Assembly: GCF_017811175.1 (NCBI RefSeq)
Contig: NZ_JACWIJ010000002.1
Location: forward strand, 2,666,001 to 2,730,000
Direction of reading: 5' to 3'
Origin: Melaminivora jejuensis
GTDB lineage: Bacteria; Pseudomonadota; Gammaproteobacteria; Burkholderiales; Burkholderiaceae_C
Length of the DNA: 64,000 bases
Shown here: one piece after another, positions 1 through 64,000 of the stretch
How the letters are laid out: the number at the start of each line of letters is the position of its first letter
Position numbering within the stretch: position 1 is the first letter of the stretch
Program-made: the position numbers and the translations under genes
The notes under the pieces: model-generated
Databases searched by the model: none
Told to the model about the DNA's origin: nothing
Seen by the model: only the letters and a program-made list of their open reading frames with translations

Positions 1-1761
1 CGCACGCGCGGAGTGCTGCAGTACCTGGCCATCGTCATCCACCGACTGTGGAACAGCAACGACAAGGACGCGCTCATCATGCCCGGCACGCTGCCGCTGG
101 GCGATGCTGTGGTGCGCGGCAAGAGCATCCACTACCTGCCCAACGGCTGGGAGCCGGTGATCGAGAGCGAGATCGACGGGTCGCGCTCGGCTGCGGCCGA
201 GATCGACGGGCACGACACGCGCTTTGGCAGCGTACAGGCCGCGCGGCGCGTGGCGCGCACGGTGTTTCTGGGCAGCGCGCCGTCGAACGCGGCGCAGGCG
301 GTGCGCGGCATTCGTGTGGAAGGCATTTTGCTGGGCGCCGTGCAACCTGGCCAGGCCGTGGGCACATACGAGGACGTGATCCGCCGCCTGCGCGACCGGC
401 TGCACTATCTGTACGGCGAGAAGGACTGCTACTGGTTCGACACCCGGCCCAACCTGCGCCGCGAGATGGAGGCGCGCAAGGCGCATCTGAAGGACGCCGA
501 GGATGTGCTGCCGCTGCTCAAGGATCGGGTGAACCAGGTGTTCTCCAAGAGGAATCATTTCGCGGCCATCCATGTGTTCGTGCCATCGGCAGACATCCCG
601 GACGACTTCGGGCTGGGGCCACGGCTGGTGGTGCTGCCACCCAGCGCAGGCTACCGCCGGCAGGATGATGGCGCCGCCCTACTGGCCGCCACCGAGGTGC
701 TGGAAAAGCGCGGCGATGCGCCGCGCCTGAAGCGCAACCGGCTGGTGTTCCTGGCGCCGGATGGTGATGCCGTGCAGCGCCTGCGCGACGCGGCGCGCAC
801 CTTTCTGGCGTGGCGCTCCATCGTCGAGGACGTGCAGAACCGCCGCATGGACTTGGGCACCTACCAGGCCGACCAGTCCAGACGCGCCATGGACAGCGCC
901 GAAGACAGCCTCAAACAAATGGTGCGCGAGACCTGGCGCTGGCTGATGGTGCCCACCGAGGAGATGGCGCGCGGCAAGCTGGTGCTGCGCTGGGAGGCTG
1001 TGAGCCTGCCCGCCTCGGCCCCCAACCTGGTGGAGGCCATCGAGGCCAAAATGCACGAGGAGGAATGGGTGATCTCGGCCTGGTCGCCGGTGCATCTGAA
1101 CCGGGTGCTCAGCGACTGGTATTTCAAGGATGGCGTGAGCGAGGTCTCGACGCTGAAGGTGTGGCAGGACAGCTGCCAGTACCTGTACCTGCCGCGCCTG
1201 CTGAACGCCGACGTGTTCGTGCAGACCGTGACGGCGGGCTGCGCTACGCGCGATGGCTTTGCCTATGCGGCGGGCAAGGACGGCGAGCGCTGGCAGGGAT
1301 TCGTGTTCGGGCGGCCTGCGCTGGTGACGCTGGACGCGAACAGCCTGCTCATCAGCCCTGTGGCGGCGCTGGAGCACCAGCGTAGGCTGGACAAGCAGCA
1401 GCACGAACAGGCAGAGCAGGCGGACACGCAGCCGCTGCGCGGGGGTTCGACTACGACTGCGGCCTCGACTACAGGACGGCAGGTGGCGGGCACCCAGCAG
1501 GGCGAGACGTCAACGCAAGGGGCTCAGCCTCTGCCCCAGCGCTTCTTTGGCACGGTGGCGGTGGATGCGACCACGGCGACCATGGATTTCTCCACCATCG
1601 TCAATGAAGTCGTCCAGCACTTCGCAGCGCGCGTCGGCGTGGAGGTGACCGTGACAATCGAGGTCGAGGCGCACGCGCCGGAGGGCTTTGAGGCGGGGCT
1701 GCAGCGCACAGTCAAGGAAAACTGCGGTGTATTGAAGTTTCGCACCGCAGAGTTCGACTGA
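1..1761 (+). CDS. DUF499 ATPase, C-terminal part (5' end outside window)
   Basis: The reading frame is open at base 1, so about 586 C-terminal residues of a longer protein are visible. The stretch YWFDTRPNLRREME, near residues 142-155 of the visible part, and the closing segment with TVKENCGVLKF match my recollection of DUF499 proteins, large AAA-type ATPases of about 1000-1100 residues related to BREX BrxC/PglY. A low-complexity Q/T/G linker (about residues 462-507) separates the body from a compact C-terminal domain. The Walker region would lie upstream, outside the window. In other genomes such genes sit beside DUF1156 methyltransferase, DUF3780 and HerA-type genes in anti-phage clusters; none of these is visible here. 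The next gene lies on the other strand and is unrelated, so this looks like the end of the cluster. Function in defence is inference. Confidence 0.75.
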   Translation, partial: RTRGVLQYLAIVIHRLWNSNDKDALIMPGTLPLGDAVVRGKSIHYLPNGWEPVIESEIDGSRSAAAEIDGHDTRFGSVQAARRVARTVFLGSAPSNAAQAVRGIRVEGILLGAVQPGQAVGTYEDVIRRLRDRLHYLYGEKDCYWFDTRPNLRREMEARKAHLKDAEDVLPLLKDRVNQVFSKRNHFAAIHVFVPSADIPDDFGLGPRLVVLPPSAGYRRQDDGAALLAATEVLEKRGDAPRLKRNRLVFLAPDGDAVQRLRDAARTFLAWRSIVEDVQNRRMDLGTYQADQSRRAMDSAEDSLKQMVRETWRWLMVPTEEMARGKLVLRWEAVSLPASAPNLVEAIEAKMHEEEWVISAWSPVHLNRVLSDWYFKDGVSEVSTLKVWQDSCQYLYLPRLLNADVFVQTVTAGCATRDGFAYAAGKDGERWQGFVFGRPALVTLDANSLLISPVAALEHQRRLDKQQHEQAEQADTQPLRGGSTTTAASTTGRQVAGTQQGETSTQGAQPLPQRFFGTVAVDATTATMDFSTIVNEVVQHFAARVGVEVTVTIEVEAHAPEGFEAGLQRTVKENCGVLKFRTAEFD

Positions 1762-1809
1762 GGATGCCGCGCCAGGGGGCGCGCCGCCTGCCCTTTCTTC
1801 TTCAACCTC

Positions 1810-2585
1810 TCATTTCTTCTTGGCCGGATCGCCGTGCAGCGGCGCGTCGCGCGTGGCGTGCTTGGGATCGGCACCGTTTGCGCTGCGGTCAAGTTGCTCA
1901 GCCAGTGTCAGGTGTTCGCGCAGCGTCGGCAGGGTGCGCTCGGCCCAGGCCTTGACGTCCGGGTCGTGCGCCTTGGTGGCGCCTTTTTCGAACAGCTCGA
2001 TGGTTTCGCGGTGCGCCTTGGGGCCGAGGCTGTCGATGTAGCTCTGGTCGAACTTGGCGCCGTCGTGCGTGGAAAGCAGCTTGAGCTTGCCCTTTTGCAG
2101 CAGCGACGGCCCGTCGGGCAGCTTGTGGTTCTTGGCCGCAGACAGGGTTTCGAGTTGCTGGGCAGCCGCCGTATGGTCGTCGATCATGCGCTGGGCAAAG
2201 CTCTTGACGGCATCGCTGTGCGCCTTTTGCAGCGCCAGTTTGGCCCCCTCGACCTCGAAGTGGCCGGCGTGCGCAGCGTCGTTCATGAAGGACGCATCAG
2301 CATGGGCCGGCTTGCTGTCGGTGGGCGTGGGCGCGCGCTGGGCGGACGCCGGGGCGGGGGCGTGCCGGTCGTCCCTGTCGCCCCATTCGTTCCCGTCTTT
2401 CCGGAGCTGGTGGCGCTGCCGCCGGTGGCATTGGGCGCACTGTCCTCCCCCGAGGACGTGCCCGGCGAGGATACGGCCGAGCTGGGCGGGGCGATGACCG
2501 GCGGCGTGCTTTGCGCCCAGGCGCTCAGGCCCAGGCCAGCGGCGGCAAGAAAAGTGGCAGTGGTGCGAAGTCGATGCAGCAGCAT
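1810..2585 (-). pseudogene. DUF4142 domain protein, frameshifted as sequenced
   Basis: The start at 2585 follows an AGGAGAA ribosome site and gives a signal peptide (MLLHRLRTTATFLAAAGLGL, cleavage near SAWAQ) and a Ser/Gly/Thr-rich linker. That frame then runs into a stop at 2283. The DUF4142 helical domain (FMNDAAHAGHFEVEGAKLAL onward, ending DPAKKK) is in another frame that is open to 1810. Adding one C to the C5 run on the coding strand at 2356-2360 joins the two into one exported protein of about 258 residues. DUF4142 proteins are ferritin-like, periplasmic and of unknown function. The break may be a sequencing error in a homopolymer or a real phase-type mutation. Transcribed divergently from lemA. 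Confidence 0.7.
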
Positions 2586-2895
2586 GGCGCCGTTCTCCTG
2601 TCTGAAAAGTGGTGGGTGAAAAGGCGCTGTCCAAACCAGACCAGACCAGAGCGGGCGCAGCGCCAACGTGCCAGCCATGGTGGAAGGCCGGCCCCGGCGC
2701 CGCTGTAGGAGTGGCGCGCAATGGCAGACGGATACGCCGGTGACATCCTGTGGTCGCCGCGCCGGCAGCACGTCAGCCGCTTGCCTGCCACGCCGCTTGA
2801 GCACAATGCAAGGCGCTGCTGGCCGACGCCTGGCCCGCGCAGCGCGGCGCATACTGCGCCGGCCTTCCGTTTTTTCCACTCTTGCCCAGCGCCCT
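2586..2895. other. Divergent intergenic region, DUF4142 / lemA
   Basis: A 310-base stretch between divergent starts. It holds the AGGAGAA ribosome site of the DUF4142 gene and a short direct repeat (CCAGA three times, 2636-2650). I see no clear sigma-70 promoter pair and no convincing gene in it. Confidence 0.5.
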
Positions 2896-3501
2896 ATGAA
2901 AAGACTCATCGCCGCCCTTGCCATCGCCAGCGCCCTCAGCGGCTGCGGCTACAACGACTTCCAGCGCCTGGACGAGCAAAGCCAGGCCGCCTGGAGCGAA
3001 GTGCTCAACCAGTACCAGCGCCGCGCCGATCTGGTGCCCAACATCGTCGCCACCGTCAAGGGCGAGGCGCAGTTCGAGCAGGACACGCTGACGCGCGTGA
3101 TCGAGGCGCGCGCCAAGGCCACCTCCATCCAGGCCACGCCCGAGCTGATCAACGACCCGCAGGCCTTCAACAAATTCCAGCAGGCGCAGGGCGAGCTGTC
3201 GGGCGCACTGAGCCGCCTGATGGTGGTGGCCGAGCGCTATCCGCAATTACAGGCCAACCAGGGCTTTCGCGACCTGCGCGTGACGCTGGAGGGCACGGAA
3301 AACCGCATCACCGTGGCGCGCAACGCCTACATCAAGACCGTGCAGGACTACAACGTGCTGGCGCGCAGCTTCCCAACCAACCTGACGGCCAAGGTCTTCA
3401 GCTACGCGCCCAAGCCCAACTTCACGGTGCAAAACGAGGCGCAGATCAGCACCCCGCCGCAGGTGGACTTCTCGCAGCCGGCGCCGGCGGCCAGGCCCTG
3501 A
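2896..3501 (+). CDS. lemA: LemA family lipoprotein
   Basis: A 201-residue protein starting at ATG 2896. Residues 1-17 form a lipoprotein signal with lipobox ALSGC, so Cys17 would be lipidated and the protein anchored to a membrane from the periplasm. The rest is the LemA helical-bundle domain, with the family hallmarks NQYQRRADLVPNIV (about 35-48) and the ENRITVARNAYI segment near residues 135-146. LemA proteins have no settled function but are very often followed by TPM-domain genes, as here (next two genes on the same strand). No strong ribosome site precedes the chosen start; it is chosen because it gives the lipobox. An extended start further upstream would not be exported. Confidence 0.93.
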   Translation: MKRLIAALAIASALSGCGYNDFQRLDEQSQAAWSEVLNQYQRRADLVPNIVATVKGEAQFEQDTLTRVIEARAKATSIQATPELINDPQAFNKFQQAQGELSGALSRLMVVAERYPQLQANQGFRDLRVTLEGTENRITVARNAYIKTVQDYNVLARSFPTNLTAKVFSYAPKPNFTVQNEAQISTPPQVDFSQPAPAARP

Positions 3502-3522
3502 GGGCCGGCGGTCGGGGATGTT

Positions 3523-3599
3523 GTGCGTGGTGCGTGGTGCGTGGTGCGTGGTGCGTGGTGCGTGGTGCGTGGTGCGTGGTGCGTGGTGCGTGGTGCGTT
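3523..3599. repeat. Heptanucleotide tandem repeat, 11 units
   Basis: Ten perfect GTGCGTG units followed by one GTGCGTT unit, head to tail with no spacers, starting 21 bases after the lemA stop and ending 62 bases before the TPM start. The unit length is not a multiple of three. It is not translated as part of either neighbouring gene in the preferred model, although one frame stays open through it. Confidence 0.97.
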
Positions 3600-3661
3600 G
3601 CCGGATGTTCACGCCAGATGCTCAACGCCCCTCCCAAAACCCGCCTGAATATGGGTCAAAA

Positions 3662-4540
3662 ATGCCTGTAGCCCTACTCCTGCAAGCGCTGACAGCTATC
3701 TTTTTGATAATCTCCAGCCTGACCGCCAGCGCCCAGCCGCTGCGCGCCGTGCCGGTGCTGACCTCGCGCGTGATCGACGAGACCGCTACGCTGAGCGAAA
3801 CCCAGCGCCAGGCGCTGCAGGCGCAGCTGGCCGAGATCGAGCGCACGCACGGCTCGCAAGTGGTGGTGCTGCTGGTGCCGACCACGGCGCCCGAGGACAT
3901 CGCCGCCTTCGCCCACCGCGTGGCCAGCACCTGGAAGATTGGCCGCAGGGACGTGGGCGACGGCCTGCTGATCATCGTCGCCAAGGACGACCGGCGTATG
4001 CGCATCGAAGTGGCGCGGGCGCTGGAGGGGCCATTCCCGACATCGCGGCGGCGCGCATCATCGACGCCGTCATGGCGCCGCGCTTTCGCGAGGGTGACTA
4101 CGCCGGCGGTCTGCAGGCCGCCGTGCAGCAGATCGGCGCACGCATCGCCGGCGAGGCGCTGCCGCTGCCCGGCGCGCCGACGCGCACGGCAGGCGCCGAT
4201 GAGGCCGGCTTCAGCGAGATGGCGGTCTTCCTGTTCTTCATCGTCATGCTGCTCAGCCCGGTGCTGCGCGCCATCTTCGGCCAGCGCCTGGGCGGCGTGG
4301 CCATGGGTGCGGGTGCCGGGGCGCTGGCCTTTTGGTTCACAGCCAGCGTGCTGCTGGCGTCCAGCGCCGGACTGGTGGCGCTGCTGTATGCCTGGATCTT
4401 TGGCGGGCGGCGCGTGCCCATCGTCTGGGGTGGCGGCGGAGGCGGCTTTGGTGGCGGTGGCGGGGTTTTGGCGGCGGGGTGGCTTCAGCTCGGGCGGCGG
4501 AGGCGGCTTTGGTGGCGGTGGCGCTTCGGGCAGCTGGTGA
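3662..4540 (+). pseudogene. TPM-domain membrane protein (YgcG-like), frameshifted as sequenced
   Basis: ATG 3662 gives a signal peptide (MPVALLLQALTAIFLIISSL, cleavage near ASAQ) and then a TPM domain (VIDETATLSETQRQAL, GDGLLIIVAKDDRRMRIEV). The frame is lost after VARALEG; the continuation (DIAAARIIDAVMAPRFREGDYAGG) is in the next frame, followed by two membrane segments. The glycine-rich tail returns to the first frame and ends GFGGGGASGSW. One extra G in the G4 run at 4027-4030, and one each in the G4 runs at 4462-4465 and 4476-4479, restores a protein of about 293 residues ending in a typical Gly/Ser/Trp tail. The signal peptide overlaps a copy of the dispersed repeat. TPM proteins of lemA operons are thought to act in membrane stress; the exact role is unknown. 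Confidence 0.75.
3669..3707 (+). repeat. Dispersed repeat, copy 1 (inside TPM signal peptide)
   Basis: Contains CAAGCGCTG and CAGCTATC (3683-3700), the two most constant blocks of the family. It overlaps codons 3-15 of the TPM gene, where it is read as QALTAI within the hydrophobic core of the signal peptide. Confidence 0.8.
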
Positions 4541-4551
4541 GGACGCAAAAA

Positions 4552-5133
4552 ATGACAGCGCAGACTTCTTCACCCTCCTCCATCCCGCCACGCGGCCTGT
4601 GGGCGCGCCTGGCGCGGCTGCTGCGCCACCGCTGGGCCGACGGTAGCCTGGGCCGCGCCCTGCCCGCCGACATGCTGCAGCGCCTGGCCGCCCGCGTGGC
4701 GGCCAGCGAGCAGCGCCACACCGGCCAGATCCGCATCTGCATCGAGGGCGGCCTGCCGCTGTCCTATGTGTGGCGCGCCGCCAGCGTGCGCGAGCGCGCC
4801 ATCACCCAGTTCGGCAAGCTGCGCGTGTGGGACACCGAGCACAACAACGGCGTGCTGGTCTATCTGCTGCTGGCCGAGCGCCGCATCGAGATCGTCGCCG
4901 ACCGGGCGCTGGCACGCGCCGTGCCGCCCGAGGTCTGGCGCGCCATGACGGCGCACATGGGCGAGGCGTTTCGCGCCGGGCGCTGGGAGGATGGGCTGAC
5001 GCAGGCGCTCAGCGAGGTGACGGCGCTGCTGGCGGCGCACTTTCCGGCGCCGCCGCACGGGCAGGATGGCCCGGGCAACGAATTGCCCGACGCGCCGGTG
5101 CTGGCGCGCGGCTGGGCCGATCGGGGCAGTTGA
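4552..5133 (+). CDS. TPM domain-containing protein
   Basis: A 193-residue protein starting at ATG 4552, 11 bases after the previous TPM gene, so probably cotranslated in the lemA operon. It has no signal peptide or glycine tail. The family core is visible as HTGQIRICIEGGLPL, FGKLRVWDTEHNNGVLVYLL and RRIEIVADRALARAVP (roughly residues 57-130), then a helical segment with AFRAGRWEDGLTQAL. This smaller cytoplasmic-looking TPM paralogue regularly accompanies lemA and the secreted TPM protein in betaproteobacteria. No enzymatic motif beyond the TPM fold can be read; some plant TPM proteins are acid phosphatases, but that activity is not implied here. Confidence 0.88.
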   Translation: MTAQTSSPSSIPPRGLWARLARLLRHRWADGSLGRALPADMLQRLAARVAASEQRHTGQIRICIEGGLPLSYVWRAASVRERAITQFGKLRVWDTEHNNGVLVYLLLAERRIEIVADRALARAVPPEVWRAMTAHMGEAFRAGRWEDGLTQALSEVTALLAAHFPAPPHGQDGPGNELPDAPVLARGWADRGS

Positions 5134-5190
5134 GGGAGCCGGGGCGGTTGGGCGATCGGGGCGCCGCTGCAGCGCTCCAACAGGAATCAT

Positions 5191-5227
5191 TTTGATAGCT
5201 GCCAGCGCTTGCCTGGCAAGGGTTTTT
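5191..5227 (-). repeat. Dispersed repeat, copy 2
   Basis: GATAGCTG, CAGCGCTTG and GGCAAGGGTTT in order, the reverse-complement orientation of copy 1. It lies between the convergent 3' ends of the TPM gene and pdeM. Confidence 0.9.
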
Positions 5228-5286
5228 GGCCTTTTTTGCTTGAAATACCGACCTGAAGTGCTGTCCTGCGGCAGCCGCCCGGCCCT

Positions 5287-6003
5287 TCACCCCGGCAGCG
5301 GCCAGACGCGCCCGGCGCCCACGGCATACAGCCGCCGCCCTGGCGCCGCCGCCAGGGTGTGGCTGCCGGTGAAATCGCCAAAGGCCGGCAGCAGCAGCAG
5401 GCCGGGGTCGTGGCAGAAGGCCGGCAGGCGCAGGGCATCGCGAGCGCGGCCGCGCAGCCGCACGGCAGGGTGTACGTGGCCGGCCAGCACGGTCTGCCCT
5501 GGGAACTGCTGCGGGTGGTGGCAGCAGGCCAGCGGCGCAGCGGCGCGGGGCTGCCAGGGCTCGTCCACCACACGGATGTCCAGGGCGGGTGGCAGCTCGC
5601 CCGCGTGCCAGTCGTGGTTGCCGCGCACCAGGGTCAGCTCCAGCCCTGCATGGGCTGCGCGCCAGTGCGCCAGGCGCGCCAGCAGTGCCGGCGTCTGCGC
5701 CTCGGCGGCGTGCAGGAAGTCGCCCAGCACCACCAGATGCCGGGCGCCGGTGGCGGCCAGCACGCCGGACAGGCGCGCCAGGTTGTCCGCAGTGCCGCCA
5801 GCCGGCACCGGCAGCCCGCGCGCGCGGAAAGTGGCCGCCTTGCCCAGATGCACGTCGGCCACGAACAGCATGTGTGCTTCGGGCCAGTGCAGGGCGTGCT
5901 GGGGCAGCAGCAGCACGCGGATGCCCTGCAGATCGATGGCCGGGCCGGGTTCGGTGGCGGCGGCAGTAGCAGCGGCAGGGGCAGGGGCAGAGGCAGGCGG
6001 CAT
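5287..6003 (-). CDS. pdeM: Ligase-associated DNA damage response endonuclease PdeM
   Basis: A calcineurin-like metallophosphoesterase of 238 residues from ATG 6003. The metal-binding motifs appear in order: DVHLGK, GDFLHA, RGNHDW and GHVHP. These identify the PdeM family, which is encoded with a Lhr-like helicase and, in many genomes, with an ATP-dependent DNA ligase and an exonuclease. The alternative start GTG 6075 would overlap the helicase stop by three bases (GTGA), adding 24 residues; ATG 6003 is preferred because AGGATC lies just upstream and the extra residues are low in conserved character. Translational coupling to the upstream helicase is likely either way. The residues before the phosphoesterase core are Ala/Pro-rich. 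Confidence 0.85.
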   Translation of the reverse strand: MPPASAPAPAAATAAATEPGPAIDLQGIRVLLLPQHALHWPEAHMLFVADVHLGKAATFRARGLPVPAGGTADNLARLSGVLAATGARHLVVLGDFLHAAEAQTPALLARLAHWRAAHAGLELTLVRGNHDWHAGELPPALDIRVVDEPWQPRAAAPLACCHHPQQFPGQTVLAGHVHPAVRLRGRARDALRLPAFCHDPGLLLLPAFGDFTGSHTLAAAPGRRLYAVGAGRVWPLPG

Positions 6004-6071
6004 GGACACGATCCTGGGGACAAGAGGCGGTTGTAGCGCCAAGCACCACGCCGCAGCAGAGGGGCCAGCGC

Positions 6072-8921
6072 TCACAGCGGCGGTAAAGGCCGCGAGGGCT
6101 TGCGCCGGCGCCGCCCGGCTCCCGGGCCTGATCCGGCACGCCCCGCCTGCCCCGCATCCGCGCCTACCGCGCCAAAGGCCAGCGCCGCCGCAATGCCGGC
6201 CTGCTGCTGCGCATCGGGCGGCGGCACCGGCCCGCGCACGTCGGCAGCCGCCTCCAGGCTGCCCACCATGCGCGCGATGCGCTCGGCCAGGGATTCATTG
6301 CTGAGGGTTTCCCGATACCGCTCGACCATCAGCGCAAAGGCCAGCGGCCCGGGCTGCGCCAACGCCTGCACGGCCAGCGTCTGCCCCTGCATGTGCTGCA
6401 GCGCGCTTGCGATGGCGGGCAAGTCCAGCTCCTGGCGCAGCACTTCCTGGCGGGCCTGGCGCAGCAGCAGGTTGTCCGGGTCGTACTTGCGAAAGACCTC
6501 GAAGAACAGTTGCGCCGAGGCCTGCAGCTGGCGCGCGCTGCGCTGCTCGCCCGGATGGCTGTGAAAGATCAGCCCGGCCACACGGGCAATCTCGCGAAAG
6601 CGCCGGCGCGCCATTTCGGTGGCGTTCAGGCTGGCCTGCAGTTCCTGCCACAGAGCGTCGTGCGGCGCTGGCAGGTCGGTGGCGCGGTCATGGCCGCCAG
6701 CCGGGCGCAGCAGTTGCGGCACCAGTGCCGCCCAGTCGCGCGGCGTGGCGCTGAGCAGCTCCAGGCCGTAGTCGTTGACGGCCAGCGAGAACGTGCCCGC
6801 CTGCTGCTGCGCTGCGCGCCAGGCCAGCAGGCTGGCCAGACCCAGATGCGCCTGGCGACCGGCAAAGGGGTACAGGAACAGGTGCCAGCCCTCGCGCGTG
6901 TGCAGCGTCTCGGCCAGCAGCGTGTCCGGCGCCGGCAGCTGCGACCAGCGCGCCTGCAATTGCAGCAGCGGGCGCACGGCGCGCAGCTCGGCACTGGCAT
7001 AGCGCCCGGCGGCGGCCTGGGCGAATTCGCGCACCACGAAGCCCGACAGCAGCGGCGACAGCGGCAGGCGCGCGCCCGACCAGCGCGGCACGACGGCGCG
7101 CGCGCGCGGCGCGCGGCGCACCCAGGCCGTCATCTGCTCGGTGCGGATCAGCTCCAGCACCTGGCCGGCCAGCACGAAGCAGTCGCCCTGCGACAGGCGC
7201 GAGACAAAACTCTCCTCCATGCTGCCCAGCCGCGCGCCGTGCAGGAGCTGCACGCTCATGCTGGCGTCGCCGACGATGGTGCCGATGTTGGCGCGGTGGC
7301 GCCGCGCCAGGCGCGCATCGTCCATGCGCCAGATGCCATCCGCGCCCGGTTGCACGCGCCGGTAGTCGGGGTAGGCCGCCAACGCCGGCCCGCCGCCCGA
7401 GACGAAGGCCAGGCACCAGTCGAAATCGGCGCGCGTCAGATCGCGGTAGGCGCGGGTGCGGCGCACCTGGGCATACAGCGCCTCGGGCGCGAAGCCGCCG
7501 CCCAGCGCTGCGGTGACCAGGTGCTGCACCAGCACGTCCATGGGCTGCTCGGGCGTGCTGCGGCTCTCGATCCGACCGGCGCGCACGGCGGCGCGGGCGG
7601 CGGCGGCCTCGATGATCTCCAGGCCGTGCGTGGGCACCAGGGTGATGCGCGAGGGCCGACCCGGCGCGTGGCCCGAGCGCCCGGCGCGCTGCAGCAGCCG
7701 CGCCACACCCTTGGGCGAGCCGATCTGCAGCACGCGCTCGACCGGCGCGAAGTCCACGCCCAGATCCAGGCTGGAGGTGGCGATCACGGCGCGCAGGCTG
7801 CCGCCCTTGAGGCCGGCCTCGACCCATTCGCGCACGCCGCGATCGAGCGCGCCATGGTGCAGGGCGATCTGCCCGGCCCAGTCGGGGCGCGCATCAAGCA
7901 GCGCCTGGTACCAGCGTTCGGCCTGTGCGCGGGCGTTGACGAAGACCAGCGTGGTGCTGCTGCCCTCCAACTCGGCCACGACCGCCGCCAGCATGGCCAG
8001 GCCCAGATGGCCGGGCCAGGAAAAGCGCCCGAGGGCGCTGCGGCGGGCTGCTGGCCGGGGGGCTGCCGTTGCCGCAGCCGTTGGCAGCAGCGTATCGATG
8101 ACCAGCTTCTTGGCGGCGCGGCCCTGCACCAGCACGCCGGGCGCAGCCAGGGCCAGCGGCGCCAGCAGGGTGTCGCGCGCCTCGTCCAGGTTGCCCAGCG
8201 TGGCCGACATGCCCCAGATCATCAGGCGCGGACACCAGCCGGCCAGCCGCGCCAGGGCCAGTTGCAGCTGCACGCCGCGCTTGCTGCCCAGTAGCTCATG
8301 CCACTCGTCAGCCACGACCAGGCGCAGCTGCGCCAGTTGCGCGCGCGCGTCGCTGCGCGCCAGGAGCAGCGACAGGCTCTCGGGCGTGGTCACCAGCGCC
8401 GTGGGCAGGCGGCGCGCCTGGGCGCTGCGCTCGGCGCTGGCGGTGTCGCCGGTGCGCGCGGCCAGGGTCCAGCGCGCCAGGGCCGGATGGGCAGGTGCCA
8501 GGTCTTGCAGCGGCTGCGCCAGGGCTTGCAGGGTGTCGGCGGCCAGCGCCCGCATGGGCGTGATCCACAGGACGGTGAGCGGTTCGGCGGATGGTGTTTT
8601 TTCTTCTTTTTTGATAGCTGTCAGCGCTTGCTGGGTAAGGGTTTCAGCCGTTTTTCTCTTGTTTTCTTGAGCCAGTGCCTGCAGCGCACCCAGCCAGACG
8701 GCGTAGGTCTTGCCGGCGCCGGTGGTGGCGTGCAGCAGGCCCGAGCGGCCCGCTCTCATTGCACGCCAGACCTGGCGCTGGAAGGCAAAAGGCCGCCAGC
8801 CGCGCGTGGCCAGCCAGCCGGCGGCGTCAGGGGCTGGGCACCGGGGAGTGGCGCAGAGATCGCCCGGCGGGCAGTGCCGGTCTTCGGAGCGGGCAACGAT
8901 CAGGTCTGGCTGCGCTTTCAT
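6072..8921 (-). CDS. Ligase-associated DNA damage response DEXH helicase
   Basis: A 949-residue superfamily 2 helicase of the Lhr type. Walker A is ATTGAGKT (residues 65-72), motif II is DEWH followed by ELLGSKRG, and motif VI is [10 protein letters not shown]. The C-terminal half carries the Lhr-type extension. It acts on DNA in the cytoplasm and by family association takes part in repair; it is followed by pdeM, whose start it overlaps or nearly touches. Residues about 86-112 ([20 protein letters not shown]...), between Walker A and the next motif ([14 protein letters not shown]), look inserted: this segment is encoded by a copy of the dispersed repeat. No ligase gene is adjacent. Confidence 0.93.
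8609..8645 (-). repeat. Dispersed repeat, copy 3 (inside helicase gene)
   Basis: GATAGCTG, CAGCGCTTG and AAGGGTTT blocks. The copy is in frame within the helicase gene and is read on the minus strand as [10 protein letters not shown]. Reading frame is kept on both sides. Confidence 0.9.
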
Positions 8922-8959
8922 GCCTGCCTCCGGGGCTGGTGTTTTTCAGGCAAAAAGTG

Positions 8960-8996
8960 GCCGAACGCCTTTCCAGTCAAGCGCTGGCAGCTATCG
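8960..8996 (+). repeat. Dispersed repeat, copy 4
   Basis: CAAGCGCTGG and CAGCTATC at 8978-8995, preceded by a degenerate CGCCTTTCCAG. It lies between the helicase 5' end and the atp terminator. Confidence 0.88.
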
Positions 8997-9205
8997 AATT
9001 TGCAGCAATCAGAAAGCCTGCACATTGGCTGGCAAGGAACAGGCAAGGCCATGGCCCATGCTAGGGCGCGGGCAGGGTGCGAGGTGCCGGCAGGCACGCG
9101 CATTGGCCTGTCGGCCAAGGACTTGCGTAGCAGGTGGCAGCGCGCGGGTGGTGGACACACTCCAACACCTGGCTGGTTCAGGGCTGTCTGCAGCCGGCTC
9201 AAAAC

Positions 9206-9239
9206 GAAAAAGGGAACGTGGTCAACACGTTCCCTTTTC
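9206..9239 (-). terminator. Rho-independent terminator of atp operon
   Basis: Perfect 13-bp stem (9208-9220 with 9226-9238), 5-base loop, followed on the minus strand by a T-rich tract. It lies 86 bases after the atpC stop. Confidence 0.9.
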
Positions 9240-9324
9240 AGGCCAGCTCAGGCGCGCTCTGGACTGGCTGACTGGCAATAGCCGGATGGGCGGCTGCTTG
9301 CTTCCTGGAGCGGACGCAGCGCGC

Positions 9325-9741
9325 TCAACGCTTGTCGCGGAACTTGCGCAGGGCCGCCAGCTGGGCCGCCATGATGGCCAGCTCCGACTGGGCGCGGGCC
9401 AGGTCGAGTTCGCTCTTGGCGTTCTTGAGGGCCTCTTCGGCGGCGCGCTTGGCTTCCTGGGCCTTCTGGTCGTCCAGGTCGCGGCCACGGATGGCGGTGT
9501 CGGACAGCACCGTGACGCAGTCGGGCTGCACTTCCAGGATGCCGCCGGCGACGAAGACGAATTCCTCTTCGCCGCTGGGCAGTTCGATGCGCACCGAGCC
9601 CGGCTTGATGCGGGTGATGAGCGGTGTGTGGCGCGGATAGATGCCCAGCTCGCCAGCTTCGCCGGGCAGCGCGACAAAGCGCGCCTCGCCCGAGAAGATG
9701 GACTCCTCGGCACTGACCACATCAACGTGGAGGGTGTTCAT
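9325..9741 (-). CDS. atpC: ATP synthase epsilon subunit
   Basis: A 138-residue F1 epsilon subunit, the last gene of the atp operon. The N-terminal beta-sandwich begins [20 protein letters not shown] and includes [19 protein letters not shown]. The C-terminal helical hairpin is Ala/Lys/Glu-rich ([16 protein letters not shown] onward) and ends ALRKFRDKR. The subunit sits on the central stalk with gamma, couples rotation to catalysis and can inhibit ATP hydrolysis through its C-terminal helices. Length is normal for betaproteobacteria. It follows atpD after about 100 bases and is followed by a strong terminator, so it shares the operon transcript. Confidence 0.97.
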
Positions 9742-9840
9742 CTGGGGCCTCGTTCTGACAAAGGATTGAAAGCTGCAGCAGTGCTGTGCAAGGGCAGCGG
9801 GCCGGGGCCATCACAGGCGCCCTGCCCGCGCGCCCCGGCA

Positions 9841-12205
<2,365 letters not shown>

Positions 12206-12225
12206 GAGGACTCCTCGTGCGCGCT

Positions 12226-13785
<1,560 letters not shown>

Positions 13786-13829
13786 GACTCTTTCCTTCTT
13801 TCCTTTGGAATGGCCGAAGCCTCAGGCCC

Positions 13830-14375
13830 TCAGGCCGTGAGGGCCGCTTTCATTTGTTGCAGACGCGCCTGCACCGAGGTGTCCAGCACCTCATCGCCCG
13901 CCACCACACGGATGCCGCCGATCAGGGATTCGTCCACCTGCACGGTCAGATTGAGCTTGCGGCCAAAGCGCTTTTGCAGCGTCTGCTGCAAGTCCGCCAG
14001 CGCCTGTGCGTCGATCGGGAAGGCGCTGTACACCACGGCATCGGAGGAGCCGTTCTGCGCGTTCACCAGGGCGCGGAACTGTGTGGCGATCTCGGGCAGC
14101 GCCGGCAGGCGACCGTTGTCGAGCACGGTGCGCAGGAAGTTCCTGGCCTGCTCGGGCAGCGCTGTGCGCGCCACGCCAGTGATCACGTCGAACACCTGCG
14201 CGGCAGACACCTTGGGGTTGTCGGCCAATTGCAGCAGGTCGGGATTGGCGGCAATCGCCGCCAGCTCGTCCACCCAGGCGGTGGCGCCAGCGAGGTCGGC
14301 ACCGCTCTTGGCGTCGGTGCAGGCCTGGTACAGCGCTTCGGCGTAAGGGCGGGCAATGGTGGCGAGTTCAGCCAT
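13830..14375 (-). CDS. atpH: ATP synthase delta subunit
   Basis: A 181-residue peripheral-stalk subunit starting [18 protein letters not shown], the family signature at the N-terminus. The C-terminal half has [20 protein letters not shown] and [15 protein letters not shown], conserved in delta/OSCP proteins. It sits on top of the F1 head and ties it to the b-subunit dimer, so that the alpha3-beta3 part stays fixed while gamma turns. It starts 16 bases after the atpF stop and is followed by atpA. Length is typical. Confidence 0.97.
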
Positions 14376-14391
14376 TCATTCGCTCCTTGCC

Positions 14392-14862
14392 TTACAGCTC
14401 GGTCTTGAGGCGGTTCAACAGATCGGCATGGACGCCGGCGTTGACTTCGCGGCGCAGGATCTGCTCGGCGCCCTTGACGGCCAGGGCCGCTACCTGCTCG
14501 CGCAGGGCTTCGCGGGCCTGCACGGCCTGCTGCTGGGCCTCGGCACGGGCAGCGGCGACGATCTTGTTGCCTTCGTCGGACGCGCGCGCCTTGGCTTCTT
14601 CGATGATGGCCTGGGCGCGACGCTCGGCGTCAGCCAGGCGCGTTGCGGTTTCGTTGCTGGCGGCGGCCAGTTCCTGCTTGACGCGCTGGTCGGCGGCGGC
14701 AAGCTCGGTCTTGGCACGGTCGGCAGCGGCGAGACCATCGGCGATTTTCATGGCTCGCTCATCCAGCGCCTTGGCGATCGGGGGCCACACGAATTTCATC
14801 GTGAACCACACCAGGATCAGAAAGACGATGGCTTGAACGAACAGGGTCGCGTTGATACTCAC
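14392..14862 (-). CDS. atpF: ATP synthase subunit b
   Basis: A 156-residue Fo subunit. A single N-terminal membrane helix (about residues 5-26, [20 protein letters not shown]) is followed by [18 protein letters not shown] and a long charged Ala-rich helix that forms the parallel coiled coil of the peripheral stalk. The C-terminus ([20 protein letters not shown]) contacts delta. One b gene is present, so a homodimer is expected. It lies 37 bases downstream of atpE and 16 bases upstream of atpH. Confidence 0.97.
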
Positions 14863-14899
14863 GGCAACACCTTTCTATTCGGGGCGTTGAAGGAGTGCT

Positions 14900-15205
<306 letters not shown>

Positions 15206-15215
15206 TCAACGTGGC

Positions 15216-16079
15216 TCAGTGAGCGTCATGCGCCTGGCCGAGGTAGATCAGCGCCAGCATCATGAAAATGAAGGCCTGCAGGGTGATGATCAGAATGTGG
15301 AAGATCGCCCAGATGGAGCCCGCAATGATGTGCCCCACGGGGAGCAACACACCGGAGAGCGACATCGCCGCCGCACCGCCCATCAGGGCAATCAGGCAGA
15401 ACACCAACTCGCCAGCGTACATGTTGCCGAACAGTCGCATGCCGTGCGACACCGTCTTGGCAACGTATTCGATGATCTGCATGGCAAAGTTCACCACGCC
15501 CAGAATGGCCGCGAACAGCGGATTCTTGCTGGTGCCGAACGGTGCCGTGAACAGCTCGTGGATCCAGCCGCCCAGGCCCTTGATCTTGATGCTGTACCAG
15601 AAGCACAGCAGCAGCACGGCAGACGACAGGCCCAGCGTGGTGGACAGGTCGGCCGTGGGCACGACGCGCAGATAGGCGTGCGGGTCGCCGGTGGCAGTCT
15701 GCCACAGCACCGGCAGCAGATCCACGGGCAGCATGTCCATGGCGTTCATCAGGAAGATCCAGATGAACACGGTGAGCGCCAGCGGGGCGATGAACTTGCG
15801 GCTCTCGGCGTTGTGGATGTTGGCCTTGGCCTGGTTGTCCACCATCTCGACCATGATTTCCACCGCCGCCTGGAAGCGGCCGGGCACGCCCGAGGTGGCC
15901 TTGCTGGCCGCCGAGCGCAGCACCAGCAGCATCAGCACGCCCAGGACGATGCCGACGACGATGGAGTCGATGTTGACCACGGAAAAGTCAACGATGAAAC
16001 CCTGCTTGACGTTTTGCAGGTGCTGCAGGTGGTGAACGATGTATTCACTTGCAGTAGGGGCGTTCGCATCTGCGGCCAT
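15216..16079 (-). CDS. atpB: ATP synthase subunit a
   Basis: A 287-residue integral membrane subunit forming the proton half-channels beside the c-ring. ATG 16079 (MAADANAPTASEYIVHHL) is chosen because this N-terminus is typical of the family in Burkholderiales and GAGGA lies upstream; an in-frame extension to 16121 would add 14 residues. The conserved channel segment GMRLFGNMYAGELVF carries the essential arginine. At least five hydrophobic segments are visible. It starts 23 bases after the atpI stop and is followed by atpE. Confidence 0.97.
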   Translation of the reverse strand: MAADANAPTASEYIVHHLQHLQNVKQGFIVDFSVVNIDSIVVGIVLGVLMLLVLRSAASKATSGVPGRFQAAVEIMVEMVDNQAKANIHNAESRKFIAPLALTVFIWIFLMNAMDMLPVDLLPVLWQTATGDPHAYLRVVPTADLSTTLGLSSAVLLLCFWYSIKIKGLGGWIHELFTAPFGTSKNPLFAAILGVVNFAMQIIEYVAKTVSHGMRLFGNMYAGELVFCLIALMGGAAAMSLSGVLLPVGHIIAGSIWAIFHILIITLQAFIFMMLALIYLGQAHDAH

Positions 16080-16101
16080 CGGGCTACTCTTTTCCTCAAT
16101 G

Positions 16102-16566
16102 TCAAACGGTTCTTCGGACACCGGGTCGCACCAGCAGGGCGACCCAATACGTTTTCATCACCACCACCATGCCGGCCAGCAGCGCCAGCCAACTCAGGCC
16201 TGGGACCAGCCGGGGTGCCGCCGCCAGCATGGCGACGGTCAGAGCAATCTTGACCAACTCCCAGCCCATCAGGGCCGCCATCGCCGCCCCTGCCGTGGCC
16301 CGGCGCCGCTGCACGCCGCGCGCCAGCAGCGCTGCAGGCAGCACCACGGCCAGCCCGCCGTATCCGGCAGACCAGGCAGCAACGGGGCCACTCCACAGCC
16401 AAGCTGCCAGTGCCACCAGCGCGGTGGCCGCAGCCTGCACGGCAACGATGCGCCAGGGCGAAAGCAGCGGGTGGCGCTGGCGCCACTGTGCAGCTTCCTC
16501 GGCACTCAAGGCCTTGAAATCATCGTCCTGGGCTTCAGCTTCGGCCTGCAAGTCCACTGGCTTCAT
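16102..16566 (-). CDS. atpI: ATP synthase subunit I
   Basis: A 154-residue small membrane protein at the head of the atp operon. After a polar N-terminus (MKPVDLQAEAEAQDDDFKAL) there are four hydrophobic segments, including AGYGGLAVVLPAALLARGV and LSWLALLAGMVVVMKTYWVA. AtpI proteins help assemble the c-ring and are not part of the mature enzyme. ATG 16566 is chosen because AGGAG lies 11 bases upstream; the GTG at 16578 has no room for a ribosome site. Sequence conservation in this family is low, so the call rests largely on position before atpB and the four-helix pattern. Confidence 0.88.
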   Translation of the reverse strand: MKPVDLQAEAEAQDDDFKALSAEEAAQWRQRHPLLSPWRIVAVQAAATALVALAAWLWSGPVAAWSAGYGGLAVVLPAALLARGVQRRRATAGAAMAALMGWELVKIALTVAMLAAAPRLVPGLSWLALLAGMVVVMKTYWVALLVRPGVRRTV

Positions 16567-16616
16567 AAGCCGGCTCACTCCTACACGTCAGACCGGAACT
16601 TCTCGCAAAGCCCCGC

Positions 16617-16647
16617 ATTATAAGTACAAACCCCGGGTCGCCCGCAA
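16617..16647 (-). promoter_or_regulatory. Possible atp operon promoter
   Basis: A perfect TATAAT on the minus strand (16617-16622) about 50 bases upstream of atpI. The best -35 is weak (TTGCGG, 19-base spacer), and the site overlaps the hairpin at 16628-16664. Confidence 0.45.
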
Positions 16648-16664
16648 CGGGCCGCCCGGGGTTT
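16628..16664. other. Intergenic hairpin between atpI and ybeD
   Basis: Arms AAACCCCGGG and CCCGGGGTTT (16628-16637, 16655-16664) with an inner GCCCG/CGGGC stem. There is no U-tract on either strand. It sits between divergent genes, where it could affect either transcript start. Confidence 0.5.
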
Positions 16665-16713
16665 CGGACTTTGCCGCCTGGCTCTGTTGCATCTGCGCCC
16701 CACAATCACCCGC

Positions 16714-17019
16714 ATGAACACCACACCCGCTCCCGAGGGCGCCAGCGGCGCCGACCCGCGCAAGGACTCGCTGATCGAGTATCCATCGCGTTTTCCCATC
16801 AAGGTTATGGGCGCCAAAACGCCCGAGTTCGCCCCGGCCATCGCAGTCCTGGCGCGGCAATTCGACCCCGATTTCGACGAGGCCACGGTGGAGCTGCGCG
16901 ACAGCCGTGCCGGCAACTACCAGGGCGTGACCATCACCATCACCGCCACCAGCCGCGCGCAGCTCGACGACCTGTACCGCGCCTTGACCGCGCACCCGCT
17001 GGTCAAGGTCGTGCTCTAG
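16714..17019 (+). CDS. ybeD: DUF493 family protein YbeD
   Basis: A 101-residue small protein with the DUF493/YbeD ferredoxin-like fold: [14 protein letters not shown], then [24 protein letters not shown] and the end HPLVKVVL. The family is nearly always encoded just before lipB and is thought to have a regulatory or accessory role in lipoylation; the biochemical role is not settled. Its stop lies two bases before the lipB start, so the two are translationally linked. The start ATG 16714 is preceded by a CACAAT box at 16700-16705, a possible -10 for a short leader. Confidence 0.92.
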
Positions 17020-17021
17020 CC

Positions 17022-17723
17022 ATGAGCGCGATCCAGGTACGCCAGCTGGGCCGCGTGGACTATGCCGTCACCTATGCGGCCATGCAGCAGCACACTGCCG
17101 AGCGCACCGCACAGACCCCCGATTCGCTCTGGATCTGCGAGCATCCGGCGGTATTCACGCAAGGCCTGGCGGGCAAAAGCGAGCATGTCCTGCTGCCCGG
17201 CGACATCCCGGTGGTGGCCACCAACCGCGGCGGCCAGGTGACCTTCCACGGGCCCGGCCAGGTGGTGGCCTACCCGCTGGTCGATCTGCAGCGCGCCGGC
17301 TACTACGTCAAGGAATACGTCTATCGCATTGAGGAGGCCGTCATCCGCACGCTGGCGCATTTCGGCGTGACCGGGCACCGCGTGGCCGGCGCGCCGGGCA
17401 TTTACGTGCGCCTCGAAGACCCCTTCGGCCACGCCATGCTGGCCCAGCGCCCACAGCTGCGCCGCCCGGGCGAGCCGCCGCCGCAGCCCGACTTCACCGG
17501 CCTGGGCAAGATCGCCGCTTTGGGCATCAAGGTCTCGCGCCACTGCACTTACCACGGCGTGGCGCTGAACGTGGCCATGGAGCTGGAGCCGTTCTCGCGC
17601 ATCAACCCCTGTGGCTATGCGGGGTTGCAGACCATCGACCTTTCTACAATCGGCGTCCACGCCCCCTGGGACGAGGCCGCCGCGGTGCTGGGACAGCAGC
17701 TGGCGATGCGACTGTCGCCCTGA
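17022..17723 (+). CDS. lipB: Octanoyltransferase LipB
   Basis: A 233-residue enzyme that moves the octanoyl group from acyl carrier protein to lipoyl domains, the first step of lipoate synthesis in the cytoplasm. The conserved [16 protein letters not shown] motif, the lysine region [12 protein letters not shown] and the acyl-acceptor cysteine in [14 protein letters not shown] are all present. A loop around residues 129-152 ([20 protein letters not shown]...) is a longer insertion than in E. coli LipB and is Pro/Arg-rich. It lies between ybeD (2-base gap) and lipA (28-base gap), forming a lipoate operon. Confidence 0.97.
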
Positions 17724-17751
17724 TTCCCCCTCTCTTGCGCCCCTGCCCGCC

Positions 17752-18777
17752 ATGAGCACCACCAGCCCCCCCGCCTCCTACAGCATCACCCGCAGCGCCA
17801 GCGCTTCCACCGTCGTGCGCGAGGCGCAGCCGGCCGAGTCCTATGACCCTTCGGCCAAGCAAAAGGCCGGGGCCAAGCTGGCACGCATTCCCGTCAAGGT
17901 CGAGCCGGGCGAGATACTGAAAAAGCCCGAGTGGATCCGCGTGCGCGCCGGCAGCCCGAGCACGCGCTTCTACGAGATCAAGAGCATCCTGCGCGAGCAC
18001 AAGCTGCACACCGTGTGCGAGGAGGCGTCCTGCCCCAACATCGGCGAGTGCTTTGGCCGTGGCACGGCCACCTTCATGATCATGGGCGACAAATGCACGC
18101 GCCGCTGCCCGTTCTGCGATGTCGGCCATGGCCGGCCCGACCCGCTGGATCAGGACGAGCCTTTGAACCTGGCGCGCACCATCGCTGCGCTCAAGCTGAA
18201 CTATGTGGTCATCACCAGCGTCGATCGCGACGACCTGCGCGACGGTGGCGCCGGGCATTTCGTCGAGTGCATCCGCCAGGTGCGCGCGCTGTCGCCGGCT
18301 ACGCAGATCGAAATCCTGACGCCCGACTTCCGGGGCCGCGACGACCGGGCGCTGGAGATCCTCAAGGCCGCGCCGCCCGATGTCATGAACCACAACCTGG
18401 AGACTGCGCCGCGCCTGTACAAGCAGGCCCGGCCCGGCTCGGACTACCAGTTCAGCCTGAACCTGCTGAAGAAATTCAAGGAGCTGCACCCTGCCGTGCC
18501 GACAAAAAGCGGCCTGATGGTCGGCCTGGGCGAGACCGACGAGGAAATCCTGCAGGTCATGCGCGATATGCGCGCCCACGGCATCGACATGCTGACCATC
18601 GGCCAGTACCTGGCGCCGTCGAACGCCCACCTGCCGGTGCGCCGCTACGTGCATCCGGACACTTTCAAGATGTACGAGCGCGAGGCCTATGCCATGGGCT
18701 TTTCGCACGCCGCCGTGGGCGCCATGGTGCGCTCCAGCTACCACGCCGACCAGCAGGCGCACGCGGCAGGCGTATGA
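17752..18777 (+). CDS. lipA: Lipoyl synthase LipA
   Basis: A 341-residue radical SAM enzyme that inserts two sulfur atoms into protein-bound octanoyl groups. The auxiliary 4Fe-4S cluster motif is [12 protein letters not shown] and the radical SAM cluster motif is [22 protein letters not shown] and the C-terminal MVRSSYHA motif (third ligand of the auxiliary cluster) are intact. The first 45 or so residues form a Ser/Ala-rich extension with no clear function. It is the last gene of the ybeD-lipB-lipA operon; repeat copy 5 follows the stop. Confidence 0.98.
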
Positions 18778-18800
18778 CCCGTATTTTTGGTCGAATCAGG

Positions 18801-18836
18801 CTCAAAGCCTTGCCCAGCAAGCGCTGACAGCTATTT
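18801..18836 (+). repeat. Dispersed repeat, copy 5
   Basis: CTCAAAGCCTTG, CAAGCGCTG and CAGCTAT in order, between the convergent 3' ends of lipA and ptsI. Confidence 0.92.
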
Positions 18837-18848
18837 TATCCGTAGCAA

Positions 18849-20603
18849 TCAAGCCGCTGCCAGGCCGCCCGGCATGAGCGGGGCGGCCAGCAGCGTGGCC
18901 GGCTCGTCGGCAGCCAGCACCTGCCGCGCCCACAACTGCAGCCGGCGCGTGTCGGCGCGCAGCACCTCCTGCTTGACGGCCAGGGTCTGCGCCGGGTGCA
19001 TGGAAAAGCTGCGCAGGCCCAGGCCCAGCAGCAGCCGCGTCATCTCGGCGTCGCCGGCCATCTCGCCGCACACACATACCGGCTTGCCGGCCTGCACGGC
19101 GGCGGCGATGACGTCGGCCACCATCTGCAGCACGGCCGGGTGCAGCGGGTCGTACAGGTGCGCCACGGCCTCGTCGGCGCGGTCGATGGCCAGGGTGTAC
19201 TGGATCAGGTCGTTGGTGCCGATGGACAGGAAATCGAAGTGCTCCAGGAACTGGCGCACCATCAGCGCCGCCGCCGGGATCTCGATCATGGCGCCCAGCT
19301 GCACCGGCCCGTAGGCGATGCCCTGGGCATCGAGCTCGGCGCGCGCCAGCGCCACCTGCGCCAGCGTCTGGCGGATCTCCGCCAGATGGGCCAGCATGGG
19401 GAACATCAGCCGCACCTGGCCGTGCGCCGCCGCGCGCAGGATGGCGCGCAATTGCGTGCGGAACATGGCCGGGTCGGACAGGCTCCAGCGGATGGCGCGC
19501 AGGCCCAGGGCCGGGTTCAGCGAGGTGTCGCGATGTCCCTTGTCCAGCGGCTTGTCGGCGCCCACGTCCACGGTGCGGATGGTCACTGGCAGGCCTTTCA
19601 TGCCCTCCACCGCCTGGCGATAGGCCCGGTACTGCACCTCCTCACTGGGCAGGCGGCCACCCCGATCCATGAACAGGAATTCCGAGCGGAACAGGCCCAC
19701 GCCGATGGCCCCGGCGGCCAGCGCTGCCGCTGCATCCTGGGGCTGCTCGATGTTGGCCAGCAGCTCCACGCTCTGGCCGTCGCGCGTCACCGAGGGCATG
19801 TGCAGCAGGCGCTGCAGGCGCTCGCGCTCCAGCGCGATCTGGCGCTGGCGCAGGCGGTACTCCTCCAGCACCAGCGGCGAGGGATCGACGATGACCACGC
19901 CGGCATCGCCATCGATGATGACCCAGTCGTCCTGGCGCACCAGCTGGCTGATGCCGCGCGCGCCGACCACCGCCGGGATGTCCATGCTGCGCGCGACGAT
20001 GGCCGTGTGGCTGGTCTTGCCGCCGATGCCGGTCACGAAGCCGGCAAAGACGCTTTGCTTGAACTGCAGCATGTCCGCCGGCGACAGGTCATGGGCCACC
20101 AGCACCAGCGCAGCATCGCCCACGCCTGCCGCTGCCGCCTGGCGCACCGGGTCGGCTCCCTGGGCGCCGCGCATGTGGCGCAGGATGCGCTCGACCACCT
20201 GCTCCAGGTCGGCCTTGCGCTCGCGCAGGTAGTCGTCCTCCATCTCGTCGAACTGGCGGCTGATGAGCTCCAGTTGCGTGGTCAGCGCCCACTCGGCGTT
20301 GTACAGCCGCTCGGACACCCACTGGCGTACGCCGCTGATCAGCATCTCGTCTTGCAGCAGCAGGATGTGGACGTCCAGCAGCGCCGCCAACTCCTGCGGC
20401 GCATCGGGCGGCATGTCGGCCTGCAGGCGCTGCAGCTCCTGCGTCACGGCGTCGCGGGCGCGGCGCATTCGCGCCAGCTCGGCCTCGACCTGGACGGACT
20501 CGATGAAGTAATGCACGACCTCCATGCGGCTGGCTGCGGCCAGCACGGCCCGGCCTATGGCAATGCCCCGCGAGACGGCCAGACCCTGGATGGAAAACGT
20601 CAT
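18849..20603 (-). CDS. ptsI: PTS enzyme I (PEP-protein phosphotransferase)
   Basis: A 584-residue enzyme I that takes phosphate from phosphoenolpyruvate and passes it to HPr. The phosphorylated histidine lies in GGKTSHTAIVARSMDIPAVVG (about residue 190). The PEP-binding barrel shows GLFRSEFLFMDR, and the C-terminal half has FDFLSIGTNDLIQYTLAIDR and the active cysteine segment VCVCGEMAGD. The start at 20603 lies about 30 bases after the ptsH stop. No sugar permease (EIIB/EIIC) is encoded nearby, so this PTS is probably regulatory. Confidence 0.97.
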   Translation of the reverse strand: MTFSIQGLAVSRGIAIGRAVLAAASRMEVVHYFIESVQVEAELARMRRARDAVTQELQRLQADMPPDAPQELAALLDVHILLLQDEMLISGVRQWVSERLYNAEWALTTQLELISRQFDEMEDDYLRERKADLEQVVERILRHMRGAQGADPVRQAAAAGVGDAALVLVAHDLSPADMLQFKQSVFAGFVTGIGGKTSHTAIVARSMDIPAVVGARGISQLVRQDDWVIIDGDAGVVIVDPSPLVLEEYRLRQRQIALERERLQRLLHMPSVTRDGQSVELLANIEQPQDAAAALAAGAIGVGLFRSEFLFMDRGGRLPSEEVQYRAYRQAVEGMKGLPVTIRTVDVGADKPLDKGHRDTSLNPALGLRAIRWSLSDPAMFRTQLRAILRAAAHGQVRLMFPMLAHLAEIRQTLAQVALARAELDAQGIAYGPVQLGAMIEIPAAALMVRQFLEHFDFLSIGTNDLIQYTLAIDRADEAVAHLYDPLHPAVLQMVADVIAAAVQAGKPVCVCGEMAGDAEMTRLLLGLGLRSFSMHPAQTLAVKQEVLRADTRRLQLWARQVLAADEPATLLAAPLMPGGLAAA

Positions 20604-20635
20604 GCCCTGGCTCTCCTGGATGCACTACGGCTGGC

Positions 20636-20905
20636 TTATTCGCCTTCGCCGAACTTGTCCTCGATCAGGTCGGTCAGGGCGGCCATGGCCTGGGCCTCCT
20701 GCTCGCCGTCGGTTTCCAGCAGCACTTGCGCACCCAGGCCGGCGGCCAGCATCATCACGCCCATGATGCTCTTGGCATTGACGCGGCGCTCGCCACGGCT
20801 GATGAACACGTCGCAGGGAAAGCTGCCGGCAAGCTTGGTCAACTTGGCCGAGGCGCGTGCGTGCAGGCCCAGTTTGTTGCTGATGGTGAGAGTCTTGTGG
20901 AGCAT
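20636..20905 (-). CDS. ptsH: Phosphocarrier protein HPr
   Basis: An 89-residue HPr. His15 in LGLHARAS is the site phosphorylated by enzyme I, and Ser46 in NAKSIMGVMML is placed as in HPr proteins controlled by HPr kinase. No kinase gene is in the window. ATG 20905 is chosen (MLHKTLTISNK); the open frame extends upstream but without family similarity. The gene lies between the EIIA gene and ptsI on one strand, consistent with a phosphate relay EI-HPr-EIIA. Confidence 0.97.
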   Translation of the reverse strand: MLHKTLTISNKLGLHARASAKLTKLAGSFPCDVFISRGERRVNAKSIMGVMMLAAGLGAQVLLETDGEQEAQAMAALTDLIEDKFGEGE

Positions 20906-20968
20906 GGCAGCAGGCAGTCGGATGGCGTTGAGCAAAGCGGATGGCGGATGTCGCGTGGCGCGGGCCAA

Positions 20969-21373
20969 TCAGCCCACGGCGACAGCCGGGGCGGCCACCG
21001 GCACCACGCCCTGGGTGCCGCCGGCCAGGGCGCGCGCGGCGAGCTGCTCCAGCGGCTCGGCGCGGTAGGTCACGGCGCGCAGCAGCATCGGCAGGTTGAC
21101 GCCGGCCACCAGGCGCGAATGCACGCCATCGACCAGGCGCTGCGCCACGTTGGAGGGCGTGGCCCCCAGCAAGTCGGTCAGTACCAGCAGCGGCGCATTG
21201 TCCTGCTGCGCGCGCAGGGCACGCGCGGCCAGCAGCGTCGCCTCGGGCGGCTCATCGGGGGGCACGTCCAGGGCCTGCAGGTCGGCGGCGCAGTCGGGAA
21301 ACACATGCAGCGCGCATTCGCGCAGGGCATGGGCCAGGGGCTCGTGGGCGATGATGAGTAGGCGCGTGTTCAT
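20969..21373 (-). CDS. PTS EIIA component, mannose-type
   Basis: A 134-residue EIIA domain of the mannose family. The phosphorylated histidine is His10 in LLIIAHEPLAHAL; PLLVLTDLLGATPSNVAQRL is the other family hallmark. With no EIIB, EIIC or EIID genes nearby, it cannot complete a sugar permease from this locus. In related betaproteobacteria this EIIA-HPr-EI trio acts as a regulatory phosphorelay affecting carbon and polymer storage; that role is inferred from family knowledge. It is the first gene of the set, and its promoter region faces the tlpA-like gene. Confidence 0.9.
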   Translation of the reverse strand: MNTRLLIIAHEPLAHALRECALHVFPDCAADLQALDVPPDEPPEATLLAARALRAQQDNAPLLVLTDLLGATPSNVAQRLVDGVHSRLVAGVNLPMLLRAVTYRAEPLEQLAARALAGGTQGVVPVAAPAVAVG

Positions 21374-21504
21374 GGCTGGACGGGGATTATGACCATCTGC
21401 CCGGCACGGCGCGCCCACGCCAGGCAGGGGTGAACTTTGCTGCACGGCAGCAATCCCACCAGGCCCAACCGGCCAAGGGGCGCTGGGGCACAATCTGCCG
21501 CCCC

Positions 21505-21583
21505 CAGCCTCTGGCAGGAGGCTGGTGTCCGAGCAATCCCCTGCTCCCGGACGCACCAGGTCTGTGCCCAGCAGGGGGATTGC
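21505..21583 (+). promoter_or_regulatory. Structured leader of tlpA-like gene
   Basis: Three possible stems precede the gene: CAGCCTC/GAGGCTG (21505-21524), GGTGTCCG/CGGACGCACC flanking AGCA...TGCT (about 21524-21557), and a 13-bp stem GCAATCCCCTGCT (21533-21545) with a matching arm at 21570-21583. The last two use the same bases and exclude each other. Confidence 0.45.
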
Positions 21584-21600
21584 CAAGCGGAGAGTGGTCG

Positions 21601-22098
21601 ATGAAGAAGTGGCTAGTGGCTGGTGTGCTGGCGGTATGCGCTGCAGTGGGCACCGTCGTGGTGCTGAACTCCAATGTGCGCGCCGCGCCGCAATCGACCT
21701 TCGTGCTGCTGGACGGCAGCAGCCAGACCACGCAGGACTTGCATGGCAAGGTGGCCCTGGTCAACTTCTGGGCCACCAGCTGCACCACCTGCGTGGCCGA
21801 GATGCCCGACATCGTGGCCACCTACGAAAAATACCGCACGCAGGGCTTCGAGACGCTGGCCGTGGCCATGAGCTACGACCCGCCCAGCTACGTCGTGAAC
21901 TTCGCCGAGTCGCGCAAGCTGCCCTTCAAGGTGGCCATCGACAACACCGGCGCCGTGGCGCGCGCCTGGGGCGATGTCCGGCTCACGCCGACCACCTACC
22001 TCGTCAACAAGCGCGGCGAGATCGTCAAGACCTATGTCGGCGCACCCGACTTTGCCGAGCTGCACCAGCTCATCGAGCGCCTGCTGGCGCAGACCTGA
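21601..22098 (+). CDS. TlpA/ResA-like thiol-disulfide protein
   Basis: A 165-residue exported thioredoxin-fold protein. Residues 1-29 form a signal peptide or anchor (MKKWLVAGVLAVCAAVGTVV...). The redox motif is FWATSCTTC, with Cys61 and Cys64, followed by VAEMPDIV; TPTTYLVNKRGEIV supplies the cis-proline region. Proteins of this type reduce disulfides in the periplasm, for example in cytochrome c assembly, which suits the cytochrome genes just downstream. GGAGAG lies 8 bases before ATG 21601. It is transcribed divergently from the EIIA gene and followed by a strong terminator. Confidence 0.9.
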   Translation: MKKWLVAGVLAVCAAVGTVVVLNSNVRAAPQSTFVLLDGSSQTTQDLHGKVALVNFWATSCTTCVAEMPDIVATYEKYRTQGFETLAVAMSYDPPSYVVNFAESRKLPFKVAIDNTGAVARAWGDVRLTPTTYLVNKRGEIVKTYVGAPDFAELHQLIERLLAQT

Positions 22099-22119
22099 GG
22101 GGCACTCCCACCGCCATGA

Positions 22120-22152
22120 AAAAGCCGGTTTCCATCAAGAAAACCGGCTTTT
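22120..22152 (+). terminator. Bidirectional terminator after tlpA-like gene
   Basis: Perfect 12-bp stem AAAAGCCGGTTT/AAACCGGCTTTT with a 9-base loop, A/T-flanked on both sides. It lies between convergent genes and can serve both. Confidence 0.9.
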
Positions 22153-22185
22153 CCCCTTGTACAGCAAGCGTTGGCAGCTATGTTT
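22153..22185 (+). repeat. Dispersed repeat, copy 6
   Basis: CCCCTTGTACAGCAAGCG and GGCAGCTATG; slightly diverged (GCGTTGG for GCGCTGG). It lies just after the terminator and ends 11 bases before the cytochrome c' stop on the other strand. Confidence 0.85.
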
Positions 22186-22196
22186 TACATAGTAAA

Positions 22197-22658
22197 TCAA
22201 CGCGCCCGGAAGTTGTCGTGGCAGGACTTGCAGCTGTTGGCCGTGGGGCCGAAGGCGGCCTTGATCTGATCGAGGTTGCCGCTCTTGGCAGCAGCCAGCA
22301 GCTTGGGCGCCTCGGCCTCGAACTTCTGCGCGTGCTCGGTGAACTTGGCCGAATCGCTCCAGACCTCGGGCTTGGACTTGTTGGGCGCTGCCTTGTCGGT
22401 GCCGGGGCCAAAGCCCGTCCAGGGCAGGGCCGCCAGGGAGGCGATGACTTCGGCGTCGGCCTGGGCGGCCTTGGCGTCGAACGGTGCCTTGCCGTTGACC
22501 ATGGCGCCGATGCGGCTGAAATGCTGGCCAATCACGAACAGCGTGCTCTGGCGGTACTTGATGGCGTCCTCGGGCTTGGCGAACTGCGCGGCAGCCGGCA
22601 GCGCCAGGGTGGTCGAAGCGGCGGTCGCCAGGGCGAGGGCAAAGGTCTTGAACTTCAT
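22197..22658 (-). CDS. Cytochrome c' family protein
   Basis: A 153-residue exported c-type cytochrome. The signal peptide is residues 1-24 (MKFKTFALALATAASTTLAL, cleavage near PAAAQ). The body is a helical bundle starting FAKPEDAIKYRQSTLFVIGQ, and the single heme site CKSCH (Cys143, Cys146, His147) is near the C-terminus, the arrangement of class II cytochromes c'. Such proteins bind NO or take part in electron transfer in the periplasm. ATG 22658 is chosen over an upstream in-frame start because it opens the signal peptide. A cytochrome b gene is divergent to it. Confidence 0.93.
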   Translation of the reverse strand: MKFKTFALALATAASTTLALPAAAQFAKPEDAIKYRQSTLFVIGQHFSRIGAMVNGKAPFDAKAAQADAEVIASLAALPWTGFGPGTDKAAPNKSKPEVWSDSAKFTEHAQKFEAEAPKLLAAAKSGNLDQIKAAFGPTANSCKSCHDNFRAR

Positions 22659-22839
22659 GGGGTATTCATCCTGCAAGAAAGCAAACAATGGCTGCACGGC
22701 AGCGTGCAGCGGTCAAAAGCCGGCGCGAAGTATGGCCTCAGTCCTGGAAGACGGCGCCGGCAAGCACCAGGGATTTGCTCAGGTATCGGCTCTGCTGGGC
22801 ACAATGCCGGCCAGTTTTCGCCCATCTCACCTGCCCGCC

Positions 22840-23514
22840 ATGACTTCATCCGTCCGCATCTGGGATCTGCCGACCCGCCTGTTCCACTGGACGCTGGCTG
22901 CTGCCACCGTCGCCCTAGTCGCGACCGCCAAGCTCGGCGGCAACGCCATGCTGTGGCACGAGCGTCTGGGCTATGCGCTACTGGCCCTGCTGGTGTTTCG
23001 CCTGCTGTGGGGCGTGCTGGGCGGGCGCTGGTCGCGCTTTGCCAGCTTCGCCCCGACCCCGGGGCGGCTGCTGCGCTATCTGGGCGGCCACAGCCAGGAG
23101 CACCAAGCCCCCGGGCACTCTCCACTGGGCGCGCTGTCGGTGCTGGCTCTGCTGCTGGTGCTGCTGCTGCAAGTCGCCAGCGGCCTGGCCAGCGACGACG
23201 AGATCGCCTTCACCGGGCCGCTGGTGCGCTTCCTGCCCGGCGAGTGGGTGGGCCGGGCCACCTGGTACCACGCCGATGTCGGCCAATATGTGCTGTATGT
23301 CCTGGTCGGCCTGCATGTGCTGGCCGTGGCGTTCTACGCCCTGGTGCGCCGCCGGGCCATCGTGCGCGCCATGCTGACGGGCGACAAGCAGTTGCCCGCC
23401 AGCGTGCCGCCCTCGCGCGACGACGCCGCCACGCGCCTGCTGGCCCTGGTGCTGCTGGCGCTGGCCGCAGCCCTGGCCTGGTGGGTCTCGCGCCTGGACG
23501 CCGGGGCCTTCTGA
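22840..23514 (+). CDS. Cytochrome b561-type membrane protein
   Basis: A 224-residue di-heme membrane cytochrome. VRIWDLPTRLFHWTLAAAT places the first heme-ligand histidine; WHERLGYALLALLVFRLLWG, the HADVGQYVLYVLVGLHVLAV segment and further helices carry the others. The family moves electrons between the quinone pool and a periplasmic partner; the divergent cytochrome c' gene is a likely partner in context. A final helix (RLLALVLLALAAALAWWVS) closes the protein. The start ATG 22840 is preceded by CACAAT at 22800-22805. Whether it is a hydrogenase-type or scavenging cytochrome b cannot be told. Confidence 0.9.
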   Translation: MTSSVRIWDLPTRLFHWTLAAATVALVATAKLGGNAMLWHERLGYALLALLVFRLLWGVLGGRWSRFASFAPTPGRLLRYLGGHSQEHQAPGHSPLGALSVLALLLVLLLQVASGLASDDEIAFTGPLVRFLPGEWVGRATWYHADVGQYVLYVLVGLHVLAVAFYALVRRRAIVRAMLTGDKQLPASVPPSRDDAATRLLALVLLALAAALAWWVSRLDAGAF

Positions 23515-23562
23515 AATTTTCCCCAAACCGGACACCGGCAGCAGCCCGCTACACTGCGGCGG

Positions 23563-24090
23563 ATGACCTCTGCTGCCCGGGACGCAGCGCCGCTGGAAGA
23601 GCCGCCGCCGTCCATCACCTTGCTCTACCCTAGCCAGACCTCGGACATGCCCGCCGTGCGCGAGCTGTTCCAGGAATACGCCGACAGCCTGGATGTCAAT
23701 CTGGCGTTCCAGGATTTCGCGCAGGAGCTGGCCGATCTGCCGGGTGAATACGCCCCGCCGCGCGGCTGTCTGCTGCTGGCGCTGGTCGATGGCGCGCTGG
23801 CCGGTTGCTGCGCCCTGCGGCCGCTGGACAACGTGGACTACGCCAACGCCTGCGAGATGAAGCGGCTGTATGTGCGCAAGGCCTTTCGCGGCTTCGGTCT
23901 GGGCCGCCAGCTGGCCGAGGCCACGCTGGACGCCGCACGCCGCGCCGGCTACGCCAGCGTGCTGCTGGATACGCTGGACGGCATGGAGGCAGCGCGCGCC
24001 CTGTATGCCGACCTGGGCTTCCAGGAAATCCCGCCCTACTACTACAACCCGATTGCCGGGGCGCACTACCTGAAGGCGGACATCTTCTAG
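23563..24090 (+). CDS. GNAT family N-acetyltransferase
   Basis: A 175-residue acetyltransferase. The acetyl-CoA motif is MKRLYVRKAFRGFGLGRQLAE (RGFGLG pyrophosphate loop), followed by DAARRAGYASVLLDTL and the C-terminal ALYADLGFQEIPPYYYNP typical of this subgroup. The first 18 residues are an acidic, Pro-rich lead. The acceptor substrate is unknown. It starts 48 bases after the cytochrome b gene, and TACACT about 15 bases before the start may be the -10 of its own promoter. Repeat copy 7 follows the stop. Confidence 0.9.
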   Translation: MTSAARDAAPLEEPPPSITLLYPSQTSDMPAVRELFQEYADSLDVNLAFQDFAQELADLPGEYAPPRGCLLLALVDGALAGCCALRPLDNVDYANACEMKRLYVRKAFRGFGLGRQLAEATLDAARRAGYASVLLDTLDGMEAARALYADLGFQEIPPYYYNPIAGAHYLKADIF

Positions 24091-24112
24091 CCGTCATCCA
24101 GGGTCTTTTCGG

Positions 24113-24150
24113 CCTCAAAGCCCCGTCCAGCAAGCGCTGGCAGCTATCAA
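24113..24150 (+). repeat. Dispersed repeat, copy 7
   Basis: CCTCAAAGCCCCGTCCAG, CAAGCGCTGG and CAGCTATCAA, between the convergent 3' ends of the acetyltransferase and peroxiredoxin genes. Confidence 0.92.
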
Positions 24151-24209
24151 AAATAAACGCCGCGCAGCCTCCCGGGGCTGCACGGCGCCTGCTGCATGGG
24201 GGCGGGGGT

Positions 24210-24719
24210 TCAGCCCTTGGCCTGCTGCAGCAGCGTTGCTGCGTCGCTGACCTCGAACTTGCCAGGGGCCTCGATGTTGAGCTGCGCCACTTTGCCATCC
24301 TTGACCAGCATGGAGTAGCGGTTGCTGCGCAGGCCCAGACCCTTGCCATTCAAGTCCAGCGTCAGGCCGGTGGCCTTGGCGAATGCCGCATCCCCATCGG
24401 CCAGCATCCGCACCTTGCCGGCGGTCTGCTGATCCTTGGCCCAGGCGCCCATGACGAAGGCATCGTTGACAGCCACGCACCAGATCTCATCGACACCAGC
24501 GGTCTTGAGGGCATCGGCGTTCTCGACATAGCCGGGCACGTGCTGCGCCGAGCAGGTCGGCGTGAAGGCCCCGGGCACGGCGAACAGGGCGATGGTCTTG
24601 CCGGCAGCGGCCTGCTGCACATCCACCGGCTGCGGGCCGCTGGTGGCGCAGGTGCCGTCCTCGGCGTGCTGGTACTCCATCAGCGTGGCGGTGGGCAGTG
24701 GGTCACCGATCTTGATCAT
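24210..24719 (-). CDS. Peroxiredoxin, Prx5 type
   Basis: A 169-residue thiol peroxidase. The active site is VPGAFTPTCSAQHVPGY with the peroxidatic Cys56; the Prx5 group is also shown by MIKIGDPLPTATLMEYQ at the start and RSNRYSMLVKDGKV. It reduces hydrogen peroxide and organic peroxides in the cytoplasm using glutathione or thioredoxin. Cys24 lies in a loop (AEDGTCATSGPQ) not usual in the family and could be a second redox cysteine; that is speculation. It lies downstream of the ribosomal operon terminator and has its own start, so probably its own promoter. Confidence 0.94.
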   Translation of the reverse strand: MIKIGDPLPTATLMEYQHAEDGTCATSGPQPVDVQQAAAGKTIALFAVPGAFTPTCSAQHVPGYVENADALKTAGVDEIWCVAVNDAFVMGAWAKDQQTAGKVRMLADGDAAFAKATGLTLDLNGKGLGLRSNRYSMLVKDGKVAQLNIEAPGKFEVSDAATLLQQAKG

Positions 24720-24755
24720 GGTCAGGGTTCCTTGGAAAAATAGAAAACGAGGGCG

Positions 24756-24788
24756 AAAAAAAACGACCCAGGCATTGTGGGTCGTTTT
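24756..24788 (-). terminator. Rho-independent terminator after rpsQ
   Basis: 11-bp stem AAAACGACCCA/TGGGTCGTTTT with a 7-base loop, followed on the minus strand by eight T. It ends the str-S10 ribosomal transcript 34 bases after rpsQ. Confidence 0.93.
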
Positions 24789-24821
24789 CTCGGGTGCCGC
24801 TGGTGCGGCGCTCGCATGGGC

Positions 24822-25091
24822 TTAGACCAGGCCGGCCTTTTGCACCAGGCGGGTGGCAACCCAGTTCTTGGTCTTGGACAGCGGGCGGCTTTCCGTGATT
24901 TCCACGGTGTCACCCATCTTGTACTCGCCGTTTTCGTCGTGCGCGTGGTACTTACTCGACTTGATCACGATCTTGTCGTAGATGGGGTGCTTGACACGGC
25001 GCTCGACCATCACGGTGATGGTCTTGGCACGCTTGTCGCTCACCACCTTGCCGACCAGGGTGCGCTTGAGGGATGGTTTGGCTTCCGTCAT
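24822..25091 (-). CDS. rpsQ: 30S ribosomal protein S17
   Basis: An 89-residue S17 with the OB-fold core: [39 protein letters not shown] and [19 protein letters not shown]. It binds 16S rRNA early in 30S assembly. It is the last gene of the S10 cluster here and is followed by a terminator; rplN and the rest of the spc genes, which follow rpsQ in many bacteria, are absent from this locus. It starts 9 bases after the rpmC stop. Confidence 0.98.
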
Positions 25092-25100
25092 GTTCGCTCC

Positions 25101-25301
25101 TTAGGCCTTGGCGGCTTGCTTCTCAGCAAGAATGGTCTTGGCACGGGCAATGTCGCGGCGCGTGGTGCGCAGCATGTTGGTGTTGCCCAGCTGTTGCGTG
25201 GCCTTTTGCATACGCAGGCCGAAATGGGCCTTTTGCAGCGACTTGATCTCGTCCTTCAGGCCAGCCTCGTCCTTCTGGCGCAGTTCAGCAGCTTTCGTCA
25301 T
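25101..25301 (-). CDS. rpmC: 50S ribosomal protein L29
   Basis: A 66-residue two-helix protein near the exit of the ribosomal tunnel. [20 protein letters not shown] and [20 protein letters not shown] are the family signatures. ATG 25301 is chosen; the frame extends eight residues upstream without similarity. It lies between rplP (20-base gap) and rpsQ (9-base gap). Length is usual. Confidence 0.97.
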
Positions 25302-25321
25302 ATCGATCTCTCTGTACTTCC

Positions 25322-25738
25322 TCAAGCGCCAATCTGACGGGCCACGAAGGTGGTGCGCAGGGGCAGCTTGGCAGCCGCCAGGCGGAAGGCCTCGCGCGCC
25401 AGCTCCTCGGGCACACCCACGATCTCGAACACGACCTTGCCCGGCTGGATCTCGGCCACGTAGTACTCGGGGTTGCCCTTGCCGTTGCCCATGCGCACTT
25501 CAGCGGGCTTGGTGGAAATGGGCTTGTCCGGGAACACGCGGATCCAGATGCGGCCACCGCGCTTGACGTGGCGGGAAATCGCCCGGCGGGCAGCTTCGAT
25601 CTGGCGGGCCGTCAGGCGACCGCGGTCGGTGCACTTGAGGCCGAAGTCACCGAAGGCCACCGAGTTGCCCCGGGTGGCGATGCCGGTGTTGCGGCCCTTT
25701 TGTTCCTTGCGGAACTTGCGGCGTGCAGGTTGCAGCAT
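25322..25738 (-). CDS. rplP: 50S ribosomal protein L16
   Basis: A 138-residue L16 starting [19 protein letters not shown]. It binds near the peptidyl transferase centre and the A-site tRNA. The conserved arginine used for hydroxylation in some bacteria lies in [30 protein letters not shown] and [17 protein letters not shown] are intact. It begins five bases after the rpsC stop, so the two are tightly coupled. Confidence 0.98.
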
Positions 25739-25743
25739 GTTGA

Positions 25744-26610
<867 letters not shown>

Positions 26611-26626
26611 GTTCTGCCTTCTTCCT

Positions 26627-26959
26627 TCAGTTGCCCACGGTCACGTAGATGTGGCAGGTAGGCTTGCTGATGCGGTTGCCGCGGCCCTTGGCGCGCGCGG
26701 TGAAACGCTTGAGCGTGGTGCCCTGCTCGACGTGGATGGTCTTGACCTTCAGCTCGTCGATGTCGGCGCCGTCGTTGTGCTCGGCGTTGGCAATGGCCGA
26801 CTCAAGCACCTTCTTGACGATGCCGGCAGCTTTCTTCTGCGTGAACGTCAGGATGTCCAGAGCCTGGTCCACCTTCTTGCCGCGGATCAGGTCGGCCACC
26901 AGGCGGCCCTTGTCCACCGACAGGCGCACGCCACGCAGGACTGCACGTGTTTCAGACAT
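26627..26959 (-). CDS. rplV: 50S ribosomal protein L22
   Basis: A 110-residue L22 starting [20 protein letters not shown]. The core helices and the beta-hairpin that reaches into the exit tunnel (ERF-type segment [19 protein letters not shown]) are intact. A second ATG six bases upstream is too close to AGGAA to be used, so 26959 is preferred. It starts nine bases after the rpsS stop and precedes rpsC. The hairpin is where macrolide-resistance changes occur in other bacteria; no insertion is visible. Confidence 0.97.
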
Positions 26960-26968
26960 GTTCATTCC

Positions 26969-27244
26969 TTATTTCTTGGCCTTCTTGTCGGCGGGGTGGC
27001 CCTTGAAGGTGCGCGTCAGGGCGAACTCGCCCAGCTTGTGGCCCACCATCTGGTCGGTGACATACACCGGCACGTGCTGCTTGCCGTTGTGTACGGCAAT
27101 CGTCAGGCCGATGAACTCGGGCAGCACCATGGAGCGGCGCGACCAGGTCTTGACAGGCTTCTTGTCCTTGGTGGCGATGGCCTTTTCGACCTTGGCCAGC
27201 AGGTGGTGGTCCACAAACGGACCCTTTTTCAGAGAACGAGTCAT
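26969..27244 (-). CDS. rpsS: 30S ribosomal protein S19
   Basis: A 91-residue S19 starting [40 protein letters not shown] and [20 protein letters not shown] are the usual conserved blocks. It lies in the head of the 30S subunit with S13, near the A-site tRNA. It follows rplB by 12 bases and precedes rplV by nine. Confidence 0.98.
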
Positions 27245-27256
27245 TTGCGGAGATCC

Positions 27257-28081
27257 TTACTTCTTGCGACGCGAGACGATCATGCCCTGCGTGCGCTTGT
27301 TGTGACGGGTGCGGTAGCCCTTGGTCAGGTTGCCCCATGGGTCAACCGGATGGCGTCCGCTCTTGGAGCGGCCTTCGCCACCACCCATCGGGTGATCGAC
27401 CGGGTTCATGACGACGCCGCGCACCGTCGGGCGGATGCCCATGTGGCGCTTGACGCCGGCCTTGCCGAGCTGGCGCAGGCTGTGCTCTTCGTTGGCGACT
27501 TCGCCGATCGTGGCGCGGCACTCGATATGCACGCGGCGCACTTCGCCCGAGCGCAGACGCACCTGGGCATAGGTGCCCTCGCGCGCCAGCAGCGTGGCCG
27601 AGCCACCAGCGGAGCGCACCATCTGCGCGCCGGCACCGGCCTTGAGCTCGATGCAGTGGATGGTCGAGCCCACCGGGATGTTGCGGATCGGCAGGGTGTT
27701 GCCCACGCGGATGGGGGCCTCGGAGCCGCTGACGATGGTGGCGCCCACTTCCAGGTTGCGCGGAGCGATGATGTAGCGGCGTTCGCCGTCGGCATAGCAC
27801 ACCAGGGCGATGTGCGCCGAGCGGTTGGGGTCGTACTCGATGCGCTCGACGCGGGCCGGGATGCCGTCCTTATTGCGGCGGAAGTCCACCACGCGGTAGT
27901 GGTGCTTGTGGCCGCCGCCACGGTGGCGGATGGTGATGTGGCCGTTGTTGTTGCGGCCGGCGCTCTGGAACTTGGGCTCCAGCAGCGGCGCGTGCGGCGC
28001 ACCCTTGTGCAGGTGGTCACGCGAGATCTTCACCGCGCCACGCTGGCCCGGGGTCGTCGGTTTGAGTTTGATGACAGCCAT
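27257..28081 (-). CDS. rplB: 50S ribosomal protein L2
   Basis: A 274-residue L2, a core protein next to the peptidyl transferase centre. [39 protein letters not shown] and the C-terminal [20 protein letters not shown] (with the functionally important histidine) are all intact. It starts three bases after the rplW stop. Long open frames in other registers of this gene reflect GC-rich codon bias and are not genes. Confidence 0.99.
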
Positions 28082-28084
28082 GGT

Positions 28085-28420
28085 TTACGCAGCCTCCCCG
28101 GACAGGTTCAGCTCTTGACCTTCCTTGAGCAGCACGTAGGCCTTGCGCACGTTGTCGCGGCGGCCCATGTATTTGCCGAAGCGTTTTTGCTTGCCCTTGG
28201 TGTTGAGCACGGACACACCCTTGACCTCGACCTTGAACAGCAGCTCGACGGCAGCCTTGATCTCGGGCTTGGTGGCGTTTTGCAGCACCTTGAATGTCAC
28301 GGCGTTGGCCTTCTCGGCAACCATGGTGGCCTTCTCGGACACGATGGGAGCGACCAGCACCTGCATCAGGCGGCCTTCGTCGAACTGGCGTTCGGCGGGA
28401 GTGGGATTGACGCGGCTCAT
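28085..28420 (-). CDS. rplW: 50S ribosomal protein L23
   Basis: A 111-residue L23, which sits at the tunnel exit and docks trigger factor and [23 protein letters not shown] and [20 protein letters not shown] are family signatures. The N-terminal 18 residues ([18 protein letters not shown]) are a little longer than in E. coli. The start overlaps the rplD stop by four bases (ATGA), so translation is coupled. Confidence 0.97.
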
Positions 28421-29037
28421 GCGAACATCTCCTTGAGCTTGTCGATGGCGCCCTTGGTGACCAGCACCTTCTTGAAATGCACCAGCGACACCGGGTCGGC
28501 ATAGCGCGGCTCGACGACGAACACGTTCTTCAGGTTGCGCGACGCCAGGTACAGGTTCTCATCGACCTCGTCGGCGATGACCATCACCGACTCCAGGTTC
28601 ATGGCCTTGAACTTGTCGGCCAGCACCTTGGTCTTGGGGCTGTCGAGCTTGATGGAGTCCACCACTGCCAGACGGCCTTCGCGGGCCAACTGCGACAGGA
28701 TGGAGGCCATGCCGGCGCGGTACATCTTCTTGTTGATCTTCTGCGTGAAGTTCTCTTCGGGCAGGTTCGGGAAGATGCGACCGCCCCCACGCCACAGCGG
28801 CGAGGAGGTCATGCCGGCGCGCGCGTTGCCGGTGCCCTTTTGCTTGAAGGGCTTCTTGGTCGAGTGACGCACCTGCTGGCGGTCTTTTTGCGCGCGCGTG
28901 CCCTGGCGACCGTTGGCGCGGTAGGCGACGACGATCTGGTGGATCAGGGCTTCGTTGTACTGACGGTCGAACACCGTCTCGGGCACGTCCACCTTGGACG
29001 CAGCCTGGCCTTGTTCATTCAGGAGTTCGAGCTGCAT
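28417..29037 (-). CDS. rplD: 50S ribosomal protein L4
   Basis: A 206-residue L4. The tunnel loop segment is [20 protein letters not shown] with WRGGGRIFP; the globular domain continues to the end KLKEMFA. In E. coli L4 also represses its own S10 operon by acting on the leader; whether this holds here is unknown, but there is a structured leader before rplC. Its start is directly adjacent to the rplC stop (29038), so the two genes are coupled. Confidence 0.98.
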
Positions 29038-29712
29038 TTAGTTCGCCTCCTTGGAGGTTTTTGCCTTCACAGCGGGACGCACGGTGACGAAGCCACCCTT
29101 GGAGCCGGGCACGGCACCCTTGATGAGCAGCAGCTGACGGGCTTCGTCGATGCGGATCACGTCCAGGTTCTGCGTGGTCACGGTCTCGTCGCCCATGTGG
29201 CCGGTCATCTTCTTGCCGGGGAACACGCGACCGGGGTCTTGTGCCATGCCGATGGAGCCGGGCACGTTGTGCGAACGGCTGTTGCCGTGCGAGGCGCGCT
29301 GCGAGCTGAAGTTGTGGCGCTTGATGGTGCCGGCGTAGCCCTTGCCGATCGAAGTGCCCTGCACATCGACCTTCTGGCCCACGGCGAACACGTCGGTCAC
29401 GGGAACCTGCGCACCAGCGGCGTACTTGCCGGCGGTCTCTTCGGTCACGCGGAACTCGCGCAGGATTTCACCGGCTTCGACGCCCGCCTTGGCGAGGTGG
29501 CCGGCTTCGGGCTTGGTCACGCGCGATGCCTTGCGCGCACCGAACGTGACCTGCAAGGCCACGTAGCCGTCGTTGGCTTGAGTTTTGACCTGGGTCACAC
29601 GGTTGTTGGACACGTCCACCACCGTGACGGGCACTGCCTGCCCGTCGTCGGTGAAGATGCGCATCATGCCCACCTTGCGGCCCAGCAACCCGAGGGAGTT
29701 GCTCAGACTCAT
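29038..29712 (-). CDS. rplC: 50S ribosomal protein L3
   Basis: A 224-residue L3 starting [40 protein letters not shown] and [20 protein letters not shown], near the peptidyl transferase centre, are intact. L3 is one of the two assembly initiators of 50S. ATG 29712 is chosen because it gives the standard N-terminus; the frame extends upstream without similarity. A 259-base gap separates it from rpsJ, with a promoter and hairpins, so rplC-rpsQ can be expressed separately from the str genes. Confidence 0.98.
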
Positions 29713-29753
29713 TTGGTTTTTGCTCCGAAACTCTCGCCGCCCCGACTTCAATT

Positions 29754-29777
29754 GGCCCGGGCGTTGCGCCCAGGGCC
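29754..29777 (-). promoter_or_regulatory. Hairpin in rplC leader
   Basis: Stem GGCCCGGGCG with CGCCC-A-GGGCC around a TTG loop, 42 bases before the rplC start. It has no U-tract, so it is not a terminator; a ribosomal-protein binding site is possible but unproven. Confidence 0.4.
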
Positions 29778-29880
29778 TGTCATGAGAAAAGGCTGGGGGC
29801 GCACGAAAGAAGGTTGATGAAACTTCGCACTTGCCATGCACCGCCCACAAAAAGGAAGGCGCAAAAATGCGAAGCCGCAA

Positions 29881-29909
29881 AGTATAACGCGGGCTGCCCG
29901 GAAGGGCAA
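29881..29909 (-). promoter_or_regulatory. Promoter for rplC-rpsQ genes
   Basis: On the minus strand TTGCCC (29904-29909), a 17-base spacer and TATACT (29881-29886). The spacer forms part of a hairpin with arms at 29888-29899 and 29904-29916. The -35 and spacer length match the str promoter at 34985-35013. Confidence 0.6.
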
Positions 29910-29971
29910 GCCCGCGTCATGCAGTGGTCAGGCAACGCCCTGTTTCGGGCGCTGCCTGGTGCGGCAGCTAA

Positions 29972-30283
29972 TTACTGCAGCTTGATCTCGACGTCCACGC
30001 CGGCCGGCAGGTCGAGCTTCATCAGCGCGTCCACCGTCTTGTCGGTCGGATCGACGATGTCCATCAGGCGCTGGTGCGTGCGGATCTCCAGCTGGTCGCG
30101 GCTGGTCTTGTTGACGTGCGGCGAGCGCAGGATGTCGAAACGCTTCATGCGCGTGGGCAGGGGCACGGGGCCCTTGACGATGGCGCCGGTGCGCTTGGCA
30201 GTATCGACGATCTCGGCGGCGGACTGGTCGATCAGCTTGTAATCGAAGGCCTTCAGGCGGATGCGGATCTTTTGCTTGGACAT
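29972..30283 (-). CDS. rpsJ: 30S ribosomal protein S10
   Basis: A 103-residue S10 starting [40 protein letters not shown] and [20 protein letters not shown] are conserved blocks. Besides its place in the 30S head, S10 is NusE in antitermination. It lies 29 bases after tuf, with which it is probably cotranscribed, and is separated from rplC by a promoter region; in E. coli it opens the S10 operon instead. Confidence 0.98.
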
Positions 30284-30312
30284 AATGTTCCCCTTGCTGT
30301 GATGACCGCGGA

Positions 30313-31503
30313 TTACTCGATGATCTTGGCCACGACGCCGGCGCCGACGGTGCGACCGCCCTCGCGGATGGCAAAGCGCAGGCCTTCTTCCATGGCGATG
30401 GGGGCGATCAGCTTGACGGTGATCGACACGTTGTCGCCGGGCATGACCATTTCCTTGTCAGCGGGCAGCTCGATGGAGCCGGTGACGTCGGTCGTGCGGA
30501 AGTAGAACTGGGGGCGGTAGTTGTTGAAGAACGGCGTGTGGCGGCCGCCCTCGTCCTTGCTCAGCACGTACACCTCGGCGGTGAAGTGCGTGTGCGGCTT
30601 GATGGAGCCGGGCTTGCACAGCACCTGGCCGCGCTCGACGTCTTCGCGCTTGGTGCCGCGCAGCAGCAGGCCCACGTTGTCGCCGGCCTGGCCCTGATCC
30701 AGGAGCTTACGGAACATCTCGACGCCGGTGACGGTGGTCTTGACGGTGTCCTTGATGCCGACGATTTCGATTTCCTCGCCGACCTTGATGATGCCGCGCT
30801 CGACGCGGCCCGTGACCACAGTGCCGCGCCCGGAGATGGAGAACACGTCTTCCACGGGCATCAGGAAGGCGCCGTCGATGGCGCGCTCGGGTGTGGGGAT
30901 GTAGCTGTCCAGTGCTTCAGCCAGGCGCAGGATGGCCGGCTCGCCCTTTTCGGACTGGTCGCCCTCCAGGGCCAGCTTGGCCGAGCCGCGGATGATGGGG
31001 GTGTCGTCGCCGGGGAATTCGTACTTGTCCAGCAGCTCGCGCACTTCCATCTCGACGAGCTCCAGCAGCTCCTCGTCATCCACCATGTCGCACTTGTTCA
31101 GGAACACGATGATGTAGGGCACGCCCACCTGGCGGGCCAGCAGGATGTGCTCGCGCGTCTGGGGCATGGGGCCGTCGGCGGCCGAGCACACAAGAATAGC
31201 GCCGTCCATCTGGGCGGCGCCGGTGATCATGTTCTTCACATAGTCGGCGTGGCCGGGGCAGTCCACGTGGGCGTAGTGGCGGTTGGCCGTCTCGTACTCG
31301 ACGTGCGAGGTGTTGATGGTGATGCCGCGCGCCTTTTCTTCCGGGGCGTTGTCGATCTGGTCGTAGCTCTTGACCTCGCCGCCGAAGGCTTTGCCCAGCA
31401 CCGTGGCGATCGCTGCCGTGAGCGTCGTCTTGCCGTGATCCACGTGACCGATGGTGCCCACGTTCACGTGGGGCTTAGTCCGCTCGAATTTACCTTTTGC
31501 CAT
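30313..31503 (-). CDS. tuf: Elongation factor Tu
   Basis: A 396-residue EF-Tu. G-domain motifs are GHVDHGKTT (P-loop), [13 protein letters not shown] (effector region), [12 protein letters not shown] and NKCD. Domains II and III follow ([29 protein letters not shown]). It brings aminoacyl-tRNA to the ribosome with GTP. It is the fourth gene of the str operon, but a 172-base gap from fusA holds a repeat copy and an extended hairpin. A second tuf copy is usual in related genomes; none is in the window. Confidence 0.99.
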
Positions 31504-31545
31504 TTTTCAAACTCCAAAAGAGCATTGCCTGTGTGATGGTTTAAC

Positions 31546-31606
31546 GTCTGCACCCGGTTGCTGTTTCGCCCCGCACAGGGCCACGGGGCGGCACCGGATC
31601 GCAGAC
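31546..31606 (-). other. Extended hairpin in fusA-tuf intergenic region
   Basis: Three nested stems: GTCTGC/GCAGAC (31546-31551, 31601-31606), CCGGT/ACCGG, and CGCCCCG/CGGGGCG (31567-31573, 31584-31590). It lies about 40-100 bases before tuf, without a U-tract. Confidence 0.5.
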
Positions 31607-31624
31607 TGCAAATGCTATGAACAA

Positions 31625-31657
31625 ATGAGCTGCCACCGCTTGACTGGCAAGGGTTTC
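31625..31657 (-). repeat. Dispersed repeat, copy 8
   Basis: GAGCTGCCACCGCTTG and GGCAAGGGTTTCAG, diverged in the first block. It lies in the fusA-tuf gap, inside an operon, 18 bases after the fusA stop. Confidence 0.8.
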
Positions 31658-31675
31658 AGCCCATTTTCACCCTGA

Positions 31676-33784
31676 TTACTTGGTGCGTGCGGCCATGATG
31701 GCCTCGGCGACGTTGCGCGGAGCTTCGGCGTAGTGCTTGAACTCCATGGTGTACGTGGCGCGGCCCTGGGTCATGGAGCGCAGCTGCGTGGCGTAGCCGA
31801 ACATTTCCGACAGCGGCACCTCGGCCTTGATGGCCTTGCCGCCGCCGACCATGTCGTCCATGCCCTGCACCATGCCGCGGCGGCTGGACAGGTCGCCCAT
31901 GACCGTGCCGGCGTAGTCCTCGGGGGTTTCGACTTCCACGGCCATCATGGGCTCCAGGATGACCGGATTGGCCTTCTTGGCAGCTTCCTTGAAACCGAAG
32001 ATAGCGGCCATCTTGAATGCCTGCTCGGACGAGTCCACGTCGTGGTAGGAGCCGAAAGTCAGCGCGACCTTCACGTCCACCACCGGGTAGCCGGCCAGCA
32101 CGCCAGCGGTGAGCGCCTCTTCCACACCCTTTTGCACAGCAGGGATGTACTCGCGCGGCACCACGCCGCCCTTGATCTCGTCCAGGAACTCGAAGCCCTT
32201 GCCCGGCTCGTTGGGCTCCAGGCGGAACACCACGTGGCCGTACTGGCCCTTGCCGCCCGACTGGCGCACGAACTTGCCGTCCACGTCCTTGACGGTGGAG
32301 CGCACGGTTTCGCGGTAGGCCACCTGGGGCTTGCCGACGTTGGCCTCGACGTTGAACTCGCGCTTCATGCGATCCACGATGATGTCCAGGTGCAGCTCGC
32401 CCATGCCGGCGATGATGGTCTGGCCCGACTCCTCGTCGGTGCGCACGCGGAAGGACGGATCCTCGGAGGCCAGGCGCGACAGGGCGATGCCCATCTTTTC
32501 CTGGTCGGCCTTGGTCTTGGGCTCGACGGCCTGGGCAATCACCGGCTCGGGGAAGACCATCTTCTCGAGCATGATGTGCGCGTCCAGGTCGCACAGCGTG
32601 TCGCCCGTGGTCACTTCCTTGAGGCCCACGCAGGCAGCGATGTCGCCGGCGCGGATCTCGTCGATTTCCTGACGTTCGTTGGCGTGCATCTGCACGATGC
32701 GGCCAATACGCTCCTTCTTGCCCTTGACGGCGTTGTACACGGTGTCGCCCTTGGACAGCACGCCCGAATAGACACGCACGAAGGTCAGCTGGCCGACAAA
32801 GGGGTCGGTCATCAGCTTGAACGCCAGCGCCGAGAACTTCTCGTTGTCGTCGGCCTTGCGCGTGAGCTTCTTTTCCTCGTCGTCGGGATCGGTGCCGGCC
32901 ACGTCAGGGATGTCGGTGGGTGCGGGCAGCAGATCCAGCACCGCGTCCAGCATCCGCTGCACGCCCTTGTTCTTGAAGGCCGAGCCGCACAGCATGGGCT
33001 GGATCTCGGTGGCGATGGTGCGCTGGCGCAGGCCGGCGATGATGTCCTCCTCGGACAGCTCGCCCTCCTCCAGGTACTTGTTCATCAGCTCTTCCGAGGC
33101 CTCGGCAGCCGACTCGACCATCTTCTCGCGCCATTCGTTGGCGGTGTCCACCAGGTTGGCCGGGATGTCGCCGTACTCGAACTTCATGCCTTGCGAGGCT
33201 TCGTCCCAGATGATGGACTTCATCTTGATCAGATCGACCACGCCCTGGAAGTTGTCCTCGGCGCCGATCGGCACCACGATGGGCACCGGGTTGGCGTTCA
33301 GGCGCAGCTTCATCTGCTCGACGACCTTGAAGAAATTGGCGCCGGTGCGATCCATCTTGTTGACGAAGGCCAGGCGCGGCACCTTGTGCTTGTTGGCCTG
33401 GCGCCAGACGGTCTCGGACTGCGGCTGCACGCCGCCCACGGCGCAGTACACCATCACGGCGCCATCCAGCACGCGCATGGAGCGCTCGACTTCAATGGTG
33501 AAGTCCACGTGGCCGGGGGTGTCGATGATGTTGATGCGGTGCTCGGGGCGCTTGAGATCCATGCCCTTCCAGAAGCAGGTCACGGCAGACGACGTGATCG
33601 TGATGCCGCGCTCTTGCTCCTGCTCCATCCAGTCGGTGGTGGCAGAGCCTTCGTGCGTCTCGCCCAGCTTGTGGGTCACGCCGGTGTAGAACAGGATGCG
33701 CTCGGACGTGGTCGTCTTGCCGGCGTCGATGTGCGCCGAGATGCCGATGTTGCGGTAGCGCTCCAGGGGGGTTTTGCGTGCCAT
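31676..33784 (-). CDS. fusA: Elongation factor G
   Basis: A 702-residue translocase. G-domain motifs: AHIDAGKTT, the switch region with [37 protein letters not shown] and NKMDR. Later domains show [20 protein letters not shown] and the domain IV tip region [12 protein letters not shown]. It moves tRNA and mRNA through the ribosome with GTP. It lies between rpsG (92-base gap with a hairpin) and tuf. Length is typical of the EF-G1 type that acts in elongation. Confidence 0.99.
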
Positions 33785-33810
33785 GGTGATGGTCTTTCGT
33801 TAACGGCCAA

Positions 33811-33843
33811 GAGCCCGGTCGCCGGTGTTGGACGAACGGGCTC
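33811..33843 (-). other. Hairpin between rpsG and fusA
   Basis: Arms GAGCCCG and CGGGCTC with an inner GTC/GAC pair, 27-59 bases before the fusA start. There is no U-tract; it may mark processing or translational control between the genes. Confidence 0.4.
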
Positions 33844-33876
33844 CCAGCCTTCGAGGAGAGGAACGGAGCTTGAGGC

Positions 33877-34350
33877 TTAGAAGCGGAAGTGGCTGAAGGC
33901 CTTGTTGGCCTCGGCCATGCGGTGTACCTCGTCGCGGCGCTTCATGGCGCCGCCACGGCCTTCGTTGGCCTCCATCAGCTCATTGGCCAGGCGCTGGGCC
34001 ATGGACTTCTCGCCGCGCTTGCGGGCGGCTTCCTTGAGCCAGCGCATGGACAGCGCCAGGCGGCGCACCGGGCGCACTTCCACGGGCACCTGGTAGTTGG
34101 CACCGCCCACGCGGCGCGACTTCACTTCGACCATCGGCTTGATGTTGTTGATGGCCGTCAGGAACACCTCCAGGGGATCCTTCTCGGGTTGCTTTTTCTC
34201 GACCAGTTCCAGGGCGCCATAGATGATGCGCTCTGCAACGGCCTTCTTGCCGCCTTCCATGATCACGTTCATGAACTTGGACAGCTCGACGTTGCCGAAC
34301 TTCGGATCCGGCAGGATTTCACGTTTGGGGACTTCGCGACGACGTGGCAT
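33877..34350 (-). CDS. rpsG: 30S ribosomal protein S7
   Basis: A 157-residue S7 starting [40 protein letters not shown], the [20 protein letters not shown] hairpin and the C-terminal [20 protein letters not shown] are intact. S7 organises the 30S head and, in E. coli, represses its own operon. It follows rpsL after a 175-base gap that contains a 7-bp hairpin (34397-34417). Confidence 0.98.
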
Positions 34351-34396
34351 TTGTTACCTCTATCTTTGCTTCAGCTGGCGCCATTGCAGGCACCGC

Positions 34397-34417
34397 GAGA
34401 GTCAAACCAGGACTCTC
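34397..34417 (-). other. Hairpin between rpsL and rpsG
   Basis: GAGAGTC and GACTCTC with a 7-base loop, about 50 bases before the rpsG start. In E. coli the same intercistronic region is the S7 repressor target; similarity of structure here was not established. Confidence 0.4.
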
Positions 34418-34525
34418 ACTTACTCGACCCGTGCGGCGGACGCCGGCACCTGTGGGTCACTACGCTGCACACCGCGCCACGCCTTCAGGGCGGATACGGG
34501 CAGCACCGAAAAAACGAAAACCGGC

Positions 34526-34903
34526 TTACTTGGCCTTCGGACGCTTGGCGCCGTACTTGGAGCGCGACTGCTTGCGATCCTTGACGCCTTGCAGGTCGAG
34601 CGAACCGCGCACGATGTGGTAGCGCACACCGGGCAAGTCCTTGACCCGGCCGCCGCGCACCAGCACCACGCTGTGCTCCTGCAGGTTGTGGCCTTCGCCA
34701 CCGATGTAGGAGATGACCTCGAAGCCGTTGGTCAGGCGCACCTTGGCAACCTTGCGCAGGGCCGAGTTGGGCTTCTTGGGGGTCGTGGTGTACACACGGG
34801 TACACACGCCACGGCGCTGGGGGCAGTTCTCCATGGCCGGGCTCTTGGATTTGACAACTTCGACCGTGCGGCCTTGGCGCACGAGCTGATTGATGGTTGG
34901 CAT
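34526..34903 (-). CDS. rpsL: 30S ribosomal protein S12
   Basis: A 125-residue S12 starting [20 protein letters not shown]. The decoding-centre loops [20 protein letters not shown] and [20 protein letters not shown] are intact and have the lysines found in streptomycin-sensitive strains. It is the first gene of the str operon. A promoter lies 82-110 bases upstream, with a palindrome in the leader. Confidence 0.98.
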
Positions 34904-34959
34904 TGCTGTGATGAGTCCCTAAACGTGAATTGGACGTGAAAAGCGAAAACGTGAATCCC

Positions 34960-34978
34960 TTCGGAAATTTCCGAAAAG
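34960..34978 (-). other. Palindrome in str operon leader
   Basis: CTTCGGAAATTTCCGAAAAG, a self-complementary core TCGGAAATTTCCGA (34961-34974), falls at the predicted transcription start or early leader. It could be an operator or an RNA hairpin. Confidence 0.4.
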
Positions 34979-34984
34979 CCCGCG

Positions 34985-35013
34985 AGTGTAGCGTTTTATG
35001 AAATGCCGGGCAA
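34985..35013 (-). promoter_or_regulatory. str operon promoter
   Basis: On the minus strand TTGCCC (35008-35013), 17-base spacer and TACACT (34985-34990). It lies between the bcsG stop and rpsL and would give a leader of about 75 bases. It shares its -35 and spacing with the rplC promoter. Confidence 0.65.
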
Positions 35014-35043
35014 GGCCAAGGCGCTCACGCCTGACCTCGCAGC

Positions 35044-36753
35044 TCAGAAAGCCTGGGGCTTCCAGCGCCCCTGCTCGTTTCTCATCAGATAGCCGCCGGA
35101 TGCATCCTGCATCACGACCATGCCCTCGTTTTCCGCAACGAAGGGCGTGTTGCCGACGCGCGCCAGGCGCCCCTGCAATGCCGCGCCCTGGGCCTTGAAA
35201 GGGCTGTCGGCCACCAGGTCGGCCAGCAGGCTGTTCACGTCGAAATAACTGGTCGGCTGGCTCACGACAAGAGGGCTGCCAGGCTGCCGTGCTTTGGGCA
35301 GGCCGATCAGCTTGAGCGCCGCCGGCCCCAGCGTGATGCGCGGCTCGGGTATCTCGCGCACGCCGGAGAACTGGCCCATGCCGCCGCCCTGCAACGCCAT
35401 GCCGTGCTCGGGCAGCATGACCAGCACGACCGGGCGGCCACTGGCTTCGAGCTGGGCGATGAAGCGCTCGAAGTCGCCCAGCAGCTTGCGCAGCCGTGGC
35501 TTGTACGACTCCAGGCTGCTGCGCCCGCCGCCACTGGACAGGCGGTTGCCATCGTGCAGCGAGATGGTGTTGTAGTACAGCGCAGCAGGCTGTCCGCCCT
35601 GGCTTTGCTGCTGGCGCCACCAGCCGGAGAGCGCAGCGTAGTCGTCGTGAACGGGCGAGCCATCGAAGCCGTGCATGTGTACCGGCGCCTGGCGGCTGAC
35701 CTGAACCTTGCCGTGCAGCCCGCCCCGGTACTCCAGCAGTTTGGAAAAATTGTCGAAGGCGCCGTCGTGGTTGAGCAGGCCCGCAGTCCTGAAGCCGGCC
35801 TGCTCCAGCACCGGGAAAATCTGGCACTCGCGCGGCGCGCCACGGTAGAGCTGCCCGTGCCGCACCTGCCCGCAGGCGCCGTACAGCAGCCGCAGCACCG
35901 CCGGGCCGCTGTAGGCAGCGGCGCTGTTGAAGCGGGTGAACAGCACATCGAAGCGCTCGAACAGCGGGTGGTTGCGCTCACCCGCAGCTTCCAGGTCAGC
36001 CCAGGCCAGCGAGCACACGTGCAGGACGACGATGTCGAAGTCCGGCTTGGTTGCACCACTTTGCGGCAGCTCCAGCTTGCGCCGGGATTCATCCTGATAA
36101 AAGGCGTGCAGCCGGCTTTGCGGATCAGTGGCCGGCGCACCGCCCCGGGCGGCTGCCGCGCCGGCCCCCCCAGCCTGGTATTGCGCGGCCACCGGCACGC
36201 TCAGAATGCCCAGCAGGGCCACCAGGGCGAAGGGCACCCAGCGCGCCAGCAGCACATAGGCGGCGCCCGCCGCTGCCAGCGCCAGCAGCGCCCACGGGTT
36301 GACGAGCCGCGCTGCCAGCTCCCAGAGATAGGCGCCGCTGAAGCCGCTGAGGGCGGCCAGGCCGTCCAGCAGCCGCGCCGGCCCGGGCAGCAGGGAATCT
36401 TCATAGAGCAGCCACAGGGCCAGCGGCCAGGCCAGCCAGCGCCGGGCCAGGCGCAGCCACGGCCACCGGGGCGGCCAAAGCAGGAAGGCGGCAAACAGCA
36501 GGTTCTCGATCCAGCCGAAGTCGATGGCGCCCAGGTAGTACAGGCCCAGCTTGGCCAGGAAATACAGGCTCCAGCCGCCCATGCCCACGGCCCAGGCGGG
36601 GTGCAGGATCGGACGATCCGGCGCTGGCGCACCCGCCGCATGGGGTGTGCCAGTTGGCGCCGCGCTGCCTGTGCGAGGCTGAGGCTGGGAGCGGGGCTGG
36701 GAGCGGGGCCGTGCCCGGGCAGTGGAGCGGGCCTTGACCTGCGCCGGCTGCAT
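35044..36753 (-). CDS. bcsG: BcsG-like cellulose phosphoethanolamine transferase
   Basis: A 569-residue protein with an N-terminal membrane part and a C-terminal alkaline-phosphatase-like domain. After a basic, Pro-rich start, hydrophobic segments run from about residue 55 to 190. The catalytic domain then shows DIVVLHVCSLAWADL (Cys about 247), the nucleophile in AAYSGPAVLRLLYGACGQ (Ser about 282), ISLHDGNR and VMLPEHGMAL. These match E. coli BcsG, which attaches phosphoethanolamine to cellulose in the periplasm. No other bcs gene is visible, so it may act on another glucan or polymer, or the rest of the operon is elsewhere. ATG 36753 is used; GTG 36759 is an alternative. dacA-like gene lies 86 bases upstream. 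Confidence 0.85.
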   Translation of the reverse strand: MQPAQVKARSTARARPRSQPRSQPQPRTGSAAPTGTPHAAGAPAPDRPILHPAWAVGMGGWSLYFLAKLGLYYLGAIDFGWIENLLFAAFLLWPPRWPWLRLARRWLAWPLALWLLYEDSLLPGPARLLDGLAALSGFSGAYLWELAARLVNPWALLALAAAGAAYVLLARWVPFALVALLGILSVPVAAQYQAGGAGAAAARGGAPATDPQSRLHAFYQDESRRKLELPQSGATKPDFDIVVLHVCSLAWADLEAAGERNHPLFERFDVLFTRFNSAAAYSGPAVLRLLYGACGQVRHGQLYRGAPRECQIFPVLEQAGFRTAGLLNHDGAFDNFSKLLEYRGGLHGKVQVSRQAPVHMHGFDGSPVHDDYAALSGWWRQQQSQGGQPAALYYNTISLHDGNRLSSGGGRSSLESYKPRLRKLLGDFERFIAQLEASGRPVVLVMLPEHGMALQGGGMGQFSGVREIPEPRITLGPAALKLIGLPKARQPGSPLVVSQPTSYFDVNSLLADLVADSPFKAQGAALQGRLARVGNTPFVAENEGMVVMQDASGGYLMRNEQGRWKPQAF

Positions 36754-36839
36754 CGGCACCTGCGGCGCTGGCGGGCGCGACCAGCCGGCGGCCTGCTGGC
36801 CGGACTGCGCGGCGGCGGCGCCCCCGGCCTACTGGTCTC

Positions 36840-38003
36840 TTACTTGATCCACAGCCGGATGGCATCCCAGGCGCGACCAAAAAAGCCCGCCTGGCCGACG
36901 TCCTCCAGCGCCACCAGCGGCACTTCGGCGATCTGCTGCTCGCCCAGGGTGACCTTGAGCGCGCCCACGCTCTGGCCCTTGGTGAAGGGCGCGATCAGCG
37001 GATCCTGGCGCACCACGGTGGTGGTGATCTTGCCGGCGCTGCCCGAAGGCACGGTGACCACGATGGGCTCGGTGCGGCCAATCTTCACGGTACCCTGCGT
37101 GCCCTTCCAGACGACCGGGGTGGCTGCCGGCTGGCCGGCGTCGAACAGCTTGACGGCATCGAACGCTGTGTAGCCCCAGTTCAGCAGCTTCTGGCTTTCG
37201 TTGGCACGGGCGTTTTCGCTGGCCGCACCCAGCACGATGGACAGCAGGCGCCGCTGGCCGGCCTGCGGAAAATCACGCCTGGACGTGGCCACCAGGCAAT
37301 AGCCGGCCGCCTGGGTGTGGCCGGTCTTCAGGCCATCGACCGTGGGGTCGCGAAACAGCAGCGTATTGCGGTTGTTGCTGTTGGAGGCCGGCGTGCCCTC
37401 GTAGCGGTACTGCTTGGTCGAGTAGTAGTGCATGTACTCGGGGAAGTCCTGCATCAGCCGACGCGACAGCGTGGCCAGGTCGCGTGCCGTGGTGGTGTGG
37501 CCAGCCTCGGTCAGGCCTTCCGGGTTCTTGTACTGCGTGCCGGTCATGCCGAAGGCCTTGGCCTGCTCGTTCATCAGGCGCACGAAGTTTTCCACCGTGC
37601 CGCCCACGCCTTCGGCCAGGGCCACCGTGGCATCGTTGCCCGACTGCACGATCATGCCCTTGAGCAAATCATCGACCGGCACCTGCATCTTGGGGTCGAT
37701 GAACATGCGCGAGCCGGGCATCTTCCAGGCGCGCTCGCTCACCGGCAGGCGCTGCTCCAGCGTGATCTTCTTGGCCCGCAGGGCGTCGAAGACCAGATAG
37801 CCGGTCATCAGCTTGGTGAGCGACGCCTGCTCCACCGGCGCGTCGATGTCCTTGGCGGCCAGCACCTGATCGGCCGTCACGTCCACCAGCAGATAGTTGC
37901 GCGCGGCGATTTCCGGTGGCTGGGGCGCCTGGGCCCACAGGACGGCCGGGGCCAGGATCAGGACGCACAGAAGATTTCGCAGCAGGGACAGGGCAGAGGG
38001 CAT
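36840..38003 (-). CDS. dacA: D-alanyl-D-alanine carboxypeptidase, PBP5/6 family
   Basis: A 387-residue low-molecular-weight penicillin-binding protein that trims the terminal D-Ala of peptidoglycan stem peptides in the periplasm. The serine motif is SLTK (in EQASLTKLMTGYL), the second motif SGN (IVQSGNDATVALAEG) and the third KTG (GLKTGHTQAAGY). A signal peptide covers about residues 1-25. The C-terminal end FFGRAWDAIRLWIK is an amphipathic membrane anchor. ATG 38003 is chosen because the signal peptide starts there; upstream sequence is pyrimidine-rich with no ribosome site. It is followed by bcsG. Confidence 0.95.
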   Translation of the reverse strand: MPSALSLLRNLLCVLILAPAVLWAQAPQPPEIAARNYLLVDVTADQVLAAKDIDAPVEQASLTKLMTGYLVFDALRAKKITLEQRLPVSERAWKMPGSRMFIDPKMQVPVDDLLKGMIVQSGNDATVALAEGVGGTVENFVRLMNEQAKAFGMTGTQYKNPEGLTEAGHTTTARDLATLSRRLMQDFPEYMHYYSTKQYRYEGTPASNSNNRNTLLFRDPTVDGLKTGHTQAAGYCLVATSRRDFPQAGQRRLLSIVLGAASENARANESQKLLNWGYTAFDAVKLFDAGQPAATPVVWKGTQGTVKIGRTEPIVVTVPSGSAGKITTTVVRQDPLIAPFTKGQSVGALKVTLGEQQIAEVPLVALEDVGQAGFFGRAWDAIRLWIK

Positions 38004-38078
38004 CGGAGACAAACAGACAGAGAGGAGAAGGAGGCAGGAAAAGACAGGAAAACGCAAGCGCTGCAGGAGCGGCAGGCG

Positions 38079-38717
38079 TCACGGCAGGGCCGCTTGCAGG
38101 TGGCGCATGGCCAGATTTTTCAGCAGCGGCAATTGTCCGTGAAAGAAATGGCCGCCTCCGGGCACAACCGTAACCGGGAGTTGCTGGGGCCGCGCCCAGT
38201 CCATGACCGAGGCCAGCGGCACGGTTTCATCATGTTCGCCGTGGATGACCAGGGTGGCCAGGTGCGCGTCCGCTGGCAGCTCGGCCACCTCGAAGCGGCT
38301 GGCTGCCGTGCCGACCAGGATCGCGCGCTCGACCTGCCGTACGCCCCACAGCCGCGCCAGCGCATGGCTGGCCACGAAGGCGCCGAAGGAAAAACCGGCC
38401 AGTGCGATCGGCCCCTCGGGCGCGGCCTGCTGCACTACGGCCAGCATGTCGTCGAGCTCGCCGCGCCCGTCGTCATGGCTGCCCGCCGTGCCCCCCACGC
38501 CGCGGAAGTTGAAGCGCAGCGCCGTCCAGCCGCAGGCGACGCAGGCGCGCGCCAGGGTCTGCACCACCTTGTTGTCCATGGTGCCGCCGAACAGCGGATG
38601 CGGATGGGCGATCACGGCCACGCCGCGCGCGGCCACGCCGGCAGGCGGCGCATCGCGCAGCGCCTCGATGGCGCCAGCTGGCCCGGCCAGGCTCAGGCGC
38701 TCGGTCTGTGCATTCAT
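38079..38717 (-). CDS. Alpha/beta hydrolase
   Basis: A 212-residue hydrolase of the COG2945 type. The nucleophile elbow is GFSFGAFVAS, the acid lies in HGEHDETVPL and the histidine in PGGGHFFHGQLPLL. AHPHPLFGGTMDNKVVQTLA and LRFNFRGVGGTAGSHDDGRG near the N-terminus are the group signature. Substrate unknown; relatives are annotated only as hydrolases. It is followed 75 bases later by the dacA-like gene on the same strand. Repeat copy 9 lies just upstream of its start. Confidence 0.92.
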   Translation of the reverse strand: MNAQTERLSLAGPAGAIEALRDAPPAGVAARGVAVIAHPHPLFGGTMDNKVVQTLARACVACGWTALRFNFRGVGGTAGSHDDGRGELDDMLAVVQQAAPEGPIALAGFSFGAFVASHALARLWGVRQVERAILVGTAASRFEVAELPADAHLATLVIHGEHDETVPLASVMDWARPQQLPVTVVPGGGHFFHGQLPLLKNLAMRHLQAALP

Positions 38718-38730
38718 GTTTTGCTACCCA

Positions 38731-38766
38731 AACAATAGCTGTCAGCGCTTGTCCAGCAAGGGCTGG
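38731..38766 (-). repeat. Dispersed repeat, copy 9
   Basis: AATAGCTG, CAGCGCTTG and CAGCAAGGGCTGG, between the ferredoxin gene 3' end and the hydrolase start on the same strand. Confidence 0.9.
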
Positions 38767-38820
38767 AGGCCAAAAACACTCACAATCAAGCCAGCGGCGG
38801 AGGTGCTGCTCAGGCGCCGC

Positions 38821-39162
38821 TCAACGGCCCACATCCGGCGCCAGCAGTAGCCGCTCGACGACCTGCCCGCCCAGCAGGTGGGTGTCGATGATCTCGTCGA
38901 TGTCATCGTTGTCCACATAGGTGTACCAGACGCCCTCGGGATAGACCACGACGACAGGGGCGCCCGAGCAGCGATCCAGGCAGCCGGCCTTGTTCACGCG
39001 CACCTTGCCCGGGCCGGCCAGGGCCAGTGCCTTGACCTGTTTCTTGCAGTACTCGAAAGCCTGCTGCGCGCCGTGCGCGGCGCAGCAGGCCTCGGGCGCA
39101 GCGCGCTCGTTGAGACAGAAAAAAATGTGGCGCTGGAAGTAGGAGGGGGTGCCGGTGTTCAT
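38821..39162 (-). CDS. Thioredoxin-like [2Fe-2S] ferredoxin
   Basis: A 113-residue ferredoxin of the COG3411 type. Cluster ligands are expected at Cys16 (HIFFCLNER), Cys26 or Cys27 (PEACCAAHG), and Cys61 and Cys65 in NKAGCLDRCSGAPVVVVYPE. YTYVDNDDIDEIIDTHLLGG is the conserved C-terminal block. It is a cytoplasmic electron carrier; its partner is unknown. It lies between the VanZ-like gene (19-base gap) and the alpha/beta hydrolase, all on the minus strand. Confidence 0.95.
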   Translation of the reverse strand: MNTGTPSYFQRHIFFCLNERAAPEACCAAHGAQQAFEYCKKQVKALALAGPGKVRVNKAGCLDRCSGAPVVVVYPEGVWYTYVDNDDIDEIIDTHLLGGQVVERLLLAPDVGR

Positions 39163-39181
39163 GGGCGCATTCTAGGAAGGC

Positions 39182-40339
39182 TCATGCAGACCCGTCATGC
39201 GCCGGACTTTCGGACAGAGCTTCGGGGCGGCGCTCCCGGCGCGACACCAGCGCCAGCACATAGACCAGCGCAGCGTGCGGCCACAGCCAGTCCAGCCACT
39301 GCCCCAGGCCGTAGAAGCGCAGAAAGCGCCCCTGCTCCCAGGCCTGCAGAGTCTGGGCGAAATAAGCGTTGGGCGGCGCATCGTTGAGCAGCTCCAGGTG
39401 CAACATCAGCACCACCAGCAACACAGCGGCGCAGGCCCGCCGTGGCAGCGCCACCAGCGCCAGGGCCAGCGCCAGGCCCAGTACGATGCCAACGCCCGCC
39501 GCCGGCGTGAGCCACTCCCAGGCGTGCATCGGCCCCCAGCTCAGGCTGGCCGACAGCGCCGTCACCGCCACGCCGATGGCTGCTGCGCCCGCTGCCAGCA
39601 GCGCGCGCCGGCCCACATGGCGCACGGCGCAGTAGCCCAGCAGGCAGGGGATGAGCAGGCCCAGCGCCACCGCCAGCATCTCGCCGCCGCGCGACATCTG
39701 CACCAAAGGCGCCTCGCGCAGGGGCAGCCACTCCAGGAAGGGCGTGCCCTGCAGCAGCTCGACCAGGGCATCTTCGAGCCGCTGCCAGACCTGGCCCAGG
39801 CCGAAGGGCAGCGCCGCCGGAAACAACAGCGCCCAGGGCCATAGCGCCAGCAGCACCAGGGCGCCGCGCGCATCGGGCACGAACCACTGCTGGCGAAAGC
39901 GGCTCCAGCGGGCGATGGCGCCCAGGCGCTCCAGCAGCGCCGCAGCCAGCGCGCCCAGCAGCGCGCCAGCGGCGTTGAGCGCCAGATCCAGGTTGGACGG
40001 CACGCGCCGGGGCAGGTAGATCTGCAGAAACTCCATGGACAGCGACAGCAGCGCGCCGCTCGCCGCCGCCACCGGCACGGCTGCGCGCGGCCAGCCCGAG
40101 CGCAGGCAGGCCAGCGCCAGCAGAAAGCCCAGCGGCGCGTAGCCGGCGATGTTGATGTTGACGTCGAACCACGTCCAGTACGGCGGCGGGATGCGCGCCG
40201 TCAGGAACACCCAGGGCGAGATGCCTTGCGCACGCCAGCCCTCGAAGGGAAACAAGCTGGCAAAGACGATCAGCGCGACATAGATCAGCGCCAGCGGCCA
40301 GGCCGAAGTCTTGTGCACGGCGGGCGGCCCGGCTGCCAA
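39182..40339 (-). CDS. VanZ-like membrane protein
   Basis: A 385-residue membrane protein. The N-terminal half has the VanZ pattern: LFPFEGWR, WFDVNINIAGYAPLGFLLAL, LSMEFLQIYLPRRVPSNLDL and ALNAAGALLG. The C-terminal half adds about six more hydrophobic segments, so this is a long form of the family. VanZ itself gives low-level teicoplanin resistance; most relatives have no known role, and none should be assumed. Its start lies four bases before the hemJ stop, so the two are probably cotranscribed. Confidence 0.85.
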   Translation of the reverse strand: MAAGPPAVHKTSAWPLALIYVALIVFASLFPFEGWRAQGISPWVFLTARIPPPYWTWFDVNINIAGYAPLGFLLALACLRSGWPRAAVPVAAASGALLSLSMEFLQIYLPRRVPSNLDLALNAAGALLGALAAALLERLGAIARWSRFRQQWFVPDARGALVLLALWPWALLFPAALPFGLGQVWQRLEDALVELLQGTPFLEWLPLREAPLVQMSRGGEMLAVALGLLIPCLLGYCAVRHVGRRALLAAGAAAIGVAVTALSASLSWGPMHAWEWLTPAAGVGIVLGLALALALVALPRRACAAVLLVVLMLHLELLNDAPPNAYFAQTLQAWEQGRFLRFYGLGQWLDWLWPHAALVYVLALVSRRERRPEALSESPAHDGSA

Positions 40340-40342
40340 GGC

Positions 40343-40771
40343 TCAGAACGGCTTGACCACGACCAGCACCACCACGACCACCAGCAGCAACACCGGCACT
40401 TCGTTGAACCAGCGCAGCCACACATGGCTGCGCCGGCTGCTGCCGTCAATGAACCGCTTCAGCAGCCGCGCGCAGGCGTGGTGGTAGCCCACGATGACCA
40501 GCACCAGCGCCAGCTTGGCGTGCAGCCAGCCATTGCCCGGCCCCATGCCGATGCCGTAGCCCAGCCACAGCCACAGGCCCAGGCCGATGGCCGGCAGCGC
40601 CAGCAAGGTGGTGAAGCGCAGCAGCTTGCGCGCCATCAGCAGCAGCCGCTCGCGCTCGGCAATCGAGCCGGGTTCGGTCATGGCCAGGTTGACGTAGATG
40701 CGCGGCAGGTAGAACAGGCCGGCAAACCAGGAAGCGATGAAGACGATGTGGAAAGCCTTGACCCAGAGCAT
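40343..40771 (-). CDS. hemJ: Protoporphyrinogen oxidase HemJ
   Basis: A 142-residue membrane protein starting MLWVKAFHIVFIASWFAGLF, followed by YLPRIYVNLAM, the strong signature of HemJ (UPF0093). Four hydrophobic segments are visible, with GWLHAKLALVLVIVGYHHAC in the middle and RWFNEVPVLLLVVVVVLVVV at the end. HemJ oxidises protoporphyrinogen IX to protoporphyrin IX in heme synthesis. It is divergent to hemB, another heme enzyme. A terminator-like hairpin lies in its leader. Confidence 0.9.
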   Translation of the reverse strand: MLWVKAFHIVFIASWFAGLFYLPRIYVNLAMTEPGSIAERERLLLMARKLLRFTTLLALPAIGLGLWLWLGYGIGMGPGNGWLHAKLALVLVIVGYHHACARLLKRFIDGSSRRSHVWLRWFNEVPVLLLVVVVVLVVVKPF

Positions 40772-40802
40772 TGGAGGACGAGCAAGAAGGTGCGCGCGCA
40801 CC

Positions 40803-40829
40803 AAAAAAAGAAGCCCGGCGCAGCCGGGC
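40803..40829 (-). terminator. Terminator-like hairpin in hemJ leader
   Basis: Stem GCCCGGC/GCCGGGC (40813-40819, 40823-40829) with a GCA loop, followed on the minus strand by TTCTTTTTTT. It lies 30-60 bases before the hemJ start with no minus-strand gene upstream, so it may be an attenuator. Confidence 0.65.
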
Positions 40830-40882
40830 GGGAAAAGCCTCGTTGGCACGGATGCCGCCGAAGGCCCCGCTCAGGGAGGTAA

Positions 40883-41995
<1,113 letters not shown>

Positions 41996-42031
41996 GAGCT
42001 ACCCGCGCTTGCCCAGCAAGCGCAGGAGCTC
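41996..42031. repeat. Dispersed repeat, copy 10 (palindromic form)
   Basis: GAGCTACCCGCGCTTG, CCCAG, then CAAGCGCAGGAGCTC: both arms are close to inverted copies, so orientation is ambiguous. It starts at the hemB stop and contains the AGGAG ribosome site of the next gene. Confidence 0.88.
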
Positions 42032-42034
42032 ATT

Positions 42035-43255
42035 TTGACCACCAAAACCATCCCCGCTGCTGCCGCCGCCACCCCAGCGCCGATCCGCATCTTCCACATC
42101 CAGCCCGGCGCCGGCGCCACCGAACTGGATGCGCTGCCCGCCCAGCCCCCGCCCGTGGGCTTTTACTGGGTGGCCTGCACGCGCGCCGCGCTGCAGCAGG
42201 AGCTGGCGCGCCTGCAGGCCATGATCCAGACCGTCACCGGCCTGCAGCTGGTCGATCTGCACGTGACCGACCTGCTCAGCACGCAGCTGCCCTCGCACTA
42301 CGACTACACCTCGCAATACGACCTGCTGGTCATGCGCCAGCTGGCGGCAACCGAGGGCCAGGCCGAAGCGCCCCTGCCGCGCACGGCGCGCGGCGGCCCG
42401 CCGGTGCTGCGGCGCATCGACACCAGCCCGGTGGCCCTGGTGGTCTTCGACGCCCTGCTGCTGTCCGTGCATCCGCACGACTGCACGGTGCGCGACAGCT
42501 ACGCCAGGCGCCTGACGGCCCCGCCGCCGCCAGCGCCGCCACCCCTGGACGCCGACGCCGCCGAGGCAGCGGCAGACACCCTGGTATGCGAACTCAGCAC
42601 CGGCGCCCCGGTGGCCGGCGTGCGCCTGCCCGGCAGCACCGCTGATCTGATGCTGCGCCTGGTCAACCAGATCGTGGACAACTACCTGGAGCTGCGCCGC
42701 GACCTGTCGCGCCAGCTCGATCACTGGCAGGTCGCGCTGCTCAACCCGCGCGGGCGCTTCAACCACTGGCGCTCGCTGATGGTGGCGCGCCTGGCGCTGC
42801 ACCACCTGGCCGACATCTGCGAAGACCAGCGCGCCGCCCTACAGGCCTGGAGCAGCGCCCTGGACGGCGGGCGCATGGCCTGCGACGACGGCCTGGCGCA
42901 GCGCGAGCTGGAGCTGCTCAAGGTCAGGAGCCGCGACGTGCTGGAGCACATCGCCCGCGTGGCGCAGCACGTGCGCCGCCTGGAGCAAAGCACCGAAGCC
43001 GCCGTGCAAATGCATTTTTCCGTGCAGAACAACCGCACCAACGACATCATGCGCGTGCTCACCGTGCTCACCGCCGTGTTCCTGCCGCTGAACCTGATCG
43101 CCGGCATCTTCGGCATGAACTTCGAGGTGCTGCCCTTCGTCGAACTGCACAACGGCTTCTGGGGCGCGCTGCTGGCCATGCTCCTGATCGCCGCCGCGCT
43201 GACGGCGTACTTCTGGCGCAACCGCTACCTGGCGCAGACGGACGTTGAGCGTTGA
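42035..43255 (+). CDS. CorA-family metal ion transporter
   Basis: A 406-residue CorA-like protein. The C-terminal membrane part has the family GMN motif in NLIAGIFGMNFEVLPF, then a final helix (FWGALLAMLLIAAALTAYFW). The long cytoplasmic region includes HPHDCTVRDSYARRL and the stalk helix around VLEHIARVAQHVRRLEQSTE. It would move Mg2+ or other divalent cations. The start is TTG 42035, with AGGAG six bases upstream supplied by repeat copy 10; no ATG gives a full N-terminus. A Pro/Ala-rich loop (about residues 160-180) is unusual but low in content. Confidence 0.88.
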   Translation: MTTKTIPAAAAATPAPIRIFHIQPGAGATELDALPAQPPPVGFYWVACTRAALQQELARLQAMIQTVTGLQLVDLHVTDLLSTQLPSHYDYTSQYDLLVMRQLAATEGQAEAPLPRTARGGPPVLRRIDTSPVALVVFDALLLSVHPHDCTVRDSYARRLTAPPPPAPPPLDADAAEAAADTLVCELSTGAPVAGVRLPGSTADLMLRLVNQIVDNYLELRRDLSRQLDHWQVALLNPRGRFNHWRSLMVARLALHHLADICEDQRAALQAWSSALDGGRMACDDGLAQRELELLKVRSRDVLEHIARVAQHVRRLEQSTEAAVQMHFSVQNNRTNDIMRVLTVLTAVFLPLNLIAGIFGMNFEVLPFVELHNGFWGALLAMLLIAAALTAYFWRNRYLAQTDVER

Positions 43256-43314
43256 GCGCTGTGCGTTGGACGGACTTCCACGCAAAACGCCAGGTGTTCA
43301 ACGCAAAACTTGCT

Positions 43315-43343
43315 TTGACAATGCTTGCCGCGTCAATTATTCT
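43315..43343 (+). promoter_or_regulatory. marR promoter and possible operator
   Basis: TTGACA (43315-43320), 17-base spacer, TATTCT (43338-43343). The predicted start of transcription falls within about 3 bases of the marR ATG. TTGAC and GTCAA (43315-43319, 43331-43335) form an inverted repeat inside the promoter, a likely self-regulatory site. Confidence 0.7.
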
Positions 43344-43351
43344 GCCGCGCC

Positions 43352-43876
43352 ATGCCTGCCGCCCCCACCGACGCACCAGCGTCCCTTGCCTCCTATGCGC
43401 CCGAGCGCAGCATCGGCCTGCAGTTGCGGCGCATCGTCAACCAGCTGGGCGCGACCATCGAATGCCGGGTCGAGCCACTGGGCCTGACCGACGCACAGTG
43501 GAAGCCGCTGCTGCGCCTGCTGCTGGGTGAGCACGCCAGCGCCAGCAGCGCCCTGGCGCGCGAGTGCCACATCGACAGCGGCGCACTGACCCGCCTGCTT
43601 GATCGCCTGGAGGCCAAGGGCCTGGTGCAGCGCGAGCGCGCCGCGCACGACCGGCGCGTGGTGCTGGTGGCCCTGACCGATGCCGGCCGGGCCGTGGCCA
43701 GCCAGCTGCCAGCCCTGCTGGGCGAGGCGCAGCGCCAACTGCTGCACGGCTTCGACGAGGACGAGCAGGACGCGCTGCGCGCCGCGCTCGACCGGCTGGA
43801 AGCCAACCTGCAAAACCTGGCCACCGCTGCGCCGGATAGCCGGGATGGCCTGGGTCACCCCTCAAAAAATCAATAA
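43352..43876 (+). CDS. MarR family transcriptional regulator
   Basis: A 174-residue regulator with a winged-helix DNA-binding domain. RRIVNQLGATIECRVEPLGL, DAQWKPLLRLLLGEH, CHIDSGALTRLLDRLEAKGL and RRVVLVALTDAGRAV (wing) are in the standard order. Such proteins usually repress adjacent efflux genes and release DNA on binding aromatic compounds. It is directly upstream of emrA and emrB, with repeat copy 11 between. The leader is predicted to be almost absent. Repression of the efflux genes is inference. Confidence 0.93.
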   Translation: MPAAPTDAPASLASYAPERSIGLQLRRIVNQLGATIECRVEPLGLTDAQWKPLLRLLLGEHASASSALARECHIDSGALTRLLDRLEAKGLVQRERAAHDRRVVLVALTDAGRAVASQLPALLGEAQRQLLHGFDEDEQDALRAALDRLEANLQNLATAAPDSRDGLGHPSKNQ

Positions 43877-43883
43877 AAACCCG

Positions 43884-43920
43884 CTCAAACCCTTACCAGG
43901 CAAGCGCTGATAGCTATCTT
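43884..43920 (+). repeat. Dispersed repeat, copy 11
   Basis: CTCAAACCCTTACCAGG, CAAGCGCTG and TAGCTATCTT, between marR and emrA on the same strand, eight bases after the marR stop. Confidence 0.92.
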
Positions 43921-43977
43921 TTTTGCTGATGGCTGGCTATGCCGGGCCGGCTCTCTTTTCTCTTTTCACACAACACC

Positions 43978-45237
43978 ATGAACGCACCCCAAGCCGCCGC
44001 CCCGCTTTCGTCCCTGCAGGCCCGGGGCCGGCGCAAGCGCGCTCTGGGACTGCTGGCCGGTGTGGTGCTGGCCGGCGCCGCCGCCTTTGCCGTCTATGAC
44101 TGGCTGGTAGCCAGCCACTACGAGCACACCGACAACGCCTACGTCCAGGGCAATGTCGTGCAGATCACGCCGCAAACCGGCGGCACCGTCATGGCCATAG
44201 CCGCCGACGACACCGATTTCGTGCGCGCCGGCAGCACCCTGGTGCAGCTCGACCCGGCGGATGCGCGCGTCGCCCTGCTGCAGGCCGAGGCCGCGCTGGC
44301 CCAGGCCGTGCGCCAGGCGCGCACGCTGTACGCCAACAACGAGACACTGGCCGCGCAGATCCGCCTGCGCCAGGCCGATGCCGCCCGCGCCCAGGCCGAC
44401 ATCGAGCGCGCCCAGGCCGAAGTGGCCCGCGCGCAGGACGACGCGCAGCGGCGCCAGCAGCTGGCCGGCGCCGGCGCCGTCTCCACCGAGGAGATGAACC
44501 ACGCCCAGACCCAGCTCACGGCAGCGCGCACCCAGCAGGCTGCCGCGCAGGCTGCCGCAGCAGCGGCTCAGGCCGGCATTGCCGCTGCGCGCGAACAGCT
44601 GGCCAGCAACCGCGCGCTGACCCAGGGCGTCGAAGTGGCGCAGCACCCCAGCGTGCTGGCCGCTGCCGCCCGGCTGCGCGAAGCCTGGCTGGCCAGCCAG
44701 CGCACACAGCTGATCGCCCCGGTCGATGGCTATGTGGCGCGGCGCAGTGTGCAGCTGGGCCAGCGCGTGGCTGCCGGCAGTCCGCTCATGGCCATCGTGC
44801 CGCTGCGCGAGGTCTGGGTGGACGCCAACTTCAAGGAAAACCAGCTGCGCAACCTGCGCCTGGGCCAGCCGGCCACGCTGACGGCCGACCTGTACGGCAA
44901 GCAGGTGCAGTACCACGGCACGGTGGCCGGCCTGGGCGTGGGCACGGGCGCGGCCTTTGCCCTGCTGCCGGCGCAAAACGCCACCGGCAACTGGATCAAG
45001 GTGGTGCAGCGCGTGCCGGTGCGCATCGCCCTCGATGCCGGGCAGGTCGCCGCGCACCCGCTGCGCGTGGGCCTGTCCATGAACGTCGAAGTGGATACGC
45101 GCCAGCAGGACGGCGCCGCGCTGGCCGAGGCGCCGCGCAGCGCGCCGCTGGCGCAAACGCGCGTATTCGACCAGCTGGGCGACGGCGCCGAGGCCGAAGT
45201 GGCGCGCATCATCGCCGCCAACCTGGGCAAGTCCTGA
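43978..45237 (+). CDS. emrA: HlyD/EmrA-type efflux adaptor
   Basis: A 419-residue membrane fusion protein. One N-terminal membrane helix (about residues 23-40) is followed by the lipoyl half-motif HTDNAYVQGNVVQITPQTGG, a long Ala/Gln-rich coiled coil (about 95-235), then APVDGYVARRSVQLGQRVAA and VWVDANFKENQLRNLRLGQP, typical of EmrA. It links the inner-membrane pump to an outer-membrane channel across the periplasm. No outer-membrane factor gene is nearby. The emrB start is one base after its stop. ATG 43978 is chosen for the membrane helix position. Confidence 0.94.
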   Translation: MNAPQAAAPLSSLQARGRRKRALGLLAGVVLAGAAAFAVYDWLVASHYEHTDNAYVQGNVVQITPQTGGTVMAIAADDTDFVRAGSTLVQLDPADARVALLQAEAALAQAVRQARTLYANNETLAAQIRLRQADAARAQADIERAQAEVARAQDDAQRRQQLAGAGAVSTEEMNHAQTQLTAARTQQAAAQAAAAAAQAGIAAAREQLASNRALTQGVEVAQHPSVLAAAARLREAWLASQRTQLIAPVDGYVARRSVQLGQRVAAGSPLMAIVPLREVWVDANFKENQLRNLRLGQPATLTADLYGKQVQYHGTVAGLGVGTGAAFALLPAQNATGNWIKVVQRVPVRIALDAGQVAAHPLRVGLSMNVEVDTRQQDGAALAEAPRSAPLAQTRVFDQLGDGAEAEVARIIAANLGKS

Positions 45238-45238
45238 C

Positions 45239-46807
45239 ATGGCCGCCGCGCCCGCACCGGCGGCGCCGCTGCCGCCGCTCACTGGCAGCGCCCGCGCCTG
45301 GGGCACGCTGTCGCTGTCGGCGGCGGTGTTCATGAACGTGCTGGACACGTCGATCGCCAACGTCTCGCTGCCAGCCATTGCCGGCGACCTGGGCGTCAGC
45401 CCCACGCAGGGCACCTGGGTCATCACCAGCTTTGCCGTGGCCAATGCGATTTCGGTGCCGCTCACCGGCTGGCTGTCGCAGCGCTTCGGCCAGGTGCGGC
45501 TGTTCGTGGCCAGCGTGGTGCTGTTCGTGATCGCCTCGCTCTTGTGCGGGCTGGCGCCCAACATGGCGCTGTTGATCGCCGCACGCGCACTGCAGGGCTT
45601 CGTCGCCGGGCCGATGATCCCGCTGTCGCAGTCGCTCCTGCTGGCCAGCTACCCACGCGCGCTGGCCGGCCTGGCCATGGCCATGTGGTCGATGACCACG
45701 CTGATCGCACCGGTGATGGGGCCGCTGCTGGGCGGCTGGATCACGGACAACATGAGCTGGCCGTGGATTTTCTACATCAACGTGCCGGTGGGCATTGCCG
45801 CCGCCTTCACCACCTGGGCCATCTTTCGCCACCGCGAGAGCGAGCGGCGCAGCCTGCCCATCGACTCCATCGGCCTGGCGCTGCTGGTCATCTGGGTAGG
45901 CGCCATGCAACTGGTGCTGGACATCGGCAAGGAGCACGACTGGTTCGCCTCGCCGCTGGTCGTGGCCAGCGCCCTGGTGGCCGTGGTGGGCCTGGCCGCC
46001 TTCCTGATCTGGGAGCGCGACGAGGCGCACCCGGTGGTCGATCTGACGCTGTTTCGCAATCGCAACTTCTGGGCCGGCTCGCTGGCGACTTCGGTCGGCT
46101 ATGGCCTGTTCTTCGGCAACGTGGTGCTGCTGCCGCTGTGGCTGCAGCAGCACATGGGCTACACGGCCACGCAGGCCGGGCAGATCATGGCGCCGGTGGG
46201 CCTGCTGGCCATGATTTTGTCGCCCATGGTCGGCAAGAGCATTGGCCGGGTCGATCCGCGCCGCTACGCCACCTTTGCCTTCGTGGTGTTTGCCATCGTG
46301 CTGTGGATGCGCTCGCGCTTCAATACTCAGGCGGACTTCGCCACCATCATGGTGCCGACCATCATCCAGGGCATCTCGATGGCGTTCTTCTTCATCCCGC
46401 TGGTGACGCTTACGCTGTCGGAGATCGAGCCGGCGCGCATCCCGGCGGCCTCGGGCCTGTCCAACTTCATGCGCATCACGGCGGGCGCCATCGGCACCTC
46501 GGTCACCACCACACTGTGGGAGCGCCGCGCCACGCTGCACCATGCGCAACTGGTGGAGAACCTGCGGCCCTCCAGCCCCGGCTTCGAGCAGGCCCTGGCG
46601 GTGCTGCGCGCCGCCGGCATGAGCGACGCCCAGGCGCTGGCGCAGATGGAGCGCATGACCACGCAGCAGGCCTTCATGCTGGCGGCCAACGACATCTTCT
46701 ACCTGTCCGCCGTGCTGTTCATGGTGCTGATCCCGCTGGTCTGGCTGGCGCACGCGCCGCGAGTGCAGGCCGGCGGGGCGGCGGATGCGGCGGCAGGGGC
46801 GCATTGA
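45239..46807 (+). CDS. emrB: DHA2 family MFS multidrug transporter
   Basis: A 522-residue major facilitator with 14 predicted helices. The DHA2 antiporter motif C is GPLLGGWIT; the N-terminal signature VFMNVLDTSIANVSLPAIAG and motif A-like segment GWLSQRFGQVRLF are present. It exports drugs by proton antiport together with the adjacent EmrA adaptor. It follows emrA after one base. A polar, Ala/Pro-rich start precedes the first helix. Repeat copy 12 follows the stop. Confidence 0.95.
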   Translation: MAAAPAPAAPLPPLTGSARAWGTLSLSAAVFMNVLDTSIANVSLPAIAGDLGVSPTQGTWVITSFAVANAISVPLTGWLSQRFGQVRLFVASVVLFVIASLLCGLAPNMALLIAARALQGFVAGPMIPLSQSLLLASYPRALAGLAMAMWSMTTLIAPVMGPLLGGWITDNMSWPWIFYINVPVGIAAAFTTWAIFRHRESERRSLPIDSIGLALLVIWVGAMQLVLDIGKEHDWFASPLVVASALVAVVGLAAFLIWERDEAHPVVDLTLFRNRNFWAGSLATSVGYGLFFGNVVLLPLWLQQHMGYTATQAGQIMAPVGLLAMILSPMVGKSIGRVDPRRYATFAFVVFAIVLWMRSRFNTQADFATIMVPTIIQGISMAFFFIPLVTLTLSEIEPARIPAASGLSNFMRITAGAIGTSVTTTLWERRATLHHAQLVENLRPSSPGFEQALAVLRAAGMSDAQALAQMERMTTQQAFMLAANDIFYLSAVLFMVLIPLVWLAHAPRVQAGGAADAAAGAH

Positions 46808-46838
46808 GCCACCAAGACGCTCCTAATTGCTACATTAA

Positions 46839-46870
46839 AAGTAGCTGCCAGCGCTTTCCAGACAAGGGCT
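46839..46870 (-). repeat. Dispersed repeat, copy 12
   Basis: GTAGCTG, CAGCGCTTTCCAGACAAGGG, between the convergent 3' ends of emrB and the dienelactone hydrolase gene. Confidence 0.88.
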
Positions 46871-46876
46871 GACGCC

Positions 46877-47572
46877 TTATTTGGCTTGCAAATGCCGCCC
46901 CAGAAACTCCACCGTTCGCGCCCAGGCCAGCTGCGCTGCCGGCGCGTCGTAGCTGGCGCGTTGGTCGCAGTGGAAACCGTGGTCGGCGTCGTACAGCTGC
47001 ACCTCGACCTGCGGGTGCGCGGCGGCGAACTCCTGCACGCCCTTGAGCGGGATGAAGTGGTCGCGCCGGCCAAAGTGCGCCAGCACCGGCACGCGCGGCG
47101 TGCGCGCCAGCTCGGCGCGGGTGGTCATGCCGCCGCCGTAGTAGGGCACGGCGGCTGACAGGCCCTGCAACTCGCAGGCGGCGCGCCAGGCCAGCAGGCC
47201 GCCGTAGCAAAAACCCATGACCGCCACGCGCGCGCCGCTGTCGCGGGCGGCGTGGTCGATGGCCGCCTGGATGTCGGCCAGCACGCCGGGCGCGGGCAGG
47301 GCCTCCACGGCGGCCTTGAGCTGCTTGCCGCGCTGCATGTCGGCCTCGCCATAGCCCAGCTCGACACCCTTTTCCACGCGGGCGAAGGTGGACGGCGCCA
47401 GCGCCAGCCAGCCCTGCGCCGCCAGCCGGCCAGCCACGTCGCGGATGTGGCTGTTGACCCCGAAAATCTCCTGCAGCAGCACCACCGCGCCGCGCGGCGT
47501 GCCTTCGGGGCTGACTTGCCAGGCCGGCACGCAAAAGCCGCCCTCGGCCACGATGTCGATCCACTGACCCAT
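46877..47572 (-). CDS. Dienelactone hydrolase family protein
   Basis: A 231-residue alpha/beta hydrolase of the dienelactone hydrolase family. The nucleophile is a cysteine in VAVMGFCYGGLLAWRAA; the acid is in HFGRRDHFIPLKGV and the histidine in YDADHGFHCDQRASYD. GAVVLLQEIFGVNSHIRDVA near the start is the family oxyanion block. True members open dienelactones in chloroaromatic breakdown; no other such genes are here, so the substrate is open. It is followed by convergent repeat copy 12. ATG 47572 is preferred over longer in-frame options. Confidence 0.93.
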   Translation of the reverse strand: MGQWIDIVAEGGFCVPAWQVSPEGTPRGAVVLLQEIFGVNSHIRDVAGRLAAQGWLALAPSTFARVEKGVELGYGEADMQRGKQLKAAVEALPAPGVLADIQAAIDHAARDSGARVAVMGFCYGGLLAWRAACELQGLSAAVPYYGGGMTTRAELARTPRVPVLAHFGRRDHFIPLKGVQEFAAAHPQVEVQLYDADHGFHCDQRASYDAPAAQLAWARTVEFLGRHLQAK

Positions 47573-47631
47573 TGATGCACCTCCTTGCCATGCAGGGCAG
47601 ACAAAAAAGGGCATTGTGGCCGGCGCGGCGC

Positions 47632-48135
47632 TCAGGCCGGGGCGGCTTCGGCCTCGCGTTCGGCTTCGGCTTCGCCCGAGGAGCAGGCGCCGCCGCAGCC
47701 GTGGATGGGTTCGGCGGGCAGCGCGGCCGGCTGATGCACCACGCCAGTGGCCGGGTCGAAGCCGACGCGCCGCAGGTGCGCCGCCAGGGCCGCGTCCATG
47801 CTGTCGGTGTGCTGCGGGAACCACACCGTCAGCTCCTCGGCCATGGTGCGCAGCACGCGCAGATCGCCCTGCGCGCCGCCCTCGCGCATGATGTTCAGCA
47901 CGGCCTGGTGCTGCAGGCTGTGGCAGTTGCCGGCGGCGAACTGCGTGGCCTGCATCCAGCGGTCTTCCTGGGCGAAGTGCTCTGCCGTGTGCTCGACCAG
48001 CGCCTGCCAGGCGGCAGGCAGGCCGGCGTCATCCGCCGCCTGCACGGCCTGCAGCAACTGGACGAATTCCTGGTGCGTCTCATCCATGCGGGGCAAGTCC
48101 AGTGCCAGCTCTTCGCTCCATTGCAGTGTCGCCAT
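47632..48135 (-). CDS. Bacteriohemerythrin-like protein
   Basis: A 167-residue hemerythrin-domain protein. Predicted di-iron ligands are His21 (DETHQEF), His49, His53 and Glu57 (VEHTAEHFAQED), His72 and His76 (CHSLQHQ), and His109 with Asp114 (QHTDSMD). Such proteins bind oxygen or NO. After the bundle, residues 125-167 form an extension with CGGACSSGE and a run of Glu/Ala that is not part of the fold and could bind another metal. It lies 59 bases upstream of the dienelactone hydrolase start. Confidence 0.9.
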   Translation of the reverse strand: MATLQWSEELALDLPRMDETHQEFVQLLQAVQAADDAGLPAAWQALVEHTAEHFAQEDRWMQATQFAAGNCHSLQHQAVLNIMREGGAQGDLRVLRTMAEELTVWFPQHTDSMDAALAAHLRRVGFDPATGVVHQPAALPAEPIHGCGGACSSGEAEAEREAEAAPA

Positions 48136-48242
48136 GTCGTGCTTTCTCCGTTCAAACCTTGAAGGCGCGCGAGCCTACGGGCGTGGCAGGAAGTGGCATT
48201 GACTCAGGTCAACACCAAGCCTCATGGCAAAGCGCCAGGAAA

Positions 48243-48270
48243 AAAGCCCCGCCTGGGCGGGCGGGGCTTT
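48243..48270 (-). terminator. Rho-independent terminator
   Basis: 11-bp stem AAAGCCCCGCC/GGCGGGGCTTT with a 6-base loop, then a T-run on the minus strand, 22 bases after the stop of the Cys-repeat protein gene. Confidence 0.92.
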
Positions 48271-48291
48271 GCGGCAGTAGCCGGGGACGGG

Positions 48292-48876
48292 TCATTGCGC
48301 GTATTCGCGCTTGGCGTCGGCCACGCACTTGTCCTTGGCGTCGCCGCTCAGGCTATCGCAGCGCTCCTTGGCAGCCTTGTAGTTGGCCTCGCGCATTTCC
48401 TGTGCAGCGTCCTTGCGGGCCTCGGCCACGTTGGCCTGCTTGGCCAGGTTGGCATTGCTGGGCGCGGGCTTGGACTCGGCCAGCGAGACCTTGGCCTTTT
48501 CCTTGGCAGCCACGTGCGCTGCCTTGGCGTCCTTTTTGCAGACATCCTTGGCATTGCCCGACAGGTCATCGCACTTTTCCTTGGCGACTTCGTAGTCGGC
48601 ATCGGCGCGTGCCTCGTGTACCTTGTAAGTGTGCTTGTCGCTGGGCTGGTACTGGGCCTGCAGTTCGGCCTTGGCGACCTTCTCGTTGCCCTTGGCCTCT
48701 TTTTCGCACACGTCCTTGGCGTTGCCCGACAGGGCATCGCACTGGGCCTTGGCGGCCTTGTAGTCGGCTTCGATGCGTTCCTCGGCGGCCTTGTGCTCGT
48801 CCTTGGTCATGGCTATGCCGGAAGTGGCCAGCAGGCCGGCGATGGCCAGGGCCATCAGGTTGCGCAAATGTTTCAT
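48292..48876 (-). CDS. Exported protein with three Cys-pair repeats
   Basis: A 194-residue protein with a signal peptide (MKHLRNLMALAIAGLLATSG, cleavage near IAM). The mature part is Lys/Ala/Glu-rich and carries three related units, each of the form YKAAKxxCDxLSGxAKDxC (about residues 40-63, 90-113 and 168-191), so six cysteines in three spaced pairs. Similar proteins are common in Burkholderiales as hypothetical or cell-envelope proteins; no function is known to me. It is followed by a terminator. A CsbD-family gene lies 43 bases upstream on the same strand. Confidence 0.85.
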   Translation of the reverse strand: MKHLRNLMALAIAGLLATSGIAMTKDEHKAAEERIEADYKAAKAQCDALSGNAKDVCEKEAKGNEKVAKAELQAQYQPSDKHTYKVHEARADADYEVAKEKCDDLSGNAKDVCKKDAKAAHVAAKEKAKVSLAESKPAPSNANLAKQANVAEARKDAAQEMREANYKAAKERCDSLSGDAKDKCVADAKREYAQ

Positions 48877-48919
48877 GGTGTTGTGCTCCGGACAGTGGGT
48901 GGTGCGGGCAGAGGCGGCC

Positions 48920-49135
48920 TCAATCCCAGCGGAAGTCGGGATTGGCACGCTCCCAGTGGTTGAGCTGGTCTTCGGCGGCTTCCTTGGCCAGGCCGTGGCG
49001 CTCCTGCAGCTTGCCCAGCATCTGGTCGCGCTTGCCGGCGATCACGTCCATGTCGTCGTCGGTCAGCTTGCCCCACTGCTCCTTGACCTTGCCCTTGAAC
49101 TGCGTCCAGTTGCCCTTGATGCGGTCTTCATTCAT
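48920..49135 (-). CDS. CsbD family stress protein
   Basis: A 71-residue protein starting MNEDRIKGNWTQFKGKVKEQ and continuing WGKLTDDDMDVIAGKRDQML, a clear CsbD domain. The family is induced by general stress in many bacteria; its molecular role is unknown. The end NHWERANPDFRWD is not part of the core domain. It lies upstream of the Cys-repeat protein gene on the same strand and could be cotranscribed. About 230 bases upstream (49136-49367) separate it from the lipoprotein gene; I see no gene there. Confidence 0.93.
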   Translation of the reverse strand: MNEDRIKGNWTQFKGKVKEQWGKLTDDDMDVIAGKRDQMLGKLQERHGLAKEAAEDQLNHWERANPDFRWD

Positions 49136-49367
49136 GGCTGCTCTCCTTCGGTGGGTGAAATGTCTGGTGTCGATCGCTTCGTGCCAGGGTGGCTGCAAGC
49201 GATGGAAAGCACTGTAGAAATCACCCGGCAGCCGGTGCGTCGGCTCGGACAGCGGCGCAGCGTCAGCGCAGTGCCAGCGCCGCGTGTAGGCGGCGCGGCT
49301 GGTCAGGGCGTGCGTGTGCGTCGTGCGCCAGACGCTGGACGTCCAGGCAGCCCAGGGGCGCGCTCCT

Positions 49368-50060
49368 TCAGCGGCCCGAGCGCTGCACCCAGTCGGCCAG
49401 CTCCTGCGCGGCCTGCGCGGCGGCCTCGGCCAGGGCGCGGGCGCCGCCGGCGGCATCGGGCGTGCTGGCCGGGCGCTGCACCACGAACAGGCGCTGGGCG
49501 ACCAGCACCTCGCCGCGCGCGCTGTTGTCGGCCAGCAGCGCGCGCAGGCGCAGCAGGCCGTGGCTGCGCTGGGGCGACTCGAAGACCTGGCTGAACTCTT
49601 CGAGCTGCACGCGCAGCACCGTGGGCATCCGGGCACGGTCGGCCAGCATGGCCAGGCCGTCGTCGCCCGAGAGCACGGCGCGGCCCTGGCCGAGCTGCTC
49701 GCGCAGCGCCTGCTGCACCAGGATGGCCGGCGGCTGGCTCCAGCGCGCCTGGGTGTAGGGCTGCAGCTGCTGGGCATTGGCATAGGCCAGGCGGTACAGC
49801 AGCGCCGAGCTGGCCTCGGGCAGGCCGGTAGCCTCCACGTCGGCCAGCGCCAGCGGCGGCAGGGCCTGGGCCTGGGCCGGCGCGGCTGCAGCAGTCGCGC
49901 TGCCCGGGCCGAAGTCATAGACGTCGGCGCGCTCGGGCGGCTTGGGCAGCACCGAGCAGGCAGCCAGTGCCACACTGGCCACAGCCAGAAAAATCAAACG
50001 AAAAAGCCCTGAAACCCTTGTCAGACAAGCGTTAACAGCTATATTTTTCATAGTATCCAT
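49368..50060 (-). CDS. ABC-type lipid transport auxiliary lipoprotein
   Basis: A 230-residue lipoprotein, last gene of a four-gene Mla/MCE operon. ATG 50060 has GGGAG six bases upstream; a GTG at 50093 overlapping the MCE stop is the alternative. The signal peptide ends at lipobox ALAAC (Cys35). The mature part has the PqiC/ABC-auxiliary pattern LLYRLAYANAQQLQPYTQAR, RWSQPPAILVQQALREQL and LRVQLEEFSQVFESPQRS. It would be held in the outer membrane and help pass lipid from the MCE protein. The N-terminal residues KNIAVNACLTRVSG are encoded by repeat copy 13. Confidence 0.88.
   Translation of the reverse strand: MDTMKNIAVNACLTRVSGLFRLIFLAVASVALAACSVLPKPPERADVYDFGPGSATAAAAPAQAQALPPLALADVEATGLPEASSALLYRLAYANAQQLQPYTQARWSQPPAILVQQALREQLGQGRAVLSGDDGLAMLADRARMPTVLRVQLEEFSQVFESPQRSHGLLRLRALLADNSARGEVLVAQRLFVVQRPASTPDAAGGARALAEAAAQAAQELADWVQRSGR
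50010..50046 (+). repeat. Dispersed repeat, copy 13 (inside lipoprotein signal peptide)
   Basis: TGAAACCCTTGTCAGACAAG, then GCGTTAACAGCTATAT. It overlaps codons 5-17 of the lipoprotein gene and is read on the minus strand as IAVNACLTRV. Confidence 0.88.
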
Positions 50061-50089
50061 GGGATCTCCCGGGCGGTATGCAGGCGCCT

Positions 50090-51067
50090 TCACGGCTGGA
50101 CTGGCGGCGCGACGAAGCCCGGCTCGCCCGGGCCGGCGGCAGCGCGCCCCGGGCCGTAGAGCAGCGCCTGCGGGTTGTCGCTGATGCCCGAGGCAGTGCG
50201 CCCCAGGCGGCGTGCGGCGCGGGCGGTTTCGTCGGCGGCGTGGTTCAGGCGCGGCAGGGTGACGCGGCCAAAGCGGTCAGCCGCCTCGGCCAGCGACTTG
50301 GAGCTGCTGGCGATGGCATCGACCGGCCCGCCCTCGGCGCTCAGAGTGCGCACGGTGGCGCCGATGTCATCCGCCGTGCGCCCGGCACTCTCGCCGGCCT
50401 GGCGCAGCGCGGCCAGCGTCTGGCGCGCGTCCTGCGCCACCTGCGGCACGGCGGCCAGCGCCGGGTCGAGCCGGGTGTCCACCGTGCGCTCCAGCCGCCG
50501 GGCCAGTTGGCTGACGTTGCCGGCAGCGCTGCCCAATTGCTCCAGAGCGGTGGCAAAGCGCTGCTGGTTTTCGTCGCCCAGCACCTGGTTGAGGCGCTTG
50601 GCCACTTCCTGCACCTGGCCCAGGATGGCCGGGCCTTGCTCGGCCAGCTGGCTCAGCGGCGAGCTTTGCAGCGGCAGGCGCGGCAGGCCGCTGGCGCCGG
50701 GCGCGGGCTGGCTCAGGGGGTGGCGGGCATCGTCCAGCAGCACATGCGCCAGCCCGGTCACGCCCTGGTAGCCCAGGGTGGCGAAGGTGGTCGGGCTGAT
50801 GGGCGCGTCCATGTTCACGGCGATGCGGATCAGCACGTTGCCGCTGACCTGCGGATCGAACCCGATGTGCGTGACCTTGCCCACGGCCACGCCCTTGTAG
50901 CGCACCGCCGCCTGCGGCTGCAGGCCGCTCACGCTGTCCTTGCTGGACAGCTCGTAGAGCTGGTAGGCCGTCTGGTCGCGCGTCAGCCACAGGGCCAGGC
51001 CGGCCAGCAGGGCGGCGACGAGGAGGACAAAGGCCCCGGCAGCCAGGGCGTGGGATCGGTTTTCCAT
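50090..51067 (-). CDS. MlaD-family MCE protein
   Basis: A 325-residue MCE-domain protein. One N-terminal membrane helix (about residues 9-28) is followed by the single MCE domain: YELSSKDSVSGLQPQAAVRY and KGVAVGKVTHIGFDPQVSGN. The remaining half is a long helical region (QEVAKRLNQVLGDENQQRF, then Ala/Arg-rich) ending in a Pro/Gly stretch. It binds lipids between the inner and outer membranes with the adjacent ATPase and permease. Its start overlaps the ATPase stop by one base (ATGA arrangement), so translation is coupled. Longer than E. coli MlaD because of the helical tail. Confidence 0.93.
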   Translation of the reverse strand: MENRSHALAAGAFVLLVAALLAGLALWLTRDQTAYQLYELSSKDSVSGLQPQAAVRYKGVAVGKVTHIGFDPQVSGNVLIRIAVNMDAPISPTTFATLGYQGVTGLAHVLLDDARHPLSQPAPGASGLPRLPLQSSPLSQLAEQGPAILGQVQEVAKRLNQVLGDENQQRFATALEQLGSAAGNVSQLARRLERTVDTRLDPALAAVPQVAQDARQTLAALRQAGESAGRTADDIGATVRTLSAEGGPVDAIASSSKSLAEAADRFGRVTLPRLNHAADETARAARRLGRTASGISDNPQALLYGPGRAAAGPGEPGFVAPPVQP

Positions 51068-51888
51068 CAGCTGGTCTCGCTCGCCCGGGCGCGCCGACCG
51101 CGCTCGCCCAGGAAAAAATGGTCGATGAAGGGGTGCTTGAAGCGCGTGACCTCGTCGGGCGTGCCCAGGGCGATCACGCGCCGCTCGGCCAGCACGGCCA
51201 CGCGCGTGGACAGGGCGTACAGGGTATCCAGGTCGTGCGTGACCATGATGACCGTGAGGCCCAGCGCGGCGTGCAGCTCCAGCAGCAACTGGCAGAACTC
51301 GTCGGAGCTGTTCGGATCCAGCCCAGCGGTCGGCTCGTCGAGCAGCAGCAGCGGCGGATCCATGATCAGCGCCCGCGCCAGCGCCACGCGCTTGATCATG
51401 CCGCCCGACAGGTCAGCCGGCATCCGCGTGGCGTGCTCGGCCTTGAGGCCGACCAGGCGCAGCTTGACCAGCGCGGCATCGGTGATGACCCCCTCCGGCA
51501 GCGTGCCCAGCTCGCGCAGGGCGAAGGCGATGTTGTCCAGCACGCTGAAGGCGGAAAACAGCGCGCCGTGCTGGAACAACATGCCGACGCGGCTGCTGGC
51601 ACCCTCGCCGCCAAGCTTGGTGGCCGGGCGGCCCAGCACGCTGACGCTGCCGCGCGTGGGCACCGTCAGCCCGAGGATGTGGCGCAGCAGCACCGTCTTG
51701 CCGGTGCCTGAGCCGCCGACCAGCGACAGGATCTCGCCCCGGCGCACCGTCAGATCCAGCTTGTCGTGGACGGTGAAGGCGTCGCGGCCCTTGCCGAACA
51801 CCGTGGCCAGGCCGCGAATCTCGACGGCGGGCGCGGCACCCGGTGGCGCAGCAGCTGCCGGGGCGGTGGAGTCGCTGGCTTTTCCCAT
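51067..51888 (-). CDS. ABC transporter ATPase, MlaF type
   Basis: A 273-residue ATP-binding subunit. Walker A is GGSGTGKT, the Q-loop is GMLFQHGALF, the signature is DLSGGMIKRVALARAL, Walker B is LLLLDEPTAGLDP and the H-loop is MVTHDL. The SGGM signature variant is typical of MlaF. ATG 51888 (MGKASD) is chosen. A short Ala/Pro-rich lead of about 17 residues precedes the domain. It starts just after the permease stop and drives lipid transport across the inner membrane with the permease. Confidence 0.96.
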   Translation of the reverse strand: MGKASDSTAPAAAAPPGAAPAVEIRGLATVFGKGRDAFTVHDKLDLTVRRGEILSLVGGSGTGKTVLLRHILGLTVPTRGSVSVLGRPATKLGGEGASSRVGMLFQHGALFSAFSVLDNIAFALRELGTLPEGVITDAALVKLRLVGLKAEHATRMPADLSGGMIKRVALARALIMDPPLLLLDEPTAGLDPNSSDEFCQLLLELHAALGLTVIMVTHDLDTLYALSTRVAVLAERRVIALGTPDEVTRFKHPFIDHFFLGERGRRARASETS

Positions 51889-51892
51889 ACCG

Positions 51893-53038
51893 TCAGAAGC
51901 CCACGTTCTTGAACGCCACGGCAAACAGTGCGTCCACGATGATGACCATGGTGATGGCGCTGACCACCGAGGCCGTCGTGCCCTGGCCCAGGCTTTGCGT
52001 GTTGGGCTGCACACGCAGGCCCCAGTGGCAGCCGATCAGCGCGATGAACACGCCAAAGACCACCGATTTGCCCATGGCCAGCCACAGGTTGGACACCTGC
52101 ACCGCCGCCGGCAGGGACTGGGCGAAGTAGGCCGGCGAGATGTCCATGGTCAGGTCGGCGGCCAACATGCCCCCGCCCAGGGCGGCCAGCGTCGTCCACA
52201 GCGCGATCAGCGGCATGGCCAGGCCCAGCGCCAGCGCGCGCGGCATGACCAGGCGAAAGCCGTGCGGGATGCCCATGACGCGCATGGCGTCCAGCTCCTC
52301 GGTCACGCGCATCACGCCGATCTGCGCCGTGATGGCCGAGCCCGAGCGCCCGGCCACCAAAATGGCGCCCAGCATCGGCCCCAGCTCGCGGATCAGCGAG
52401 ATGCCCAGGATGTTGACGATGAAGGCCTCGGCGCCGAACTGGCGCAGCTGCAGGCTCATCAGATAGGCCAGCACCACGCCGATCAGAAAGCCCACCAGCG
52501 CGGTGATGGGCAGCGCCGCCGCGCCCATGCGGTACAGGTGGCCGGAGATGTCGCGCCACGGCCCGCGCAGGGGCGCGCGCAGCAGGCGCAGCACGTCCAG
52601 GTGCAGCTGGCCGATCAGCTCGACCAGGTGCTTGAGGTGATCCAGCGCATGGACGACCTGCCCGCCCAGCGCATACAGCGCCCCGCCCAGGGTGGTGCGC
52701 TGGCGCGGCGGGCGCTCGGTGGTGTATTGCGCCACGCGCTCGATCATGGCGCGCTGGGCATCGGCCAGTTCGATCTGCCCGGGCCAGCGCTGGCCCCAGT
52801 GATCCCACAGCAGCTGCGCGCCGATGTGATCCAGGCGTTGCACACCCGACAGATCCCAGGCCGGCGCAGCACTCTCCTGGCCGGCGCCAGCGCTCTCGCG
52901 CATCTGGCGCAGCAGCCGCCGCGCCGCCGCCCGGTCGGCCAGCGCGGCGGCCAGCCAGTCGCCACGCAACAGCACGCGCGCACCGGCAGCGCCGGCGGCT
53001 GGCTCACGGCTCAGGGTGGGTGGGGTCAGCTCAGGCAT
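51893..53038 (-). CDS. MlaE-family permease with N-terminal STAS-like domain
   Basis: A 381-residue protein. The C-terminal part is the MlaE permease: MGAAALPITALVGFLIGVVL, ILGISLIRELGPMLGAILVA, GRSGSAITAQIGVMRVTEEL, DAMRVMGIPHGFRLVMPRAL and four or five membrane helices. Residues about 13-105 resemble a STAS domain (LLRGDWLAAALADRAAARRL, WDLSGVQRLDHIGAQLLWDH), as in the separate MlaB protein; here it is fused. It is the first gene of the operon. ATG 53038 is chosen; upstream sequence is divergent to the GMC gene and holds repeat copy 14. Confidence 0.93.
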   Translation of the reverse strand: MPELTPPTLSREPAAGAAGARVLLRGDWLAAALADRAAARRLLRQMRESAGAGQESAAPAWDLSGVQRLDHIGAQLLWDHWGQRWPGQIELADAQRAMIERVAQYTTERPPRQRTTLGGALYALGGQVVHALDHLKHLVELIGQLHLDVLRLLRAPLRGPWRDISGHLYRMGAAALPITALVGFLIGVVLAYLMSLQLRQFGAEAFIVNILGISLIRELGPMLGAILVAGRSGSAITAQIGVMRVTEELDAMRVMGIPHGFRLVMPRALALGLAMPLIALWTTLAALGGGMLAADLTMDISPAYFAQSLPAAVQVSNLWLAMGKSVVFGVFIALIGCHWGLRVQPNTQSLGQGTTASVVSAITMVIIVDALFAVAFKNVGF

Positions 53039-53104
53039 GGGGGGGCAGTTTTGCACAATCGCCTGCGGCACTGCCAGAATGTATTGAAAAAACATCCAAA
53101 AAGC

Positions 53105-53140
53105 CTGGAAACCCTTGCTGGACAAGCGAATGCAGCTATA
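53105..53140 (+). repeat. Dispersed repeat, copy 14
   Basis: TGGAAACCCTTGCTGGACAA, then GCGAATGCAGCTATA, slightly diverged. It lies between the divergent mlaE-like and GMC genes. Confidence 0.85.
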
Positions 53141-53235
53141 CAAAAAGAAGCACGCAGGATTTTCCCTCTCGACAGCCGAGCCTGCCTTCGGACAATGGCG
53201 CGCCAGCCTGTCAGCCAGGCGCCACTGCAAAAGCC

Positions 53236-54915
53236 ATGAGCACCGACACCACTTTCGACACCATCATCATCGGCGCCGGCACCGCCGGCAGCCTGCTGGC
53301 CAACCGCCTGAGCGCGGACAAGTCGTGCCGCGTGCTGCTGCTCGAAGCCGGCCGCAAGGACGACTATCACTGGATCCATGTGCCGGTGGGCTATCTGTAC
53401 TGCATCGGCAACCCGCGCACCGACTGGCTGTACCAGACCGAGCCTGACGCCGGCCTGAACGGCCGCACCCTGCGCTACCCGCGCGGCAAGACACTGGGCG
53501 GCTGCAGCAGCATCAACGGCATGATCTACATGCGCGGCCAGGCGCGCGACTATGAGCACTGGGCCGAACTGACGGGCGAGGACGCCTGGCGCTGGAGCAA
53601 CGTGCTGCAGGCGTTTCGCCGCCACGAGGATCACTGGCGGCTCGATGCGCCCGGCCAGGCCGACGAGGCCTTTGCCCGCCTGCACGGCAACAAGCGCACC
53701 GGCAGCAGCGGCGAGTGGCGCGTGGAGCGCCAGCGCCTGCGCTGGGACATCCTGGACGCTTTTGCCCAGGCGGCGCAGCAGGCCGGCATCCCGGCCACGC
53801 AGGATTTCAACAGCGGCGACAACGAGGGCGTGGGCTACTTCGAGGTCAACCAGAAGGCCGGCTGGCGCTGGAACACCGCCAAGGCTTTCTTGCGCCCGAC
53901 CTGCTATGGCCGGCCCAACTTCGAGCTGTGGACTAACGCCCAGGCCACGCGGCTGCTGCTGGAGCGCCAGGAGGACGGCAGCCAGCGCTGCACCGGCGTG
54001 CAGGTCTGGACGGGCCGCGAGATGGTCACGGCGCACGCTACGCGCGAGGTCATCCTGAGCGCCGGCGCCGTGAACTCGCCGCAGCTGCTGCAGCTGTCGG
54101 GCATAGGCCCGGGCGAGTTGCTGCGGCAGCGCGGCATCGAGGTGCGGCACGAGCTGCCCGGCGTCGGCGCCAATTTGCAGGATCACCTGCAGATCCGCGC
54201 CGTGTACAAGGTGCAGGGCGTGCCGACGCTCAACCAGCTGGCCAGCACGCTGCTGGGCAAGGCGCGCATCGGGCTGGAATACGCCGTGAGGCGCAGCGGG
54301 CCCATGAGCATGGCGCCCTCGCAGCTGGGCGCCTTCACGCGCAGCAGCGAGCGCTACGAGCACGCCAACATCCAGTTCCACGTCCAGCCGCTGTCGCTCG
54401 AAGCCTTCGGCGATCCGCTGCACAGCTTCCCGGCCTTCACCGCCAGCGTGTGCAACCTGCAGCCGACCAGCCGGGGCAGCGTCACCATCAAGAGTCCGCG
54501 CTTCGAGGACGCCCCGGCGATTGCGCCCAACTACCTGTCCACGCAGGAGGATCGGCAAGTCGCCGCCGACAGCCTGCGCGTAGTGCGCCGCATCGCCGGC
54601 CAGCCGGCGCTGGCACCCTACGCGCCCGAGGAATACAAGCCTGGCCCGCAGTACCACAGCGACGAAGACCTGGCGCGCCTGGCCGGCGACATCGCCACCA
54701 CCATCTTCCACCCCGTGGGCACGACGCGCATGGGTCGCCAGGATGATCCGATGGCGGTGCTGGACGCGCAGCTGCGCGTGCGCGGCGTGGCCGGCCTGCG
54801 CGTGGTGGACGCCGGCGCCATGCCGACCATCACCAGCGGCAACACCAACAGCCCGACGCTGATGATGGCCGAGATGGCGGCGCAGTGGATCCGCCGGGGC
54901 AGCGCTGGCGCCTGA
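53236..54915 (+). CDS. GMC family FAD-dependent oxidoreductase
   Basis: A 559-residue flavoprotein of the choline/alcohol dehydrogenase group. FAD binding: IIIGAGTAGSLLANRLS near the start and RYPRGKTLGGCSSINGMIYM (GMC signature). The second signature is SAGAVNSPQLLQLSGIGPGE. The C-terminal active-site region has IFHPVGTTRMG and DAGAMPTITSGNTNSPT. The alcohol substrate is not clear; close family members oxidise choline or other alcohols. ATG 53236 gives the standard N-terminus. No partner gene is on the same strand nearby. Confidence 0.95.
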   Translation: MSTDTTFDTIIIGAGTAGSLLANRLSADKSCRVLLLEAGRKDDYHWIHVPVGYLYCIGNPRTDWLYQTEPDAGLNGRTLRYPRGKTLGGCSSINGMIYMRGQARDYEHWAELTGEDAWRWSNVLQAFRRHEDHWRLDAPGQADEAFARLHGNKRTGSSGEWRVERQRLRWDILDAFAQAAQQAGIPATQDFNSGDNEGVGYFEVNQKAGWRWNTAKAFLRPTCYGRPNFELWTNAQATRLLLERQEDGSQRCTGVQVWTGREMVTAHATREVILSAGAVNSPQLLQLSGIGPGELLRQRGIEVRHELPGVGANLQDHLQIRAVYKVQGVPTLNQLASTLLGKARIGLEYAVRRSGPMSMAPSQLGAFTRSSERYEHANIQFHVQPLSLEAFGDPLHSFPAFTASVCNLQPTSRGSVTIKSPRFEDAPAIAPNYLSTQEDRQVAADSLRVVRRIAGQPALAPYAPEEYKPGPQYHSDEDLARLAGDIATTIFHPVGTTRMGRQDDPMAVLDAQLRVRGVAGLRVVDAGAMPTITSGNTNSPTLMMAEMAAQWIRRGSAGA

Positions 54916-55085
54916 GCGGGCCGAAGGCCGGCCTGAACAAAATTTCAAGGCCATCCGGGGGAAATCCCCGATGCCGGCGCCAGCTCGCTTGGCTACATTG
55001 CCCCCACTCGACGCGCGCCCCCGGCACGCCACACGAGGGGCCGAGGAGACAGCTCGCCGCGATACAAGAACACCAATATCCAGAC

Positions 55086-55110
55086 AGGCGCCCGCAAGAG
55101 GCGCCTTTTT
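55086..55110 (+). terminator. Terminator, first of two
   Basis: AGGCGCC/GGCGCCT stem (55086-55092, 55100-55106), 7-base loop and five T. Confidence 0.8.
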
Positions 55111-55116
55111 CCTGCC

Positions 55117-55145
55117 AGCACCTGCCCGCCAGGTGCTTTTTTTTT
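55117..55145 (+). terminator. Terminator, second of two
   Basis: AGCACCTG/CAGGTGCT stem (55117-55124, 55130-55137), 5-base loop and a run of nine T. Confidence 0.92.
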
Positions 55146-55179
55146 GCCCGCTTTCCTTGCATTTTTTGATGAAAACGAG

Positions 55180-55217
55180 CTGAAACCCTTGCCAGTCAAG
55201 CGCCTCCAGCTATCAAA
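55180..55217 (+). repeat. Dispersed repeat, copy 15
   Basis: CTGAAACCCTTGCCAGTCAA, then GCGCCTCCAGCTATCAA. It ends about 33 bases before the TauE/SafE start. Confidence 0.9.
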
Positions 55218-55249
55218 AAAGAACCACCAACACTGCCACAATCGCGCCC

Positions 55250-56008
55250 ATGGAATGGCTCATCGTCTCGCTGGCCTCGCTGCTGGCCGGTTTCGTGGAC
55301 GCAATCGTGGGCGGCGGCGGGCTGATCCTGCTGCCCGCCCTGTTTGCCACCTTCCCCGCCACTGCGCCGGCCACGCTGATGGGCACCAACAAGAGCGCAG
55401 CCATCTGGGGCACGGGCATCGCCACCTGGCAGTACAGCCGGCGCGTGACCCTGCGCTGGCCGGCCATGCTGCCGGCCACGGCGGCGGGCTTTGCCGGCGC
55501 CTTCGCGGGCGCCTGGGTGGTCACGCTGATCTCGGCGGATTTCCTGCGCAAGCTGCTGCCGCTGGTGCTGGTGGCGCTGCTGGCCTACACCCTGGCCAGG
55601 AAAGACCTGGGCCGCACCCACGCGCCGCGCCTGGCCGCGCGCCAGGAGGCCTGGGCGGCCAGCGCCATCGGCCTGGCCATCGGCTTCTACGACGGCTTCT
55701 TTGGCCCCGGCACGGGCAGCTTCTTCGTCTTTCTGTTCGTGCGCGTGCTGGGCTACGACTTCCTGCACGCCTCGGCCAGCGCCAAGCTGCTGAACCTGGC
55801 GACCAACGTCGCCGCGCTGATCCTGTTTGCCGCCAAGGGCCATGTGTGGTGGCATTTCGCGCTGCCGCTGGCGCTGGCCAACGTGGTCGGCAGCCTGCTG
55901 GGCGCGCACCTGGCGCTCAAGCACGGCGCGGGCTTCGTGCGCGGCATCTTCATCGTCGTGGTCGGCGCGCTGATCGTGAAGACCGGCTGGGATGCTTTCC
56001 TGCGCTAA
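55250..56008 (+). CDS. TauE/SafE family membrane permease
   Basis: A 252-residue membrane protein with about eight helices. The repeated family motif is visible as GFVDAIVGGGGLILLPALFA and in the second half as IGFYDGFFGPGTGSFFVFLF. MGTNKSAAIWGTGIATWQYS is also typical. The family exports sulfite or other sulfonate-derived anions; the substrate here is unknown. CACAAT at 55236-55241 upstream of ATG 55250 may be its -10, leaving a very short leader. Arginase follows 66 bases after the stop. Confidence 0.92.
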   Translation: MEWLIVSLASLLAGFVDAIVGGGGLILLPALFATFPATAPATLMGTNKSAAIWGTGIATWQYSRRVTLRWPAMLPATAAGFAGAFAGAWVVTLISADFLRKLLPLVLVALLAYTLARKDLGRTHAPRLAARQEAWAASAIGLAIGFYDGFFGPGTGSFFVFLFVRVLGYDFLHASASAKLLNLATNVAALILFAAKGHVWWHFALPLALANVVGSLLGAHLALKHGAGFVRGIFIVVVGALIVKTGWDAFLR

Positions 56009-56074
56009 GCCTTGCCTTGCCCACCCTTGCCCCCAGTTGCCTGCTCTTGAACCTTGCGACGAGGAGTCCGCCCC

Positions 56075-56986
56075 ATGAGCACCGTGACCCTGATCGGCGC
56101 GCCCACCGATGTCGGCGCCAGCGTGCTGGGCGCCAGCATGGGGCCGGATGCGCTGCGCATCGCCGGCCTCGCCCGCGCCCTGCGCGCCCTGGGCCTGGCG
56201 GTACACGATGCCGGCAACCTGCACGGCCCGGGCAACCCGCAGGCGCTGGCGCAGGACGGCTTTCGGCATCTCGATGAAGTCGTGCAGTGGAACCGCGCCG
56301 TCCACGACGCCACTGCCGCCGCCCTGGCGCGCGGCGAGCTGCCGCTGCTGATGGGCGGCGACCACTGCCTGGCGATCGGCTCCATCAGCGCCGTGGCCGC
56401 GCACTGCCACGTCCGGGGACGGCGCCTGAAGGTGCTGTGGTTCGACGCCCACGCCGACGCCAACACGCCCGAGACCTCGCCCTCGGGCAACCTGCACGGG
56501 ATGCCGGTGGCCTGCCTGCTCGGGCAGGGGCCGCGCGCGCTGGCGCAACTGGCCGGGGGCACGGCGCTGGCCGCCGGCCAGATCGCCCTGATCGGCGTGC
56601 GCAGCGTGGACGCGGTCGAGAAACGCTTCGTCGCCGAGCACGGCATCGAAGTCCACGACATGCGCACCATCGACGAGCTGGGGATGCGCGCGGTGATGCA
56701 GGCGGCGCTGGCCGATGTCGATGAGCACACCCACCTGCACGTCAGCTTCGACATGGACGCCATGGATCCGGCCGTGGCTCCCGGCGTGGGCACCGACGTG
56801 CGCGGCGGCCTGACCTACCGCGAGACGCAGCTGTGCATGGAGATGCTGGCCGACAGCGGGCGGCTGGCCTCGTGCGATCTGGTCGAGCTCAACCCGGCGC
56901 TGGACATCCGCAACCAGACCGCCGAGCTGGCCGTCGATCTGCTGGAGAGCCTGTTTGGCAAATCCACGCTGATGCGCCTGCGCTGA
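56075..56986 (+). CDS. rocF: Arginase
   Basis: A 303-residue ureohydrolase. The di-manganese ligands are in LMGGDHCLAIGS, WFDAHADANTPETSPSGNLH and VSFDMDAMDPAVAPGVGT, which are the arginase-type spacings. It splits arginine into ornithine and urea. ATG 56075 has GAGGAG upstream (MSTVTLIGAPTDVGASVLGA start). It precedes an amino-acid ABC transporter on the same strand, which may import its substrate or a related amino acid; that link is inference. Length is normal. Confidence 0.94.
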   Translation: MSTVTLIGAPTDVGASVLGASMGPDALRIAGLARALRALGLAVHDAGNLHGPGNPQALAQDGFRHLDEVVQWNRAVHDATAAALARGELPLLMGGDHCLAIGSISAVAAHCHVRGRRLKVLWFDAHADANTPETSPSGNLHGMPVACLLGQGPRALAQLAGGTALAAGQIALIGVRSVDAVEKRFVAEHGIEVHDMRTIDELGMRAVMQAALADVDEHTHLHVSFDMDAMDPAVAPGVGTDVRGGLTYRETQLCMEMLADSGRLASCDLVELNPALDIRNQTAELAVDLLESLFGKSTLMRLR

Positions 56987-57048
56987 CCGCCCCGGCCCGA
57001 GGCGGCAGATCGGCACAAAACTGCGGGATTTCACCGGGTTTGCGCCCA

Positions 57049-57078
57049 TGCACAGGGATAAAAGCGCGTCCCTATAAT
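57049..57078 (+). promoter_or_regulatory. Promoter of amino-acid ABC transporter operon
   Basis: TGCACA (57049-57054), 18-base spacer and a perfect TATAAT (57073-57078). AGGGA and TCCCT (57054-57058, 57069-57073) form a small inverted repeat just before the -10. Confidence 0.7.
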
Positions 57079-57121
57079 GCGCCACCCCCACGAGGCCAGC
57101 CTTTTTCCCCGACCGGTTGTT

Positions 57122-57176
57122 GCAGGCCTGGGCCTTTTGCAGTGTCCGGCCTGCCACCCGCAAGGCCGGTTTTTTT
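57122..57176 (+). promoter_or_regulatory. Attenuator: competing antiterminator and terminator
   Basis: Terminator stem CCGGCCT/AGGCCGG (57146-57152, 57163-57169) followed by seven T, between the promoter and the first gene. GCAGGCC (57122-57128) can instead pair with GGCCTGC (57148-57154), which would break the terminator. No leader peptide start is found after the predicted transcription start. Confidence 0.65.
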
Positions 57177-57206
57177 GTCCCTGACACCCCTGCAGGATCA
57201 ACACCC

Positions 57207-57970
57207 ATGAAGATGCTCCAGACCCTGGCCGCCGCTGCCCTGGCACTGTGCGCCGCCGCCACCGTCCACGCCCGCCCCTGGCCGACATCCAGAAAAGCGG
57301 CACCATCGTCCTCGGCTCCGAAGGCCAGTACGCGCCCTTCAACTTCTTCAAGGGCAAGGAGCTGACGGGCTACGAGATCGAGGTTGCCGAGGCCGTGGCC
57401 AAGAAAATGGGCCTCAAGTACGAGTGGAAGACGGTGGGCTTTGACGCCCTGCTCACGGGCCTGCAGCAAGACCGCTGGGATCTGGTCATTGCCTCGCACG
57501 GCATCACCGAGGAGCGCGCCAAGGCTGCCACCTTCACCGACCCGCACTACTGCTCGGGCGGCCAGATCGTCTCCATGAAGCCCGAGATCGCCAAGGCTGC
57601 CGACCTGGCCGGCAAGGTGGTGGCGGTGCAGACCGGCACCTCCTACCTGCAGCACGTCAAGGAAGTGCCCGGCGTCAAGGACGTGAAGAACTTCCCCACC
57701 GACGAGGCCGCACGCAGCGCCCTGGCCTCCAAGCGCGTCGATGCCTGGGTGACCGACCGCTTCGTAGCCAAGGAAATGCTGGCCAAGGCGCCCAAGGCCG
57801 GTTTCAAGACCGGCGACATGCTGTTCATCGAGAAGGTCGCCGCCGCCGTGGCCAAGGGCAACCAGCCGCTGGCCGACGCCTGGAACAAGGCCTTCCAGGA
57901 GCTGGTCGCCGACGGCACCATCGGCAAGATCTCGCAGAAATACTTCCAGGAAGACGTGACCTGCAAGTGA
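57207..57970 (+). pseudogene. Amino-acid ABC transporter binding protein, frameshifted as sequenced
   Basis: ATG 57207 (after CAGGATC) opens a signal peptide (MKMLQTLAAAALALCAAATV, cleavage near HA). The frame is lost at Arg-Pro; the mature domain (DIQKSGTIVLGSEGQYAPFN, then GYEIEVAEAVAKKMGLKYEW) is in the next frame and open to 57970. One extra C in the C4 run at 57275-57278 restores a single protein of about 254 residues of the SBP family 3 (polar amino acids). LVIASHGITEERAKAATFTD is the ligand-gate region. It is followed by permease and ATPase genes, so it is likely functional in the organism and the break a sequencing error or a mutation in a homopolymer. Confidence 0.85.
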
Positions 57971-58009
57971 GCGCCCTGCAGCCCGCATCGGCCTGATCCC
58001 TCGTTTCCT

Positions 58010-58054
58010 GCCTGCGCTGGGCCGCATCGCCCGGCGCAGGCGTTTTGCTTTTGT
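58010..58054 (+). terminator. Intra-operon hairpin after binding-protein gene
   Basis: 13-bp stem GCCTGCGCTGGGC (58010-58022) with GCCCGGCGCAGGC (58029-58041), one wobble pair, then GTTTTGCTTTTG. Probably a partial terminator that lets the binding protein be made in excess over the membrane parts. Confidence 0.65.
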
Positions 58055-58061
58055 CTGTCCC

Positions 58062-58844
58062 ATGCTTGTCGCTCTTTGGCCCTCGAACTGGAGCCGGCCC
58101 CAGCGCAGCAACGCCACGCTGGTGGCGGCGCTGGTGCTGATGGCGCTGGTTCTGTCGCTGCTTGGCTGGCTGCTGTCGTTCTTCCCCGAGCCCATAGGCT
58201 CCAACGCCGCGCTGTTTGCCGAAGGAGCGCTGACCACGCTGGAGCTCACGGTGGTCGCCGGCATCGCCGGGCTGATCCTGGGCACAGCGGCGGCGCTGGC
58301 GCGCACCTCGCGCCTGGCCTGGCTGCGCGGCATCGCCAGTTTCTACATCTGGGCCATTCGCGGCACGCCGCTGCTGGTGCAGATTTTGTTCGTCTATTTC
58401 GCCCTGCCGGTGCTGGTGCCGGGCCTGAACCTGCCCGACTTCGCCGCCGCCTGCGTAGCCTTGGGCCTGAACGTGGGCGCCTACAACGCCGAGGCCATCC
58501 GCGCCGGCCTCCTGGCCGTGCCGCGCGGCCAGACCGAGGCCGCGCGCGCCCTGGGCCTGCCGCGCTCGCGCGTGTTCCTGGACGTGGTGTTTCCGCAGGC
58601 CTTCAAGATCGCCCTGCCGCCGCTGGTGAGCAACTTCGTCGCGCTTTTGAAGGACTCCTCGCTGGCCTACGTCATCGGCGTGGTCGAGCTGACCAACGTC
58701 GGCAACCGCATCCAGTCGGCCACCTTCCAGCCGGTGGCGACACTGACCACGGTGGCCATCACCTACCTGATCCTGACCACGCTGGTCACCCAGGTCACGC
58801 ACGCCATCGAGCACCGCTTCGACGTGGAGGGCCGCGTCCAATGA
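58062..58844 (+). CDS. Amino-acid ABC transporter permease
   Basis: A 260-residue membrane subunit of the His/Glu/Gln/Arg family. Five or so helices are visible; [20 protein letters not shown] and the EAA loop [20 protein letters not shown] are typical, as is the [20 protein letters not shown] segment. Only one permease gene is present, so a homodimer is likely. The start ATG 58062 follows the hairpin at 58010-58054. Its stop overlaps the ATPase start by four bases (ATGA). Confidence 0.95.
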
Positions 58845-59578
58845 GCACCCCCTACATCGTCTGCAAGGACGTGCGCAAGGCCTTCGGTAGCCATGAAGTC
58901 CTCAAGGGCGTATCGACCCAGTTCCACACCGGCCAGGTCACGACCATCATCGGCGCCTCCGGCTCAGGCAAGAGCACGCTCTTGCGCGCCATCAACCGGC
59001 TGGAGCCGCACGACAGCGGCAGCATCACCATCGGCGGCGTGGAGGTGACCGACGATGCGCGCACGCTGCAGGCGCAGCGCTGCGAGGTCGGCATGGTGTT
59101 CCAGCAGTTCAACCTGTTCGGTCACCTGACGGTGCTGGACAACCTGACGCTGGCGCCCCGGCGCATCCACCGCACGCCGCGCGCCGAGGCCAATGGCCAG
59201 GCCATGCAGCTTTTGAAGCGCGTGGGGATGCAGGATCACGCGCACAAGTACCCCTGGCAACTCTCGGGCGGGCAGCAGCAGCGCGTGGCCATTGCCCGGG
59301 CGCTGGCCATGGCGCCCAAGGTCATGCTGTTCGACGAGCCGACCAGCGCGCTCGACCCCGAGATGGTGCAGGAGGTGCTGGACGTCATGCGCGAGTTGGC
59401 GCGCGGCGGCATGACCATGATCGTGGTGACCCACGAGATGGGCTTTGCCCGCGAGGTGGCGGATCGGGTCATGTTCTTCGACCAGGGCTGCATCGCGCAC
59501 GACGCGCCGCCGGCGGAGTTCTTCGCCAACCCGGCCAGCGAACGCATCCGCTCCTTCCTGCGGCGCATGAGCAGTTGA
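58841..59578 (+). CDS. Amino-acid ABC transporter ATPase
   Basis: A 245-residue ATPase. Walker A is GASGSGKST, the Q-loop FQQFNLFGH, the signature [15 protein letters not shown], Walker [13 protein letters not shown] and the H-loop [12 protein letters not shown]: the GlnQ/HisP type. It powers import of polar amino acids with the preceding permease and binding protein. ATG 58841 overlaps the permease stop. Repeat copy 16 follows. Substrate is likely a basic or polar amino acid but cannot be fixed from sequence. Confidence 0.97.
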
Positions 59579-59591
59579 TTGAGCTATTTTT

Positions 59592-59620
59592 TCGATAGCT
59601 GCCCACGCTTGTGGGACGTG
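59592..59620 (-). repeat. Dispersed repeat, copy 16 (diverged)
   Basis: CGATAGCTGCCCACGCTTGT then GGGACGTG; only the first two blocks match well. It lies 14 bases after the ATPase stop. Confidence 0.7.
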
Positions 59621-59750
59621 CGCTACCGCCCTTTTTTACCCTGAACCCTGCACTCTCTCCTGCTCCCTCCCCTGTGGGGGGCTGGGGCGGAGGCCAGCGG
59701 CGGCTGGATAGCCAGCGGCGGCGCCCACCGCGAGCCGGCCCCCATCCCCG

Positions 59751-59771
59751 CCTTCCCCCTCAGGGGGAAGG
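59751..59771. other. Hairpin CCTTCCCC/GGGGAAGG
   Basis: An 8-bp stem with a short CTCAG-type loop in the leader of the EamA gene, 52 bases before its start. Nearby is a direct repeat CCAGCGGCGG (twice, 59690-59721). A regulatory role is unknown. Confidence 0.45.
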
Positions 59772-59822
59772 AGCAAATCCCCACCGCCGCCCCACCGGCG
59801 CTTTTCATCCCACACTATCACC

Positions 59823-60734
59823 ATGCGCTTTGAACGCCACGGCCTGCTGGCATTGCTCCTCGTCGTCGCCGTCTGGGGCACGACTTTCCCGGCCATGAAG
59901 CTGCTGTCCGCGCAGCTCGATGCCCTGCAAATCATCTGGGCGCGCTTTGCCATCGCGCTGCTGGTGCTGGCGCCCCTGTGGCGTGGCCTGACCGCGCCCG
60001 AGCGCCGCTGGGGCTTGCTGCTGGGCGCGCTGCTGTTTGTCGCCTTCTGGCTGCAGGTGGAAGGCTTGGCGCGCACCAGCAGCAACCGCAATGCCTTCGT
60101 CACCGGCCTGAACGTGCTGGTCGTGCCGCTGCTGGCCATGACGGTGCTGGGCCGGCGCTATGGCCTGGCCTTGTGGGCGGCGTGCGCCATGGCGCTGGCC
60201 GGCATGGTGCTGATGTTCCACGAGGACGAGCCGTGGAACCTGGGCGATACGCTGACGCTGGCCAGCACGCTGTTCTATGCCCTCTACATCCTGGTGCTGG
60301 AGGAGTGCGCGCGCCGCACCGCCGCCGCACCGCTGCGCGCCACACGGCTGGCGGCCATGCAGGCGCTGGTCATGTTCGTGGCCGCTGGCGCCCTGCTGCT
60401 GGCGCGCCACGGCGGCATGGCCGGCACCTGGGCCAGCATCGGCGACCTGCCCGGGCCGGCGCTGGCGGCGCTGATCTACCTGGGCGTGGTCGCCAGCGTG
60501 GTCGTGGTGACCCTGCAGGCCTGGGGCCAGCAGCGCGTGGACGCCATGCGCAGCGCCATCATCTTCGGCCTGGAGCCGGTGTTTGCCGCGCTCACGGCCT
60601 GGGTGTTGATTGGCGAGACGCTGGGCGCCAGCGGCCTGGCCGGCGCGGCGCTGATCGTGGCGGCGCTGATCGTGAGCCAGGTGCAGCCGGCACGGGTGCC
60701 GGCGCGGCAGGAAGTGCAGCCCACCAGCCCCTGA
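59823..60734 (+). CDS. EamA/DMT family transporter
   Basis: A 303-residue membrane protein with ten predicted helices in two EamA repeats. Signature segments are VVAVWGTTFPAMKLLSAQLD and, in the second half, AIIFGLEPVFAALTAWVLIG followed by ETLGASGLAGAALIVAALIV. The family exports amino acids and other metabolites; substrate unknown. The N-terminal MRFERHGLLALLLVV is the usual start. It is separated from the ABC transporter by repeat copy 16 and a hairpin, so probably has its own promoter. GST gene follows on the same strand. Confidence 0.93.
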   Translation: MRFERHGLLALLLVVAVWGTTFPAMKLLSAQLDALQIIWARFAIALLVLAPLWRGLTAPERRWGLLLGALLFVAFWLQVEGLARTSSNRNAFVTGLNVLVVPLLAMTVLGRRYGLALWAACAMALAGMVLMFHEDEPWNLGDTLTLASTLFYALYILVLEECARRTAAAPLRATRLAAMQALVMFVAAGALLLARHGGMAGTWASIGDLPGPALAALIYLGVVASVVVVTLQAWGQQRVDAMRSAIIFGLEPVFAALTAWVLIGETLGASGLAGAALIVAALIVSQVQPARVPARQEVQPTSP

Positions 60735-60847
60735 AGGCCAGGCGCACCCTGCCGGCTGCCGAGGCGGCGCCCGGCAGCACCGGCGCGGCCCTGCTACGCT
60801 TTGCGCCCGTCGGCCCGGCCGCCCTGTCCTCCCCCACTGCGCCCATC

Positions 60848-61537
60848 ATGCTCATCGTTCACCATCTCGAAACTTCGCGCTCGCAGCGCATCCTGTGGCT
60901 GCTCGAAGAGCTGGCCGTGCCGTATGACATCCGCCGCTACCCGCGCGATCCGAAGAGCCGGCTGGCACCGGCGGCGCTGAAGAAAATCCATCCCCTGGGC
61001 AAGTCGCCCGTGGTGGAGGATGGCGAGACCGTGGTGGCCGAGTCGGGCGCCATCATCGAATACTTGGTCGAGCGCTTTGGCGCGCAGGCCCCCGCCGAAC
61101 TGGCCCACCTGGAGCCAGCACGCGGCACGCCCGAGCATCGCCAGTGCCGCTTCTGGATGCACTACGCCGAGGGGTCGCTGATGAACTGGCTGGTGATGCA
61201 GCTGGTGTTCGACACCATCCCGCGCCAGCCCATGCCGTTCTTCGTGCGCCCGATTGCCCGCGCCCTGTGCGCCAAGGTGCAGCAAACCCTCATCCAGCCC
61301 AACGTGCAGACCGCGCTGGCCTTCATGGAGGCGCATCTGGCGCGGCATCTGTGGTTTGCCGGCGAGCACATCACCATGGCCGACTTCCAGATGAGCTTTG
61401 CCGTCGAAGCCGCCTTGGCGCGTGGCGGCGGCCAGGATGCCTGGCCGCACCTGCGCGCCTATCGCCAGCGCATGGAGGCCAGGGCGGCCTACCAGCGCGC
61501 CCTGGACAAGGGCGGGCCGGTGCTGATGTCGGCCTGA
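60848..61537 (+). CDS. Glutathione S-transferase family protein
   Basis: A 229-residue protein with the thioredoxin-like N-terminal domain (MLIVHHLETSRSQRILWLLE, KIHPLGKSPVVEDGETVVAE, SGAIIEYLVERFG) and an all-helical C-terminal domain (LWFAGEHITMADFQMSFAVE). The SRSQRILWLLEEL block matches the YfcF-like group. The nucleophile is probably Ser10 or nearby. It would conjugate or reduce substrates with glutathione. Its start is 113 bases after the EamA stop; TACGCT at 60796-60801 may be part of its promoter. Repeat copy 17 follows. Confidence 0.92.
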   Translation: MLIVHHLETSRSQRILWLLEELAVPYDIRRYPRDPKSRLAPAALKKIHPLGKSPVVEDGETVVAESGAIIEYLVERFGAQAPAELAHLEPARGTPEHRQCRFWMHYAEGSLMNWLVMQLVFDTIPRQPMPFFVRPIARALCAKVQQTLIQPNVQTALAFMEAHLARHLWFAGEHITMADFQMSFAVEAALARGGGQDAWPHLRAYRQRMEARAAYQRALDKGGPVLMSA

Positions 61538-61554
61538 AAATCAGAATAAAAACG

Positions 61555-61590
61555 GCTCAAACCCTTGTCCAGCAAGCGATATTAGCTATT
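61555..61590 (+). repeat. Dispersed repeat, copy 17
   Basis: GCTCAAACCCTTGTCCAGCA, then AGCGATATTAGCTATT, between the convergent 3' ends of the GST and mrdA genes. Confidence 0.88.
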
Positions 61591-61640
61591 ATAAAAATAG
61601 CAATATAAATGTCTGATGCGGAGAAGCCGGCGCGTATGCC

Positions 61641-63590
61641 CTACGGCACCACCGTCGGCGCCAGCTCCACCTCCTCGGCCCGGCGCGGCGTGCCGATGGG
61701 CGGGCCGCCCTGGCCCTTGCTCACGGCGGCGATGTCTTCCTCGCTCGGGTACTGGCCCAGCAGCCAGTAGTCGAACACCCGGCGCACGATGGGCGCGGCG
61801 GCGGCGGCGCCAAAGCCGGCGTTCTCGACAATGATGGCCACCGCCACCTTGGGGTCTTCCACCGGCGCGAAGGCGGCGAACAGCGAGTGGTCGCGCTGGT
61901 GCTCGGCCAGCAGCCGGGCGTTGTACTTCGTGCCCTGCGCCCAGGCCACGGCCTGCGCCGTGCCGGTCTTGCCCGCCGACGAGTACGGCGCGCCGGCAAA
62001 CACGCGCCGGCCCGTGCCGGCCTCGTTCACCGCGCGCAGGGCATTCCTGATGACTTCGACATGGCGCGGCTTGAAGCCCAGCGATTCACCCGGCGGCTGC
62101 TCGACTTCGGTGGTGATGCCGGTGACCTGATCGCGCACGGCCTTGATCAGGTGCGGGCGATGCCGCGTGCCGCCGTTGGCCAGCGTCGCCTCGGCCACGG
62201 CCAGTTGCAGCATGGTGAAGTTGTTGTAGCCCTGGCCGATGCCCAGCGACACCGTCTCGCCCGAGTACCAGCGCTTGGCCTCGGCTCGCTTGTAGGCGTT
62301 TCGCTTCCACTCCTGGCTGGGCAGCACGCCGCGCACCTCGCCGCCCAGGTCGATGCCGGTGATCTGGCCAAAGCCCAGCGGCGCCATGAAGTCGTGGATC
62401 ATGTCCACGCCCATCTCCACGGCCAGCGAATAGAAGTAGGTGTTGCTGGAAAACTGGATGGCGCGGTGCATGTCCACGCCGCCCAGGCCGCCCTCGTGGC
62501 TGCGGAACGTCCGTCCGCCGTAGTTGTAGAAGCCCGGGTCGCTGACCACCACGCTGGCCGCGCGCTTGCCGGTCTCCAGCGCCGCCAGCGCCATGAAGGG
62601 CTTGTAGGTCGAGCCGGGCGGGTAGGTGCCGCGCAGGGCGCGGTTCAGCAGCGGCTTGTTGATGGACTCGTTGAGCGCCTGCCAGTTTTCCTGGTCGATG
62701 CCTTCGACGAACAAATTAGGGTCGAAGGTCGGCTTGGACACCAGCGCCAGCACCTCGCCATTCCTCGGGTCGAGCGCCACCAGCGCGCCCCGGCGCTCGC
62801 CAAACAGGTCTTCCACCATCTTCTGCAGCCGGATGTCCAGCGACAGCATCACGGTGTTGCCGGGCGTGGCCGGGTGGCTTTCCAGCCGGCGCACGGCGTA
62901 GCCGCCGGCGGACGTTTCCAGCAGTTCCACGCCGGTGTGGCCGTGCAGCGTTTCTTCAAAACTCTGCTCCACGCCCAGCTTGCCGATGTAGTCCGTGCCA
63001 CGGTAGTTGGCCGCGTTCTCGGAGTCCTCGATACGCTCTTTCTCGCGCTGGTTGATGCGCCCGATGTAGCCGATGGCATGGCTGGCCACCTCGCCGAACG
63101 GGTAGGTGCGAAACAGCCGCGCCTTGATCTCCACGCCCGGAAAGCGCCAGCGCTGGGCGGCAAAGCGCGCCACCTCCTCGTCCGACAGGCGCGTGCGGAT
63201 CGGCAGCGAGTCGAAGCGCCGCGACTCGTCCATCAGCCGCTTGAAGCGCCGGCGGTCGCGCTGCTGGATGTCCACGATCTCGGCCAGCGCGTTGATGGTG
63301 GCCTCCAGATCCATTGAGCGCGAGGGCGTGATCTCCAGCGTGTAGGCCGAGTAGTTGGTGGCCAGCACCACGCCGTTGCGATCCAGGATCTGGCCCCGGT
63401 TGGGCACGATGGGCACGACTGCCGTGCGGTTGTTCTCGGCCTGGTCGGCCAGACCTTCGTGGCGCACGACCTGCAGCACGTACAGGCGCGCGGCGATCAG
63501 GCCGAAGGCGGCCAGCACCACCAGCGCCACCACCACCACGCGCAGGCGAAAGCGCCACGCTTCGGCCTGGGCATTGCGCAGTTCCGTCAT
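61641..63590 (-). CDS. mrdA: Penicillin-binding protein 2 (peptidoglycan transpeptidase)
   Basis: A 649-residue class B PBP of the elongasome. An N-terminal membrane helix (about residues 16-38) is followed by the pedestal (VPNRGQILDRNGVVLATNYS) and the transpeptidase domain. The active serine is in GTYPPGSTYKPFMALAALET (SxxK = STYK), the second motif is SSNTYFYSLA and the third KTGTAQAVAW. It cross-links side-wall peptidoglycan with RodA and the Mre proteins. It follows mreD by 13 bases on the same strand. The last 30 residues are Pro/Arg-rich and not part of the fold. Confidence 0.97.
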   Translation of the reverse strand: MTELRNAQAEAWRFRLRVVVVALVVLAAFGLIAARLYVLQVVRHEGLADQAENNRTAVVPIVPNRGQILDRNGVVLATNYSAYTLEITPSRSMDLEATINALAEIVDIQQRDRRRFKRLMDESRRFDSLPIRTRLSDEEVARFAAQRWRFPGVEIKARLFRTYPFGEVASHAIGYIGRINQREKERIEDSENAANYRGTDYIGKLGVEQSFEETLHGHTGVELLETSAGGYAVRRLESHPATPGNTVMLSLDIRLQKMVEDLFGERRGALVALDPRNGEVLALVSKPTFDPNLFVEGIDQENWQALNESINKPLLNRALRGTYPPGSTYKPFMALAALETGKRAASVVVSDPGFYNYGGRTFRSHEGGLGGVDMHRAIQFSSNTYFYSLAVEMGVDMIHDFMAPLGFGQITGIDLGGEVRGVLPSQEWKRNAYKRAEAKRWYSGETVSLGIGQGYNNFTMLQLAVAEATLANGGTRHRPHLIKAVRDQVTGITTEVEQPPGESLGFKPRHVEVIRNALRAVNEAGTGRRVFAGAPYSSAGKTGTAQAVAWAQGTKYNARLLAEHQRDHSLFAAFAPVEDPKVAVAIIVENAGFGAAAAAPIVRRVFDYWLLGQYPSEEDIAAVSKGQGGPPIGTPRRAEEVELAPTVVP

Positions 63591-63603
63591 CGAGCCTCGT
63601 CCC

Positions 63604-64000
63604 TCACAGCGGGCGGTTGTCGTCCTGATCGGGCGGGCGGCGCTGCGGCGCCAGCAGCACCCAGCTGGCCAGCGGCCACAGCAGCGTCTCCAGCAGCGGG
63701 GCCAGCAGCACCGTCCAGTCCGGCACGATGCCGCCGGCGGCCACGCGCAGCAGCACCTGCAGGGCGTGCGCCAGCACGAACAGCGGCGCCAGCTGCAGCG
63801 CCTGCATCAGCGTGCCGAACCACAGCAGCCGCCGCGCCGCCGCCTGCACGCCGAACACCGCCAGCGCATAGACGATGGCGTGCTGGCCCAGCAGTGCCGA
63901 TTGCTGCACATCGATCACCAGGCCCAGCGCAAAGGCCACGCCCAGGCCCAGGCGCTGGGGCTGCTGCAGGCTCCAGAAGACCAGCAGCAGCAGCACCCAG
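63604..64000 (-). CDS. mreD: Rod shape-determining protein MreD, C-terminal part
   Basis: About 132 residues visible; the 5' end lies beyond the right edge, where the frame is still open. Four hydrophobic segments and the block QQPQRLGLGVAFALGLVIDV, near the visible start, are typical of MreD, the membrane component of the MreBCD cell-shape complex. It is followed 13 bases later by mrdA, the usual mreBCD-mrdA order. A start at GTG 63996 is possible by codon but would lack the expected N-terminal helix, so it is probably not used. Confidence 0.85.
   Translation of the reverse strand, partial: WVLLLLVFWSLQQPQRLGLGVAFALGLVIDVQQSALLGQHAIVYALAVFGVQAAARRLLWFGTLMQALQLAPLFVLAHALQVLLRVAAGGIVPDWTVLLAPLLETLLWPLASWVLLAPQRRPPDQDDNRPL

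Follow-up and report, generated by a model that had tools for sequence, protein, structure and literature searches.

The stretch of Melaminivora jejuensis DNA analysed here, 64,000 nucleotides in all and hereafter called the window, carries one short sequence at 17 places, and this raises the question of what the sequence is and why a genome would keep so many copies of it. The initial annotation described these copies as a family of 30–40 bp units, ten in one orientation, six in the other and one readable both ways, with seven lying between convergent or divergent gene pairs. Family and tallies both held up when we scanned the two readings of the window with an iterated profile. All 17 copies score between 27.9 and 50.6 bits, whereas 20 windows simulated under a first-order Markov model reached 12.3 bits at best. 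Orienting the copies by CAGCTAT gave the same ten, six and one (the both-ways copy being that anchored at 42011), and our own gene calls placed six copies in convergent gaps and one in a divergent gap. The unit length had to be corrected, the conserved sequence extending over about 66 bp.

Architecture, abundance and placement of the element

We number the unit from −35 to +30, counting from the C of CAAGCG. It has three parts. The left arm, constant in sequence, covers about −35 to −16 and has A/T tracts close to −34 and −24. It is followed by a 25-bp core (−15 to +9) that is specific to the species, and this in turn by the right arm (+10 to +30), again constant, which contains CAGCTAT, an A/T tract near +20 and TAGC. 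The A/T tracts inside each arm are spaced by about 10 bp, and the element as a whole has a GC content of 46%. In its A-tracts AAA and TTT are exchanged for one another and AT and TA steps are avoided; this combination of AAA/TTT swapping and TpA avoidance points to a protein-bound double-stranded site. Cores hardly occur without arms: 114 core matches score above 25 bits, and strong arms accompany 109 of them, whereas three lack arms altogether, at least two of these three being reverse readings. When linkage among core positions was first examined over the complete set of 194 copies sampled from the M. jejuensis genome, it was strong. Within the 171 of these 194 copies that conform to the pattern, linkage was strong at 1–2 bp and weaker at 3–4 bp (z 7.4), and positions five or more apart showed none (z 1.3) in this one species. 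An Rfam scan of the window returned a single match, away from every copy.

The exact core 16-mer occurs 326 times in the genome and its reversed control 0 times, a genome-wide excess that the initial annotation had anticipated. Its figure of about a thousand copies was right in expecting many but not in the number: 194 copies in an 884-kb sample, a count that includes a few weak reverse-overlap artefacts, correspond to roughly 800 genome-wide, the sample being made up of two stretches chosen deliberately (for the Y1 gene and the pilus locus) and others spread by hand. The window is somewhat denser than the rest of the first sample (17 copies in 64 kb versus 79 in 400 kb).

Few copies are coding (12 of 96 by our own gene caller, with copies at most 15 bp from a gene edge scored as intergenic). 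Not all are extragenic, because the copy at 8630 sits within an open Lhr-type helicase frame; it was tallied as lying in a codirectional gap since the gene caller shortened this ORF. Relative to the neighbouring gene, 24 copies have the same orientation and 30 the opposite, with no preference. Copies are evenly spaced (variance/mean 0.44 over 37 pieces). Pieces below 65% GC have half the copy density (7 versus 37 pieces; p 0.0016, with the cut-off picked afterwards), and the Spearman test of GC against copy density gave p 0.05.

Table. The 17 copies of the element in the window. Contexts come from our own gene caller, whose starting point was a generic codon table for high-GC genomes; gene starts are approximate. 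G201, G072 and G178 are the three mapped congeners.
Copy	Position	Strand	Context	Congeners and remarks
1	3648..3713	+	codirectional gap	orthologue at same G201 site
2	5181..5246	-	convergent gap	missing in G201
3	8600..8665	-	within Lhr-type helicase ORF 6072-8921	in G201
4	8943..9008	+	codirectional gap	in G201
5	18783..18848	+	convergent gap	in G201
6	22130..22195	+	convergent gap	in G201; missing in G072
7	24096..24161	+	convergent gap	in G201 and G072
8	31612..31677	-	between 702-aa and 396-aa ORFs (presumed fusA and tuf, judging solely by their length and order)	in G201, G072 and G178
9	38721..38786	-	codirectional gap	in all three
10	41981..42046	-	codirectional gap	both orientations; in G201 and G072; missing in G178
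11	43866..43931	+	codirectional gap	in all three
12	46827..46892	-	convergent gap	clearest case: arms shared, four different cores
13	49991..50056	+	between MlaD and ABC_trans_aux genes	cross-genus site B
14	53088..53153	+	divergent gap upstream of MlaE gene	cross-genus site A; G201 counterpart (of 53123) recognisable but below threshold, so scored absent
15	55162..55227	+	codirectional gap	in all three
16	59581..59646	-		atypical core; in G201 and G072; reversed orientation in G178
17	61538..61603	+	convergent gap	missing in G201, G072 and G178, along with the preceding gene

Shared sites and species-specific cores

The main finding, invisible to the initial annotation from a single window, is that the core has been rewritten species by species. 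The density of the element is similar in four members of the genus, at about 0.2–0.25 copies per kb (106 copies in 484 kb of M. jejuensis, 49 in 200 kb of G201, 50 in 200 kb of G072 and 33 in 158 kb of G178). A fourth congener, G200, is far poorer, with 3 exact and 11 arm-pattern matches. Identity among congeners is 88–90% over one 1.7-kb gene and 79–92% over aligned blocks. Mappable window copies recur at the same site and in the same orientation for 14 of 17 in G201, 10 of 12 in G072 and 7 of 10 in G178, where one further copy lies at the same site in the opposite orientation. A weak reverse-overlap match at window position 61613 is excluded from these fractions, so that 17 of 18 rows were used for G201, 12 of 13 anchored rows for G072 and 10 of 11 for G178. 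Copies not found at their site number 3 of 17, 2 of 12 and 2 of 10, respectively; because these few are not shared (for example, the copies at 5211 and 61573 are missing in G201), some gain or loss of copies has probably occurred. Close inverted pairs of copies also occur, such as those at 72367 and 72414 in G072.

With one genome representing each species, every species has its own core consensus between arms that are alike, and the borders between the two are sharp. The mean JS divergence between species profiles is 0.247 at −15 to −4 and 0.214 at +4 to +9 in the core, compared with 0.038 and 0.042 in the arms. Leave-one-out assignment of 218 copies to species was correct for 75% from the core and for 35% from the arms, chance being 25%. 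The core retains a residual memory of its site in G201 (p 0.002) and G178 (p 0.001); in G072 the corresponding value is p 0.33. Since most sites are shared, the arms constant and the cores species-specific, we infer that old, fixed sites have been rewritten in concert.

The same division between core and arms is seen beyond the genus. The initial annotation had rightly pointed to similar sequences in Comamonadaceae, and we recovered 156 elements at named Comamonadaceae loci, a set that retains a few weak reverse-overlap matches. Here, cores are like those of other copies in the same genome, and arms are like those of the orthologous copy elsewhere. Core identity is 0.536 within a genome (173 pairs) versus 0.446 at orthologous sites (1181 pairs), and arm identity is 0.522 within a genome versus 0.618 at orthologous sites. 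Over the 37 within-genome pairs with labelled sites core identity is 0.496, and label permutations matched the within-genome similarity of labelled sites in 0 of 1000 cases for the core and 26 of 1000 for the arms. No arm-pattern match was found in 305 of 399 family genomes, with a pattern that would miss distant dialects.

A candidate uptake tag and the alternatives

What could rewrite hundreds of sites in step? Our preferred explanation, which we hold tentatively and rate somewhat short of an even chance, is that the element is a three-part, protein-bound double-stranded DNA site that serves as a self-recognition tag for natural transformation. A protein would bind the element, and the factor reading its core would drift in specificity among species. 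Fragments with a tag fitting the local receptor would be taken up and recombined more often; if tag-matched fragments are favoured in uptake in this way, matching alleles would therefore spread at every site, and hundreds of sites would track the changed factor by molecular drive. In effect the element would be for the Comamonadaceae what uptake sequences are elsewhere, in dialects that have moved far apart. The near absence of copies from the plasmid stretches described below and their halved density in low-GC pieces lean towards such a tag. Several observations count against it: the core hardly ever occurs apart from its arms, in contrast to the short uptake sequences, coding copies make up a small minority, the core retains some memory of its site, and the neisserial and Haemophilus-type uptake words are not enriched.

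Of the competence genes, M. jejuensis has ComEC (an 831-aa frame) and a ComP_DUS-type pilin. ComEC is matched in 190 of 200 family genomes, and the ten without a match have at most two arm-pattern matches each, an association that is weak because ComEC is nearly universal. The ComP_DUS pilin family is likewise found in 190 of the 200, element-bearing or not. Among congeners the ComP-like pilin is strongly diverged (31–55% identity in one comparison, 44–56% in another), and since its operon neighbours are diverged too, co-variation of this possible receptor with the dialect is a lead only.

DNA uptake sequences (DUS) are usually given as words of 10–12 bp. Excerpts from the DUS literature put them at 9–11 bp and describe variants of human commensals that lie one or two bases apart; copies per genome usually run to thousands. 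Set against these Neisseriaceae dialects, the element is a whole 66-bp site in about 800 copies and not a short word, and the cores of congeners differ at many of the 25 positions. In the uptake signal sequence (USS) of Pasteurellaceae, A/T-rich segments placed at helical-turn intervals come after a short core. The element resembles it in having A/T tracts and differs in having them on both sides. Neither word is enriched in the 884 kb sampled, where the neisserial DUS word GCCGTCTGAA occurs once versus 1.8 expected and the Pasteurellaceae USS word AAGTGCGGT once versus 5.3 expected. Among dispersed betaproteobacterial repeats, excerpts of the report on the beta-proteobacterial repeat element (BRE) of Bordetella describe a mostly intergenic sequence of about 90 bp, with a mean GC content of 69% and at most 29 copies, which is tandem and number-variable at some loci and for which Comamonadaceae are also listed (PMC3110155). 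Judged by description alone, the element is set apart from the BRE by its 46% GC, length of about 66 bp and roughly 800 mostly single copies.

Alternatively, the copies could be binding sites of a chromosomal protein (a nucleoid organiser, or a segregation or regulatory factor) whose DNA-binding domain took on a new specificity from species to species, selection for binding then bringing the sites into line. The ~10-bp spacing of the A/T tracts and their swapping between strands would suit such a protein, as would the even spacing of copies, the intergenic bias and the absence of an orientation bias. However, specificity should be conserved in a factor that has about 800 sites on the chromosome, and here it would have changed among species that are 88–90% identical over one 1.7-kb gene and 79–92% over aligned blocks. 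An essential chromosomal role also sits poorly with the scarcity of the element in G200 and with the 305 family genomes that have no match to the arm pattern, which distant dialects would escape. We consider a chromosomal-protein site unlikely, though still a serious contender.

A further possibility, which we think quite improbable, is an ancient palindromic repeat of the MITE type whose copies in any one genome have been made alike through ectopic gene conversion, or through re-insertion into the repeat's own arms. Concerted change of dispersed repeats is a classical outcome of gene conversion, and the close inverted pairs and the few window copies not common to congeners agree with it. Such a process should leave linked variants, yet core positions five or more apart are unlinked in the one species tested, and it should carry neighbouring arm sequence along, yet the arms stay site-specific and shared with orthologues. 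The plasmid sequence sampled is nearly empty as well: six stretches (281 kb) hold 2 copies, both in one stretch picked for having a match, and chromosomal-type named loci, drawn from chromosomes other than those of the plasmids' own hosts, hold 153 copies in 1428 kb. The nonautonomous mobile unit suggested by the initial annotation is thus weakened, most sites being common to congeners.

The other two proposals made there, a transcription or RNA-processing element and a REP-like palindrome, fare worse. A bidirectional terminator or RNA-processing hairpin would fit the occupancy of gaps (26 copies in 61 convergent gaps versus 4 in 57 divergent ones) and the 18 of 106 adjoining stop codons that lie within 5 bp of an element end. 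But Watson-Crick pairing between the arms is 34% in G201, 58% in M. jejuensis, 54% in G072 and 66% in G178, and covariation is unclear, with z at most 2.4 in that register, one of six tried per species. Orientation bias is absent, tract type is independent of the other side and the dialects are left unexplained, so we regard this reading as very unlikely. RAYT/REP systems, in which a Y1 transposase mobilises extragenic palindromes, resemble the element in being dispersed, extragenic and imperfectly palindromic, and Y1_Tnp matches occur in 147 of 200 family genomes, but this origin is scarcely credible given that the sole Y1 gene of M. jejuensis is fragmented (no intact transposase was found in its genome) and lies in a 20-kb stretch without copies, that the element-rich genomes G141, G095 and G196 (93, 47 and 50 arm-pattern matches) fall outside those 147, that genomes such as G007 and G013 have Y1 yet no arm-pattern match, and that, unlike REP sequences, the element has mostly shared sites and a dialectal core.

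Implications for exchange of DNA in the Comamonadaceae

The uptake-tag reading meets a background of selective transformation in the family. Excerpts of one report suggest selective DNA uptake in Verminephrobacter eiseniae and state that Acidovorax temperans was transformed by its own species' DNA only (PMC4212676). The element may belong to an undescribed Comamonadaceae uptake system in which an identity core of 25 bp, open to rewriting, is set in a constant A-tract frame; species would thereby mark their own chromosomes at hundreds of ancestral sites and switch dialect by rewriting all of them. We put this forward as a possibility that falls below an even balance of probability; such a system could physically underlie the reported species-specific transformation.

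The concerted rewriting of ancestral sites, species by species, is in itself a rare and clear instance of a bacterial chromosome undergoing concerted evolution. Should the element prove not to be an uptake tag, some other chromosomal factor would be changing its specificity across the whole genome from one close relative to the next, no less surprising an outcome. Should it prove to be one, uptake-sequence biology would reach a large family whose members are environmental, plant-associated and symbiotic, partners in DNA exchange would become predictable from sequence alone, and the switched and lost dialects would form a natural series in which to find the receptor.

The repeat family and its setting

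The initial annotation had placed 17 copies of one repeat in the window, and our profile recovered all of them at the claimed places and orientations, with scores of 27.9–50.6 bits in both readings; the top score in 20 simulated windows was 12.3 bits. A strict profile found 96 copies in 464 kb of the own genome, made up of the window and 20 further 20-kb stretches, of which one was shifted to include the Y1 gene, and nothing above 10 bits in a second-order simulation of 464 kb, confirming the predicted genome-wide excess. Genome-wide, an exact core 16-mer was counted 326 times, split 166 to 160 between the strands, and its reversed control 0 times. With a profile of the arms only and an 18-bit threshold, we obtained 194 copies in 884 kb of the own genome, including a few artefacts in which the right-arm hairpin is read backwards. 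This corresponds to about 820 copies per genome, which is of the same order as the thousand or so first proposed, but lower. Two copies on contigs C1 and C2 score equally, and C1 may therefore partly duplicate C2.

Column frequencies from 89 copies put the ends of the unit near -35 and +30, counted from the C of CAAGCG, with a GC content of 46% compared with 68% for the window. The left arm consists of A/T tracts (-35 to -33 and -25 to -22) followed by GGCC, the core (-15 to +9) reads CAAACCCTTGCCnGGCAAGCGCTGG in this species, and the right arm contains CAGCTAT, in which AGCT is nearly invariant, an A/T tract (+19 to +22) and then GTAGC. The tracts are AAA or TTT, and mixed steps are avoided: positions -25,-24 are AA in 141 copies, TT in 29 and AT in 5 (27 expected), and positions +19,+20 are AA in 82, TT in 75, AT in 28 (59 expected) and TA in 6 (38 expected). 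Left tract, right tract and loop vary in type independently of one another (Fisher p 0.72, 1.0 and 0.78). As judged from sequence, this tract pattern would be expected of a double-stranded site read by its shape; a folded RNA would have no need for it.

We recognised no description of the element in the literature, a search that is not proof since most subscription papers lie outside it, and six 15–16-letter words of the element gave 0 full-text matches in the same scope. BRE, the nearest described betaproteobacterial repeat that we met, is set apart from it by the length, GC content and copy number given in its description.

Our own gene calls give 61 convergent, 267 codirectional and 57 divergent gaps, which contain 26, 54 and 4 of the 96 copies, respectively; the other 12 fall within called genes. 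Copies in codirectional gaps run along the gene 24 times and opposed to it 30 times, and the element ends at most 5 bp from the stop codon at 18 of 106 adjoining stops. For the window copy within an Lhr-type helicase ORF, the congener G201 has a copy at the same spot, with its own core. Chromosomal spacing is more even than random (variance/mean 0.44, 37 pieces). Seven 20-kb pieces below 65% GC, a cut-off picked afterwards, have half the density (2.4 vs 4.7 copies, p 0.0016), and density against GC gave a Spearman p of 0.05. Plasmids had 2 copies in 281 kb (six Comamonadaceae stretches) compared with 153 in 1428 kb of named loci of chromosomal type, and both copies come from a stretch selected for having a match. 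They flank cobN on a Diaphorobacter plasmid, a region that may be former chromosomal DNA. The 20-kb stretch with the Y1 transposase pieces, which is free of repeat copies, also carries heavy-metal efflux genes and a transposase gene.

Coordinates of individual features
Feature	Sequence	Position	Strand	Remark
Repeat copy	window	8600-8665 (8630)		inside open Lhr-type helicase ORF, though scored intergenic by the gene caller
Anti-hemB RNA (RF02837)	window	40805-40890	-	Rfam match, 53.5 bits (gathering 49.5); gap between two divergent genes, away from repeat copies
Repeat copy	own genome, C1	29467-29537		57.9 bits
Repeat copy	own genome, C2	26762-26832		57.9 bits
Y1 transposase	own genome, C2 (in L007)	580122-581772		genome's only match, in separated pieces
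Genes read as pilY1 and minor pilins	own genome, L081	7753-14393		
Repeat copies beside cobN	Diaphorobacter plasmid, L234	13753, 17846		sole plasmid copies

Cores and arms across species

The four congeneric genomes have 127, 8, 8 and 3 exact 16-mers of the own core. Despite these lower counts, syntenic DNA of three congeners contains similar numbers of elements, with arms-only densities per kb of 0.219 (own), 0.245 (G201), 0.250 (G072) and 0.209 (G178). G200 has 11 arm-pattern matches vs 87–303 in other genomes of the genus, with a pattern that detects only part of the copies; this is perhaps a natural loss. Melaminivora alkalimesophila has 0 copies in an 11.4-kb locus and, by eye, no copy upstream of mlaE.

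The initial annotation had proposed comparing insertion sites between strains. Between congeners most sites proved common, with the same site and orientation for 14 of the 17 window copies in G201, 10 of 12 mappable copies in G072 and 7 of 10 in G178 (one more in opposite orientation), but some copies were not shared (3 of 17, 2 of 12 and 2 of 10), and the G072 span has one strong extra element. At shared sites the arms align by descent and the core is the local species consensus: CAGTCGGCGTGnATCAAGCGC in G201, CAGCGCTTG or CAGCGCCCG..CAAGCGCnGG in G072, and CAGCCCTTAT..CAAGGGCCTG in G178. Profiles from 189, 46, 45 and 30 copies of the four species diverge on average by 0.247 (-15 to -4) and 0.214 (+4 to +9) in the core and by 0.038 (-35 to -16) and 0.042 (+10 to +30) in the arms, with borders at -16/-15 and near +10. 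The core assigned 75% of 218 copies to their species, and the arms 35%. For each of the three species pairs, orthologous arms were more alike than re-paired ones (0.667 vs 0.537, 0.634 vs 0.516 and 0.662 vs 0.514; 14, 10 and 7 pairs; p at most 0.0005). Orthologous cores were almost as dissimilar as re-paired cores (0.500 vs 0.457, p 0.002; 0.592 vs 0.580, p 0.33; 0.594 vs 0.532, p 0.001); being slightly closer, they retain a little site memory.

An arm-plus-anchor pattern matched 94 of the 399 genomes in the GTDB family, spread over 42 of 141 genera, with top counts of 303 each in the own genome and one other (G284) and 0 or 1 per strand in reversed controls. The pattern detects only part of the copies, and distant dialects would escape it among the 305 of 399 genomes without a match. 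Among the best 80 of 560 named loci around mlaE, one or more elements above 18 bits were present in 58 and three or more in 31, with 36 elements upstream of the MlaE gene (site A) and 32 between the MlaD and ABC_trans_aux genes (site B), the two sites being occupied in Acidovorax, Paracidovorax, Paenacidovorax, Extensimonas and others. Cores recur within one genome at these loci: CATGCCGCCG in 3 of 3 elements of Paracidovorax konjaci, CAGCGCAAT in 3 of 3 of P. valerianellae, GCCGGCGT in 3 of 4 of a Xylophilus and GAAATC in 4 of 4 at one Comamonas locus. Across 156 elements, core identity was 0.536 between different sites within one genome (173 pairs), 0.446 at the same labelled site across genomes (1181 pairs) and 0.422 between different labelled sites across genomes (1863 pairs); arm identities in these classes were 0.522, 0.618 and 0.497, reversing the order of the first two. 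For the 79 labelled elements only, within-genome identity was 0.496 for cores and 0.522 for arms (37 pairs). When genome labels were permuted within sites, core identity was 0.427 and the observed value was reached in 0 of 1000 permutations, against 26 of 1000 for arms.

Process and possible function

Most of the sites are old and shared, and their cores change in concert. Had the cores been copied or converted from a master, linked variants would be expected. In the 171 conforming of 194 copies, mutual information within the core was strong between neighbours and smaller at 3–4 bp (z 7.4), and from 5 bp upward it was absent (0.0291 vs 0.0280, z 1.3), so site-by-site movement toward a motif is more likely than copying. 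Linkage appeared strong in all 194 copies together, which we ascribe to a mixture of conforming and decayed copies.

An uptake-sequence-like self tag is our tentative reading, by analogy with uptake sequences, which show this behaviour and whose dialects separate species (PMC3630211, PMC3868556). Selective uptake was inferred for Verminephrobacter eiseniae, and Acidovorax temperans was transformed only by DNA of its own species, in passages of one report that name no uptake sequence for either (PMC4212676). The own genome encodes ComEC and a ComP_DUS-type pilin, the latter adjoining a gene read by eye as pilY1. However, the ComP_DUS pilin family occurs in 190 of 200 genomes, the divergence of the pilin among congeners extends to the rest of its operon, and almost every genome has ComEC. 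We therefore put the uptake reading at somewhat under an even chance, and regard as rather unlikely its chief alternative, that the copies are sites of a chromosomal binding protein with drifting specificity. An RNA hairpin is not supported, as the arms pair in the best register at 58%, 34%, 54% and 66% (own, G201, G072 and G178), with covariation z-scores of 2.4, 1.5, 0.7 and 1.2.

The L081 run of genes read as pilY1 and minor pilins has only 47–57% protein identity to G072, and its long gene 23–27% to G200, G201 and G178; two genes 5–7 kb from the run are 92–95% identical to G072.

If the element does act as an uptake-sequence-like tag, biased uptake and recombination could spread matching alleles at every site, the molecular drive reportedly described by Maughan and colleagues.
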